The notes under the pieces: generated by a model
The model's database searches: none
Seen by the model: the letters and a program-made list of their open reading frames with translations, nothing else
Told to the model about the DNA's origin: nothing
DNA from: Thozetella sp. PMI_491
Lineage: Eukaryota > Ascomycota > Sordariomycetes > Chaetosphaeriales > Chaetosphaeriaceae
Length of the DNA stretch: 64,000 nucleotides
Assembly (NCBI GenBank): GCA_021432635.1
Contig: MU270034.1
Coordinates: 310,001 to 374,000, forward strand
Direction: 5' to 3'
Translations under genes and position numbers: made by a program
In this document: positions 1 through 64,000 of the stretch, in pieces
How positions within the stretch are numbered: position 1 is the stretch's first letter
How the letters are laid out: each line of letters starts with the position of its first letter

Positions 1-416
1 ATCTGGGAGACCGGGAGACGGTCTCCTGGCTGGGGCCAGACATGCCGTCTCATGATATCGTCGGTATCAAAGGCTGAGACAGGGAAGAATTCGGCCTTGA
101 GCTCGGCGAAGGTGAATGGGAAGGCCCCTGGATCCCGCGAGTCCTTGAAAGCAATGACATCGAGATTCTCGTCCTCGATACGCCTCAACTTCCAAACACC
201 GGCCGGTCTAGCTTCGATGTCTGGGAGCGCCTCGCAAATGAGGGGTATAAATATCTTGCTGGCGGCATAGTAACCGACTCTGAGGATATGGACTATCTCC
301 TGCGTGTCATAGGATTGGGGAAGCTCAAAGAGAAATATATATTGAAGATAACCTTTGGGGCCAATCTTTTCCAAGGGCGTTAAGGCAGGAATGGATGAGT
401 CGGGGATGGAAGACAT
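1..416 (-). CDS. BAHD-like acyltransferase, 5' part only (runs off the window edge)
   Basis: An open frame begins at an ATG at 416 and stays open to base 1, giving the first 138 residues. The start MSSIPDSSIPALTPLEKIGP followed by a YLQYIFLFELP segment resembles the N-terminus of fungal acyltransferases of the trichothecene 3-O-acetyltransferase/BAHD type, which are usually 450-500 residues long. The catalytic HxxxD and DFGWG motifs would lie beyond the edge and cannot be checked. These enzymes transfer acyl groups from acyl-CoA to hydroxyls of small molecules in the cytosol. The gene is divergent from the regulator at 1187. The family call rests on the N-terminus alone, so the substrate is unknown. 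Confidence 0.6.
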   Translation of the reverse strand, partial: MSSIPDSSIPALTPLEKIGPKGYLQYIFLFELPQSYDTQEIVHILRVGYYAASKIFIPLICEALPDIEARPAGVWKLRRIEDENLDVIAFKDSRDPGAFPFTFAELKAEFFPVSAFDTDDIMRRHVWPQPGDRLPVSQ

Positions 417-1186
417 GCTGCTAGTCCGATATTGAATGAGCGCGTATAATAGCACTAGGTGTTAGTTTCGATGAGGCTCTGCCTCTTAAGCAATATGAAG
501 TGTTCCCTAAGTGCCTTATATACCAAGACAGAATAGTTCCCAGCCCGAGGCCAGGCGTTCGCTCCTCCATTGGAGCCACCTAGGTATCTTGCCAAACACC
601 GACCTATTGTGGACGAGAGGCCACGTCATAATAGCTCCATTACCTCGCATTACCATGAGTTTTTTCCGGGCAGTGCTAGATTTGGGCTAATGGGATACAC
701 GAATATCTAGGTCTCATCAGGGCATGCCGCCCTCAGGAGCGCTACCTTTGCCTAAACGAGGAAATCAAGGCAGCGCCTTTGGGCTAAGCGCAATATGCCT
801 CTTGTTAATGGAGGTTTGGTTAGGCTTAGGGATCCTTGTTCACCACCCGTCAGGTTCTAGCAGAGCATTGATATTAGACATGGAACACAAAGGTCGGAAA
901 TAGGGTTTAGGAATGGGCAAGGCAACAAGGCTCGAGTAGTTGGGTCCACCACGGTCTCAACCTTGCCTAGAAAGGAATATCAAGATGTGCAATTTGGGTT
1001 TAGCGCTAACATATTGGCGAAAAGGTCCAGCCGGTGTTTCGGCCTAATGAGATTAACTCCACTGAGCCCCGTGGCGCGGACCTGTGGAATGGATGCGAGT
1101 AGAGAGAGCCCAAACTCCGAAAGAAATAAACTGCAAAACACGACAAGCTGCAGAAAGTTCGCTGCAACATATCTACCTCCCTAGCC
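417..1186. promoter_or_regulatory. 770-bp divergent intergenic region
   Basis: The region lies between the start of the acyltransferase (minus) and the start of the transcription factor at 1187 (plus), so both promoters should be inside it. I saw no coding exon that could be tied to a family. Short open frames across 963-1314 look random. No CCGCGG site was seen here. Confidence 0.5.
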
Positions 1187-2826
1187 ATGCTGACCTTTGT
1201 GGTTAGCGACAAGCATGGGAAGCCGAGCCTTGCGGACCAACGACGCATCCGGAGCCACGTCCGGCGCAGAAGGAAGCCCAAGATCCCCAGTATTGAAACC
1301 GTCGACACCCGCATGCGCGCCGCCCTCCCTCCCTCTGCTCAGGACCATGTCTTCCGTTTCCAAATCCTATCGCCGGGACACAATGTCAGCCAAGCTACGC
1401 CGAGCGATAGCTGCGACCGGACAGCACCAGAGAACAATAGTACGCTCACCGCTTCTAGAACCGCCAGTACTGCTTGGTCACCTGCCACCAGCCAGCTCTT
1501 CTGTATTCCTCAATTCGCCCTTGATGTCGACTACGAATCCTTTGGTATCCTCTCTACATGTTTGTCTCCAAAACTTTATCTATCGCAGAGAAGACCTCGG
1601 CATTCTAACGAGCAATTTTTGTTCCAGACCATCCCCGAGTTCTCGCCATGTGCTCATTGCAAGACTTTGGCCTAAAACGCGATCTTCAAACCTCTCAATG
1701 GCATGAATGGCTTGAAAAGGATGTGGCCTACGCTCACTCCGCCATGGCTCTCTCTTGTGTTGCTCGGGATTGTCTCCTTGGGCGCACTCCATCCAAGACG
1801 GCATCTTTTCATGTTGCGAAAGCTGTGGCCCAGCTAAATAAATCTTTATCGGATCCAATGCTTGCTCTCCAGGACTCGAACGTGGCTATAATCATAAACC
1901 TTGGAGCAATAGCTGCTATTTCGACCGACTATATGACGGCATCCGCACATGTAGCGGGTTTACGGCTGATTGTACGTCTCCGCGGTGGCGTCGACAGCTT
2001 TAAGGATAACCCACACCTGATATCAAGTTTATGCCGGTACATGCTCCCTCTTGGTTATAAAATCTCTTTTCTTTTAGATGCAGTCTCTAACTCCTTTTTT
2101 TGGCCCTTGGGTCACAGACTCGATTTGCAGTTAGCGTTGGGTTTAGGGCAGCAAGGAGCCATACACCCCAGCGCATCCATTCTAACTGGCAGTTTTATTC
2201 CAGTACCATCGAATTTCTGTCCCAAGGAGGATCCTACTTCAAAGCACGAACAAGATATACATCAGCTAATGGATCATAGACTTGCTCGAGTGTTTTCTGA
2301 TCTCCGACTTCTAGCGAGGCAGGTCAACGATGCCTTCTCCAAAGACTATCCTATTCCGGAGTCAATAGTTCACGATGGCCTGTTGTCTGCGCAGTACATG
2401 CTTTTTCACTTGGAAGGGCAGCTCCACACCATTCAAGGAGAATGTATACGTATGGCATTGTTAGTATCTGTCTCCTCCATGTGGGCTACATTAGGCGCAA
2501 GGATGCGGTACACACATGCCTCCCGTCGAATCCAGGAATTGTGCCACGCCGTCGAGATTTCCTCGTTACAGCTGCAGGAACTGGTGCTCTGGGTCCTAAT
2601 GATGGGTTTGGTTTCATCTACACTAGATCCCGACGAACAGTGGGTTCGAAGCCTATGGCAACTCGATCTCACAGAGATGACAAAGGGAGCCCAGTGGATT
2701 GACGTCCAACATCGACTGCAGGGTTTTATCTGGATTGATGCCTGCCATGATAAATTAGGGAAACAACATTTCGAGGCTTTATCTTTACCTAGCTTACAGA
2801 GTGAAGGACAATCTATTTCAACATAG
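1187..2826 (+). CDS. Fungal transcription factor without zinc finger (DUF3468/Fungal_trans_2 type)
   Basis: Two exons, 1187-1544 and 1628-2826, give 518 residues. The intron (83 nt) has a CTAAC branch site about 20 nt before the AG. The N-terminus MLTFVVSDKHGKPSLADQRR is followed by a run of arginines and lysines (about residues 20-32). This is the usual start of fungal DUF3468 regulators that lack a Zn2Cys6 finger. The C-terminal ~390 residues are alpha-helical and low in charge, as in this regulatory domain. It is probably a nuclear regulator, but without a DNA-binding finger it could act as a cofactor. It sits at the left border of the enzyme island and could control it or the acyltransferase. 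Family call is moderate; target genes are unknown. Confidence 0.7.
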
Positions 2827-3001
2827 CATCTTTATTCAGCATATGAGCTTATTCCAACGCCTTCTCAGTTCAGAGGCACAGTGCAGATGGTTTTCATCAC
2901 GTGCATGAACACAAGGAGCTCCACGGTAACAATGCTTAGGTCAAATACATATAGGTAATACTCTAATAGGTGCGAATTGGGTTTTACCACCCCGTCTAGG
3001 T

Positions 3002-4304
3002 TTACTCTTTACTCAGGTCTAAAACTAGCCTCCCAAGAATATCTCCTCTCTTGATTTTATCTAACGCTGAATTTAGGTCGGATAAAGGAAGCAGATCAAC
3101 ACTGCACGAAACCTTCCCGAGTGAGCAGATTTGCAAGGCCTCTTCGATGTCACGCTGGGTGCCTGTCTCGTGTGAGTGTATAGTTAAATCCTTTTTCAGA
3201 ACCGGTCTAAGAGGCATACTATAGGTCGAGGAATCGGTAAATGTTTAATCGTGTTAAGACCTGTCAAGAAGAGGAAGACTCACTAGCAGTTCCCAACTCC
3301 TATAGCCATAATCTGGCCTTGAAAACGAGCATATTCACCTGCAGCACTGTGGGACACGGTCAGAAATTCTTCCACAGAACACGTTAAAATACGGAGTGCG
3401 CACTCATAGGCTGTCTGGTATGGGCTGAGGACCAAGGTGTAGTCCGCTCCGCCAAAAGTTGCTTCCCTGACTTGGTTGCTCAAGTCGCTACCAGCCGTTA
3501 TAAAGTCAACATAGGCGTCGCAGCCCATCTTTCTACAAAAGTCCTCCTTATCTTGTCGACCACCATCGATAGCCAAGACTTTGAGACCGAAGAATTTGGC
3601 GTATTGTATTGCTAGATGGCCAAGACCTCCAGCCGCACCGACAACCACGCACCATTTTCCTGGTTGGGGTCGCATTTTGCGTAGAGAAGTGCAAACGGTG
3701 ACGCCAGCGCAGAGGATGGGACAAGCCTTTGCCTTGTCCATTCCTGTGGGGATTCGGACTAGATGATCAACTGGAAACGCGATGTAGCCTGCAAGAAAAT
3801 ATCCTACTATTTAGCATTTATGTCTGTGTGTGAAGTCTGCCCTGAAAAAGGAGCTGTTTGGATGGAATTTCGGTGATCCCACTTGAGAGTGCACTTACGT
3901 TGAAATGTCCCATCCCTGTGGAAGCCTGTCACTCGCTGTTGCAAGCAATTGTTTTCAGAAGCGGACCGGCATGGTCCGCAATCACCACAGACACCACACC
4001 GCCATGCAACCCCAACTATGTCACCCACTCGGAAGGATGACAGTGATGGGTCAGTTCCTAGAGAAACGATTTCTCCAATTCCTTCATGCCCTCCAATCAG
4101 AGGACGATTCGGATTCAGTGGAGCAGGTCCTCCCCCATCTCTGCTGTATACATCTCCGTGGCACACCCCACTGTAGTCAAGCCTGATCAGTGCTTCATCA
4201 ACAAGAGGCGATGGCAGCGGCCTGTGCGCGAGCTCATAGGAGGAGCCGTACGGTCCATTGAGGACAGCACAGTAATTGTCCAGAGGCGCCGTAGTTGACC
4301 CCAT
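3002..4304 (-). CDS. Zinc-dependent alcohol dehydrogenase, 375 aa (ADH-1)
   Basis: Exons (minus) 4304-3899, 3788-3284 and 3218-3002 close in frame to 375 residues. The protein has a GroES-like domain then a Rossmann domain. Visible landmarks are the catalytic zinc ligands in SGVCHGDVYS (Cys48) and GGHEGIG (His73/Glu74), and the structural zinc cysteines 106, 109, 112 and 120 with the family spacing. The NAD-binding turn is VVVGAAGGLGHLAIQYAK. The DGTFQ|RYIAF junction across intron 1 matches the conserved DGTFQxY of fungal ADHs and fixes that splice. It should oxidise alcohols or reduce aldehydes with NAD(H). It is divergent from the amidohydrolase at 4823 over a 518-bp promoter holding a CCGCGG site. 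The substrate cannot be read from sequence. Confidence 0.9.
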
Positions 4305-4822
4305 AGCTGACCGGCTGACGTGGAGAAGGGTGTGTCGAAACTCGCAATATGGCCGTCCTAAGTTTGTACGCAGCAAACGAAGCGTATGGGACCCCTCTGC
4401 TCTTGGCCAAGTGGCGGGGAGACCTCCGAGGATTAAGCTGACCACAACGAGCGCAGTCAGGCAGTCCTGCCTATTAGTCAGATAAGACTTCACCCGACAT
4501 GGGATGCAGATTCCGAGTGGGAATAGCCCAGCACATCAACCGACTAGAGAGAATGGCCCGTGCATTGGTAACCGCGGATAGTCGACCGAGGGGGTGCCCG
4601 GGCCGGGAGGCTCGGCAAGCTTCCCGCTCTTACCCCGTCCACTTAGACGCCCCCACTCACGAAGCACTTTGCTTTCTTGGGCGGCTCGCCTTGCCTTCTA
4701 ACCGCGTAGACTTGAATCTATAAGGAGCATGCATGGGAAATGAAGGACTGGTTGCCTGTCTGACAAGATTTGTCTACAGACACAAGAGTCACACGGATTT
4801 TGCATACTAGCCGAACAGTAAC
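4305..4822. promoter_or_regulatory. Divergent promoter between ADH-1 and amidohydrolase-1
   Basis: This 518-bp region separates the starts at 4304 (minus) and 4823 (plus). A CCGCGG palindrome (two everted CGG half-sites) lies at 4572-4577, near the middle: about 268 bp from one start and 246 bp from the other. The arrangement would suit shared control by a Zn2Cys6 protein. No other gene is visible. Confidence 0.5.
4572..4577. promoter_or_regulatory. CCGCGG palindrome, candidate Zn2Cys6 site
   Basis: Six-base palindrome of everted CGG triplets inside the ADH-1/amidohydrolase-1 divergent promoter. It is one of eight intergenic copies found by eye, all between 4.5 and 25.2 kb. Confidence 0.4.
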
Positions 4823-5993
4823 ATGGCTGCTGAGAACACGCTCGCCCTCGAGGGCCGCCCCGAGGCCCTCTTTGAACCCGTTGTCAAACAACGCAAGTTG
4901 GCTCGCCTCATCACATTGGAGGAGCATGCAATCACGCCGTTTCCCGTGCCTGCCACCTCGAAGACCTTTGAGACCTTCAATGCCACCTTCCTCAGTGGTC
5001 TCAAGCAGCGTCTCGGGGACATCGAGTTGAGAGTCAAGATTATGGATGCCAACAACATCGGCGCGCAAATCATATCGCTAAACCAGCCGACCGCCCAAGC
5101 ATTTACTGATGTCGAACAAGCGACCGAATTCTGCCAGAAGGCCAACCAATTCGTATATGATAATTACGTCACCAAGTATCCCGGCAGATTCTTCGCTTTT
5201 GCGACGCTGCCTACTCAAAGTGGCAAGGCTGCAGCTGCCGAGCTGGAGCGGTGCGTGAAAGACTACGACGGCTTCGTAGGAGCCATGATCAACGGGTTTA
5301 CCGCAACGACCGACCCAGAAGTGGGACTCTACCTAGACCATCCCCAATTTGATGCGCTGTGGGAGGTCGCGGAGCGACTGCAGAAGCCAATTTTTATCCA
5401 CCCACGCGTTCCTTTGCCATCCAATATCCGGGTTCTAGACGATATCCCTACCTTGCACGGCGCACCATACGGGTTTGCGAGAGAAACGGTGGAGCATATC
5501 TTTAGGATCATGTATACCGGAGTATTTGATCGTTTCCCTGGTCTCAAGATATGCCTCGGTCATATGGGAGAGGGTCTGAGTTGGATCTTGCCAAGGACCG
5601 ATACCACCTTCCGCATGTATAGCGATGGTAAGTGGCGCTCTCCTTCATTGGTTCCAGTCTTCGGATATCGTTATCGTGGCATCGAACGCGGATTCGAGCT
5701 AATTGAAATGGCACACAGAGGCACGGGGCCCTAAGAAGCACTCCTTCTTACATTATTTCCAAGAGAACATCATCACAAATACCAGCGGCATGCCTCGGAC
5801 ATCAGCTCTGATGAATCTCATGGCCGAAGCCAAGGTATCGAATATTATGTTCTCCGTCGACTACCCCTACGAGTCTATTGCGGAGATGCGCGAATGGTTT
5901 GAGTCAGTACCCGTCTCAGACGAGACCTGGAAAGACATCGGATACCGAAACGCAATTAGACTCTTCCAATTGCCGCTAAATTACGACAACTGA
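4823..5993 (+). CDS. Amidohydrolase-2 family, decarboxylase-like, 359 aa (amidohydrolase-1)
   Basis: Exons 4823-5627 and 5719-5993 give 359 residues; the intron has a GTAAGT donor. The protein belongs to the amidohydrolase-2 (ACMSD-like) TIM-barrel family. Metal and catalytic positions seen in 2,3-dihydroxybenzoate and gamma-resorcylate decarboxylases are present: Glu33-Glu34-His35 in TLEEH, His193 in FIHPR, His247 in LGHMGE and Asp316 in FSVDYPYES. These enzymes remove CO2 from hydroxybenzoic acids without a cofactor, or hydrolyse lactones or amides. About 25 extra residues precede the usual start, but no in-frame ATG lies closer to TLEEH. It shares the AAELERCVKD segment with the second copy at 17477 but is clearly diverged. 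Decarboxylation is inferred from family and neighbours. Confidence 0.85.
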
Positions 5994-6051
5994 GAGAAGG
6001 AAGTGGCATTGGCACGTGGCACACAGAAGTATTGCGCGAGCTAGCACGGGC

Positions 6052-8720
6052 TTAAATCGTAAAGGATATTGCATCGAAGAACTGAGAATTCGTTGGTGCG
6101 AAGAGGTTGCCCCAGTCATAATTCGACCCAAGAGAGCCGAGTTCCAAGTCCGCCTGGACGCTGCTCAACAGTTCGGGGTCCATCACAACTGCCAAAGACG
6201 CTTCTTGATCTCGACCTGGGGTGAAGAAAGTATGAGTCAGTCGGGTTAGAGGGACTTGGCTTTAGTGCCTTGCAGGTTGCATTGGCTACGGAAAACATAC
6301 CTGTAGTGGATGCGAATTGTATGAACTTTTCCAGATACTTTTGGCATCGCACCGCTATATGCGTACCATTTCCAATCTTGTCCAGGGACCTAAGTGCTTT
6401 CCGCAGACTATCTAGCAAGGTTTGATGCTGGTACTTCGGCAACACGAGCTCGTTTTCTGCTAGTGCAATCATGCCGCCGAACAAGACCAATGCAGAACTG
6501 AAGACTTTTGTTGCTCGGTATTAGTGATGTTACTACATTTCTACCAAGGCTCATGGGGGGGAGAAACGCACTATAATAGATGGTGAACCACCAAGTAGTC
6601 ATCAGATGATGTCGAATCTCGGAAAAGCTGTAGATGATATCAATCATCTCCGCTGCAGCCTCGATGCACACCTCTAAGCTACCCTGGCCGAATCGTCGGA
6701 GAAATGCCCAGTCCGTCGGATCTCCAATTTTGCTTCTATCGTGGTCTAGAAATCGCTCAAGGATCGGCCTATGCAGCAAAATGCGCGCATTCAAGTAGCG
6801 CAAAGTGACGACAGCATTCAACCTCGAGGGGATCGACGCTACGCCGAGCTCAAAGAGCTCGTTCTGAGTGTTGACCTGCAGGTTTGGAGCTAGTCCTAAT
6901 TTCCACATGTCAAGCTTCTTTTCGATTGAAAGAACGCGTAGTATCACGTCCGAGCTGCTCATGGCGGTGGCATCGCATTCCGTGTTGTTTTGATACACCT
7001 GTTCTATAATGTCGCCAAGAATGCGGTACAGTTTTCTAGACTGGTCAGTTGAATTTATCGAACGCACGAAACAGAGACACCTACATGGATTGGGTATAAA
7101 GTACGACGGTAGAACGTTGTATGGAGGATGGTGTGGTCGCCAAAGGCTCGCCACCTTGACCAAAGTCCTCGAATTCAGCATCGAGTGGAAGGTCGAGCTG
7201 GATATTGCTGTTTGGAATGGATAATGGCCGACCATAGGTCATGCTGCACGTCCTGCAGTCCAATCATGAGTACATTCCAGGCATATGTCCCGAGGGGGGC
7301 TTACTTGTCTAGAACAAAGCACATGAGCCATGATCGTTTCCGAATCTCTCGCTCGAGCGGCGTCATAGTACTTAAGCTGCTGCTCGAGTGAACGCCAATC
7401 TGGTATGCAATCTGTACCGTTAGCCTCTGGAGATTCCACGTCTGCGCCGAGCGCTGGGTTCCTTGGACGTATTGCGTCACTAAGAGCATCGCTTGAACTT
7501 TTGGTCGTTTGGTCAGTTCTCGGTACACTCCACTGTAGCAGACGTAGACGTACGCGTTTCAAGATTGGCCGGCCTTCCCTGCATCTTTGATACCATGTGC
7601 AAAGCTCTGTCGAGGAATATGTCGGACTTGGTAGGATTCTCAGATGCTGGATGCCCGGAGCTGTCCCCCAAGGATGTTGCGAATGCCATGATAGTATTGA
7701 GGAGGCAAAGCCACGAGGGTCGGAGAGTCGAGGGACTAGAGAGGTCCATCTCCGCCAAGACCGCAAGGACTGTCCGTCTGTCGATATAAGGAAACATGTA
7801 GCGTCCAAAGTTTGCGAAGAAGGCATCGACAAGCTGATGTATCTCAGGCTTGGGAGGCATCTTATATCGATCGTGCGGCAAATCAAGAAACGGGCCCCGG
7901 CCTTGGGTTCTTGAGAAAGGTTGCCGTGGCGAAGGTGGTCGAGATATACGATCCAATGGCGCTTGGCTTGGGACGGGAGTTCTTGTGAGTTGAGAGGCGG
8001 ATTTGTCGCGCCTGGCTATTGCATTCGCGATGTGTCCAAAGAAAGCCGAATTGGAGGTGGGCCCTTTCAAACCAGTCACGTCAGATGGCGACCCTAAGAA
8101 GATGGGCATCGGGCGCGGGAACTACATACCAAAGTGGCCAGACGCATACTCATCGGAAAACGTGATGGTACCCATTCCGTCCACTGTGTCTTCGTGCAGA
8201 GCAGCGCCCTCTACTGCAGTGCCCTGCTGGCCCAGATCTCGTGTGTGCGTTGCCCCTGCGAAAGGAGGAGCACCGCTTTCTGCATCGTCGAGGCTGTGTC
8301 CCATCGAAGTTAACCGGGTACTCTCCGACGTCGGTGTCGGCGCAGACTGGATCGAGCCTTCGCTCGCGTCTGACCTGCGCGCGATGGTTCGCAAGAGCGT
8401 TTCCATGGCGAGAAGGCGGTCATTGAACTGAGACATGTGGCTGTGACTAGGGAAGACATGACGGTTAGATGGTCATCACGGAAAACTGGGATCGGAATAT
8501 CTGACTCTGGTTCGTCGCCCGATGCGACGGCAACTCGCGCAGGACGCTGATATGTGCAGATGAAATCCATGTCGGCACACGCGCTGCAGGACGGCCTGGC
8601 TCCATTGCATCGAGTCTTGCGTGAGCGACAAGAGTTACAGGCCAAGGAGGTGCGTTGTCTCTTGGAGCGTGGCTCGTCCTCTGCATCGTTGGCGAGGGAA
8701 TGTGAATTATTGGAACTCAT
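6052..8720 (-). CDS. Zn2Cys6 transcription factor with fungal-specific regulatory domain, 728 aa
   Basis: Eight exons (minus): 8720-8506, 8446-8130, 8015-7554, 7497-7305, 7252-7085, 7035-6572, 6504-6301 and 6215-6052. They close in frame to 728 residues. The binuclear zinc cluster is Cys28, 31, 38, 45, 48 and 55 (C-x2-C-x6-C-x6-C-x2-C-x6-C), with the basic RSRKTR loop. A PF04082-type domain follows: NLETLQAMLLVTQYVQ, LDKTCSMTYGRPLSIP and TTWWFTIYY segments run across the introns and confirm most splices. The third intron boundary (8016-8129) and the weak GTCAGA donor of intron 1 are less certain. This is the only zinc-cluster protein in the window and lies within the enzyme island, so it is the best candidate local regulator. 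A perfect ACCCGCGGGT palindrome lies 467 bp upstream of its start. Confidence 0.88.
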
Positions 8721-9757
8721 GGTGCTTCCAGCCCAGGGACACGAAATAAGGTTGGTCTGCAGGGCAGAGAGGCACCTGCAGTCGGAGATTGTTGAATGCT
8801 CGAAACGACAGGCATGGGGCATGCGGAGAAAGCACCGAGAGCTGATGAGAGTATTCGGACCCAGTGGTGCAGGTTATTCACCCCAAGTGGGCCTCGGTCC
8901 TGGCTGGGGGTCGAAGTGTAGCTGGTAGTTTGGGTGGTAAAACCTCGTGCCCTCGGTGGGTGGCATCAGGCTCGCGATCTCAAACTGTCCTGGTACTAGG
9001 CCCAGCCTTAGTCCACTTTCCCCACGCAACAGAAATGCTCCCCAAGTCAGGAGGCACGATGCTAGCGGGATCACTAGACCGGGATTGGTTGGTTCGGCTA
9101 GCATGAGGAGAGCTTCGCTTCAAACTGCGACAAGCCAAAATGCCATGGCGTCTAGACTCAACTAGTACATAGTGGCGCTGGTCATGACCCGCGGGTATAT
9201 CGGAAAGCGAAGGCCCCTGACGGGGCTGGAGTGTGGAGGTCTGGGCAGTGACACCCCTGCTAACTACGATTTGTTGAGCGCGATAAGTCCGAGGAGAGAG
9301 GATCCATTAATTCCGGTACCGACAGCCACTCCACTTTCCCAAGATCAGGCCAGACGTGAGGCCTTCTAGGAAACTGGATGTCTACAACAAAAGCATCACG
9401 TGCAAATAACCTCCCTTGCGCCAAACCGACGTACTCGGCCCATGCCCCCAACGAGGCTCACAAACGCACACAGATGGACGGTCAACCGCAGTCGCAAACG
9501 CATCAAGTTCGGGACGTCAGGCTCATTGACATGCCCAGTGTTGCTAGATCATGGTTCGAGCAAGGATGGCTTGTTAGAACTACCGTATTAGACCTTCATA
9601 ATTGCGACAATCTGCTTCAATTGAACTATTACTAGCTTATTACAACTGTACCATTGATAGCGTTCCGACTTACCGCGTCCCTCGGGGCTCCGGGCCAACC
9701 TTCCCGAGCTTAGTCGTACACGACCAGTACGACAAGTACGACATGGCTCTATGGAGG
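8721..9757. other. 1.04-kb intergenic region: regulator promoter and MFS 3' flank
   Basis: The stretch lies between the start of the Zn2Cys6 regulator and the stop of the MFS gene, both on the minus strand. The open frames here lack codon patterns or homology I recognise. A 10-bp perfect palindrome ACCCGCGGGT is at 9187-9196. Confidence 0.5.
9187..9196. promoter_or_regulatory. ACCCGCGGGT palindrome upstream of the Zn2Cys6 regulator
   Basis: Perfect 10-bp palindrome with the CCGCGG core at 9189-9194. It is a candidate autoregulatory site. Same core as the other island promoters. Confidence 0.4.
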
Positions 9758-11794
9758 CTAGGCCTTCTCCTTTCGCCCCAAGACGTTCCGCTCCATGTGG
9801 ACTGCAGTGTGGTTCGTCATATACTTGCCAGCATCAGCAATGAAAAAAGCCGCAATGAGAGCAAGCACCCCGAAAGGAATTGTTGCATAGAAGACCCTCT
9901 CAAAAGCATATGCATATGCATCTCGACACGCCGCCGCCGTGCTCTCCAAAACTGCAGAGGTAACGTTCGAAATGCCGACAAACGCATCCGGTGCACCTGC
10001 AGCAGAGTTTATAACAGCGGGAATAAGTTTGTCCAGATCGCTGGAAGGAAATCCGTTTGAGAGCGCAGCATCAGCGATGCCCGGCCCCAGCCTGGAGTCG
10101 AGAACCGAACTGAGAATCGCTTGGAAGATGGCATTGCCGACGCTACCACCGAAGCTGCGGAAGGCGCCGAGAAGACCGACTGCGAGGCCCATATCGGAAT
10201 ATCGGACGTGGAGACTTGCGTTGACAATGGTGCAGGTGGTGATCCAGTCAAAGCAGCCTTGGCCGAAGAACTGAAATGCCATCCAGGCACCCTTATGACC
10301 ATGAAGCGCGTATACATATAGCCCAGTGAAGAGCGTCATGAGGAAGGTAGCGAGGACTATGAAGAACTTGGGCGCTTTTGACAGATGGAGAAGGGCGGGA
10401 ATGACTGTAGAACCAAAGAATTGGCCCATGCTATTGGGAAGTAGAATGATGCCGAGCTCTACCGTGTCGTTGGTGAAGAGGAAAAGAGTCGCCTGCGGTA
10501 GAAGTGCAATACAGGGGTAGTACACCATGCCGGCAACAAAAGAAACAATGAGTAGAACGGTGAATTCGCGGAACTTGCGGAACAGGTGGAGGGGAAAGAA
10601 AGCTTTCGAGTCATCGACCAGCATGAACTCATAGGCGAAGCAGGCGATGAGCGTGGCAATTCCGATAACAAGGGGTGCAATGACGGAGGCACTGTTCCAT
10701 GCATGGCCATCTGTACCTCCCCAGGCAAGCCCAAGGAGGAAGAGCACAAGACCAGCAGTGTAAAGAGCGATTCCGAGGAAGTCGAGCTGTTTAAATGCCT
10801 CCCATCGACTTGTCGAGCCGCTCTTCAGACCCTTGGAGGGGGGAAAGTAGAACAAAGCCGTGCCGATCAGGCTTATCGCAGCGTATATAATAGCGATGTA
10901 GTAGATCCAACGCCAGCTGGCGTGCTCGTTTAGTAGATTTGACAGAAGTGCTGCCGCGGCACCCCAGGGCACGAAGAGGCAGAATTCAACCCACGCGAGA
11001 CCGACGCCGCTAATAAAGGAGGAGAATGTCAGTCTGACCTCGACTTAAATCCACTCGACAAAAAAGAAACATGCGACATACCGGTATTTGTAGGGACAAA
11101 GCTCCGGCACGGCGGTGAAAATCACAAGAATGAGCCCAACGGAGAGACCTAGGACAGTAGAACCAGCTACAAGAGCAGGCACCGAGGGGGATGTGGCTGC
11201 CACAATCTGCATTTGGGCGCGTCAGCGGAGGAGATTCGGGCGCAATGAGTTGGGGCACAACGTACAGCACCAACCACGGCAAGGACTTCTCCAAGAAGAA
11301 TCACATAGCGGCGGCCAAAGATGTCACTCAGCCTTCCTGCAATAGCAAAAGAGACGGAAGATGCGATCCCCCAGCCAGATATGACCCAGGTAATATCGTT
11401 ACCGCTGCCGCCTAGGGTGGCATTCACCGGCGTAAGAATGGGCCCAATCAGAAGCTGACCACAAGTGATAGGGCAGACAATCGCAAGGCCGAGGAACTTA
11501 GGGGTTGAATTAGTGAGAAAGTGAGAAAGTCATTAGGAAGATTGACTGAAGACATACGAATATGGCAATATATGTAGATATGCCGATCCCACTATGAGGC
11601 CCGGTGTCTTCTCGAAAGGCCGCGACATGGGGATCGTCCTCCTCTTCCAAAGCTTGCAGGCCCGACTTGTCGTGGTCGGCAGAATCGCCCTCAAAGTGCC
11701 GCGCGGATATGTCGTTGCCTTCTGGCACATGTTTGGGGCCGTGAGCAGAGACCTTTGTCTCGCCACTCACGCCGTCGTGTAGGTCTGTACTCAT
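9758..11794 (-). CDS. MFS transporter, TRI12/siderophore-type, 614 aa
   Basis: Exons (minus) 11794-11558, 11496-11266, 11206-11082 and 11009-9758 give 614 residues with many hydrophobic segments, consistent with a 14-TM drug:H+ antiporter. Motif A appears as GRLSDIFGRRYV. The ASWRWIYYIAIIYAAISL and HGHKGAWMAFQFFGQG regions resemble TRI12 (PF06609) and siderophore carriers. The acidic N-terminal ~75 residues (EEEDDPHVAAF) are probably cytosolic. The protein should move a small organic molecule across the plasma or vacuolar membrane. Two CCGCGG sites lie 249 and 570 bp upstream. Direction and substrate are unknown; efflux of pathway compounds is an inference. Confidence 0.9.
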
Positions 11795-12457
11795 AATGCT
11801 AGGTCCCTCTGCTCCGGCAGGCCTGGTGATGTGCTGGACACTTTAGAACTGCTCAGATGGCTGAGATTGTTGCAAGCGGTCCCCAAAATGTGGGAATGTT
11901 AGTTTCTTATACAAGTCCATAAACACTGCCCAGTCATTCAGACACACGGGCTCCAAGTCAGCCGAGATTAATTACTCGGTGTGAACTGTCATGCGGAGAC
12001 AGTTGGGGACTAGAGAATGTCCCCGGAGAGGAAACCTGGGGTCCGCGGGGAAAGGTTGGGGAAGCAAACCGCACCCCGAGATACCCGCGATGTACTAAAG
12101 CAAGGCCCCTCGCCCGTACCATGCCCTGGTAGGTAAGGAACAGAACCGTGCGTTCAGTTTGACACTTTTCACAATGCAGCCCACTTCTCCACATACGCAT
12201 TCTTAACCATCCCCGAGTTCAGGCTAGTGGCGCGGAGCCGGAGCCCCAAAGGCCAGGCACGCTTATCAATCTCGACGCCAGTGTTACCGAAGACCACTAC
12301 TGCCTTGGCCAGGCCTCCAGGAACTATGTAGCGTATGATGACATTACAACACAACTTCTAATGCCGCGGACCAAAATAAAGGGGTTTCTTCTGGGCGTAC
12401 ATTCACGTCTCAAAGTAAAAGGTATGAGGACTAATAGTAAATTTCTCTCTACGGAAT
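11795..12457. promoter_or_regulatory. MFS promoter region with two CCGCGG sites
   Basis: 663 bp upstream of the MFS gene and downstream of ALDH-1 (3' end at 12458). CCGCGG cores are at 12043-12048 and 12364-12369. Nothing coding was recognised. Confidence 0.45.
12043..12048. promoter_or_regulatory. CCGCGG site upstream of the MFS gene
   Basis: CCGCGG core in the context GTCCGCGGGG, 249 bp upstream of the MFS start. A second copy lies at 12364-12369. Confidence 0.35.
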
Positions 12458-14146
12458 CTATATGTATGTCTGGGGCTGCTTCATATTAATCGTGATGGTT
12501 TTCAACGTCAAGTACTCTTCAAAACCCCAGTGAGCATTGCTGCGTCCCCATCCACTCGCCTTTTCACCCCCTACCGGAAGAGTTGCTAGAAAGGTGATGA
12601 AGAGTCAGTAAAGGGGAGGTATTTTCGCTTCTGAAGACTTTGGTAGAGAGGTCTTGAGAAGAAAAGAGAAAAACTCCGGCGTACCTTCGTCGTATTCTGT
12701 CAAGTTATTGATGTGGACCTGCCCAACTTCCAAAGCACGCGCAATTTCAATACCTCGTTCCATGTTAGTCGTATGGATTGCGGCATTGAGCCCATAAGCA
12801 GAGGCATTGGTCATGTCGATGGCAGCTTTGTCGTCCTTGAAGATGTACAAGGATGCCGAGGGGCCAAAGGTCTCCTCGTCGAAGATTTGCATATCCGGTG
12901 TTACAGAGGTGAGGATGGTCGGCACAAGACTGAGCGAGTCGTCTTGAAGATCTAATTTTCCGATCAAGAATTCGGCACCCTTCTGATGTGCTTCGACAAT
13001 CCTGGAGTTAGCAGTCTGCGCCATTCGAAGGTTTACTGCGTAGCCAGCTGAGCTAAATTCTGCCGCTTTCCCCTTGAGGACCTCGATAAATTTCGGTGCA
13101 ATGCTCTCCTGTACCAAAATACGCTCGGTAGAGAAGCATATCTGACCGTGGTGCAGGAACGCTGAGAATTATCATGTCAGCACCGCCGTCAGGCCACGGA
13201 TAGAATCGATTTTCTTACCTCCCATGAGACACAAGTGTGCTGCTTGTTCCAGTCGTGCGTCGTCAAGCACGATGGCCGCAGACTTGCCACCGAGCTCCAT
13301 GAATATGGGTTTCGTGTACTTGGCAGCCACCTGTCCAATGATGTTCCCCACGGCTCTGCTCCCGATAAACTCGATCTTGCGGATCGAGGGATGAGCAATT
13401 AGTGCCTCTGTGACGGCAGGTGAGTCTTCTCGTCTTGCCTGGATGACATTCAAGACTCCCTTCGGGAGGCCCGCCTCGGTCCACGCCTGAGCCAGGAAGT
13501 GGTGGGTGCGTGGGCAAAGCTCGGAAGCTTTGAACACGACCGTGCAGCCCATTGCGATGGGGGCGGTGATGGCCCGGGAAGCCAGAATTACTGCCGCATT
13601 CCATCTAGATTTAAATGCATGAGTCCGACCGTGGTTGACGACAAAAAGCATTAGCGATAGACAAAATACTCACGGTGCAATCGTTAGTATGGGACCGATT
13701 GGCTCCTTGAAAACCAAGGCCATATGTTCCGGATTCGCCATCTGCGGGATCTGGCCCGACACTGAAGTGATGCGAGATGCAAATTCGCGAATGGTTTCAA
13801 TGGCCAGATTCACGTTCATCTCGGCCCACTCTTTCGTGCAGCTCGTTTCATCCATTTGGATTTGCTTCAACTCTTCTTTGCCCTGGGTCAAAATCGTTGC
13901 CACACGGAGGAGCATGTCGCGGCGCTGGATTGGGCCTTCTTTTCTCCAGGTCTGGAAGGCCGCCCATGCCGCATCGGCTGCCTTTTTCGCTGCGTCGACA
14001 TCCGCACCTTGCGCCAGATACACATCTTGGCCCTTCGCGGCACTGTGAACCGGGAAAGTTTGAGCTGGCGAAGCCGTCGCACTTGCTCCGTCGATCCACA
14101 GCGGCACGACCTCCAGCTTGGATGTCGGGTCAATCTCGAGAGCCAT
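12458..14146 (-). CDS. Aldehyde dehydrogenase, 487 aa (ALDH-1)
   Basis: Exons (minus) 14146-13674, 13604-13219, 13161-12685 and 12585-12458 give 487 residues. The ALDH fold is complete: TIAPWNAAV (substrate channel Asn), general-base Glu261 in FMELGGKSAAIV and nucleophile Cys295 in HHGQICFST. The C-terminal exon supplies the conserved LPVGGEKASGWGRSN stretch. The small last exon is easily missed because the frame upstream reads on past the donor. The enzyme should oxidise an aldehyde to an acid with NAD(P)+. The short AMALVFKEPIGP-type region resembles salicylaldehyde/vanillin dehydrogenase-like ALDHs, but this is only a similarity by eye. It is divergent from ALDH-2 over 657 bp. Confidence 0.93.
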
Positions 14147-14803
14147 GATGAGCGCTGTGATCGGTATTCTGCACTAAGTTCAACGTAATTACAAAGGTGA
14201 TATGCTAGATGTCGTTGTCCACACTGACGATACGAAGCGAAGTGAAGCCATTTTGCAGTAATTAACGGCTGGCACAGTCCACGCCGAACTGGCGGTGCCA
14301 CCACGCGGGTATTTCGGCTCGGGGATATCTACTCGGCCCGGGAGCGCCTCTTTGTCGTGGACACGTCTGTTAATCAGCAGTGGAGCTGCAGCCCACAAAG
14401 ACATTTGGCGTGGCGTGTTTTAACACTTGGTGCTAAGGAATCTAGCTAAAAAGTGTTAGGCTTGCTAATTTCGAGTAGCCGGTTCTGGTAAATCCGAATA
14501 CCCCGGTCGAAGCGGGATTGTTCGAACCCTATTGCTAGTTTCCTGGGCCTTGGAGGCACCCATTAGATGCGCACTACGTTGGACGCGTTCGGGCCGCAGA
14601 ATCGTTCCGCGGAAGGATCGGGAGAGGCAAGTTTCATGAATAACTTCGACATATTCAGTTGCACGTTAAATCCATGCCGGGGCAGCAGCTTCGTTTCGCC
14701 CTAGGATTCGTCAAAAGTATTTGCTACCTCAAATTCGAGTCGCTACCTATTCATCCCCAACGAGCCCGAAATAACTAGCGCTTGTATTACCGCACCGTCA
14801 AAA
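14147..14803. promoter_or_regulatory. Divergent promoter between the two aldehyde dehydrogenases
   Basis: 657 bp between starts at 14146 (minus) and 14804 (plus). It contains the perfect palindrome TTCCGCGGAA at 14605-14614, which is 461 bp from one start and 192 bp from the other. No coding segment was recognised. Confidence 0.5.
14605..14614. promoter_or_regulatory. TTCCGCGGAA palindrome
   Basis: Perfect 10-bp palindrome with the CCGCGG core shared by other island promoters, inside the ALDH-1/ALDH-2 divergent region. Confidence 0.42.
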
Positions 14804-16735
14804 ATGGGACTTGAGAAGGCCGAGACAAGGTTGTTCATCAACAACGAGGTAAGGCGATACCCTGGCCGGATTCCCAAGTTTGCGTGGGGTTGATCCGAAC
14901 AAAACAAAACATGATAGTTTGTACCTGGAAAGGCAAACAAGACATTCAAATTGTTCAACCCGGCCACAGAGGAAGAAATTTGCAGTGTGCATGAAGCCTC
15001 GGCCGAAGATGTCGATGCAGCAGTCGACGCGGCGCAGGCGGCCTTCTTGGCATGGAGCGAGCTCAGCGCACACGAGCGCGCGGCCCCGATGGCAAAGCTC
15101 TCGCAGCTAATCCTTAGAGATGCCGAAGCGCTTGCCGAGCTAGATGCTGCAGCCATGGGAAAGTCCGTTCTTTCTTATCCACGCGCTGCTCAGAAGCCTT
15201 TGGACTGATCGTAATAGACCCGTTGAACTGCTGAAGAAGATGGACATCCCGGCCTGCGCTGGCGTCTTCAACTATTTTGCCGGATCTGGATATCACGTGT
15301 TAGGAGAATCGAGTCTTAATACTGCTCAGACATTAAACATATCGGTCAGGCAGCCATATGGTGTATGCGGCCTGATCATCCCATGGAATGTGCGGGTTCT
15401 TGGCTCTATCCTCCTTCTACTTCAGTTACTGACGATGGTCAGGTCCCTCTCATCATGTTTGCCTTCAAGGTGGCGCCAGCTCTGATATGCGGAAACACCG
15501 TCGTGCTGAAGACTTCGGAAAAAGCACCGCTGAGCTCTCTCAAAGTCGCATCTCTCATCAAAGAGGCGGGGTTCCCACCTGGCGTGGTCAACATCGTCAA
15601 CGGCTTCGGGGAGCCGACCGGTTCAGCCATTGCGCTGCATATGAAGATTCGGAAAATTTCATTCACAGGCTCCGTCGCCACCGGAAAGAAGATCATGAAG
15701 ATGTCGGCTGAGTCGAATCTCAAAAATGTCTCTCTCGAGCTTGGAGGCAAGAGCCCCGCGATCGTGTTTGAGGATGCAGATATCGCTGCAGCCGCTAAAT
15801 AGTATGTTATAAGCATCCCCATCCTGACGAGACAACTCTCCGGCCTTGGTTGAGCTTGTTCCACTGACGGGCACAGCACCCACTTCTCTATCAACCACAA
15901 TAGTGGTCAGCATTGCCAAGCCAACAGCCGCGTCCTTGTTCATGAATCAGTTGTCAACGACTATTTGAAAGAGCTGCAAACTTTGATGAGCCTCGTGACT
16001 TTGGGAGATCCCACGGAAGCTAGCACTTTTCAAGGGTGAGCCAGGCGGTCATGCGTGATCCACGTCTAGACCCCGTGCCTTATGAAAGCCACCTGCCGGA
16101 GCTGACCAAGGAAATTTCCAGCCCCCAAGCCGACCAGCGTCAGATGGAAAACATACTACGCTTGGCAGATATAGGCAAAAAGGATGGGCAGTTGATACGC
16201 GGCGGGAAGAGATTCGGCGAGAAGGTTGGATTTCTTCGGATTTTTAATAGCGAACAACCACTAACGGCCACAGGGGTTTTTCGTCGAGCCCACAATTCTC
16301 GTCAACGTCCCACAAGACTCGGATGCCTACAAGGAAGAAATATTCGGGCCGGTCGTCATCGTCAATACTTTCAAAGACGAAGCAGAAGCGCTAGCGGAAG
16401 CTAATGCGACCGAATTCGGTCTGTTCTGTAAGGAGATATTTCTAGGCACATACGTGTCTCGGCCGACATGCTAACTATCCATGCTAGCGTCCGTTTATAC
16501 CAAGGATTTCGAGCGCGCTGTTCGCGTTTCCAAGCGGCTGGAGTCTGGAGCTGTCGGCATCAATTGTTCGGTGCCCCTCAGAGCACTTGACATGCCGATT
16601 GGGGGGTGGAAGCAGTCGGGAGTGGGAAGGGAGCTTGCGCTTCATGGCCTTAACCTTTATACCGAACTCAAGACCATCTTCATGAAATATGGCCAGCCGC
16701 CTTCCTTGGCGAACCACTGGCACAATTCCTTATGA
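14804..16735 (+). CDS. Aldehyde dehydrogenase, 494 aa (ALDH-2)
   Basis: Eight exons: 14804-14848, 14918-15162, 15218-15389, 15443-15801, 15877-16035, 16122-16224, 16274-16427 and 16488-16735. They close in frame to 494 residues. Landmarks run across the introns: [27 protein letters not shown], general-base Glu253 in [12 protein letters not shown], nucleophile Cys287 in [11 protein letters not shown], then FKDEAEAL and a [14 protein letters not shown]-terminal motif. The family's usual EEIFGPVV motif is intact. It resembles ALDH1-type NAD(P)+ aldehyde dehydrogenases of about 500 residues. The second donor is GTCCGT, a weak match, but it restores the conserved MGKPVE reading. Seven introns against three in ALDH-1 argue against a recent tandem duplication. 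Confidence 0.9.
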
Positions 16736-17476
16736 TTAGACTTGATAGGAAGCTAGAGCAAGATAGACCATCCCGGGCCTGAATTCGCCGCCTCATATTA
16801 ATTTACGAGATCCTTACTGAGGCACCTACGAGAACCTTATCTTACGTGATCTTGATTGTGTTGTACAAATATACTTGAAGAGCCTAGAAGAAACAACTAG
16901 ATTACAACTTTTATCTTAATGCATACCTGATGAATTTGCCGGGAGGACTGGTACATTCACATGGCATCCGATCGAAATGCGGAGCTCAGGTGCGCTCCGC
17001 TCCCGCGGTCAGACTTTTGTGGCCCAAAGCTAGCTCACCCCAGACTTAAGGTGGACCTAGTGGAGATCAACTCCCTCGCTAACCCTTAGGCCAAGACGAG
17101 GCTAGACAGGGCACGGGGGTATATCGGCTCTTGCCCGCGTGGAGTTACGGAGCGCGAGGCGCGAGGAACCCACAGCGACCCCAAATTGAAGGGCATCCGG
17201 ATGTTGGGGTAGTCGCTGCGGAGGAGGCATTGCGGGGGAAGCGTACCAACATGCCGGGATACCAACCTCTTCTCTGCTCTATGAAATAGCTACCTTTGGG
17301 TACCTAGGGCAAGCATTGGAATCTATCGTAGGTATTACAAGAGTCTCAGCCTAATAACATCTCAAAATCTGCCAATTTTCTCCCTCGACTTGCCTCTTCC
17401 GGCCGGATAGCCAGAAGTCCCCTGTCAGTCCCGCCAACTCGTCGTCTTCTCGAAGAAGCAACATACCGCCGCAGCC
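16736..17476. promoter_or_regulatory. Intergenic region upstream of amidohydrolase-2
   Basis: 741 bp between the stop of ALDH-2 and the start at 17477. A CCGCGG core is at 17003-17008. The first ~190 bp are AT-rich and probably hold the ALDH-2 3' untranslated region. No gene was seen. Confidence 0.45.
17003..17008. promoter_or_regulatory. CCGCGG site upstream of amidohydrolase-2
   Basis: Core in CTCCCGCGGTCA context, about 470 bp before the start at 17477. Confidence 0.35.
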
Positions 17477-18448
17477 ATGATCCCATCAATCACGCTCGAG
17501 GAGCATTACATCTCGGAGGCAGTCCAGTCGTCCGTCTCCGTAACCAAACTCGCGCTGGACAAGCATCCTCCTGCCGTTCGCGACAATATTACCGAGCTAG
17601 GCGCCAAACGCATCGCGCACATGGATGAAGCCGGCGTCGCGCTACAGGTTATCTCCCACGTACCCGCCCTTGAGACACTCGACACATGTCGGAAGTCGAA
17701 TAGCCAGCTTGCCGCCGCCGTATCGGCGTTTCCCACGCGCTTTGCCGGCTTCGCCTTCCTTCCCATGGCGGATCCGGCTGCGGCTGCCGATGAGCTCGAG
17801 CGATGCGTGAAGGATTCAGGCTTCGTGGGCACCTTGATTCCCAATCATGCGGCAGGAGTGTACTACGACGGCGCGGCATACGATGTGTTCTGGGAGCGTG
17901 CGCAACAGCTCGACGTGCCGGTCTATCTCCATCCCTCGCCGCCCTCAGAAACGCTGCGGGACCACTTCCGAGGGAACTATCCCGACGAGGTCGTTCAGCT
18001 GCTGTCAACGCAGGGTTGGGGATGGCACGCGGACGTGGCGCTGCATGTCTTGCGTCTGTACACGTCCGGCCTATTTGACAAATTCCCTCGGCTGAAGCTC
18101 GTGATCGGGCATATGGGCGAGATGCTCCCCTTCATGACGGAGCGCATCGAAGCGCGGTTGACAAATAACTGGGGTTCGAGAGAACGGGGCTGGATGACCG
18201 TGTGGAATGAGAATCTATGGATCACTACGAGTGGGATGTTCACCATGGGGCCATTCGCGTGCTTGATCAGGACGGTAAAGATTGAGCGCATTCTGTATAG
18301 CGTCGACTATCCACTGGAAGACAATATGGATGGGCGGCGCTTCCTGGACGAAGTGCAAAAGAGCGGGTGGCTGACGGAGGAGCAGTTTAAAATGTTTGCG
18401 TATAAGAATGCAGAGGAGCTGCTCAAGGTAAGGTTATCGGATGTATAG
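17477..18448 (+). CDS. Amidohydrolase-2 family, decarboxylase-like, 323 aa (amidohydrolase-2)
   Basis: A single exon of 323 residues, the usual length of fungal 2,3-dihydroxybenzoate decarboxylases. The metal and catalytic set is complete: Glu8 in TLEEH, His152 in YLHPSPP, His212 in IGHMGE and Asp277 in YSVDYPLED. The position of Glu8 close to the N-terminus matches characterised decarboxylases better than the first copy does. The enzyme would act on a hydroxybenzoate-like acid in the cytosol. Context (two ALDHs upstream, ADH-2 downstream, FAD monooxygenase nearby) supports an aromatic substrate. The last few codons after LLKVR could alternatively be spliced, but no better end was seen. Confidence 0.9.
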   Translation: MIPSITLEEHYISEAVQSSVSVTKLALDKHPPAVRDNITELGAKRIAHMDEAGVALQVISHVPALETLDTCRKSNSQLAAAVSAFPTRFAGFAFLPMADPAAAADELERCVKDSGFVGTLIPNHAAGVYYDGAAYDVFWERAQQLDVPVYLHPSPPSETLRDHFRGNYPDEVVQLLSTQGWGWHADVALHVLRLYTSGLFDKFPRLKLVIGHMGEMLPFMTERIEARLTNNWGSRERGWMTVWNENLWITTSGMFTMGPFACLIRTVKIERILYSVDYPLEDNMDGRRFLDEVQKSGWLTEEQFKMFAYKNAEELLKVRLSDV

Positions 18449-18645
18449 AGACATTCGGCATAGCACAATTTACTCTGCTCATATCGGGATAGTACAACAG
18501 AAATACATTGCCTTTGAGCAAGTTGCTACCTCTGAGGGAAAATAATAGGAAGCCGTCACATTTCTCAGCTTTCCCCCTCCCCTTTAATTACTTGTGTCAC
18601 GTTTGCGTAGCTCGAGCAATAACAATGTTAGCTATCATTTCATGC

Positions 18646-20256
18646 CTATTCTGGGATATTTACAACAATTCTACCAGCGACCTTGTTCTGTTCTATCATC
18701 TCCAATACGTCACGTATCCTCTCAAACTCAAAGACTTTGACCATCGACTTAACTTCTCCTCTCGAAGCCATCTCCAGTAACTCTGTCATTTCCTCTTCGG
18801 AGCCCACAGAGGATCCAATAATTCTGATACCCTTTACGATCATCATGAAGGGGCTGATTGGGAGTTCGTCTTTTGCCAAACCTACACATACCAGCGTTCC
18901 TCCATTCCGGAGCACGGATAGAGATTGCTCGTAGCTGGATCGACTGTTAGATAAACAGACAGAGCCATGCACCCCATAACCATCGGTTAGGGTTTTAACG
19001 GCAGTGGGTATCTGGTTATATGTTAGTTGCTGGGTCAAATCGACGATGCCGATAAGCAGCGCCGGGCTATTGATGAACTTACATCGTCGACTAGGAAGTC
19101 CAAGAAACAGGTCGCCCCAAGACTCATACAAAGTGCGCGCTTTTCTTCTCCCCTATTTTGGATTACGTGCCATGTTAGTAGCTGCCGCCGTTCGCAATGA
19201 CAGCGTAAAAATTCAGAGCCCAGCGCAACTCACGTATCAATAGCGATGACTTTGATGCCTTTGCTTGCTGCAATCTGCACTCCTCTGGTAGCAGTTAGTA
19301 TATTAATGCCTACTCTCGCTCCTGTGAAGTGAAACGAACAAGTGCCCGAGTCCTCCTCCGGCTCCCGGCAGCACGAGCCACTGGCCGGGCTTCAGCTTGA
19401 GCTTAGTGATTGCCGAATAAATGGTGATACCCGCTATTTTTTTCAGTGCATATTCTCCATGAAACAGCAGGGTTGTACGAACCACAAAGGAGGGGAGCCG
19501 CCGCGATCGAGTCAAGAGCATCGGGAATAAAGGTCAGGAAATCGGCGGGCGAGACACAATATTCTGTTGTCCTTTCTTAGCTGGCGGCAGTTGCATCATA
19601 TCGAAACCTGGGACCTACGTACGTTGAAAGGTTCCTGGAACGTCCTATTTCTCTCGAGTCAGTGCCCTCTCAACATTGCTAGCCCTCGGTAGGAGGCCAT
19701 GCCAGATTTGAACCTACTCGTCCCGAGTTGTGCTGGTTAGGGCAACAAGTCGCATCTTCGGCGCATATTTCGCAGTTGTTGCAGTAACTGTACAGCCACC
19801 TTCGCACTCGTTAGCCTTGTTTAAGACGAACCTAGCCGAGACCCGCGTGCATACTTGATGCCCACACGCCGATTGAGGAGCTGAGGAGATACATCGGCAC
19901 CGACTGTTGGACCGCGGTACTGATTAGCTCATTTCTAATAGTCCGCAGAAACTAAGAGCTGGAAAGCTTACCGCCGCATATACGGCCAACCCCCTCGTGT
20001 CCAGCAATGTTGGCCGTCATAGGTGTGTGTCCGTTGAGACCGTATACGTCAGAGTGGCTGATCACGGCGTGTCAGGTTTCTGCGTTCTTGTGCAGGTTTA
20101 CAGTCTGACTCACCAGACGCCAGTGCATTCCAGTTTTACCAATACTTCGCCGGCAGATGGTGCTGGAATAGGAATGTCTTGGCGAATGCGGACCGCCTGG
20201 ACAGACCCTGGCTCGTCAATCCAAGCGCCAGTCTGGAGTGTTGGGGGGATAGCCAT
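18646..20256 (-). CDS. Zinc-dependent alcohol dehydrogenase, 347 aa (ADH-2), ten exons
   Basis: Exons (minus): 20256-20114, 20057-19972, 19903-19855, 19799-19718, 19644-19623, 19563-19483, 19433-19340, 19284-19234, 19152-19083 and 19011-18646. All ten close in frame to 347 residues. Landmarks appear only after splicing: TGV|CHSDVYGL (catalytic Cys48), AGHEGVG (His68), RRVGIK|WLYSY, a 22-nt exon coding VPGTFQ, LLC|AGITIYSAI and the NAD turn PGAGGGLGHL|GVQIA. The length matches yeast-type cytosolic ADHs. The structural zinc region YCNNCEICAEDATCC has shortened spacing before its last cysteines. Oxidation of an alcohol or reduction of an aldehyde is expected; the substrate is unknown. A CCGCGG site lies 253 bp upstream of its start. 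Confidence 0.9.
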
Positions 20257-20835
20257 CGCGGTGGAGGCCGAGAACGTTCCTACAAGGGTGTCACAAGTAG
20301 CTATGGGATGACAAACTACAAAAGCCCAACTAAATGGCTGGGAAGAACAAGGTTCATTTTGTATGCTATGGCTTCCTAGGAGCTTCGGCCGGAACACGCG
20401 AACCACAAGCCTTTCCCAGATGCGGAATAAGGACGCACTAGCTGCGTCCGTCAGTCCAGTCCTCAGACCCGCAAGCTCTGGCCTCTAGCCCGGAGATTGC
20501 CGCTAACTCCGCGGGTAAGTTTCGGGAGCGCCGCCGTGGTGAACAATCCGCCAACGCAAACAGAAGCTCTATGGGTATCATCTCATACGGGTCACCCGTA
20601 CAGCGTCCTCCTATTAGCAAGGGTTACATCTTGTTTTCTTTTTACCATTCCTTTCATGCGCGAATTCAATGCATGGAAAAACTCGATGTAGCCAAATATA
20701 ACAACTATGGGCCCTCAAGCAAATTTTCTGTGACTTTGTTGTGCAATTATCAGTGTTCGGTAGGTTACACCGTTATCCCCATACATCCATCAAGGTGAAC
20801 GCTTGTTTCCCGTGGTTTATCTTTAACAGGCCTCC
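20257..20835. promoter_or_regulatory. ADH-2 promoter region and UNC93 3' flank
   Basis: 579 bp between ADH-2 and the UNC93-like gene, both on the minus strand. It carries CCGCGG at 20509-20514 in a CTCCGCGGGT context. No coding segment was recognised. Confidence 0.45.
20509..20514. promoter_or_regulatory. CCGCGG site upstream of ADH-2
   Basis: Core in CTCCGCGGGT context, about 253 bp upstream of the ADH-2 start at 20256 (minus strand). Confidence 0.35.
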
Positions 20836-22399
20836 TTATTTCTCATCTTGCGCATTTCTCTCATTCTCAGTCCCGCTAAGCCCCCTTTCGACCTCATAGA
20901 CAACTGTTAGGTCTTTACCGTGGGACGAATCGGTAACACGAGCAAAGACCACCCAGGCGAGACTTGGCAAGGAGGCGAAGAAGAATGCGACATTCAAGGC
21001 GCAGGCACCATTGTAGTTGAAGTCCATCGCTGAAACCACAAAGCCAAACGTAGAGCCGAGAGAGCCGACCGAGTTGATTAGGCCAGCCAAGAAGGCCATC
21101 TCGCTCACGTTATTGGTGAGCGAGCCGGTCAGCCAAAACATGTAGGTAGTAACTCTAGTAGAGGTTAGCATGCGCCCCCTAAAAAGGAAAGAATAGTAGC
21201 TCTTGATCATACAATGGATCTGATAATCCCCAGAGAACAAAGAGAAAGCACGGTAGCCCGAATCCGTCTTCATCCCAGTCGAAGGTAGGGAGGGTCTTTG
21301 GGTACTGGACTTGCAGAATTTGTCCTAATATCCATGAAGTGCCAGAGGTGATTATAATGACGAAGAAGCCAATTTTGGCCCGCGTTCTGCGACTAAATCT
21401 CTGCCAGTCTAGTACCTGGCCAAAAATCAAAGCACCAAAAAGCCCGGTGAGATAGAACAAGGCTGAAAGAAGAGCGCGGGATCGGACGGTGAAGTAGGCA
21501 AAGTTGAATTGCCATTGATAGGACAAGAACCACTGGGCGTAGAGCATCAAAGGTGTGATGGCCAAGACTGTGGGGTTTCGAAGCAGCTTCCCGAGCAGAG
21601 CGAATTCTTGGGCTAATGAGGGCGACTTGGTAAGAGCAACTTTGCGCCCATCAGTCCGCTGCACCTTTTCGATTGGAGGAAGAGCAAGGGCAAAGGGGAA
21701 TCCGAGTCCCATAATAGTCATGAGGACAATATAAGTCTCCTTAGTGACGGAGCCTCGGTAGTTGCTCTCGACATTTAGAGCAAGCGAGATGATCCCGCCA
21801 ATGGAGGCCCCTAGGTTTTGCATGGCGAATTTTATAGATGCTTTATGACTTATTAGCAGGAGCGGGACGGCTTTAGTAGCGTTGCTGCTCAAAATGGGAA
21901 GCACTCACCAGCAGTACCCTTGCGATGTTCCTCGGTGTAGCCGAGGAAGATGGCGCCGCTTGACACCCACAAGAAGCAGCCTGAAATACCAATGCAGACA
22001 GCTCCGAAAAGCAGTAAGCCAGTTGATCCAAACTGATCAACAACATAGAGGCCAGCGGCATAGGGTACATATCCTAAAGTACCAATCTGCGCACGGTGTA
22101 AGGGGAGTCTATCACTAGGCGTAGGTCATGGGAGCACCTACGAATAATGTCCACTTCGGGGTGATTCGATTGCATATAGCACCAACGAAGAGAGAGCCGA
22201 TGGCGATGACCCCAAAGACAATGGCATTCGCCGCATTGGAAATCTGAGGGCTGGCCCCTCCACCAGCCCCCATTTCGTTCAGGGCTCCAAAGATCCCAGG
22301 ACAGGTAAATGCAGTGCATGCTACCATAAAGGCGGCAAACATGGTCGACCGGTACCACTTCACTGGCTGGGAGGGCAACGTCCCCGAGAGTTCCGACAT
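20836..22399 (-). CDS. UNC93-like MFS membrane protein, 460 aa
   Basis: Exons (minus) 22399-22142, 22086-21909, 21840-21213 and 21154-20836 give 460 residues. The protein is strongly hydrophobic with about 11-12 possible membrane segments. Family marks include CPGIFGALNEMGAGG near residue 35, KWTLF|IGTLGYVPYAAGLY, CFLWVSSGAIFLGYTEE, NLGASIGGIISL and GLSDPL|VTTYMFWLTGSL, as in fungal DUF895/UNC93-like proteins. Several of these marks span introns and support the splices. Its role is not established for fungi; it is usually annotated as a transporter or channel regulator. Its start faces the FAD monooxygenase at 23170, so the two may share control. Confidence 0.87.
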
Positions 22400-23169
22400 G
22401 TTGGCTGCGAGTCAAGACCTGCGTTTGGCCTAAATTCAATGTCCCTGGAGGCTGTGCGTTGGACGACTTTCAAATTCTTGGAAATCTGGAAAGTAGGACA
22501 AGGCAGTGGAAATATCATGGGGATATGGTTTAAACATGGCTCTCGTATATCCGTGCTAGAACCGGCGAGCTGATGAAAACGGCATGCCAAGACCCAGGGA
22601 AAAGGGCCTAGTCAACGACAAATTGCCAGGGCGCGAAGGCGTCAGCAAGACTATATGGAGCGTTTACTATATACTTTGTGGTTCCCAGCTAAAGCAGACG
22701 AGGAGACGGTCTCAACTGGGGATGTCTGGCTTAGGAAGACAGGCCCTAATGTCCGCATAATCACAACTGTTACCACCCATGCTTGGCTGTAGCACGTGTC
22801 TATACGGCTTGTTTCTGTCTCTCGGGGGTAAGGATGAGCAAATATTAGGGGGTCAAAGACGTGCTCAGCAGATATGGGGTATAGTCGCACCTGCCGCTCC
22901 ACATAGACCGCCCGAATATCTAGAAGCTAGACTGGACTCTAACGATATGTACCCCACTATGGTTGCGCGAAATACACTGGCTCGAGATTGCAAATAGAGG
23001 CGACCTATTTCGCAATACTACCCCTGTGCTCTCGGCGACCCCCGAAGGATTATCGTGAGACTCTAGGATTAAGCTCTCGATTGAGGAATAGATAACCGGT
23101 GCTATATTAGGGAATCGGTAAGATAATTTCTACACTGGACAAGAATTTAACGCATCCCGAGAGATCACC
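22400..23169. promoter_or_regulatory. Divergent intergenic region between UNC93-like and FAD monooxygenase
   Basis: 770 bp between divergent starts at 22399 and 23170. No gene was recognised. No CCGCGG core was found here, unlike most other island promoters. Confidence 0.4.
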
Positions 23170-24626
23170 ATGGCCCCCGCAAAGATCAAAGTTGCTATCA
23201 TTGGAGGTGGCCCGGCTGGCCTTGCCGCAGCCATCGAGCTCAGCAAGCGGCCCTTTGTCGATTGGACGCTATACGAAAAGAAGCCGGTGATCAGCGAGAT
23301 CGGGAATGGCCTCACTATCCAGCTCAACACATGGCGGATGCTGACCCTTATGGGAGCGGCCAACAGCATCACGACTGACGACCTTTTCAGGCCTGGAGAC
23401 GAGCACTATGTACAGCATCGGTAAGGTGGCAACTATCGGGGTTTCTGTGATGCAGTCCAGCTAATCATCCCAAAGAAATGGAGAGACTGCTCAGCTTTTA
23501 GCTCAGCAGTTCATGCGGAAAGAGACCCCATCGCATCAGATCCCTTGCAGAGCTCACCGGGCGGTCCTCCAGCACGCGCTATTGAAGAAGGTGGATCAAA
23601 GTAGGATCCAAATTGGACGAAAGCTGCTGAAGATAGTTCGCCAGCCAAACAAGAAGCTTGGGCTACGTTTTGATGGTGGCTTAGTGGATGAAGTGGACTT
23701 GTTAGTAGGCGCCGACGGTATTCGATCCGTATGTCTTCCCATGTTCCGGGCTACTATCGGTACATGCAGGTACATACTAACCGCACCCAAGGTTGTTCGC
23801 AAATTCGCTTTCCCAGAACACAGTATCCGATATACGGGATCTACGGCCTACCGATCAGTCGTTCGAACAAGCGACGCTCTTAAGATCAATGGCCTTCCCA
23901 AAGCCGTCCTCTTCTGGCACGGCGTCGATGGCAAGTGGGTGTATACCTGTCCTTTGGGAGGCAATGACATGGAGGTCACGGCGAAAGTAAAAGAGCTCGG
24001 CGGCGAAGAACGAGTCAGTTGGGGGCGGGAAGCTTCGGTGCAGAAGTTGCGGGAATACTTTCAAGATTTTGCACCGCCTATACGACAACTGCTAGACCTA
24101 GTATCCTCGACCCAGCAGTTTGACTTTTTTGCGGGGCCACATCTCAGCAGCGTGATCCAGCACGGATCTATAGCCTTAATCGGAGATGCATCCCATCCTC
24201 TTTCGGGAGCGTTCGGCGCTGGTGCCGGCTTTGCGCTCGAGGATGCTTATGTTCTCGGCAGCGCTCTTGAGTGGGCAGCCTCTGCGGGCAGGTCATTTGC
24301 TGACGGCCTGAAGCTGTTTGACCAAGTAAGGTCTCCGCACTATTCGGCGCTATACAAAGTCCTGGATGAGTTTGGTTCCGCCGAAGAAAGATTGTCGAAG
24401 ACCCCGCTGCCTCCAGCTGAGGAGATTCAGCAGCGTGTGGCGAGTGTCTGGGATGCAAGACATAACTGGATGTATTACTACCAGGTAAGCCCTTCTTTGT
24501 AAGGTGAGTAAGGCATGCCGCTCGTAGCTAACTCTATGCCTGGGATAGGCCGATGTTGTGCTGCAAGAAGCAATTAAGGAGATAGAGCAAAGGGCAGGAG
24601 TTGGGAGGATAAGAAGTAACCTGTAA
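23170..24626 (+). CDS. FAD-dependent aromatic monooxygenase, salicylate-hydroxylase-like, 424 aa
   Basis: Exons 23170-23420, 23476-23728, 23792-24484 and 24549-24626 close in frame to 424 residues. This is a class A flavoprotein monooxygenase (FAD_binding_3). The FAD fold GxGxxG is AIIGGGPAGLAAAIELSK, the NADPH/FAD loop is GADGIRS, and the second FAD motif is LIGDASHPLSGAFGAGAG. The protein is about the length of salicylate and 6-hydroxynicotinate monooxygenases. It would hydroxylate, possibly with loss of CO2, a hydroxybenzoate-like acid using NAD(P)H and O2. No signal peptide is visible, so it is probably cytosolic. The last exon codes only 25 residues; the join YYYQ|ADVVLQEAI is in phase and typical for the family. 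Confidence 0.92.
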
Positions 24627-25477
24627 ATATTTAATGAAAGGTCTCGTCTGCAGGCCAGGTTTCTTGGCCATAATGCTACTCCTAATTCGATTACTCGCTC
24701 GCAATCGTCGCCACCAGGTTCCAAAGCTAAGATAAGTCTCCTGAACCCATCAAAATTAAGGTCTTGGGCGCTCGGACAAATAAATACTCACTTTTCGATC
24801 AGCGGGGCTACATAGGTACCTAACCACGAGCTAACTAGACAAAGGTGGAAAAGTGGAGTAGCCCGAGGTGATTATTGCGTCCAACGACCAATCACGCCTT
24901 GCGGACATTTAATGTCCAATGCTTTACCTATTTTTGCGAGGTCTGAGGTGCTGTATGTCGAATCAAATAAAAAGAAGCGCCGACAACAGTAAGGAGGCTA
25001 GTACGTATGCACTAATTGCCCCTGGCTGAGCCGGGTTGGCATGCAGACTGCATGCTAGCCCACCCACCGAGGTTGACGCTGTCCATTGAGCTCGCGAATT
25101 CGCTTGGGGCTGCGTGTTCTCCTCTTCTGTGCCGCGGGCCGGCGGGCCATCGCGTCCTCAACCTTCCCAAATCCTCGGTCTGCATATACTTCCAAGACAA
25201 TGCAACGTCATAATTATGTAGTAAAAGGAAGGTTGTGTCGTTCGGATTAGGACTGACAGAAGCCCCGGCCCGATGTCGGCTGCAGGAACCGAGAGGACCA
25301 AGCCCCCCAAAAGGGTACTTAGGTAGCGACCCCGTCTCGGAGTTCTGAAATTCCCGCTGTCCTGTTCGTTCCTTTCCGTTCTTAGGTTTCCGCATTATTA
25401 CTTAGGTAGTTGCTGAAGCCTAGTGTTTAAGAGAAACGAAACATCTCCGGTTCAATAGCCGCTAGGGAACGATCGAG
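24627..25477. promoter_or_regulatory. Intergenic region upstream of the SnoaL-like gene
   Basis: 851 bp with no gene recognised. A CCGCGG core is at 25132-25137, about 340 bp before the start at 25478. A minus-strand open frame at 25012-25395 has no recognisable family and was not called. Confidence 0.4.
25132..25137. promoter_or_regulatory. CCGCGG site upstream of the SnoaL-like gene
   Basis: Core in GCCGCGGGCC context, about 340 bp before the start at 25478. Confidence 0.3.
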
Positions 25478-26164
25478 ATGAAGCCACTCTCAATTTTGCT
25501 CTCTTCTATTACAATCGCGAATGGCGCTTTTGGCGCAGGCAACATAGCTGCTAACTCCATAAGCGACGACACCTCGTCGTCTCAATTGAACCCCGGGTGC
25601 CCAAACCTATCACCGGGCCCAATTTCTTTTTTCCAGCTCGCTCAATCCTTCCCACCCACCGTATTAGAAGATGCCGCCGCGATTGAAGCGATTCGGAGGA
25701 CCCTTGCTGTATACCCCCTCGCCATCGACGGTCGCAACTTTGACATGCTGAATCGGATCTTTGCGGGTGATGCCAGAGCCAATTACTCGGCACCTATCGG
25801 CGTACTCAATGGCATTGATGAAATTAAGAATACCCTGTCTGCTTCCCTGGCCGCCTTCGCAGGTACTCAGCACAGCTATAGCACCCAACTGATCGACATC
25901 TGCTCCTCAACGACGGCCGTGTCCGTTACTTATTATACCGCAGCGCATTTTTTCACGCCAGGCATCGGCGTTATTGCCACTCCGACAGATGTCCTATACG
26001 CTTACGGGCAATATCAAGATACCTGGAGAAGAATTGAAGATGGAACATGGAGGATCACGAACCGTAACCTAGTCTACATGGTGAGTCTCCCGCTTCCGAA
26101 ACCTGGCGGCTGATGAGAATTAAGCTGTCCTCAGGGCCCTTTTATTACGGCTGCCTCTGTTTAG
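25478..26164 (+). CDS. Secreted SnoaL-like protein, 210 aa
   Basis: Exons 25478-26080 and 26135-26164 give 210 residues. The second exon is only 30 nt and changes the end to NLVYM|GPFITAASV, which fits the family. Residues 1-19 (MKPLSILLSSITIANGAFG) look like a signal peptide. From about residue 60 the protein reads as a SnoaL_4/NTF2-like fold: AIEAIRRTLAVYPLAIDGRN, then HSYSTQLIDI and the DTWRRIEDGTWRITNRNLVY strand pair. Members are cyclases, small isomerases, dehydratases or ligand binders. Because it is probably exported, it may act outside the cell or in the secretory route rather than beside the cytosolic enzymes. Function beyond the fold cannot be stated. Confidence 0.82.
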
Positions 26165-26455
26165 ACACCTTTTGGAAGGGGTGGTGTGTTCATGCGATAG
26201 CCTACTTCCGATGCATATTCTCATTCCTAATGCTATGCCACCACATATTACAGTAGACTGCCAAATCTCTTTAGAGAGCCCTATAGTCCGTACTAGGTGT
26301 GCTACAGAACTACGCACAGTAAGTTAGGATCTCGTAGCCATATCATTAATATAAGCAGCCTGGGCCCCAATTAGAAAAATCGCATGCTGGAGGCAAGGTG
26401 TGAGTTCTGACAATTCGGTTAGGCAGTGCGACCGGGAATTCGATGCCTAACCTGG

Positions 26456-27135
26456 CAGACCACCCTCCCGCTGGCTTCTCCCCAAATTGATCTCCTCGCA
26501 CAGAAACAACAAGAAGTAGCTGTTCTTCAAGCGTGGCAGTCCGCCAAAGTGGCCGAGCGAACAGTTATTCAACGGCAATCCATCATTTTATTCCCTGTCC
26601 TTACACTCGTGTTTGTATGGATGATCGCCCATTCCTACCCAGATGTGGAGGGACTGAAACGAGCCCTAGGCACCTTTATCCTTCATTTGCGCGGTTTTCA
26701 GCTTGCGGAATGAACCCACATCAACCTGGACGCTGGGGTTTCAACTTAAAGTCACTTGTGAGTTCGATCGGTGATGCGTGATACCCCTAGGGGGCCCTAG
26801 CTTACATGCAAACAGTCATCGTTTCATTTTGCGTCGCTCTGCTCGCTGTTGTCCTTGCTTTTGGCAACCTCTGACGGTGGATTTTCCCATTTGGTGCCAT
26901 AATTCTCTCCTCGGGCTTGTTCATAATCACTTTTGTGGCCGTTAATATTCCTTCACCTAGACAGTCGATCTATAGGTTCTGGATCCGGGTTGTCCTTGTG
27001 AGCGGATTGATGGCCATAATCATTAATAACAGGGTAGAGGACATGATAGATGGACTCGCAAGGGTGGAGCGGCAGAGGGAGAAGAAGAAAGAAGAGAGAA
27101 AAATGGAAAGTATTATTCATAGGGATACAAGGTAA
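26456..27135 (+). pseudogene. Decayed C-terminal fragment of a CorA-like transporter (possible)
   Basis: A frame around 26476-26640 reads KQQEVAVLQAWQSAKVAERT then QRQSIILFPVLTLVF, resembling the helix and first membrane segment of fungal CorA-like proteins. Further on, a GMN-type stretch (about 26709-26760, reading GMNPHQPGRWGFNL) matches the GMN signature region, and 26816-26870 reads VIVSFCVALLAVVLAFGNL as a second membrane segment. The frame then meets TGA at 26872-26874 with hydrophobic coding-like sequence continuing after it. No start or intact N-terminal domain was found. I read it as a relic of a metal-transporter-like gene; identity is tentative. Confidence 0.35.
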
Positions 27136-27407
27136 AGGGAGAAGTGTAAGTGTACCTTATCATAGATGACTCTTCTATTTATCACTTGCTAGAATTACTT
27201 CTATTTGGACTAAGGAGGTTAATAAACGAGGGGGGCGTATCTATGAACAGTTGTTCTCGGAGTAGTGCGACTAATTGGAGAAACCTGACCTATATTACTT
27301 CTACTATGCGAGTTATTAGGCGCTCGATAACTAGGGGGAAGACCCTAGGCATACTGGGGACTGCACACATTCGGCTCTGCTAAAGTCGATGGCAAATATA
27401 CACTGTA
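27136..27407. other. AT-rich spacer
   Basis: Low-complexity, AT-rich sequence between the relic and the 3' end of the NCS1 gene. A purine-rich run (GAAGAAGAAAGAAGAGAG-like) lies just before it at about 27078-27107. No gene seen. Confidence 0.4.
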
Positions 27408-29475
27408 TCAAATACTATGCAATTCCATCTTGCCTTTCCTAATATTTGGGTATGACGACGGTTTCTTTTTCTCTGTGGTGCTGCCAGTACGCTCACCCCT
27501 ACTAAGCACCCCTTCATCCGACAACGTCTCTGCGTGCATCTCCAACACGAAGGGCGAGCTTCCACGCTGGCGTTCCTGAGGGAAAACCAGATACATGATG
27601 TAATACATCGTGAGGGACGTCGCAAAGCCGTAGAAGTACGAGATTTGATACAGGTGGTCCCATCCATCATCATTCGAGATGCCCTGCACGGCTCGCGCAA
27701 ATCCAGCTGTGACGGAGTGAGCAATCTGCTCCCTTGAACGATAATAGCCCAGAAGGCAGCATAGAGGTAAGATGCTTACGAAGTAACGGTGCCATTCCAA
27801 GGCTCCATGCAGCAAATCCCCGGAAGTTAAAGCCGCCGGTATACCAGTAGGCACTTCGACTATCGCCAAGGTACAGGTCGCCAACATGATATTCACCACG
27901 GCGGACGAGGAAGTAGTCTGAGACGACAATGCCCGTCATGGGGCTCAGGAAGACACTCCACCCACTCAATACTGTGATGAAAGTTCCGGGATTTCTATGC
28001 TCGTGCATCACGTCAACAATCGTTTCATAAGAAGGTGACTGTGTGTGCAATGACTTACGTCACGTAATTCCAAGGACAGATAGCGATGGCAATCAAAGTA
28101 AGGATATAGCAGCCCCGCCGAATGTTTATCCATCTGCTTTAGATTAGTCGATAATGCCATGCCAGAGTAGAGGGTGCATTACTTCGGGCATAAAGCAGCC
28201 ATATCCATTCCCGTACTAATGCCATTCAGCATCTGACACAGCGCCAGCTGGTCCGTAAGAAAGCCTAGTCCCGCGAAGAAGGTCCCGGCACGTGCGGCTG
28301 GCGATAGAGAGTGATCTTGGATGGTCAGCAGCAGTTCAAACGGGTTCCAGATGTATTCTCCGTAAATGGATGCGGCACCAGACGTGATCAGAATGCCGCA
28401 CACAGCCGTAACAACGATGAAGATTGGCGCCGTCACGAACTGCCCAAAGAGAGCCGCATTTGCCGTGCGAGCATATCGTGTCCAGTCTGACTGACCAAGA
28501 CATCCCGACGCTTGCGAGCCTACGATGGACTGCAGCCCGAAGAGGGCACTCCAGCTAAGAGCCGAGCCTGATTTGGTGGCTGGAGTGCTCATCAGTACTC
28601 CAGGACCGCCAGCGCCGGACATAGCCCAGCCGAGCATACCGAACATTGTCGCTGTGATCATAATGAAAGTAATACGAAACGGCATCTGGAGCTTCTCCGG
28701 AGGGATCATTGGGAGCGGCAAGAAAATCACGATGAAGACGAAGAAGCTGATGATACTTGCGGTGTCCGTGTTCGAGGAGGGCGGCAGTGTGTTCCTGAGG
28801 TTGACGAAAGCTGGACCGATAATAGCTCGGAGGATGATTTTGACAGCTAGCAGGAATTTAGCAAGCACATTTTACTCGTTATACGATGGCCAATACTAAC
28901 CCTGTCCCCCCCAATATGCCTAAGTTAAGGGTGGTTAGCAAGGCGCTCAGCATCCATATGATTTCGTCTGAGCTACCTACTTGGATGCCCATCCAGACAC
29001 AGGCTGTAACAATCCGATTGAGTACTGGCCAGAAACCACCGCGCATGCCCCAGGACGCGCGACTTAGAACCGTGAAGCCAAGGTAGAGATGACTTCCGGG
29101 CCAGCCCGCAAGAACGGCAATGAGTGCTGAGATGAGAGCAACTCCGACCACACAGCCAATAGCCTGTTGTGCGCTTAGGCCAAGCGATAGCAGAGAGGAC
29201 CCGGCGGTCCATGCAGTGGTGTTGATCCTGATGAAATTGTCAGCAGCACACTCCATATGAACGCAGTGCAATGAGGTCGCTCAAACGCACCCACAAATGA
29301 CCCAATATCCGGCGAAGCCCTGCCAAGTCCAGGTTCTTCGGTCTGGCGGGATGGGGATCAGATCGCGGTTACACCAAAAGGTGTTTCTATAGTTTGCATT
29401 CTCGTCGACAGGGCATTCTAGCCGCTTTGCCCAGGAGGCAATTTTTTGTTTGGACTTTTCCGGTAATAACGGCAT
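27408..29475 (-). CDS. NCS1 nucleobase/allantoin/thiamine-type transporter, 567 aa
   Basis: Seven exons (minus): 29475-29291, 29227-28981, 28919-28901, 28846-28183, 28133-28059, 27994-27780 and 27706-27408. They close in frame to 567 residues. The N-terminus has the NCS1 signature NRDLIPIPPDRRTWTWQGF, then WVICG|INTTAWTAGSSLLSLGLS, a 19-nt exon coding AYWGGQ that restores the family's GGQ segment, SDWTRYA, CPWNYVT|NPGTFITVLSG and DYFLVRRG. About twelve membrane segments are expected. Family members are plasma-membrane H+ symporters for uracil, allantoin, purines, thiamine or nicotinamide riboside. The substrate is not readable. It is divergent from the dioxygenase gene at 30256. Confidence 0.92.
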
Positions 29476-30255
29476 TGTGGTCACAGGAGAAAGGCGCAGA
29501 CTTGATCTGAAGCCAGGGAGAGGTCTTCAAGGGAGACATGACTCCAGGATGTGCCCAGTCAGGCATTATATAGCATGCAGTGCTGCCAAGGTACCTGCCC
29601 TGCCCCTCTTCCCCAAGGCGCTTTTGCGGCATGTTTATCTTACCTCCGGCCAAAAGCCGTTTTGGACGATCCATGACTCGCCACAACCAACAAACTATAG
29701 TCACCTATCCGTGAAAGAAGCCGCTGACAGCGATTTGGGCGTTTAGATGACTCGGGCTCCAGTAGATTTCCAGTTACCCATATACGATTCCAGCCTTTGT
29801 ATCGTAAATATATACGTCTATCTTGAACTCCAAAAAGTGTGATTTTCATTCCAGCGTCGATGCTATTTGCCACCGGCGTGCTCCGTCTTCTCGTCAGCAC
29901 CCGTCAGAGATAAGCGACCTTTACTGATGCCACCCGCGCCGGCCAATGAAGTACCGAGAATGGTCTGCCGGTCGTGTAGATTGGTAAGATCTCGTCTTCC
30001 GATGGATGACTGTGACCGGGGGGCGTGGGGACTTCATCAGGGCGTGTGCAACCATGCGACGTCGCCGTCTGGACATGATTTATCAACCCCGCACGCCGGG
30101 AGGGGAGTTGCAGATAAGGGGGCCGGCTCCCGGCTCGGTGTCTCGGGTTGCGATCTTGAGGTCATATCACCTTAATTAACAACGCCCGTTGCATTTGAAG
30201 CCGCTACGAACAACCTCGCTTATATACAAAGAAAACGAGAGATACCGGATACATC
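29476..30255. promoter_or_regulatory. Divergent intergenic region, NCS1 transporter / dioxygenase
   Basis: 780 bp between the two starts. GC-rich blocks occur near 30015-30140, including GGGGGCGTGGGG and CCCCGCACGCCGGGAGGGG. These could be C2H2 regulator sites but are not specific. No gene seen. Confidence 0.4.
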
Positions 30256-31433
30256 ATGTCAGGCACGGCCACAATTCCGGTCATTGACTTCGGCAAATGG
30301 CACCAGGGCAGCTCTGAGGAGAGATTGAAGGTGGCGAAGGAACTTGCCGATGCCTGCCGACGAGTCGGTTTTGTGTACATCATCAACCATGGAGTGCAGG
30401 ATGGGCTACTGGAGGAGGCGTTCGGGTGGTCTAAGAAGCTGTTTGATCTGCCGGAGGAGAAGAAGATGCTGGCACCGCACCCTCCAGGCAAGAACCACCC
30501 GGCCGTGATTACTTTAGTCAAGTAATAACACGCAGCAGGCCCCAATGTGCACAGAGGATACTCATGGCCGGGACTTGAGAAGGTTTCACAGTACATCCAC
30601 AAGGAAGACATGGAATCAGACGAGGAGGACGAGGAGCTAAGAAAAGTGCAAGACTGCAAGGTAAAACTCTCGGCGCGCGCTCATATTACCTCCATCCGAG
30701 CGGCTACCCAGTCTAATCCCTTGGGCAACAGGAGAGCTATGAAATTGGCAGCGAAGATTTCCCTGACCAACCCAACGTTTGGCTCCCCGAAGAGGTTTTA
30801 CCTGGTTTTCGGAGCTTCATGACAGGTTTCTACTGGCAGTGCTTTGGCACGGCCAAGGAAGTCTTGCGAGCTATGACCCTAGGCATCGGCCTGGAGGACG
30901 AGAACTACCTGCTCAAATTCCACAGCGGCGCCAATAACCAGCTCCGCCTCTTGCATTACCCGCCAGTCGAGACAGAGAAGCTCTCGAGCAATGCGTTGGC
31001 GCGAATGCCGGCACATTCGGACTGGGGCACCATCACCATGTTGTTCCAGGACGACTGCGGTGGGTTACAGGTCGAGACGCCCACAGCTCCTGGGACTTTT
31101 GTCGACGCCACGCCCATCAAGCACGCGCTGGTCATGAACGTTGGCGATCTACTCATGCGCTGGAGCAACGACTATCTCAAGTCGACCCTGCACCGCGTCA
31201 CAGTGCCGCCGCCGCAGGCCAGTTCACCTGGGCCCGGATTGATGACCCGGGCGCGATACTCGATCCCTTACTTTGTCAGCCCGGACCCGCAGTCGGTCAT
31301 AGAGTGCCTGCCGGCATGCTCAGATGCCGTGAACCCGGCGAAGTACCCTCCGATCATTCAAGAGGATTATCGACGACTGAAAGCCAAGCTACAATACACG
31401 GAGAAGCCGGCGGTGCCTCTCGCGGCAATGTAA
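30256..31433 (+). CDS. 2-oxoglutarate/Fe(II)-dependent dioxygenase, 351 aa
   Basis: Exons 30256-30487, 30539-30660 and 30732-31433 give 351 residues. The DIOX_N domain starts at IPVIDFGKW; the jelly-roll core holds the iron triad His213 and Asp215 (AHSDWGT) and His272 (LHRV), and the 2-oxoglutarate arginine Arg293 in RYSIPYF. The family is isopenicillin-N-synthase-like, with oxidation of small molecules in the cytosol. The first intron appears to use a GC donor (GCAAGA...CAG, 30488-30538): only that join gives the conserved HPPG|PNVHRGYSWPG reading. The substrate is unknown. It could belong to the island on its left or stand alone. Confidence 0.92.
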
Positions 31434-33340
31434 GGTTGAATCAATACTGAGGGCTGCTTCTCATGGAGAAGATGAAAGAGTGGCGCATATCCAGTAGGTT
31501 AGGGGCGACAATGACATGCTACATAGGGTTCTATACTGACTAGGGTATACTTCAAAAATCTATCGATTTGGGTTGCTAAAGCATTTCCCAATTTTCCATG
31601 GATTGCTAACTATAGGTCGAGTTTACTCTAGCTGGGTTAGTTAGCGTATGAGACCGGTTTACTAATCAGCAAAGCTTGGTCTTGGTCAGTTTTAGTTATT
31701 ATAAAATAATTTCAAGTTAAAACATTAGAGAATTATATGTTTGTTTTAATAACAAATTATATATATGCATAATGTCAGTGATGCAGCCTTCCCTGCCGGG
31801 TTTAAAGGCACTCACCAAGCCCCTCGTTGCTTTTACAACTACAAACCCCGCCAGATTTCTCCTTTCTTATAACTAGGTTGATTTCTAAAGCTAACTTGAT
31901 AACTGGCGCGTGCTTGGTTTCCAGTACCAGCGTATTTTCTAGAGGTAGCGTATTTCTGGAGCCAGCTTGGTTTCTCGGCCTGCCCTATATTAGGGCCAGC
32001 TTGAAGGGTTCGGCCACCTTCATCTCAGACCCGCCTATGCAGAACCGCCTACGCAGACACGCCCGCCTGCCTACGCAGAGTCGCTCACACACAACGCAGA
32101 TCCCTTTACGCTAGAGCCACCTACTATAGCTATGTCTTATTTTAAACTCTAGTCTTTTTGGATCGTGGATTCGTAGCGATGGCTGATCTTGTACGGTTGG
32201 ATCAGGAGCTCTTACGAGTTCTGTATGGACCTCAGCCAATCAGGTGGGGAATCCACAGGATCGGCTGAGGGCCATTTGAACGAGCGTTTGAGCAGTCAAC
32301 TTAGCGTTTTACACATACATCTAGACATATACGAATACAGAGGACTTTTTATCCAGTTGTTTTTACGTTTGTTTGTTTTACAGTATCGAGATCTCGTAAC
32401 ACTACCCAACAAGTCTTCCTATTTATCTCTAAGTTCTTCGTTTGCTTGATCAGTATATTTACTTTAGATGTAATTACGAGTATAATACACCTCTTACTTT
32501 TAGTTAACTAACGCGGCTGAAGTAAACTTGTATGTATAGCTGCTTCACGATTCATCGCAATTTCCGATGCAGCATTCAAAATCTCTGCGTATTTTACTAT
32601 AAGCGTCACTAGTGGTCACCTTGGTCGTTACAGCGGTAGCAGAAATACAAAGTACCAACAAGCAGATATACTGTGACACCGCTTAGGAAGTTAATTTATT
32701 TTGCGGCCCAGCTCACATGCTACTACTTTAAACCAATACAAGTTCCCAACTCGACTCTCGTAACTGTTAATCTAAATGGCACAAGATTAAGACCAACGGT
32801 AGCATTCATATGAAGTAGCCCCGGTATTTCTGCAAGACGGTTGGACACTTGAAGAGGTGCATGGAAGAGGCGCATAGATCCTTCAGCTGCTCTACAGTGA
32901 TATCGAAATGCAAAAGGGGCCAACACATAGCGGTTCCTTTGGTGAGAAACTTTGGTCGATCCAAATTTTGTCGTTCTATAATAGCACTGAAGTGCGCCGG
33001 GATCTTCACTATAAGTTAGCTGAAAATTCAACCAAAATCAGTGCTCGTCTCAGAATCCTCTTGCTACCACTTGCCAGTAAAAGCTTAGACATCCTTTCAG
33101 TCCAAGCTTTTTCTTCATTGGTTTTTTCTTCTTTGTGGCTCAGAGGCTGCCTATGATGAATGTTGCACAGCCCATAATTTGTGCCGTCGATGAACAAAGG
33201 ACGGCCAACGAGTTGTGCCCGAATGAATGAGGCATGGATGGCCTCAAGGAGCCAAATGGGTGGCATGGCACCTTTGTAAAAGAGCAGGATCCCTACGCGT
33301 TGATGCGGAACTGCAGTGCAAGCTCCCGGTCTATGTGAAC
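31434..33340. other. AT-rich non-coding stretch with short repeats
   Basis: About 1.9 kb without a supported gene. Much of it (31480-31780, 32400-32720) is AT-rich. Three near-copies of a 12-mer of the form YGCCTAYGCAGA occur at about 32032-32080. A minus-strand frame at 32806-33009 has coding-like composition but no recognised family. The stretch looks like degenerate mobile or gene-relic DNA; no terminal repeats or target duplications were convincing. Confidence 0.4.
32032..32080. repeat. Three short near-repeats (CGCCTACGCAGA-like)
   Basis: Units CGCCTATGCAGA, CGCCTACGCAGA and TGCCTACGCAGA lie within 50 bp. They differ by one or two transitions. Origin unknown. Confidence 0.4.
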
Positions 33341-34378
33341 ATGTCATCTTTCCTATCAGCAATTTGTTCACTCAAATTTCAGACTTATAGCTCAGCACTA
33401 CCTCTGGAAGGATCTTCTCGGTTTCCTCGTACATCCTAGCATTCCCACCCAAGGTGTCGGCTTGAAAATTGCGGACGTCGCAACCGGCAATGGGTAAGGC
33501 TGAATGAAAAGATCCCTTCAAATCTAGTCCCTGACCCTCCAACTCCAGGATCTGGCTTCATGATTTGGCTCGTGACAGTCACATGTCTGTTGAACTTCAC
33601 GGGTTCGATATCAGCCTGGACCAAGTTGGTCCGAGACCTTGGCTACCGGCCAATATACGCATGCACACCTGGGACGTGTTCTAAGACCCCCCTTCGCAGT
33701 TTTGGGGGTACTTCGACATTGTACATGTTCGCTTAATCACTGTTGTGATCAAGAACAATGACCCGCGACCTGTGCTTGAAAAACTAACAAAGCTGTTAAG
33801 TATGCCAATCTCTGTCTTTCCAATCCTTGTCGCAACTAATTCGCGTTCTATCTACTGTATAGAACCGGGTGGTTATCTCCAATGGGACGAAGTTGACACA
33901 ATCTCTTGCTCTATCAAAACTGTCACTGGTGTGTCGGCAGACAACCTTGATAAGCTATTTTCCCAGCTCAAGGGGTGTGATACGTGAGTTATTGTAAAGC
34001 AGTTCGTCGGTACTTTATCCATCTGACTAAATTTTGCACTGCAGCTGGAAATACCAACTCACACAGATGATGAACGAAAGTGGATATACTCAACCATCAA
34101 TGTATGTCTATGAGTACAGTCTGGGTATGGCACGTTTCTGGAATGATGTGTGAGTATTTTGCGCGCCAGCCCCAGGAACTAAATGTCACGCAGGCTAACA
34201 AAATGGGCTCATAACATTAAGTTACGTGAGCACATGGAAAGAGTTTGCGGAGAACATACTCCAGACATCTGAAACTTCACATGAGCTAGAGGGAAAAGGG
34301 ATGGAAGAGGCGAGAAATGGGGCCGCGATTATGGTTCCTAAACTAGTGTGGGTTGCAAGAAACAACCAAAGTATATAG
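33341..34378 (+). pseudogene. SAM-dependent methyltransferase gene with a premature stop
   Basis: Joined segments up to 33493, 33549-33799, 33863-33983, 34045-34149 and 34222-34378 read as a fungal secondary-metabolism-type methyltransferase. The reading goes LKIADVATGNGIW (motif I), HGFDISLDQVGP, GYFDIVHVRLI, LLKPGGYLQWDE across an intron, and a C-terminal WKEFAENIL...PKLVWVARN ending at TAG. All internal introns have good GT-AG sites. The frame is broken by TAA at 33682-33684, between WDVF and DPPSQF, where the family usually has Glu; GAA to TAA is a single change. No clear start ATG was found upstream of AQHYLWKDLLG. I therefore call a recent pseudogene; a sequencing error is the alternative. 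Confidence 0.65.
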
Positions 34379-34673
34379 ATACCCGCCTACCTATGTATGA
34401 TAACCTATTTCATACGAGTGCAAAACATGCCTGAAGATTTCTGGATTTTCTGTTTCTCCTCCAAATCTGACGTAGAATATAAGACTAGTTTAGAATGTTG
34501 AGTGGTTTTTTTCTTAATTCTCCAGGTAATTTCTCCTCTGTATATTTAGTTAATATACACTCTTAAAAACCACAGTAAAACAGCTGTCACGACTCAATCG
34601 AGCTTGGTTGATTAGGTTAATCTGCACTTGTTATTCACCCAATGCTAAAAGATAAATGATCATGAACCATAAG

Positions 34674-35520
34674 TTACAGCTTCAATAAACCATTGATGAA
34701 CTCGACAATCTTCGCAGCAAGTGCTTCGGGCTGACTAGCGAAGGGCATATGGCCTGTATCAAAGTCAAAGATATTCCAGACAACCTTTGACTTTTCTAGC
34801 CACGTATCCTGCAACGATACAGGATTGCAGCAGTCCTTTAGCGTGCGTATATATGCTCTCCGCCCGTCAAAGCCTTTATCTGCCCAAGCCGGGGCTGTGG
34901 GCTTAGTTTCGAATGCAAGGAGTGCGTGAGGTAAGGCGGTGCTGGCAAATTTAAGAGCAAGGATAGGGTCGCAGTCATTGTAAAGAATATCCGTCGCTGG
35001 CTCTATGAGAGCAAGGCCGTGGGATGGCTGGGTTATCATACTTATATTAGTATTGAATTTACATATGGGCACCAATCATGACTTGCCATACCTTGTTGAT
35101 CTTGATAAAAGAAGGATAAGCTCCTCCTACCGCCTCAAGCAAAGATTCGCCGTCCAACGTAATATTGCCTGCAATATAGACAAGACCGATAACACCAACC
35201 GGCTTACCCTGGCTTTTGCGGGTCTGTAGATCAAGATTCTTAGCTGCAGCGCCCGCCACAACGCCACCGTATGAGTGTGCTAGAATTATGACGTTCTTCC
35301 CCTCTTGATCCAGTAGAGGAAGGAGGGCTTTCTCGCGGATCGAAACGATGTCATTTAAGCAACTTACCGTAGCTGCATTGGAAGGATTGCAGCTAGGGTA
35401 AGATGCCGGAAATGTCGAAAACCCTGCTTCTGTCAAATATGGCAATAGCTGATCAAAGCTCGCTGGGGTGCCAAATGCCCCGGGCACGAGAAGAATAACG
35501 GGTTGACAGGCGGAATTCAT
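34674..35520 (-). CDS. Alpha/beta-hydrolase (AB_hydrolase_6 type), 260 aa
   Basis: Exons (minus) 35520-35092 and 35027-34674 give 260 residues. The oxyanion-side motif is VPGAFGTPASFDQL, the nucleophile elbow is AHSYGG (Ser83) and the likely catalytic His is in DTGHMPFAS near the C-terminus. The protein resembles small plant/fungal salicylate-methylesterase-like or hydroxynitrile-lyase-like hydrolases. No signal peptide is obvious. A role as an esterase is likely, but the substrate is unknown. It stands next to the methyltransferase relic, which could once have supplied the esterified substrate; this is speculation. Confidence 0.85.
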
Positions 35521-36184
35521 AAGTGCGGTGTGGAGGTAAACGACGATAATGCAGTTTTAAGTAAAGACCCTCAAGGCGCAGTGCTTGAAAATATTGTGCT
35601 GCGTTTGAGAAGGATAAGGTAAACTTGTTGAGAAAAGAGATCCAGACTTGTGCGAGTTATTGTCTTTTAGGTTCAGCAACGTGAAGTGAAACCAACAGTT
35701 ATACTACAGGGCGGCGCAGAATTGGTACTACGTGTTGGTAGTATGACAATTTCCTACCGCATGTGACGTAACCGACAATATCTTCATGTGGGGCCGAGGT
35801 CCTTCCCGTCGTTCCCGAGTGAGAAGGATGCGGCCCGCAGCTATATGGTAACTGCACACTCAAAAGGCCCGATGACATGCTAGCCAAGGGCCCAGTCACA
35901 TCGGACAGACCAACAGAGATGCATTTCAATGCGTGAGTTCCTGGCGAAGTAGACCAGCGAAAGATGGCGGCTGTAGATATTCATACTTGCACTTGGTTCA
36001 GTCTCTTATGCCATGGGCGTGCATTGAGAATGAAGCTCCTAATAAACGAATATTGTCCCCTTCTTAAGCCATTCTCCCAACCGCTCGCAGTCTAATTTCT
36101 CGCCAACCTAGATTATTCACTATCAGTATCTTCAAACGTGGAATTACACGCTCCATACTTTGAGTCATTGACTTTACATCCAAC
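35521..36184. promoter_or_regulatory. Divergent intergenic region, hydrolase / rhodopsin-like gene
   Basis: 664 bp between divergent starts. No coding segment recognised. Confidence 0.4.
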
Positions 36185-37475
36185 ATGGCCAACACTTCGA
36201 TGGCTTCTGTAGACCTTTCCGAAAATCGGCAGTCTAGCCTGTATGCATCTTCCACAATTCCTTTCGCCTTGGCCTTAACCTGTGTCGTGCTCCGATTTTG
36301 GTGTCGCTTGGTTAAAAAGACAGCCTTATGGCTTGACGACTGGCTTATCCTTTTCGCATGTGTAAGTTTCTGCCTCTGCTCTGCCTTCTAGTCTACTGAG
36401 TACCTCTCAGGCAAATGCCGGCGGTTTGATGGCCACTATGTTATGGTGTAAGTTGCCTTCATGCTATAGTCCACTCCCCCAGACAAGTTAACATAGAAAG
36501 GGATACCGCGCGGCCTGGGCAAGCATATCCAAACTTTTGGTGCCAGTGTTGCTGAAGATTTTAGCCTCGGCCTTTTCATAGCTGAGCTGACATATACCGG
36601 TGTCATTGTCTTCGTCAAGCTTTCCATCCTTGCTATGTACTGGCGCATAGTCAACAGAAGCACTAGTATCAAACTTCCCATCAGCATTATGAGCACACTC
36701 GTATTTATGTGGGGAGTCGCCGTGGTTGGTCTCTGGCATCTCCTGACGCACTCATCTAGGTCTAACGTGGATAGTTTCTCCTATCGTTGCTGCAATGCAT
36801 CCCAACCCGCGGCATCTGGGACAAAACGATCGAGTCTTCCTGTAATGTCGATAGCCAAATGTTTCTCTTCGCGATCTCGATACCGAATATCCTCATTGAC
36901 ATCGCCCTTCTCGCTATGCCCGCTCCCTATGTGATCAAGCTCAATATTCCCGGAAAACAGAAGGCAGCTGTGCTGTCGGTTTTCTTCTTGGGTGGATTGT
37001 AAGTAACTGATTGCTATATTTTGCTGCCTGCGTACAATGCTGACCAAGAAGCGTCTGTATTGCCTCCATTATGCGTCTTATCGCCGTAGTTACGGAAAAG
37101 ACCGACGTTGATATGACCTGGAATCTAACTAATCAAGGCATATGGGCTGTCGTTGAAGCCAACTTTGCAATTATCTCTGGTATATCTAAACCTACAACTC
37201 AGTCATCAGCTTTCCATACATGTCTCTGGGCGAAGGTATACTAATTCTCTTTTACAGCATGTCTTCCAACGTTGCGACCCGTTTGGGTCGCTCTACACCA
37301 AAGATGCTCAAATAGTAAGGAGCCGGCTCCATCGTCGTACAAACTCGCTACTGCAAGTCCTCCAGTAAAGTATCCTCCACCTTCATGGGATACACTGGTT
37401 CTCCAATCCAATGCCACTGGGGGAGAAGAAGATACTCGGCCATTCGCAGTGCCACGTGATCATCGAAATATCTGA
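36185..37475 (+). CDS. PTH11/rhodopsin-type fungal integral membrane protein, 335 aa
   Basis: Exons 36185-36361, 36411-36447, 36501-36724, 36775-36998, 37052-37179 and 37258-37475 close in frame to 335 residues. The family pattern is visible: LRFWCRLVKKTALWLDDWLI, a LGKHIQ segment, VKLSILAMYWRI, LLQCIPTRGIWD, FAISIPNILIDIALLAMPAPYV, LGG|FVCIASIMRL and the end of TM7 at SACLPTLRPV. Seven membrane helices are expected. The acceptor before exon 3 (AAAG at 36500) is weak but is the only in-frame choice I found. Such proteins are orphan membrane receptors or structural membrane proteins in Pezizomycotina; ligand and role are unknown. Confidence 0.82.
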
Positions 37476-38453
37476 TATCAGGCCTAAGTGATATTCGTGC
37501 CTCTGGCTTGTGGCCTAAAAGGAAGCTATTCTTCAGTCCAACCCTGTCTAATGAGCAAATCCGCTATCTACTTATATAAGGAGTATCCTTCTTTTAGAAG
37601 CAAGCTCGGCTAGGGAGAGACTTCTATCAAGATCAATGTAAGAGGGTCTGTTGTTACTCCTCTCCTCAGGGTATAATGCGAATCTTCTTGAGCTACCTAT
37701 ATCCTACCTAGTAACCCTAGCCCTAGTAGAAAAGTTCGTTATAACAGGCGAGTGCTGCATGTGTATATTATGTACGTATTAACGTGTTGAAAAGACAAAA
37801 AATTTTGCACATATATATTAGCTAATTATAGTGGGAATATCTGAGTGTTTTTAAGCGATAGTAGCAGAATATCGGCCCAGGCGTTGTCCTGTCATTCCAT
37901 TATCTTATTTGCATTGGTTTATAGTTTAAGTCGCCTAAAGCAGCGCCACAGCCCACAGAATTCGGCGGTACATGCTGCATTGTATGTATTATACTTAAAT
38001 GCATGCCTAATTACTCCAATAAAATTCAAGGTAAATAATCTCTTACTTCCCCTATATACCAGGGAAACTCATACTTATCAAATACACGTTTCCCACACTT
38101 ACTTAACCGCTTTTCCAATATACAGGGTTACACATATAACTATCAGAGATTGCTCCCTAAGACCCCTTATTCCTAAACTCAGCAACTTACCGAGGCAGTT
38201 TGCCGAGCTTCCCCTACTCACAGCTGGCAGAGCTGGCACTCAACTGTGAGCTTTACCCCTACTTCTTTGTGACATCTCCCTACCTTCTTCTACCGCGTGA
38301 AAATACTTCATGATTCTACGCTTGTGTAAGCTCTATGGTATCTTGAGTAAACGCTGCGCAGAAACCTAGGCAGTCAAAGAGGAGCGGCCAAGTCTATCCA
38401 TCACAAGTTCATTAGAATATTGCGAAGGTACCAGGTTACGGCTTGCCTTTACA
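37476..38453. other. AT-rich intergenic stretch
   Basis: About 980 bp, AT-rich around 37560-38100, without a supported gene. A 134-codon plus-strand frame at 37845-38249 is not convincing (low-complexity residues, no family). Confidence 0.4.
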
Positions 38454-41400
38454 TCACGTCGTGGGCTCTAAGCCAGACTCTTTTGCAAGCCTAGAGAAAA
38501 TTGAGTTGGAATCTCTGAGCAGCACTTCCGGTTTCTCAAATTCCACCACAGATCCACCGTCCATAACCATGATGCGGTCGTGATCGATCTAGCCAACGGC
38601 TCTATGTGAGAAGCCGTTTCGTGTAATATAGTAGTGAGGGGATAGGTAACAATGACCGTACCACAGATAGCATTTGATGCGCAATGGTGATTATCGTACT
38701 GCCTTGAAAGGCTTGCCTCATGACGTCTTGGATCAGATCTGCCGTTTCCTGGTCCACTGCGGCGGTAGCTAAAGACAGAAGGCCTTGTCAGCGGCACAGC
38801 CTCAAAATGCGGACGTCACCAGCTACAAACCTTCGTCAATCACAACAATCTTCCTACGTGCTATAATAGCCCTAGCGATACCAAGAAGTTGTGTCTGACC
38901 AGCTGACAGCAGGCTCCTAAGAGAAATGTATGTAAGCGTACGGATGAAACACACAAAATACGATGCTATCGCTCCAGGCAATTTTTACTTACCCTCCATC
39001 GGAAATACGATACTCCAGCAGATCGTCGCCAGCATCGATACGCAGCATCTCCGCAAGCCTACATCTAGCCGCCGCATCCCGGAGTTCCTCGTCGGCCTTG
39101 TCACCGACCGGATCGAGGTTCTCACGCAAGCAGCCAGTGAACGCCACCGGACCTTGCGGAATCACCGAGATGTTGCGGCGCAGCTCGGTAATCGATACCC
39201 CCCGCAGGATGTCGCGCCCGTCTATGGTAATGCGACCGCCCGCGAGCACGGCCTCTTTATCCAGGGCTTGCATCAGCGCAAGCACCAGCGAGGATTTCCC
39301 GGCGCCGGTGCGCCCAACGATACCAATGCGCTCACCGCCGGCGATGGTGAGGTTGAGGTCACGCAGGCACAGTGGTCCCCCTGGCCGATATGAGGCGCTA
39401 AACTTCTCGAAAGTTATAGTTGGATCGGCCGGCCAAGTCGGCGAGAGAGGTGGTGAGGGTGGCGAGGGGAGGGAAGAAAGGCCAGAGTCAGATTCCTCCT
39501 CAGGCGGGTTCATCGCGTATCGCTGGATGCGCTCCCAGGATGTAAGGTCGGCCTCGAGGCTGGCTATGAGTTGCACAAACCCACCTAGGATTCCAGTGGC
39601 CTGCAAGACGTAGCTCATGACGAAGCCGAGGGTGCTAGGAGACGTCTTGAGGCTGATTAGAAGACTCGCGGTCAGTGCTTGGATGACAGAGCCGATGACC
39701 TGGAGGCGCAGCTGGAGCCAGATATTGATGCATACAAACGGCAGCCACACTCGCTGGTGCTGATCAACAAAGTGGCGGGCGCGCTCCTTGAAAAAGTCGG
39801 CTTGGTCGTAGGCGAGGATCACGGGCGCACCATTGGACATCTCACCCGATGTATTGAGTATGGGTCCACGTGCGCTGCTGTCAAGACGCCGCAGCTGGCG
39901 GCATGCCCGTCTGTAGTAGTACTGAAGGGATAGGTAGAATATGATTAGTGGCCCCAGGTACAGCAAGCTTGCGATGGCGTTGAAGATAACAACAAAAACA
40001 GTCATGATGACGATAGGACCAAAGAGGGAGAGGGCGCTAAAGCCTAGGGCGACGGTGCTGTCAATTTTGTTGATATCGTTGGTAAAGCGGTTCAGGATTG
40101 CGCCGGCCGGCGTCGTATCGAAGAAGCTGAATTTACTCTTAAGAATTCCGGACGTAAGAAAGGAGTGGACGGCGCGGGAGGCGGGAATGATGCAAGCAAA
40201 GAAGGCGGTCAGCATAAACGTGGCGGCCAAGAGCGATCCGAGCACGCCAAACATGGCGTAGTTGATCAGCTTGCTTGAATGGCCCGTTCGTTCGAACTCA
40301 TCGCTGGTTTGTTGCAGGTAGTAAACGGCGCGGACAGAAATAAACATGTTGACGATGGCTATGGCTATGGCCAGCGGCCAGCCCCAGAACTTCGCAGCCC
40401 CAAGGTATGCCATGTAAGTGCGGAGCTTGACAGATTCGGCGCTTATATCTGCCAAGTTGTCGCCTACGGATGGGTTAATCTTGTGTTGTAGCAAAGACTC
40501 GACATCTGGTTCTGGGTATTCGATTCCAGCCGTGCTGCCCAGGGCCAAGATGGCTAAGGATTGCGGGTTCTCCAAGGGACCGTGGCTTTCAGGCACCTCC
40601 TGGACTTCTCCAGAATCTGGATTATTTCTGTTCTCAGATTTTGGCAGCAGCTCAGAATCTAAATCGACGAGGGGCAGAATATTCGGCGTAATGGTGCCGT
40701 CTGCGATGACGTATACCGAGTTGGCCGCTTGTATCAGAGCTTTGTTGGACGTAGTTATTACTCGCGTACGCCCGTGTAGCAGCCCGCTCGGGCCTAAAAC
40801 ATCCTCAATAAGCTTGCGCTGGGTCTCAACATCTATGCTCGCTAGCGGTTCGTCTAGAACAACCAGTGGTTTCCGCGAATAGACTGCTCTCGAGAGCGCT
40901 ACCTTGCTCTGTTGACCTCCAGAGAGAGATCTCCCGTCGCCTTCGAGCAGCGTGCTGTCTCCGTCCGGCAACCGGGCGAAGTCTGGGCCCAGGCATACCG
41001 CTGCGATGACTTGGCCGTACCAAACAGGATCGAACGGAAGGCCAAACAGTATGTTTTCGCGGATGGTCCCATTGATTAGGAACGGCTTCTGGGGCGAGTA
41101 AGCCGCCTGTCTGCTAGCTTGCACCAGCCCCTGCTGTGGCTGAATGTCGCCTACCATGGCGCGAAGAAGGGTCGTCTTGCCGGATCCCACGGCACCGACG
41201 ATGACCGTGAGTTTTCCCCGCGGGGCATCCAGAGTGCAGTTGTGCAGGATCGTCTTGTTACTGATGCCAGGTATGTTGTAGCTTGCCTGAGACATGCCAA
41301 TTTCGTAAGATTCATCTGCTTCCGGGGTTGGGGTATCATGGAATTCCTCTCGGTTCCCAGGCGCCATGAGATATTCCCGCACTCGCCCATAAGATATAAT

Positions 41401-43173
41401 CCCACCCTGGTACATCATGAAAAGGCCAGGCAGCATTATCAAGGCGCGGTTGACGATGTTAAAGAGAATTAGGGATGGAAAGACAACGCCACTAGATAGA
41501 TCATGGCCGAGTGCTACGCGGGTCGCGAAGGATGTAGCCACCAGGACGATGGGGACTAAGTGGGACAGGAAGGAGATGCAGACGTTGGTTACCACCACGT
41601 GTCCCCAAGCCCTCATCTCTGAGGCACGCGCCTCGTCAATCTTGTCTTCAAAGACGGCCTGCCACCCGTACAGCTTGATGTGCTTGATACGGGCTAGGAC
41701 TTCTTTGATTAGAGACACTCTGGCGTCCTTGGCTACCAAGACTTGCCTTAGCCGCCGAGACAGAAACCCCAGGCAGACCATTAGCGGTGGCACTATCAGG
41801 AGCTACAGTCATTGTTCAACACGCGACACCATCAGCAGCGTCCTTGGCAAAGAAGACAGGGGTACATCTGAGGGGGCGTAAAACCTACCGCAGCGCCACA
41901 CGCGGCAAGCACACTCTGCCAACCTAAGATATACATGGCAGCCATCAAGCTGACAACAAGTTGCAGCGGGATGAACCACATGCCGTTCAAGTTCTCGACA
42001 AGTGTAAAGATATGAACGAGGTCGACTTCGATAATAACTGCCGGGTCACTGCTAGGGGGGGCACTACCCCCTACGCCGGCGACAGCGGGTTGGTCTAGGC
42101 CTTTGTCGCATACGAGTGCCGTCATGGCAGACCGGAGCCTCACACCAACCAGGCGCATAATAAGCATTATATGGTTGGCACACAGAGCGTGGAGAATGCC
42201 GGCTACAAATGCAGCAGCTATTATAGATGGCTTCGGATCTGCGAGGAGACGTTGCAGCAAGAATGGCTGTAGGATCACCGTGACGAGCTCGATCAGAGCC
42301 AAGACAACACAAGCAATCAGTGGTCTCGCAAACATGGCCAGGAGAAGCGAGAAGAGGCTTCTGGGCCACTCGCGCTGAGGCCAGTGGAATCGCGAGCCCG
42401 GGTGCCATGTCTCTCCCAGGGACCGTCGTACGCTCAGGTCATCGTCGACATCCCACAGGTCCGTGGGGTGGAGAGTGCCAGAGGCAGAGCGCTTAAGAAT
42501 AGGCGTCATCCAAGCCAAGGTGATATAAGCAAGGAAAGATTGGGGACGTGTCAGAGGATGGGCCATCTCACCCTCGCGCTGGCGACTTTGGTTGCTAGTG
42601 TCGGCCAAAGTAGCTGTTCCGCTAAGGAAGAACAGTACAGGTACCAGCACATCTGCCGTGTTAGAGCCCTGGGAGACTAATGGGAAGTTGAATGTCCAGA
42701 CCAAACAACTCAGGAAATTATACAGCACCCGAGGGGATGGCGCAGCGCTGAGCATGATTGCTACTAGCGAGGTTATTCCGCCTACGATGATGGCGACCTG
42801 CAAGAGAACAACATCTGGATCCAGAGGCATGGCAGTGAGAATCCATGTTGAGATCCCCAGGATCAACAGCTGGATGAGCTGAGGTGCTTGAATTAGCACC
42901 GAATTGCAGCGGGGATCGATGCAGACAGAGTGGAAAGACACTTACGCAGTCGATAGCGCTACTCCAACCCCATAGACTCCTCACTACCAAAGCCTTTGGC
43001 TGTCGTCTCTTCCCTCGAAGACATAGGGCAAGGGACATAACATATAATCCTGACAGGCCAAGCTGCACATTCCTGTGTGAAGTGGCGCGTCAGCTCGGAG
43101 GACCATAGCGCAAAGCCTTGCCTAAGCAGACAAAGAGGTGGTAAACCTACCGTGGGAGATGTGCTCTATCCAT
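38454..43173 (-). CDS. ABC transporter, MRP/ABCC type, 1425 aa
   Basis: Exons (minus): 43173-43151, 43072-42946, 42878-41889, 41802-38993, 38916-38831, 38768-38662 and 38588-38454; 1425 residues in frame. Layout: short N-terminal membrane domain, TMD1, NBD1, TMD2, NBD2. NBD1 has Walker A GAVGSGKT (583-590), signature LSGGQ (673-677) and Walker B VVLDEP (about 694). NBD2 has Walker A GRTGAGKS (1210-1217), a variant signature LSAGQ and Walker B IVVIDEA. The ends across introns (STIITIAHQ, RIMVMDGGSVVEF) confirm the 3' exons. The protein should export organic anions or conjugates using ATP. The first exon codes only eight residues and the N-terminal domain is short for the family (usually ~1450-1550 aa), so an upstream exon may be missing. 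Confidence 0.93.
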
Positions 43174-44327
43174 GGCGCTTGAATAATGATAGCATGAGAC
43201 AGAATAGTTTACAGGACAACATGGATAAAATTCAATGCTAGAAAAACCGTGCATAGATGGTAGCGCAGCCAAGGCGCGTCCCAGGGATAAAACGCACGAA
43301 GGAATTGACTTTGTCACGTCTCCAATCTCCCGGGTCGACGTGAAAGCGGTTGGAGCATGGAAAGAGGCGGCCGGCGTAGAAGGGCGGCCAAACGCAAGAG
43401 CTCTGATAAATGCATCGGGGGAGAAAAGCTGCTGAAACGCCGACACCCGACGCTTGGTTGACGAACTCATCTGCCGGCCTCGACGTGGGGTTTGAGAGGC
43501 GCGGTACTGCCCAACTCAGCCTATGCGATGGCCCTCCAGCCGTGTGCGCGCGGGGGAAAACATTCCGACGAACCAATAACAGTCCATCATCCAGCCGATA
43601 AGCCCGTTTAGGTACTTAGGATTGCTCGGTGCCGTCAGCCGTCCTGCCAGGACCTGGATCCACGGCCATTTTCCACGCGTCAGCATGCAGGCGCGGTTGC
43701 CGGGCTGTGCGCCACCCGAGGTCGAGAAGCTGGGCATACGGAAAGGAGTTGTTTCCTTGAGAAGCTTTGGAATGGCCGGCGCTTGCAATAATCAACCGGG
43801 GGGGGTGCCAAACCCCATTCGAGCAATTGCCGCCTAACGCACAGTGAAGGAGAGACAGAATCGTGTAGAGTAGATTCGCACGGGGTATTGTTTCATTACT
43901 AGCCGTGCTCGGAATTTATGTAACATTAGCTAAGCAACCTTGCGGCTTTCCAAAGACATATACCTACCTTGTCAAGCCTGCGCGTCAAGATCACGCAAAG
44001 GAGAATATATTGAGGGCTGTTATCGGCCTCGTCGTTCTAACCCGTAGCAAAGATAGCACATATCAGGACTACTGGTATGGTTCTAGCATCTAGAATAACC
44101 CTCGTCATGTTAAGTAGATTTGCTGCCGCCGCATCTCAGTTTGTACTGCATAACGGTTCGGGATTAGCATATCATCGATTTAAGGAGGTCAAGTATGTAA
44201 AATAGCCACCCCTTTCGCCTTTCTTGGTAGGCTAACTACTTTCACATTTGGGCATGGCTTATTTTGCTCCCTTCTTTCTCTCTCCCCTGAGTGTGTGTGT
44301 GGAGGGGGGGGCGTTTGTCTGATTGTC
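43174..44327. other. Intergenic region upstream of the ABC gene
   Basis: 1.15 kb. A minus-strand frame runs from 43470 in phase with the ABC start, so part of it could be extra N-terminal coding sequence; it lacks membrane-like character and was not included. A short GT run followed by a G run lies at 44289-44310. Otherwise nothing was recognised. Confidence 0.35.
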
Positions 44328-44810
44328 TCAGACCCCGTCGGGGTCATCGTAAGGGTCGTGTCCGGGCCATCGAACCCACTTTCTCTCAATACAACATGAC
44401 TGGTTCGAGTTAACATGGGAACGAGGAGCGGAGCAGTCTGCAACAGGGATCCTGTACGGCTTCCATTCCCAGCTATCGTGACCTCGAGTAAGACGCGGGT
44501 CTGAGAAATCAGCATCTCCCGACGCGAAGGGATCGGGAACGCCGAGCTCGGCTTTCACATCTTGCAGGAGCCCGATAAGCGCGTTTTCCATACGCTCAAC
44601 AGCCTCGCTATGGCTAGCAAATACTCCGAGCAACCTCGTCTCATTATGACCAGAGAAGGTCTGTGAAGGAGAGGTCCTGTGAGTGTAATGAGAAAGGTAT
44701 ACCCAGGCCAGTCGTCCATGGTCATCGAATTCGACTAAGGGCCCCGTGCCACTTGTGCCATATTGGGCAGTTAAGGTTTCGTGGTGGGGGTGAATCGAAG
44801 TGAGATGCAC
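44328..44810 (-). CDS. Hypothetical protein, about 160 aa (5' end uncertain)
   Basis: An open frame from an apparent acceptor site (CACGCAG just above 44810) to a stop at 44328 codes about 160 residues. The composition is protein-like: EFDDHGRLAWVYLSHYTHRT, then a charged helix SEAVERMENALIGLLQDVKAEL and a conserved-looking end CCIERKWVRWPGHDPYDDPDGV in two parts. There is no ATG at the 5' end, so a first exon upstream is likely but I could not place it. No family recognised. Confidence 0.4.
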   Translation of the reverse strand: MHLTSIHPHHETLTAQYGTSGTGPLVEFDDHGRLAWVYLSHYTHRTSPSQTFSGHNETRLLGVFASHSEAVERMENALIGLLQDVKAELGVPDPFASGDADFSDPRLTRGHDSWEWKPYRIPVADCSAPRSHVNSNQSCCIERKWVRWPGHDPYDDPDGV

Positions 44811-45442
44811 CTGCGTGTTGATATTGGTTCAAGTAAAGTTTTTTTTGTTCTTTTTGTCTTTGTGAGAAATTTCGAGTTTTCGTAGGTAGTTCTTGATGTG
44901 CAAAGTGTTAACAGTTAGACTCCGCGAGGTCTGCAAGTGAAAATGGTCAGCTTGGCTCAACTAGTGGCTAGGTAACGGTTGAGAATAGTTGCTCACAGAT
45001 TGATGTGAAATCTAGTCCTCTTTCAGGCTCTACGAACGAGTTGTCTAAGTAGAGGTGGCTACCTAGGTGAGCAACTTTATCTACTCGCTCTCGGTATGCC
45101 TCTTCTAACCATCTTCACCACTTCCTCCGTCGCCGTAGCAGCTTGAATTTTCAGTAACCTATCATTTTGTACGTTATTTTCGTTTTCAGAGATACGCGCA
45201 ATCACCATCTGTTTACTTTTGACACACAATAAGAAGCTTGGGTTGCAAGCTTGAGGACATAACGATGCCTTCAAGTCGCGTCTATTAATTAATATATCAA
45301 TTCTACCTTGCTGATGCTTCTCTCCTTAGTTTGACTTGGATGGTGTCAGCTACGTAGAAAGCTTTACAAAGATGATACATCATTCATTATTAACGACATA
45401 TAACACTTCTTGCATGTGATCTACATGTGAGCCGGTCAACTC
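44811..45442. other. Intergenic, nothing recognised
   Basis: 632 bp between the hypothetical gene and the stop of the peroxidase gene; AT-rich in parts. A first exon of the hypothetical gene may lie here. Confidence 0.35.
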
Positions 45443-47253
45443 TTAGCTTAACGCCACACAGGAGCCCGAGAGGGCGCCGCTTTTCTGAAACTCTACCTTG
45501 TAGATGCCAGCCGTCGTGTTCGCCAAGATGTCGAATTCCGTATTCCAGCTAGTTGCTTCAAGCAGCACGCTTCCCTTGAAAAAGACATAGCCTGACCTCT
45601 CGATCTGAGGGACTTGCTCCATCTGAACGCTCTCTGCTACCAGGCGCGGGAGGGGTATTCCCAACTGCTTGACCTTCCTTGTATAGTCCAGCGCTACAGT
45701 GGCGCCATTCTCCACGTGCTCCTTTCGGACCGCTGCAATAACGGTGAGATTAAAATCGCTGCCCACTTTTGTCAAACATGAGCTATCTCTCTGGTATAGA
45801 ACCTCAGACTGGAGAGGATATCCTCCTGAGGCGCCGTTGTCGTACAGGGTGGTGTCGCCTTGTGACAGCGAGGCGATGGTGATATTAAAAGCGCTGACGC
45901 CAGAGCCCGCGTCGACTGCCTGGCTGAACTCGAACCAGTTGAAAACCTCGCCGTTGAGGCCGAAAGATTGTCCTCCCTTAAGGCGTCCCATCGTGGTCTG
46001 GATGACGTTGGATGTGTTCCCACTGCCGCCACGGTCAACATAGGGGAGCGCGACGGAGAGATCGTCCGGGTTACGGCCTGTAACTGGCGTCGTGCGCATC
46101 CGGATGCGGCCGACCAACTGAATGGTGCCGTCTTTCTGGAGCTGGACCGAGTCGAAATACGGCTTCAGATCGCGGATCTCGACTGGGTCGGTCAGCGTGA
46201 CGGTCGAAGGTACGGTATTGATCATTCTCTCAAAGATGGCACCGCATGTGCTTCGAAACGTGGCGGCATTGGTAAGGCCGGCCATGGTTTTATTGCCATC
46301 AGAGGAAAAGATACGCATATCAGAGTTTGTCGTGCTGTTCTCGCCCACGACCAAAGGATTTAATGTCGTGCTGTTGAGATACTCGGTGACGACGGCATTG
46401 TCGAACGAAGCTCCCGTCTTGTCAAACGTGGCCACGTTAGCATCGGAGGGCGTGCCGTGGACCAGGTCGGGAAAGTCGACGCTGTGGACGTTGCCAAGCG
46501 TGTGACCACAGGCCACCATAGTGATCATGTCCTCTGCCGTACGATTAATACAGGGATCTCACCTCCTAAAAGATGCTGTAGAGGAATTCCGTAGGGCCTA
46601 GGGCGACAGGGTTATACGCTTACCTTGCGTAAAGCCGGCAGTGGCAAATCTATCTGTCGTGCTGTTGAGGTCGTCTTCTGGCTTGGGCACGCCGGCGGGT
46701 CCGGCCTGTGCAGCATCTATGCGCCCGACTCGGAGAGGGACGACGGGCCCGCCGCAGGCCATGGAGGCTACCACAACAGCAAGCGCAAGGACATCGGCCG
46801 CTGAGGACCTGACGTTGACAAAATCGTGCATGGCGCCGAGGGTATTGTTGAACGCAGACCCAGTGTTCTCGGGCCTATCCATTTCGTACATGATGGACGC
46901 ATCCAGTCCCCCTGTTCCGGCCGCAGCGTCGTGGGTGATCGCATCATGGAAGGCAGTCCGAATCCACTCGGCCGAGTTCTGTATACCTACTTGGTTGCTC
47001 CCAAACCCGCACGGCGTGACGACTGCCATGGTGCGTTAGCCCTATTCCTAGGAAAGCTACCTCCTTGCGGCCGGCAGTCTTTTCTCGGCGCAGGGGCAAG
47101 TAGTAAGGTTACCAACGTACGGTCGGTGAAGCCAAATCGGATATAACCCGAGTTCGTTGCCAACATGTCCTCCAACGGATCGTATTTGTTGGGCCATATG
47201 TACGTAGCCGCGGCCACGGGGGCAAGGACGGAGATTGTTGAAGAAGCCCGCAT
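45443..47253 (-). CDS. Fungal haem peroxidase-like protein, 540 aa
   Basis: Exons (minus) 47253-47121, 47022-46624 and 46533-45443 give 540 residues. The distal haem side is EWIRTAFHDAITHD (Arg66, His70) and the proximal histidine is in VACGHTLGNVHSVDFP (His188), as in the plant/fungal peroxidase superfamily. A FGFTD|LVTPCGFGSNQVG stretch joins exons 1 and 2. The N-terminal ~20 residues (MRASSTISVLAPVAAATYIW) may be a short signal peptide. After the ~280-residue peroxidase domain, a beta-rich, Asn/Ser/Thr-rich tail of about 250 residues with N-glycosylation motifs follows, consistent with secretion. It would oxidise phenolics with H2O2 outside the cell. Substrate unknown. Confidence 0.85.
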
Positions 47254-50200
47254 AGTTGCCTATGATTCGCTCTAGTTGCTAGTAATGTGGTCGAGTTTAT
47301 AATGTCATGGTTGAAACCTACTGTAGGTACGAGAGGCAAGACGTGCGGTGGTCCCTTGATCATCGAAAGTGCGATGTGGCAGATATATATCTGGGCATCT
47401 TAGCCGAATGGCCGACTTACAAGTCGAGGACAGCCGCCTTCTTCATCTGGCATAAAGTTGGCAAGCGGGGGCGAGCCCCAGGTCGCAACAAAAGTCGGAC
47501 GCGCTCTCCCATTCGGAAGGTCCCCTGCCCTGTGGTACCGAATTTGGCGCTATGCCCGGCACTTACGGTGGGATCCGGGAACACAGACCAGAAAGAGTTG
47601 ACTGGCTTACGATCCAGGGGCTCAACTGCCACCCGATTCTACCGGCAGGCGTCCTGTCTGTGGGGGTACGGCCAACCCCCCTTTGTGGATCTCTCTGTGC
47701 TGGAGACCACAGAGAGTAGCTTTTTTTGCGGTGCATGGTAATGGATAATTTGGTCTAATTTAACTGGTTCAAGCTCTTGGGAACTCGTAAAGGCGGGGCC
47801 ATAAGCTCTTGGCGATCCTACGTGGATGACCAACCTTGCAACAGTTGAAAACCCAGATGCGATGCATTTAGTTATAATGAAGAGCGAAAAAGGTGTCGCC
47901 CGGTTTTTTAGTTAAGTATTTTGAGAGCGATATAAGACAAGGGCGCCGAGTTGAACAGAATAAATAGAAAGGATAAGAATATAAGGGCGGGATAGGTAGA
48001 GAGGGCGGGCTTTACCTGCTAAGAAGACATGTAGACTTGTGGTGGGATAAGCAGCGGTAATGTCTCTCTGTTTGGGACTGCAAACTTAAATACTTTTAGT
48101 TACGGCTATGTATGTAATACGAAGCCACAGGATGATCCCTAGTCATTAAAAAGCCATCTAAAATTATAACGACACCCATTTCGCCTTACCCTGTAGCTGG
48201 TTAGCTTTAACAGTGGGACGGGCTAAGAGGCCGCTAATAATCTAAAGCAAACTTTAACGAACAGCCACAATTGTAAAGTGGCTGAGACCAAATCCATGGT
48301 AGCCTGCAATTCGATCTTGCAAGACACTGACAGCTTTCTCCCGTATTTTCAAAAGCAATTGACTAGCTCTGCGCTCCTGAGACTCTCGTATTCTGCGAGT
48401 CAGGTTAAGAATCAGACGCCCTCGGCGCAGCGCTCCACACTCAGCTGGGCCCGCCATAGCTCACTCTCGCCAGAAGACCAGGGACAGAGCTGGAGAATCT
48501 TGCCGGCATCGAGCTGAAACAGTTACCATGAGAAATTAATATCCCCGATTTGAGGGCACTGCCCCCGGAAAGCAAGTACATAAGCTAAGAGCCGAACGGC
48601 CGGTAGAACGACAGACCGCGCAACGATCAAGTGTCTAGGCGCCTATGCGGCGACCAAGTTCAGCGAGCAACTGGTTTTTGGTCGCAATTTTGAGGACAAA
48701 TGCTATGAGGCCGTGTCCAACCTCCCCTTCCTCTTTTTTCCTCTCGGACGCGCCATTAAGGACAGTATCAACGGCTTGCTGGTAGGCCTTCAACGCTAGT
48801 GAGCAACCAAAGGCGAGCTATAGAAGAACTTCCACATGCCTCTTGGGGGCCAAATCCTCTCGACAAAGCTATAGCCGTCGCTTGGGCAGCGGCGGCAGCA
48901 ACCACCGTATTAGGCGGGCCTGCCTCCGGGTAAGCGATAGAACAGCCACCTTGCAACCAATGTGCAAAGATACTCACATGGTATACACATGTATCCATCA
49001 GTGTGGCATCGGACGCAGCGAATGGCTTGTCCGAGCTGCGGGCCACTCTGGTGGCAGCAAAACTCTGACGGGTTGTGGCAGAGATGAAGCAGGCATCGTA
49101 TGCATGGGATGCTGCGCGGCGGCCCAGAAGGCACAATAGGAGGGGCGACGGGGTCCGGGGGAGGCCCGAGTAACGATGGAGGTGATAACTACTCGGCGAG
49201 AGCGTCAGCGTTCCATCACTTCCCAAGGAAACAACCATACATGTCGGACTGGGACAGGCACATACCTCAGTGTCTTGATCTGGCTCGCGAGAGTGAGTCA
49301 GCCTACTCTCACAAGGTCGGCAAACAGCTCACAGCACAAACCGCGCTTAGAAACCCACCCTCTGTCGGCGGTAAGGCCACGAGCTGTCATTAATCTTGTG
49401 ATAGGGGCCATTTCGATGGCCTTCAGAAAGACTCGAGAGAAAAACGACGATGGCTGACAGGTGGTGGAGGATGGTGTGGGAGGGATCTTCCCGTAGTGGT
49501 CGCGTTACTTGGTTGCTGGGGAGAAGAAGGGAGGCAAGCTTAGGTCACAGGCAACATAAAAAGAGTCTGGTAAGTGACACTTGACCGATGGGTCCCGCCT
49601 GTTGCTTGTCTGGTAAGTTGACTGCATGTCGGCGTTGGAGTAATCCGTCAAGGTTGGAGATTGACGCTCAAGACAGCTCACAGCTCGGACTAGAGCGGGT
49701 GAGGTGACAGAGAGGCCAGCATAGCCGCCAACTGATTGGAGATACAGATAGGAAAATGAGATCGACATGCGCATAACTCGAAGGTGTCTTAGGGAAGTAA
49801 TAAAGAAGTGAGAGGCATGCAGCTGTGTAGGTTATTAGTAGTTGATTGGGGAATGTTTGGCTGCACGCCTCGACCAATGGAAGCAATCATACCCCGAGTA
49901 TAGTTCCCGGGCCCAAATAGTACCCATGATAGTCTCTTCTCGGCCATGCGCGTTACTTCCCATTTAGATAAGATTCGGTGTGGCCACCATCATTCGCTAC
50001 AACAATGACACCCAGCGGCTCCCCCATGCGTCAATACGAATTCCTTCGTGCAAGGAAGCGCGAGCGAGTAGATGGCAGGATCTGTTTCGGTAATTACTTT
50101 TTTTTCGGTGGGTTATCAACATATGCGGGGCGACAATCTAGTAGATGACCCAGGGCCGCGAGAAGAGAGAGATATGACCAACGTGGATTAGGGAGAGTAC

Positions 50201-50366
50201 CTAGTCGGACCCATCCTCTGCCTACCCCCGCCCTTTGTGGTGCTCAGAATAGCCTCGTGCAGCAGTGAAATAGACAGGTAGGCTTGGCTTAGTTTTGCTA
50301 TCACTACGTCTCTTTCACCTCGTCTGTCTGACTCTTCGAGCAGCCCTAACATACAATGGTGGCCAC
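47254..50366. other. 3.1-kb stretch without a supported gene
   Basis: Only short frames occur, the longest being 48768-49238 on the minus strand (156 codons, no family, Ser/Ala-rich). I could not assemble exons into a recognisable protein. It may hold promoters for the peroxidase gene (minus strand, upstream of 47253), lineage-specific or decayed genes, or a non-coding RNA; no positive evidence for any. Confidence 0.35.
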
Positions 50367-51050
50367 CTAGTTATCTTTGCGCCAAGGGATTTCCAGCGCA
50401 CCTTCCTCCATGCCCGTGACGCACTGGATCCTCTTAGAGCCCACAAAGCGAAAGTAAACGGCCCAGGACTTCTTGTGGTTAACCCACGTGTCGACCCTGA
50501 AGAAGCCCGTGTTCATGCGAATCTGGCCCCGCCGGCCTTCAAAAAAGGCCGCGAGCTCGTGCAGCGCCGCGGGTGTCTCGATCTTCTGCGGGCCATAGAG
50601 TGCTGCCAAGATCTCAACTTCGCCGTGGGGCTCGGCTCGCCACGGGCGGTCCAGAGTCTGGATTCGGTACGGTACGGGCTTCGCGTCTCGCACGATGCTG
50701 ATCTGGTTGATGCGCGTCCCCTCGCTCATGGTCAGAAGGGACGGCACTTCCTGGTCCTCGTATTGGTATAGGACAGTAAGCGTCTTGTAGATGCCGACGG
50801 CGGGGTCGGGGGCCAGGATCGAGCACATGGCGCGCATGTCGATATCCAAGGATTGCGTGGCACTGACCATGGCGCGGATAGCGTCCGTCACGATGATGCC
50901 TCCCCAAGAGGCCCCGTGAATATACAAGCGCGGCGGCCCCAGCGACTCGTAGGCAGGGCTAGGGTCGAGATCGACCAGCATCTTGGAAGGCTCGGGGAGG
51001 CCACGAGGCTTCTTGGTATCGGCTACATCGACCCACTCGTCGCCCGTCAT
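50367..51050 (-). CDS. Hypothetical protein, 227 aa
   Basis: A single open frame from ATG at 51050 to a stop at 50367, coding MTGDEWVDVADTKKPRGLPE... It looks like a real protein: balanced composition, LVDLDPSPAYESLGPPRLY, and an ordered C-terminal half with VDTWVNHKKSWAVYFRFVGS. No motif I recognise. It is divergent from the gene at 51794. Confidence 0.5.
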   Translation of the reverse strand: MTGDEWVDVADTKKPRGLPEPSKMLVDLDPSPAYESLGPPRLYIHGASWGGIIVTDAIRAMVSATQSLDIDMRAMCSILAPDPAVGIYKTLTVLYQYEDQEVPSLLTMSEGTRINQISIVRDAKPVPYRIQTLDRPWRAEPHGEVEILAALYGPQKIETPAALHELAAFFEGRRGQIRMNTGFFRVDTWVNHKKSWAVYFRFVGSKRIQCVTGMEEGALEIPWRKDN

Positions 51051-51793
51051 GGTGCAGTAATTACAAGGTAGAGGCACAGAATAGGTAAGCAAGGCACAGA
51101 TGGTGCGCAATTAGTTATGGCGAGGCCCGAGTGTGGCTTGTTTACAGCTTGGGCACACCTGAATGGAGCAGGAAAGATACGAGTTCAACAGCAGCAGTCA
51201 AATGGTGCTGTTCTGTAGAATAGGCGCCTACCCCGCTTCTTCGCGCTTCGCGTCTTGCGGCCTGGAACAGGCACCGGCGCGGCTCGACGGCGCAGCAAGC
51301 GCGGTCGCTAGCAGAACCAACACAGTACAACTTCATTCCCTGTTGGGTGTTGGTGCCTTGACCCAAACTGCTGCACTCGTGCTCGTATCGGTGACAGCCA
51401 GGTGAGCGACGAGCGCGAGCGGGATGTGATGATTAAGGTAGGTAGGTACCTTACCGTTTACTTCGTAGCCTATAGCATCCGTGGGTGAAGTAATACCGAG
51501 GGGCGCTTTCACTTCTTCAATCAGGTACGGCCTTCAAATGTGGCTAGTCATCTTTGGAATGGGTCTGAACCCGACCGATACTACGGACATACAGCATTTG
51601 TCCAATAAAAAAATACATCCACAATTGGGCTGAGCGACTCACTCTAGAGACCCCTCTTTAATGGAGACCAACTCGCAAATATGCCAAACAACACAAGCGA
51701 TCAACCTAGAATCACTGCCACATGCTACATACCGTCACAGCTTGGAAGCTTCTCAGCACATCTTCGAACCCGTAACAATAGGGAGCGCGGCCA
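51051..51793. promoter_or_regulatory. Divergent intergenic region
   Basis: 743 bp between the two hypothetical genes. Nothing coding recognised. Confidence 0.35.
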
Positions 51794-53856
51794 TTGCGAC
51801 TTCACTCCGCATCTAGGCCGTTGGCCAGTTTTGCTTCGATGGTTTCGTTTGTCCTCAAACCCCGAGAGTTGCCCTCGCGGGGTTTTGGGAGAGGCGTGGC
51901 GGGTCCGGATTTAATGAGGGGACTCGGCCCTGCACTACACGGCCAAGTTTTCGACAGCCCAAACCCAAGCCGCGAGCAGCTCGAGCAATTCAAATGCGTG
52001 CGCTCCATCCTAAGCCTCGTCTGGCTGCCACTCAAGCCCGAGTTCGACGTGCAAGACGAGGAACGGGCGCCATCCCGGATATGGCAGGCATGTCTCGAAT
52101 ACATTGCCCGGCTGGACGGCTGCCAAGGGTTGTATTGGGGCGTAGACTTCGAGACTTCCGAGCCGTCGTTGCTCCTCGTCGCTGCATGGGAGGATGGTCT
52201 CGCCTGGCACAGGTTCCAGCGCTCAGCGGGCTTGATGCTCATGGCCGACATGCTCCGCGGGCGGCCTCTGAACAGGACCGTTTGCCTTGATGCCTTAGAT
52301 GCCTATAGAGTGGAGAATATAGCGGGCAAACTCATTGAAGTTGTATTCCTCTCTGCTTCTTCAGACGCAGAGAAGATCAAGATAGAGGAGGGACTGCACA
52401 CCTTGCATTCTCTTGCAGCCCAGTCCAGCGGTGCAGTCTCGTACGTGCACAGCACGGAGCGCTTCGCCTTGCGGAATTTACCCTCGCCGCCCGGCTCTGA
52501 CTATGGCGATATACAGCCTGCTACTGTTGCTAGTATCGGCATCTGGGACAAGAAGGAGTATTACGTCAATGCTAGAGACGACTCTCTGCGAGCTACAGCT
52601 ACCTGGTTAATGTCGCAGGCCTCGGACTTCCGCAGATATTCTGCCAAGCTTAGAACAGCAACTACGCCTACCTTAGAGCCACTCCCTACTAATGCCGGCA
52701 TCCGACCGCGAAACACAGCAGACTTAGTCATGACACCGCAGGTTCGGCAGTCGCCAAATGCTGCCTATTACCACGACTACACCGGCCCTCCGGCCTTCAG
52801 AAGGGTGGGAGAGATGAATGAGTTCTCCGAGATCGACAATCGCCCAGCGTGGTCCGAGCCACACTGCCCACGAGAAGTTGTGGATACTTTTCAGCTCAAT
52901 TTCCGTGTTCCCTACTCAACCTCGAGTCTTATACTCCCCAGCGATCTCGGCAATGAGCTGGAGCATCTACGCACTGAGGTAGAGTCCATGGATGGATGCA
53001 GAGCTGTGGAATATGCAGCGGTCTTCTTACCTAAACATGGAGACGGCGTCTCTGCACAAGTTTCTAGCTGGGAACAAAGAGCTGATGTAATCCAGGTGCT
53101 AATTTGTGAGTCTACTGCTTTACCACCATGCAGGTATGGAGGAGCTAACATAGATACGAATACAACTAGTCTGGGTTTTAGGCTCGGAACAGCTGTCCAC
53201 CAAGCGTCATAATGCCAGACAACTGATTGCAGAAGTGGTCAGGAGAATACCAAGTCTTGTTGCGCCACCTCGTGTTGTCAGCTTTCCAGCCTTGCGGGGT
53301 CTGTTTCTCCCAAGCAATATGACATATCCAGATCCGTTGCTCGAGATAACGTCGTTCTACGTCCCTAATAAGGCACCTGAGAGGTATCTGTTCCAGAAGG
53401 CATACGACGAATACGCAAGGTAGGTCTAGCCAAGCATGCAAACCTAGATCTCCCTAGCCACGCTCTCTCTTCAGCTCCTTGTGAGAAAGACAATTGCTCG
53501 CTGATCCTTATGGCAGGACCAACAAGCTTAGCCCCATGCACCTCTCTGTCCGGGAGGAAGTTGATAGAGTAAACGACAACCTCGGGGGCTGGGCCGACGG
53601 GGTTATCCGACAGGATACAGGGCGTGAAATAGCATGCTTCACGAGTGTACGGTGGTGGCGCTCGGCCAAGCAAGCTGTCTCATGGTACGAGGACTTCGGA
53701 CGGTATCTCAGGGAGGATCCAACCGCCTATGAGAGATTGGGCATCCGAGTCGACGTCTTAGCCTTGATTGCGACTGGGGGCGCCGACTCGATATTTCTGA
53801 AGCCACTGAACTTGCCGGAGGTCCAGCGGTGGTTCCCGATAATTGCGCCCCCATAA
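51794..53856 (+). CDS. Hypothetical multi-repeat alpha+beta barrel-like protein, 635 aa
   Basis: Exons 51794-53095, 53154-53419 and 53517-53856 close in frame to 635 residues. At least three segments have the strand-helix-strand pattern of dimeric alpha+beta barrel (ABM-like) domains: around residues 68-150 (LSLVWLPLKP ... GLYWGVDFE ... LLLVAAWEDGLAWHRFQ), around 175-215 (IEVVFLSASS ... GAVSYVHST) and around 370-460 (FQLNFRVPY ... AVEYAAVFLP ... WEQRADV). The intron at 53096 has an unusual GTGCTA donor but restores WVLGSEQLSTKRHN in frame. The start could instead be at Met16 (51839) or Met41 (51914). No catalytic residues are evident. Fold call is inference; function unknown. Confidence 0.6.
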
Positions 53857-54026
53857 AGCGGATCGAGATATAGTGATGTTAGCCATGTTAGGAGTTCGAA
53901 GCACTGCTTTTAAGCCTCCATGGGGATGCCTTCAGAACCATGCTACGATTTGGCTGTATCCATTATGTCTAGCACTTTTATCGCCATTCCCATGGACGGT
54001 CAAGTATTATATACGTAAGAGCTTGT

Positions 54027-55826
54027 TTAGTGGAGTTTATAACCACCCTTGACGGCCTTCTGGAACAGCTGGGAAGGATCATACTTGCGACTGGTATCCT
54101 TGAGAAACTGTAAGTTTACGGGACCGTAGCTCGCCATGATGTTCTGGAAAGGAGCGGCATAGTTTGCAAACTCAAAAGAGACGTCCTTCCCGACACTAGC
54201 AGTATACCCTTTGACGGCATTGTACCATGTCTCGGCAGCCTCATAAACGTCGGCATCGTACGCCGAGTCAACCCAGAGAGGCATGATGAAAATAACTGCA
54301 AAGAGTATTACTAAGTTTCCCGCGGCTGGTAGCTCCTCCGTGACGACTTACTGAGCTGGTCTTCGATTTCTTCAAGACCCATGACATTGCCACCCTTTGC
54401 GTTGCTTGCCTGGATAATGTGGCGGGAAAGAGGCTCCAGCTGGTAGTCCCAGGTCAAGTTGGGAATGTAAGAGTACTTCTGGAAGATCTCCAACGTGATA
54501 TTATTTACGCCCTTGAGGGTCTCGAGGTCGTTGACAAAGGTCGCGTCTGCCATCAAGACCCGAGTGACGGCGGGAATGTTGGAGGTGTAGTCTGCGATGG
54601 TCGACGTCTGGACTCGATCCACGAGCTTCGGCTCCATGTCAAGGAAGGGCTGGAGCCCGGCGTGATCTCCCTCGGCGTCGGTATCGATGAGCCAGAGCAG
54701 GATCTGGCCGTCACCCTCAGGGGAGTCTAGGAAGAATTCGATAGTGAGGCCGGCACTGGGGCTAACGCCGGTCGAGTCATCTGTAAAATTCTGAAAGGCT
54801 TCCAAGACCTCGTCGCTCGAAGAAGCCGGAAGGATGATAAGACCGCCGTACACCATCTGGTCATGCTCGAACACCTGGAGATCAAACCGAGTCACAACAC
54901 CGAAATTGTTGTTTCCACCCTTGAGTGCCCTGAAGAGGTCGTGGTTACTAGTGCTATTGGCATTTACGATCTGGCCAGAAGCCAAGACGACTTCATAGTT
55001 GAGAATACTATCCGCAACGAATCCGACTTCGCCAGTGAACCAGCTGAGCCCAAGTTAGCGAGCCAAGGCTATTCAGTATGCTTCGCCCTGTACATTTTCT
55101 GGGAGACTAGCAAAGACTTACGAATAACCGCCCCCGAGCGTCACCCCTGCGGAACGAAGACGTTAGCTTAATCCTTCCAGTCGATCATTGCTGAATGGCG
55201 GCTCCTACCACCGACCCCAGTACCAGGGCAGCGTCCTCCTGGATAGGCAACGCCAGTGCCGTTGGATCTGGTGTAAGCATCGTGCCAGATGGCGCCACCG
55301 CCAATACTTATGTATGACCGGTCGGCCGACAGAACCGAGCTGTTCATGTTGCTGAGGTCGAGAGCAACGCCAGCGTCGACGTCGTTGGCGCCGGCCCAGG
55401 GAGTATGGCCACCCGACTTGATCGAGAAGGGGCAGAAGTCGGTGCTCTTTCCAGCGCCAGTGCCGAACGCCTTGACTGCAAAGGAAACATCTGCTGCTGA
55501 GAGCGGGCGGAAGATGCAGGACGGGGCCAACTCAGCAGTGTCGGCCCATCGGTGATTCCAAACGTTATATTCGGATCCGTTGGCATATACCACTTGTCCG
55601 GGAAATTGCTGACTGAGGCTGTTGCACTGCAGTGAAACCGTGGTTAGAACTGCTGGGCGCCAGCTGTGGCAACATTTGTGAAAGGGCAAAGGCTTACGCA
55701 GATGGCCACATTGTCTGCTACCGAGCTCGTGGACAATACTCCTGTCACCGGGATGGCGAGAAGCCAGGCCAGGAGCGACATGCTAGGCATAACCGCTGCG
55801 ACAAGCTTTCGAGGTAAACTAGCCAT
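54027..55826 (-). CDS. BBE-like FAD-linked oxidase, secreted, 510 aa
   Basis: Exons (minus) 55826-55698, 55626-55209, 55146-55122, 55043-54352 and 54295-54027 give 510 residues. Residues 1-32 hold a hydrophobic signal segment (SMSLLAWLLAIPVTGVLS). The FAD_binding_4 (PCMH) domain shows FSIKSGGHTPWAG with His117 and GGRCPGTGVGGGVTLGGGYSW with Cys176, the two positions used for bicovalent flavin attachment in berberine-bridge-type enzymes. The C-terminal BBE motif is near YDPSQLFQK. It would oxidise a small alcohol, sugar or alkaloid-like substrate with O2, probably outside the cell. A 25-nt exon (55122-55146) carries the GGGVTLGGGYS part. Confidence 0.92.
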
Positions 55827-56395
55827 TCAGTCCAGGCGTCTAGACCACGACTGGTATCAAGAAAGCTAGGGTCTGGTGCCTTCAAGAGAGGATTGATGCT
55901 CTTTAATAGTTATGACGGCCGCGAGGGCAGCAGCCGGTGTGGGGTTTATTGACATGCCAAGTAGAGCACCATGGACGGAGAAGGCCGGGAAGGGATTAGT
56001 GACGAATTAGCGTGGCCGATGCGCAGCAGACTTCCTAGATCTCGCTGGGGTGGTCGGTGGTTCCCCTGCAGGAGGGGTAGTTTCGATTGCCGCCCAGTCA
56101 GGAAGGCACCGGCCCCAAAGTCCACCTCAGTGACGGTGGAGGAGTTGGTGACGCTTTGTAGCTTCATATTGTGAGCATTTCTTACTTATATCACGATAAT
56201 GTCAGACGGCTCCTCTATGACTTCTATCAGTACCATTCGTAGGCTAGCAGCTATGCACTGGTAATCATGTAGTTAATATCCCTATTTAAATTGTCAATTA
56301 TAGCTAACACACCCTCTACGGGCAACTTGGCTCCTCTTAAAATGCGATATCACTGTTTCCAGTGTGATACACGGTGAACACGAACCCGACTTGAA
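55827..56395. other. Intergenic region
   Basis: 569 bp; promoter of the BBE-like oxidase and 3' flank of the PhzF-like gene. Nothing coding recognised. Confidence 0.35.
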
Positions 56396-57349
56396 CTATG
56401 TAGGGACAAGAATGTGGCCCTTAGAGAACTCTACAGCAGCCCCTCGTAGGTAGATCTTGTCCAGTTTCCCGCCGTCGTCTAGGATTGTGTCGACCCCGAT
56501 TTCGCTCCGCCTTCCCAGCTCCACCCCCTGGACGATCTTCAGGCCCCGGTGGCCTGCATCCTGAGTGCCAAGAGCAAGGTAAGCAGCTAACCCACAAGCA
56601 GCGCTGCCCGTCGCCGGATCCTCGAGCTGCCCAATGATTGCCCTGGTTCGGATAACCTCGCGGCCAAGTTCTTCGTCCTGGATTCCCTGCACGAAGAAGT
56701 AGAAGACCAGGTGATGAGACGACCAACCATCGTCGAGATATTTGCCATCTCCAGGTACAATCTCGCCACCCCTAGCAGTCTGCACGGCGGCCAAGGCTGA
56801 CAGCGACGGGAGTTCAACATGCACCTGGGTCATTCCGTTCACGATTGAGAAGATGGGGAAATGAGCTAGCTCTGGGAGAAATTCGTCAAGTGCAGGGTAG
56901 AGCCGTTGAAGTTCGCTAGATGGGAATTGGGCTTGATGCAATCGAGCGTCGTGGGCAACCCCTGCACGTACTTCTGCGAGAGATCCAGCATCGCTGGTAG
57001 TGACGGATACAGGGATGCGGCCAGCTTTGGTCAAAAGAACGACCTCTGATCCCTTGCAGCCCGGCGACTGCAGGAGCCAGAATCCAGCTCCGATTACAGG
57101 GTGGCCGGCAAAGGGGAGCTCCGTCGCTGGGGTAAAAATCTCGACTTCATACTCGGGCGCGAGGTCTTTCCGGGCGCGGATGAAAATAGTTTCCGACATG
57201 TTGAACTCGCGCGCTACCAACAGTTTCTGCCGTCTGGTAAGGGAACCCGGTCCTGCATGCTCGGGAACTATCACAATTGCTAAAGGGTTTCCAGTGAATG
57301 CCTGCCTAGTAAAGACGTTGACAGTTGCAAATTGAAGAGAAACGGCCAT
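56396..57349 (-). CDS. PhzF-like isomerase/epimerase family protein, 317 aa
   Basis: A single exon of 317 residues. The family starts VNVFTRQAFTGNPLAIV and has the conserved catalytic Glu53 in NMSETIF, then EIFTPATELPFAGHPVIGAG and the second-domain motif EDPATGSAACGLAAYLA. PhzF proteins are two-lobed isomerases of the diaminopimelate epimerase fold; most fungal members are of unknown substrate. Cytosolic, no signal peptide. Confidence 0.93.
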   Translation of the reverse strand: MAVSLQFATVNVFTRQAFTGNPLAIVIVPEHAGPGSLTRRQKLLVAREFNMSETIFIRARKDLAPEYEVEIFTPATELPFAGHPVIGAGFWLLQSPGCKGSEVVLLTKAGRIPVSVTTSDAGSLAEVRAGVAHDARLHQAQFPSSELQRLYPALDEFLPELAHFPIFSIVNGMTQVHVELPSLSALAAVQTARGGEIVPGDGKYLDDGWSSHHLVFYFFVQGIQDEELGREVIRTRAIIGQLEDPATGSAACGLAAYLALGTQDAGHRGLKIVQGVELGRRSEIGVDTILDDGGKLDKIYLRGAAVEFSKGHILVPT

Positions 57350-59245
57350 TGGACCGAGAATCTAGGCATATGTTGGTTCTTTGATCAAGAATGGTACCGG
57401 GTCTGCCTCATGTCCACGAGAGTGTCCCTCATCTGTGTACCTAGTATCCGGAGGTCGGCTTGTCATGTCGGCCTGATCATTGACCGACAGGCATGCGGGG
57501 TAAAGCTTCGGGGAAGCTTCGGGAATAGTCTCAGAGGATGTCCTGCTAGGTAGCTAGAGGTAGTCTATAGGATAGATAACTTGAAGATTTGGAGGCTAAT
57601 TCCAAAGACTAGATAGGGTATTAACGGGAAGTCCTGCGAGAGTTAGGCTACCACCGTAGCTACCTACCTTATACAAGTTTTAACCGAGCAACACAACCGG
57701 TTACATCCTTAGTTGGACATGTGAACGTATGCAGCCTAGGATCTACCGTAGAGCGCTCAAGAGCCGTGTTATAGATGGGTAAGTTATTGTGTATCTTTCT
57801 CCGCTTGAAAGCTAGAACGGAGCTCCTAGGTTTTCGCTGACGTTGCTAGCCGGCTCCAGAGCTCGTCCCAAGCTCACCGTTTCTCTATCAGCACGAATTC
57901 CTGTCACTCTGTCGTGCATCTTGGACAGAGCTGGGCCGACAATGCAGCAGCCTATCAGAGGATCGATGAAGATAGAGGCGAAGGCAGAGACACGATTGTC
58001 ATCAGAGAGCTAATATGTACCGAAGGGACCGAAAAGAAATATGCACATGATTGATCGGAATCTCATATGGAAAGCAAGAGATTGGTGCGGCGGATCAATA
58101 CTTCGTAAAAGGAGACAGGGCAAGGGGGGTGGGGGGGTGGTGACCGGTTCGGCTTCTCCGCGTTTGGCCAGCTACTCGGAATGTTGATGTAAGGCCCCGT
58201 GCAGCCTTCTTCTAGCCCCGTCGTGGCCAATCGCACGTCGAGAAGACCCTGGGTGAGAGTGGCTGGAAGCGATTGGTTGGTTCAGCTGAAGGTTGTTGGC
58301 CCGTAACGATATGTACTTTTTGTACCAACAGTCGCTAAACGCCGTCCCAATACCTAAATACGGTCTAGACCGGCCTGTAGTCGAAGCCTAAAACTCACAT
58401 AGTCCTAAAGGGTCGAGTGTGTGCTGATAAAGGCTGTCAAACAAGCACAGCAGCCATAGCTATCACCAACATTCACCAATACCCACACCTACCAAGCCCA
58501 CACTCACCAATTATCATATCTACCAATACACACACTGCAGTTGAGACTATCACATCACATAGATACGTGGGTTCATCCAAATTGATCACGCGGGGCAGCC
58601 ATTCTTCAGTATTGGCAAGTGCTTACCATATACAATATTGAAATAGAGATACACATGCAGATGGTGGAACATCATGATCGTCGCTAAACAATATAAAAAA
58701 TACATATTAGGTGCCTTTTTCTTCTCTTTCGTCAGATAGCCTAAGGTAGGTAGGTATTGTTCGCAGGCCTTCGTCCACGAGACATAATACAATACAGCAG
58801 GGTGGCAACCGGCATCAACGTTATGTAGTATACACGTTAATCATAGCTTAAGTGAGAAAGACTTGCCATCCTGGCACCATATTCTAGTATTTCTGCCAAT
58901 ATTTTGTATCGAATACAAGGCTTCCACACCTGTGAAGTTCAAAAGTTCTCTGTTGGTGCCGCCGGGGGCACGGAAGCGCCACCCCGGGGAAATCCAGCTG
59001 ACCGAAGCCCAAACGCTATACCTCAAAAGGGTGCAAGCCTAAAAGTACACGCCAACAGAAACCCGTCGACGTCTAGATCGGGGACTGATAAAAGGCCCGG
59101 CATCCTTTGCGAGCTTGCACGCAAATGAGGAGCTCTTCCACAAGGAACCCAAAGGCTGCGAAACACTACCTGCCAGAGACTCTATCAACCCTAAAACTCA
59201 CTGGAATTACCCACAATAAGGAGCCAATCTCTGCCGACAAACGCC
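57350..59245. other. 1.9-kb non-coding stretch
   Basis: No gene supported. A G-run (GGGGGGTGGGGGGGTGG-like) lies near 58125-58141 and a CA/ACC-rich tract at about 58466-58540. The right part carries the promoter of the hydrolase at 59246. Confidence 0.4.
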
Positions 59246-60301
59246 ATGCCTCGTACCGATGTCGAATTCAAGACTTCTGACGGGGTCATCCTCCGGGGCT
59301 GGCTCTACACTCCCGAATCCGTGACTTCTGCATCCTGCCCGTTGCCATGCTTGGTCATGTGTCACGGCTTCAGTGCCGTGAAAGAGATGTACTTAGACGC
59401 CTTTTCGGAGCGCTTCACGAGCCAACTTGCTCTCGCATGCCTCGTATATGACAACCGTGGCTTTGGAACCAGTGACGTCGCACCGGGCCAGCCGCGCCAA
59501 GATATCATCCCTGCGATGCAGATGTCCGACCTATCGGACGCCATCACGTACGCCCAGTCGCTCCCAGAAGTCGATGCTGACCGTATCGGCATCTGGGGCA
59601 GCTCTTACGGTGGCGGCCACGTCTTGCACGTTGGTGCTACGGATCGCCGGGTAAAGGCAGTCATCAGTCAAGTTCCCCTGGTCAATGGCTGGGATAACTT
59701 TAATCGCCTAGTGCGCCCAGACATCTCGGAGGTGATGACCAAATCATTCGAGCAAGGTAGGCGCAAAGCCTTGTTTCCTCTCTCCCCCCCCACTCGTTAC
59801 TGTGAGGCTGAGGTAGTCACTTACGAACTGCTAGACCGTCTGGCTCGAGCTATGGGGCAGGCTTGCGCAACCTTACCTGTCACGGCCGAGAAACCCGAGC
59901 AGCCTAGTGCATTCCCAACAGTGGAGATTCATACTTTCTTCGCCGAGTGGGAGAAGAAGAGCCGATGGAAGAATGAAGTGACCCTCAGGTCGTAAGTGTG
60001 GTGATCTTTCGTAGGCTTCCTAGCGTATTAACTAATAATCCCCCCAAGACTCGAGAGTCTGAGAGCTTATGACCCGTCTGGATGGATCCACCGCATCTCT
60101 CCTACGCCGTTGCTCATGGTTGTTGCTGAGAGAGACACAGTCACGCCAACAGACCTCGCGTTGGCCGCGTACACTAAGGCCCATGAGCCAAAGGAGCTCC
60201 AGGTTCTTCCTGGGGGCCATTTGGGCGTATACACGGCACCTGTTTTCCTGAAGAATACAGAGTGCCAGATTGACTTCTTGAGGCGCCATCTTATCATTTA
60301 A
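59246..60301 (+). CDS. Alpha/beta-hydrolase, polyketide-transferase/esterase-like, 306 aa
   Basis: Exons 59246-59756, 59835-59991 and 60049-60301 close in frame to 306 residues. The hydrolase fold shows LVMCHGFSAVKEMYLD, LVYDNRGFGTSD and the elbow IGIWGSSYGGG (Ser120). The cap region FEQ|DRLARAMGQ, EWEKKSRWKNEVTLRS|LESLRAYDP and the end LLMVVAERDTVTPTDLA...LPGGHLGVY match a group of fungal hydrolases often found in biosynthetic clusters. The Asp of the triad is probably in ERDTVTP and the His in LPGGHL. Cytosolic hydrolase or acyltransferase; substrate unknown. Confidence 0.9.
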
Positions 60302-60486
60302 TCGTCACCGCAAGTAGGAATGTCAGCAAGATGGCGTGCAGGCGTGTGTGGGACCAAGGTTTGATATCCTGGGAGGGTAACTTGAGTTGATATAGATCAC
60401 AATAGTTTGCAAAAACAAATCCATACAAACAGGGCGGTGAGCGTTAGGTCATTCCTATGCGCTAGAAAAGCCACAAGACTCTCTCC

Positions 60487-61251
60487 TTAAGCCTTCTCAA
60501 GATACAGCCAGTGCTTCATCCACCCCACAGCGGCATTCTTGCCACGCACCATGGCGGCACGTTCACCGGGCTTCTTAAGGTCGCCTCGGATGAAGCACGA
60601 GTGCTCAACACCGGGTAAGTGCTGGTAGTCAAGCTCGACTCCGTTCTCGCGCAACTTGGTGAATGCGAGATTCTTGAGGTCAGGCGGGAACATGACGTCG
60701 TTCTCAGGCGCCAGCAGCTGGGTGGGAACACGCACGGCGTCGATGTCATCCGGTACGAGCCAGCTAGGGTGACCGGCGGTAATACAGTCGACCAGCGGGG
60801 GGTCGTGCTCACCGGCGCCGAGCCGGAACACGCCCCACCCGCCCCAGCAATAGCCCACAGCGGCCACAGCTTTGTGGCCTGCGGTGGCGCGCAAGGCACG
60901 TGCAAAGGCGAAGATGGAGGGCTCCCGGATAACTCGCGCGTTGCGCTCGCCCCAAGCGATCAATTCGCTCTGGATCTCGGCGTATCGCTCAGCCAGGACG
61001 GGCTCCGGACTCACGACCTCACCGTCGCAAAAGTCTGGCAGGTACACAGTGGCGCCTACCTCCTCTGCATAATGGTCCGCCAGCAGGCGAGAGTTTTGGA
61101 ACGTCCAGCCGAGGAGGTCATGGATTAACAGGATGGCCACGTCTGGGTTGTCTCCAGCAATGTAGGTGTCGATGTCAGCCAGCTTGCCGATTCGACCAGC
61201 GGGCTTCCCATCCCACTTGAACCCGGTAATGCAGCACGGAGAGAAAGACAT
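60487..61251 (-). CDS. Dienelactone hydrolase family protein, 254 aa
   Basis: A single exon of 254 residues, the usual family length. The triad is visible: Cys135 in VGYCWGGWG, Asp185 in APENDVMFPP and His216 in LPGVEHSCF. Dienelactone hydrolases open dienelactones in chlorocatechol breakdown, but many fungal members are of unknown role. The presence of an aromatic-acid-type enzyme set elsewhere in the window makes an aromatic-catabolic role possible, but it is ~35 kb away and may be unrelated. It is convergent with the hydrolase ending at 60301. Confidence 0.92.
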   Translation of the reverse strand: MSFSPCCITGFKWDGKPAGRIGKLADIDTYIAGDNPDVAILLIHDLLGWTFQNSRLLADHYAEEVGATVYLPDFCDGEVVSPEPVLAERYAEIQSELIAWGERNARVIREPSIFAFARALRATAGHKAVAAVGYCWGGWGVFRLGAGEHDPPLVDCITAGHPSWLVPDDIDAVRVPTQLLAPENDVMFPPDLKNLAFTKLRENGVELDYQHLPGVEHSCFIRGDLKKPGERAAMVRGKNAAVGWMKHWLYLEKA

Positions 61252-63096
61252 TTTGGAGTGACGTATGATGAAGTCGGTTCCTAGAGGGCAGGTTGGTATA
61301 AGAATTTAGTTGAGGGGTGCCAGGTAGAAGTCAGTTGGGATAAAAGCCGATTCTCACGGACCCTGTTGTCTTAAATTGCAATATTATAAGGTATAAACAT
61401 GGCCCAGCGAAATCACCTGAAAGGGCGTTATCCCTCGTGTCTAGGTAAGCAACATGACAAGAATTCGAGTTCGAGTCTTGGCGCTACGTAGTGAGCGGCA
61501 AGGTGCGTGACAAGGCTGCGTAGCCTGCCACCCCGGACACACAGCTCGTCGTAAGAGACGCGTACGACCCGTTGTAGCGTTGCGACGTGCCTTGTGGTAT
61601 ACATAATAATACTCTATCAATGACGGGGCTAACATAGGTTGGTTTGCAATTTCTAGGTGCAGGCCGAGACATATAGGTAAGCGGTCGGCATGGAGTTCCT
61701 CCGGACTGCTTCGGCTTAGCACCAACGAGTCACGGATACGGGCCGTTATCATGCGGCTAAGTCGGCAGGACGTATTTCGTGCTGCATGCTGCCCAGTCTA
61801 TCGAAATCTCTCTCCGGGGCTATGACGACGACGCTGCTCTATCGGCAGAAGATACGGCAAGGGAGCCATGCGACAGCAACAGAACAAGGACATGGGCCCA
61901 TCACTCCGAGTAGTTTCGACATGCCGTACCCCGCATGACCTCTCCTCCATAGTCTCATGGAGACGGCCTTGGATCATCCAAATTTTTCTCAGTCGCTATT
62001 GAGCGCACACAACCTTGCGCTTAATAGTGAACCGAGGGTAGGCTGAAGTAATACGCGGTTGAACAGACAGCTTGTGGAGCTGTGATCACTCCTGAGATCG
62101 CATACTCTTCCATATTGCATACATTTTCACCACCGAGGTGAATGAATATCTATTTGGAAGGACGTCGGATACTTTGCACACCAATATCAACGTTCTAGTG
62201 ACAGCCCGGTAAGTGAGCACAGCTAAACGCAATCTTGTAGAGAAGGCTAACTGAAGCACTCAGAATGAGGGTCCCAACACTGCTCTCGGCATAATAAAAA
62301 CAACTTAGCACAACTGGAAGTCTATAATTTGGACTGTTTTGAGAGCCTTTTGCTTCCCGTATTTATAGGGCGAGGCCAGCTGCAACCACCTTTGCTTTCT
62401 CGGTGCGTTCCTTCACATCATCAAAAACGTAGGGGAAGACACAGCTGTGCCTTTTAATGAAAGAAGGCACTGTGAGTATTCCCTGAATAATTAAGAGGCT
62501 AATTGGTGTCGTGCCTTTAGATGAGACTGCAATTGAGGGCGAGGGGGGCAGGAGGCCCATGCTGGCCACATCTCGATGGGTGTTGCTGATATGATATGCT
62601 TCAAGACCAAAAACGAACTATGATGGGTCGACGCCAGAAGAGGATAAAACGCAGCAGCGTCTCGACATGCACGCGAACACGTTGGGTTTAAACGATAGAG
62701 CGCCTAATATGAGTGACCACAGTTTCCGGACTTCTCCTTAGTCTTCTTAGACCGACGCTATTGTCAATTCTCAGGAGAACGCTGATGTGAATGCAATGTA
62801 GGTCGCTGCACAGCAAGCTCACAGAAATATGGCAGTGATGTTGCTTTGAGAATACCTAGCAACTGCTGCCGGGGCTGATGGCACGCTCATCTCCGCATCG
62901 GTTCCGGCCACCGAATCGGTTCCGGAACGGCTAGTGACAGGTTCCCTGGTGCATTGTGTTCGGGTTTATCGCCAAAAAAGAAAAATAGGAAGAACCCCCA
63001 AATAAATTCATTTCTCTTTCATAGTCCTCACCTTTTTCAACTACTTCACCACGTTGCCAGGAAGCCGAGAAATTATTCGACAGCCGCCTAATCATC
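61252..63096. other. 1.8-kb divergent intergenic region
   Basis: Between divergent starts at 61251 and 63097. No coding segment recognised; short frames only. Probably promoters plus non-coding sequence. Confidence 0.35.
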
Positions 63097-63746
63097 ATGC
63101 CTGCCCAGGCTGTGGAAAAGGCCTTGGCAGCCATTGAGCAAGACAAGTCGAAGGTACTAGGCTTATCCTTCGCAAAGCACCCTGACGTCCAGCCCGGCCA
63201 GTTCATTCCAAGAGCAGGTACAGGCACTCTATTTTTTTTTCCCTCCTTCCCTCTTTAACGCCATAGACGCGGGTATATTTGTGTCCATATTCATGTATAG
63301 CCAGCTACTAGGAAGAACTAACAGGGTGCATTATCCTAGACGCGTTATCCGCCCCCGAGGTGTTTTATCCGGCCGGATCGCCTGAAAAGACGTATATAGT
63401 GGTTTGCCTTGACCTAGACCCGCCATTCGCCTCGTTTCCGTTCGCGGGACCCATCAATCACTGGACACAATCTGGATTCCGCCTCGCGTCCTCCGAAGGC
63501 AATGGGAAGCTGGAAACCTCAGATCCATTTGTGATAAATTACCTCAGACCCGGCCCACCCCCAGGTGCCGGGCCGCACCGGTACCTCTTTCTTCTATACG
63601 AGCAACCTGGTAGTTTCGACGTCAAGGCTCACGCCCCGGGCAAAGAAATCAGCGTCCCCGCTCGGATTCGTTACAACCTGGACGCCTGGGAACAGAAGGT
63701 CGGACTGAGTGAAGTTTTAGCGGCGACTTATTTTAAATCCAAGTAG
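63097..63746 (+). CDS. Phosphatidylethanolamine-binding protein (PEBP family), 180 aa
   Basis: Exons 63097-63217 and 63325-63746 give 180 residues, the usual PEBP length. The ligand-pocket pattern is present: VFYPAGSPEKTYIVVCLDLDPPFASF (the DPD-type loop), INHW, and a GPHRYLFLLYEQPG strand corresponding to the GxHRYxFLLY motif. These proteins bind anionic lipid groups and may modulate kinases or protease inhibitors in fungi. No signal peptide is visible. Confidence 0.92.
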
Positions 63747-64000
63747 TAGGAGTGCTGAGGCGGGCATAAAGACATAGAGGTCGCGACTCCACGACTGGTA
63801 ATGATGGTGGCCGGGACTCTCCGCTCTGAATAATTCGTTCTTCAAATACGTAGAAAATGCCACATTTCCTCTCTTTTAATAGAGTGGTGCGCATACTATT
63901 CGAGCTAGGCAAGCATGTGCACAGGGCAGCCGCTGTTAGCGCACCAATTGTATTACCTTGATGGATGCTGGAACAATATCGCGGCATTTTCACGCGTTAA
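63747..64000. other. 3' flank, nothing recognised
   Basis: 254 bp after the PEBP stop codon; no gene seen. Confidence 0.35.

Follow-up and report, generated by a model that had tools for sequence, protein, structure and literature searches.

TerR, the in-cluster Zn2Cys6 regulator of the terrein cluster of Aspergillus terreus, has demonstrated binding, and its site is described as TCGGHHWYHCGGH, with a 5-bp spacer, in the TerR passages of PMC4360782. The site proposed for Hap1 is CGGNNNTANCGG (as given in PMC9491583), and Pdr1p and Pdr3p are described as recognising CCGCGG (PMC3091778). In Ustilago maydis, Rss1 is a salicylate-sensing zinc cluster factor whose autoregulation was called conceivable (passages on Rss1 in PMC5082525).

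In this study, a 64,000-nt stretch of Thozetella sp. PMI_491 (assembly GCA_021432635.1, contig MU270034.1, positions 310,001-374,000, forward strand; hereafter the window) was analyzed against the whole genome of 72.3 Mb. Its left part carries a gene cluster (the island) in whose promoters the word CGCGGGTATNTCGG recurs. Like the terrein cluster as portrayed in PMC4360782, the island has its own Zn2Cys6 regulator, CGG direct repeats that a motif search brought out in the cluster promoters, a preference for T at the spacer end, and some genes without a high-affinity site. Differently, the spacer is 5 bp for TerR and 6 bp, with GTATNT, in the island; terrein is biosynthetic and TerR binding was demonstrated, whereas the island looks catabolic and its site is predicted from sequence (PMC4360782). 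The TerR-type TCGG-N5-CGG was not found at the three exact sites, which have a 6-bp spacer, and direct N5 lay outside the 12 best of 51 CGG-pair geometries. With Hap1 the island shares a CGG direct repeat with a 6-bp spacer, and among DNA-binding domains of solved structure that of HAP1 is closest in sequence; however, CGGNNNTANCGG fits only one of the four best sites (9192), and the HAP1 match is weak, PUT3 and PPR1 being nearly as close (Hap1 site from PMC9491583). The Pdr1/Pdr3 core CCGCGG occurs in eight copies in seven of the eight island regions (core from PMC3091778). The likeness to Rss1 lies in a Zn2Cys6 factor linked to salicylate and in CGG repeats in target promoters, and was drawn by factor type and CGG repeats, the Rss1 site not being determined in those passages of PMC5082525. 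A literature string search with the 12-mer core of each of the three exact sites, read on either strand, returned a sole match, in a text on protein engineering. The system is of a known kind, and the CGCGGGTATNTCGG element was not found in print within that search.

Materials and methods

Noncoding DNA was defined as positions outside any stop-to-stop ORF of at least 120 aa. The background sample comprised eight hand-picked 10-kb stretches (80 kb), one 10-kb stretch (L065), 55 3-kb loci and the right half of the window. The 3-kb loci were fetched with CGG-rich patterns and their central 60 bases were masked. Before counting, L035-L038, being island copies or overlapping L065, and the duplicates L045, L046, L050, L053 and L055 were excluded. 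L002 and L062, which overlap by about 2.2 kb, were both kept in the hexamer, EM, CGG-geometry and second EM tests, and 2 of 173 pieces sharing 30-mers were dropped from the exhaustive seed test. CCGCGG occurred once in 17.9 kb of the picked stretches and 23 times in 69 kb of the 3-kb loci (centres unmasked); the picked stretches were far poorer, and therefore the pooled background was not the most favourable choice. The bounds of the eight island intergenic regions were drawn by eye. The MFS promoter region ended at 12500 in the hexamer, EM, CGG-geometry, CGG-correction and second EM tests and in the background CCGCGG density count, and at 12470 in the exhaustive seed test and in the genome-average and whole-span CCGCGG counts.

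Results

The genes of the island were as follows.

3000-4303, minus strand: zinc alcohol dehydrogenase 1 (ADH-1); approximate bounds
4823-5991, plus strand: amidohydrolase-1, gamma-resorcylate-decarboxylase-like; 3' end by eye
6052-8720, minus strand: Zn2Cys6 regulator (Zn_clus and Fungal_trans); start at 8720, 3' end from the first-pass annotation
9755-11793, minus strand: MFS transporter, TRI12/DHA2 type; approximate bounds
12470-14146, minus strand: aldehyde dehydrogenase 1 (ALDH-1); 3' end by eye
14804-16735, plus strand: aldehyde dehydrogenase 2 (ALDH-2); 3' end by eye
17477-18448, plus strand: amidohydrolase-2; best PDB match an unnamed amidohydrolase, next gamma-resorcylate decarboxylase
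18640-20258, minus strand: zinc alcohol dehydrogenase 2 (ADH-2); approximate bounds
20850-22398, minus strand: second MFS gene; match below the Pfam cut-off
23170-24626, plus strand: FAD monooxygenase, salicylate-hydroxylase-like; approximate bounds, promoter region common to the second MFS gene
25478-26163, plus strand: SnoaL-like protein; 3' end by eye

The by-eye spliced regulator matched PF00172 (E 2.7e-9) and PF04082 (E 5.6e-28), as expected of a fungal Zn2Cys6 transcription factor, and its DNA-binding domain was nearest to HAP1 (E 3e-6) among solved structures, with PUT3 (8.5e-6) and PPR1 (1.7e-5) nearly equal. The cluster probably degrades aromatic compounds. A thymine-salvage reading, raised by a 2OG-Fe(II) oxygenase and a cytosine/purine-type permease to the right, was set aside because both amidohydrolases matched gamma-resorcylate decarboxylase (2.7e-52 and 4.5e-53) far better than uracil-5-carboxylate decarboxylase (2.2e-10 and 2e-7).

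The first-pass annotation had placed intergenic CCGCGG at 4572, 9189, 12043, 12364, 14607, 17003, 20509 and 25132, in most island promoters, and all eight positions were exact. Seven of the eight intergenic regions were occupied, and none was found in the region 22399-23169. The two 10-bp perfect palindromes that it described, ACCCGCGGGT (9187-9196) and TTCCGCGGAA (14605-14614), were both present, and at the other six sites the palindrome arm stopped at the hexamer. In total, the window held 17 copies, including left-side copies at 1980, 10954 and 19912 missing from that list, which are taken to be within genes. Of its six right-hand copies, those at 41218, 47208, 52255 and 54320 were exact, while 50568 should be 50567 and 36817 should be 36807; five lay inside ORFs of at least 120 aa, and one lay outside. 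The reported absence of CCGCGG from about 16 kb of intergenic DNA to the right was not striking, since the same background predicts about 2.8 copies there.

The eight island intergenic regions (5,871 bp) contained 8 CCGCGG. The ORF-poor background of 104 kb from this genome, with its 18 copies, predicts 1.07. The P value of 1.7e-5 was the lowest among 1,949 hexamers, about 0.03 once corrected for the number of words, and CCGCGG was third if hexamers were ordered by regions hit. Against the plain genome average, 1.58 copies were expected (P 2.4e-4), and among the eight G+C-only palindromic hexamers only CCGCGG stood out. As the everted-0 arrangement it was first of 51 CGG-pair geometries (P 1.1e-5), and P was 2.7e-4 after correction for the 1.26-fold CGG excess of island promoters over background. 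Other CGG-pair spacings were also raised, namely direct N11 (11 vs 2.6), inverted N8 and everted N9, and were weaker after the CGG correction. The entire span 4572-25137 held 10 copies vs 5.6 expected (P 0.06), and therefore the surplus sits in the promoters. Enrichment across the whole window was rejected (17 observed vs 17.3 expected from the genome average).

De novo EM search of the island promoters, the kind of motif search that the first-pass annotation had proposed, yielded a shared motif, CGCGGGTATNTCGG, and CCGCGG is probably not the main element. The same core was aligned in the regulator, MFS, ALDH-1/ALDH-2 and amidohydrolase-2 promoters at widths 10, 12, 14 and 16. Copies with at most one mismatch occupied these four of the eight promoter regions, the regulator's own included, with one mismatch in the amidohydrolase-2 copy, and these four best sites lay 158-487 bp from a start codon. 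The sites were as follows.

4573-4585, plus strand: CGCGGATAGTCGA, degenerate motif with shorter spacer, flexible pattern; ADH-1/amidohydrolase-1 divergent promoter, overlaps CCGCGG 4572
9190-9203, plus strand: CGCGGGTATATCGG, exact long motif; regulator upstream, 470 bp from the ATG, overlaps CCGCGG 9189
12043-12048: CCGCGG; MFS promoter
12076-12089, minus strand: CGCGGGTATCTCGG, exact long motif; 296 bp upstream of the MFS gene
12364-12369: CCGCGG; between the MFS 5' end and the ALDH-1 3' end (by-eye bounds)
14304-14317, plus strand: CGCGGGTATTTCGG, exact long motif; ALDH-1/ALDH-2 divergent promoter, 158 and 487 bp from the ATGs
14605-14614: TTCCGCGGAA, 10-bp palindrome; ALDH-1/ALDH-2 promoter, sole TCCGCGGA octamer among the eight, also starts CGCGG-N5-TCGG
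17003-17008: CCGCGG; amidohydrolase-2 promoter
17114-17127, plus strand: CGGGGGTATATCGG, long motif with one mismatch; 350 bp upstream of amidohydrolase-2
20510-20525, plus strand: CGCGGGTAAGTTTCGG, degenerate motif with longer spacer, flexible pattern; ADH-2 promoter, overlaps CCGCGG 20509
25132-25137: CCGCGG; upstream of the SnoaL gene

No good copy of the strict pattern was found in the ADH-1/amidohydrolase-1, ADH-2, second MFS/FAD monooxygenase and SnoaL promoters, where the best matches had three or four mismatches and ADH-1/amidohydrolase-1 had none; the second MFS 5' region contained neither CCGCGG nor a match with fewer than four mismatches.

At width 14 the EM score of 45.15 exceeded that of every Markov set (30 sets, best 39.0) and of every real noncoding set (30 sets, best 42.8). 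Against controls that did not overlap, the exhaustive seed test gave the island promoters 54.3 (control mean 48.4, sd 0.83), a score reached by 0 of 89 control sets (400 planned). The second EM test, whose control segments could overlap each other, was only borderline: 45.15 was reached by 9 of 374 control sets, that run's best observed value by 11 of 374, and other seed sets gave observed scores of only 40.2-44.4.

In the genome, exact CGCGGGTATNTCGG had four copies, three of them within a 5.1-kb span of the island. The core GGGTATNTCGG had 152, four of them within 8 kb at the island; nowhere else in the genome did three fall within 10 kb, and about 1e-4 clusters like these four would be expected genome-wide. 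The flexible form CGCGGRTAN{1,4}TCGR, chosen after the 4573 and 20510 sites were seen, had 75 copies, five within 16 kb at the island. These genome counts are partly circular, as the motif was defined after viewing the sites. When the word was fixed from the 9190 and 12089 sites, the other six promoters (4,130 bp) held two matches with at most one mismatch vs 0.0048 expected (P 1.1e-5), a cross-check that lessens the circularity and does not remove it, these two being chosen as the best pair. Genome-wide enrichment was not found for the core (152 vs 118 for the reversed control), the long word with at most one mismatch (84 vs 90) or the flexible form (75 vs 143).

In form, CGCGGGTATNTCGG resembles not everted triplets but two CGG in direct repeat separated by 6 bp. 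CGG-N6-CGG was present at three of the four best sites, GGG replacing the first CGG at 17114. Direct CGG-N6-CGG alone gave 8 vs 2.3 in island promoters (P 2.7e-3; 0.03 after CGG correction), ranked under everted-0 and direct N11. The CCGCGG at 9189 formed the left edge of a CGCGGGTATNTCGG copy, and those at 4572 and 20509 started the degenerate versions CGCGGATAGTCGA and CGCGGGTAAGTTTCGG. The remaining five were unaccounted for by CGCGGGTATNTCGG-like words, and therefore the everted CGG may still serve as an additional element, whether one factor reads both or each has its own.

Discussion

The single local regulon suggested by the first-pass annotation was supported, with the reservation that CCGCGG is probably not its defining element, CGCGGGTATNTCGG being stronger and cluster-specific. 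We consider it probable that the island is a pathway-specific Zn2Cys6 regulon for aromatic catabolism, probably autoregulated, with a CGG-N6-CGG-like site, CGCGGGTATNTCGG, and CCGCGG as a second signal that is partly the left edge of that site. The predicted element would be CGG-N6-CGG with the spacer GTATNT and a CG extension at the left, most likely bound by the in-cluster protein (6052-8720) as a dimer. The regulon promoters would run from about 4.3 to 17.5 kb, probably extending to 20.8 kb. The regulator is predicted to activate both ALDHs, the MFS gene and amidohydrolase-2, and to act on its own promoter via the 9190 copy, and the degenerate copies may recruit ADH-1/amidohydrolase-1 and ADH-2. 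The CCGCGG surplus would be partly the element's left edge (4572, 9189, 20509) and partly extra CGG pairs, possibly weaker sites for the same protein. As inducer, an aromatic alcohol or aldehyde or a hydroxybenzoate is likely, and the cluster's enzymes would oxidise and decarboxylate it.

That the local protein reads CCGCGG itself, an everted CGG of the Pdr1/Pdr3 kind, as the regulon element seems unlikely to us. Its ranks among hexamers and CGG-pair geometries speak for it, as do its wider cover of promoters than that of the long motif (seven of eight regions) and the three copies between the genes of another amidohydrolase/regulator-paralog locus (C47, below). On the other hand, it has 19,591 copies in the genome, and without the three copies in long-motif-like words only 5 remain vs 1.0 expected (P 0.004). 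Its flanks vary too: six of the eight sites lack an arm outside the hexamer, and only the site at 14607 shows TCCGCGGA, the octamer of the yeast PDRE. The island genes look catabolic except for the transporters. A division of labour, with the long motif as the target of the local regulator and CCGCGG in those promoters as that of another factor of broader action, would agree with the separation of the two by tens to about 300 bp in the MFS, ALDH-1/ALDH-2 and amidohydrolase-2 promoters, and with the SnoaL promoter, where CCGCGG occurs without a long-motif match of fewer than three mismatches. However, CCGCGG is common genome-wide and only modestly enriched beyond the long motif, and we regard two factors as quite improbable.

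Chance or base composition, by which both patterns would arise from CGG-rich promoters, could draw on the 1.26-fold CGG content, the other over-represented spacings such as direct N11 and the borderline second EM test. Against it stand the CCGCGG excess left after CGG correction, the 89 of 89 non-overlapping control sets exceeded by the long motif and the four core copies in 8 kb seen nowhere else in the genome, and we give it very little credence. More speculatively, and with low probability, one Zn2Cys6 regulator would read both geometries, the asymmetric CGG-N6-CGG with its fixed GTATNT spacer as the strong site and the zero-spaced everted CGG as an accessory one; the everted form would be shared with the paralogous regulator-amidohydrolase locus, and the direct-repeat word would be newer and private to the cluster.

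With the CGCGGGTATNTCGG regulon as the preferred reading, the vague palindrome gives way to a short word, open to testing, by which one cluster stands out in a 72-Mb genome, and the likely regulator is named. The word predicts membership, with the genes at 4.3-20.8 kb in and the second MFS and FAD monooxygenase genes maybe out, and is a prediction of a fungal regulon binding site made from DNA letters alone.

The genome was also searched with a single exon stretch from amidohydrolase-1 and another from the regulator, and no sister cluster sharing the long motif was found. Among the best candidates, relatives reached at most 38% identity for amidohydrolase-1 and 36% for the regulator, and C47 was the only place with both close together. 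The regulator-paralog match at C47 contained four stops, and therefore either has introns or is a broken gene. Two long-word matches with at most three mismatches occurred at C47, one, with two mismatches, inside the amidohydrolase frame and the other, with three, inside that of the regulator paralog (L074:2284-2297, minus strand); between the two genes none was found at that threshold. This intergenic stretch of about 1.96 kb held 3 CCGCGG vs 0.34 expected (P 0.005; 0.05 with the overlapping pair taken as one), two of them overlapping within a 14-bp palindrome, TCCGCGGCCGCGGA. A dispersed regulon was not supported, the single exact CGCGGGTATNTCGG outside the island (C8:769565) being about chance level. 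This copy precedes a small, apparently cupredoxin-like ORF by about 500 bp.

Results

The island, a gene cluster of probable aromatic catabolism in the left part of the window, very probably forms one local regulon, whose signature is a 14-bp asymmetric word, CGCGGGTATNTCGG (the long motif), with CCGCGG as a fragment of it and a possible accessory element. The first-pass annotation had proposed a single Zn2Cys6 regulon from CCGCGG, and was half right: one regulon was supported, but its signature was the longer word. The gene families were assigned from single exons via Pfam, NCBIfam and PDB.

Gene families of the island
Zinc-type alcohol dehydrogenases: two (Pfam/NCBIfam/PDB)
Aldehyde dehydrogenases: two (Pfam/NCBIfam/PDB)
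Amidohydrolase-1: gamma-resorcylate decarboxylase nearest
Amidohydrolase-2: unnamed amidohydrolase 3nur nearest, then gamma-resorcylate decarboxylase
MFS: TRI12/DHA2-type
Second MFS: match under the Pfam cut-off
FAD monooxygenase: top matches salicylate monooxygenases, under the NCBIfam whole-protein cut-off
SnoaL protein (Pfam/NCBIfam/PDB)
Regulator, 6052-8720, minus strand: Zn2Cys6/Fungal_trans

All eight intergenic CCGCGG sites reported earlier (4572, 9189, 12043, 12364, 14607, 17003, 20509 and 25132) and both 10-bp palindromes were present in the sequence, while two of the coordinates reported for the right-hand copies were wrong (true values 36807 and 50567) and three more left-side copies were missing from the list. 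Across the 157 contigs (72.3 Mb) of the genome the hexamer was counted 19,591 times, or one per 3.7 kb, so the whole window (C20:310001-374000) is average for it. The signal is its placement in intergenic regions, not its window-wide number: the eight island intergenic regions (5,871 bp) contained 8 copies against 1.07 predicted from ORF-poor DNA of the same genome, with at least one in seven of the eight. The original observation was correct and above chance. The P value of 1.7e-5 was the lowest among the 1,949 hexamers seen and only just survived correction; sorted by the number of regions hit, CCGCGG ranked third. Only CCGCGG was raised among eight G+C-only palindromes compared, and P was 2.7e-4 once the higher CGG content of the island promoters was allowed for.

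When the sites were aligned, several proved to be alike beyond the six bases of CCGCGG. De novo motif discovery by EM, with the eight island intergenic regions alone as input, recovered the same core at four widths and gave four sites, located 158 to 487 bp from start codons.

Long-motif sites from the de novo EM search
9190: CGCGGGTATNTCGG, regulator promoter
12089, minus strand: CGCGGGTATNTCGG, MFS gene promoter
14304: CGCGGGTATNTCGG, divergent ALDH-1/ALDH-2 promoter
17114: CGGGGGTATATCGG, amidohydrolase-2 promoter

In counts that are partly circular because the word had been derived from the sites themselves, the exact CGCGGGTATNTCGG pattern occurred four times in the genome, three of them in the island, and the core GGGTATNTCGG 152 times, compared with 118 for its reversed control, with four copies within 8 kb in the island. 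Inspection of both full genome lists of the core found one further pair closer than 10 kb (contig C128) and no triples elsewhere, and a Poisson estimate gave 1e-4 equally tight four-copy clusters expected genome-wide. With only the 9190 and 12089 sites used to define the word, 2 matches (at most one mismatch) turned up in the six remaining promoters, against 0.0048 expected (P 1.1e-5). The exhaustive seed score lay about 7 standard deviations out, above each of the 89 completed control sets of non-overlapping DNA, and the width-14 EM score was above 60 of 60 controls in the first run. The outcome of the larger EM run was less clear-cut. Of its 374 control sets, 9 attained the width-14 score; the control segments could overlap one another, which may have inflated the control scores. 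EM re-seeded on the real promoters scored between 40.2 and 44.4 in this run. The long motif is regarded as real, with confidence that is good but short of complete. The sole exact copy beyond the island (C8:769565-769578), some 500 bp upstream of a short ORF judged cupredoxin-like by eye, is probably due to chance.

The CCGCGG at 9189 forms the left end of the long motif, and those at 4572 and 20509 begin degenerate versions of it, in which the spacer is shorter by one base and longer by two, respectively. A flexible pattern covering these two, picked after they had been seen, occurred 75 times in the genome (5 within 16 kb in the island), and its reversed control was commoner (143). The palindrome at 14607 starts a CGCGG-N5-TCGG sequence, which has the same outline as the long motif. 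In island promoters CGG-N5-TCGG was found 6 times against 0.79 expected, half of these being the long motif itself. The copies at 12043, 12364, 17003 and 25132 are isolated. CCGCGG is thus in part a piece of the long motif, in part a second signal. Direct CGG repeats separated by 11 bp were enriched as well in the intergenic DNA of 4304-25477 (11 against 2.6 expected, in seven of eight regions; P 3.4e-3 after CGG correction).

Contig C47 gave thin independent evidence that CCGCGG is an element of this subfamily of regulators. There an amidohydrolase gene adjoins a gene paralogous to the regulator (27% identity, with four stops interrupting the match); further regulator paralogs lie on C1, C18 and C45. 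The zinc cluster of the C47 paralog was recognised by eye alone, and Pfam found none on the frame examined. The 1.96 kb between the two genes carried three CCGCGG (784, 1391 and 1397 of L074, C47:522001-525000) where 0.34 would be predicted (P 0.005, rising to 0.05 if the overlapping pair is taken as one), two of which overlap inside a 14-bp palindrome, TCCGCGGCCGCGGA; the long motif, searched with up to 3 mismatches, had no match there.

Discussion

The in-cluster Zn2Cys6 regulator is the likely, predicted binder of the long motif, and the copy 470 bp upstream of its gene suggests autoregulation. Among solved DNA-binding domains HAP1 was nearest to that of the regulator, which is a weak lead because PUT3 and PPR1 were nearly as close. 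A consensus proposed for Hap1, CGGNNNTANCGG (PMC9491583), fits one of the four island long-motif sites; the exact sites read CGG-GTATNT-CGG. A close functional parallel is TerR of A. terreus, an in-cluster zinc cluster protein described as reading CGG direct repeats with a five-bp spacer in the promoters of its own cluster (PMC4360782), whereas the spacer here is 6. The octamer of the yeast Pdr1/Pdr3 element (PDRE) was found at one of the eight island CCGCGG sites. The island fits a kind of system, and none of the named sites (Hap1, TerR, PDRE) matched it fully; this kind of arrangement is already known, and the element itself was not found in print in literature searches by sequence string and by topic.

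The gene content fits a predicted pathway, whose substrate and direction we infer, in which a benzylic alcohol would be oxidised stepwise to a hydroxybenzoate and then decarboxylated or hydroxylated. Left of the island, a reading frame at 1186-2826 looked regulator-like by eye, with no Pfam matches in the two exon stretches examined. To the right (27408-31433), a cytosine/purine-type permease lies beside a divergent 2OG-Fe(II) oxygenase, and the pair could be a small pyrimidine-related unit.
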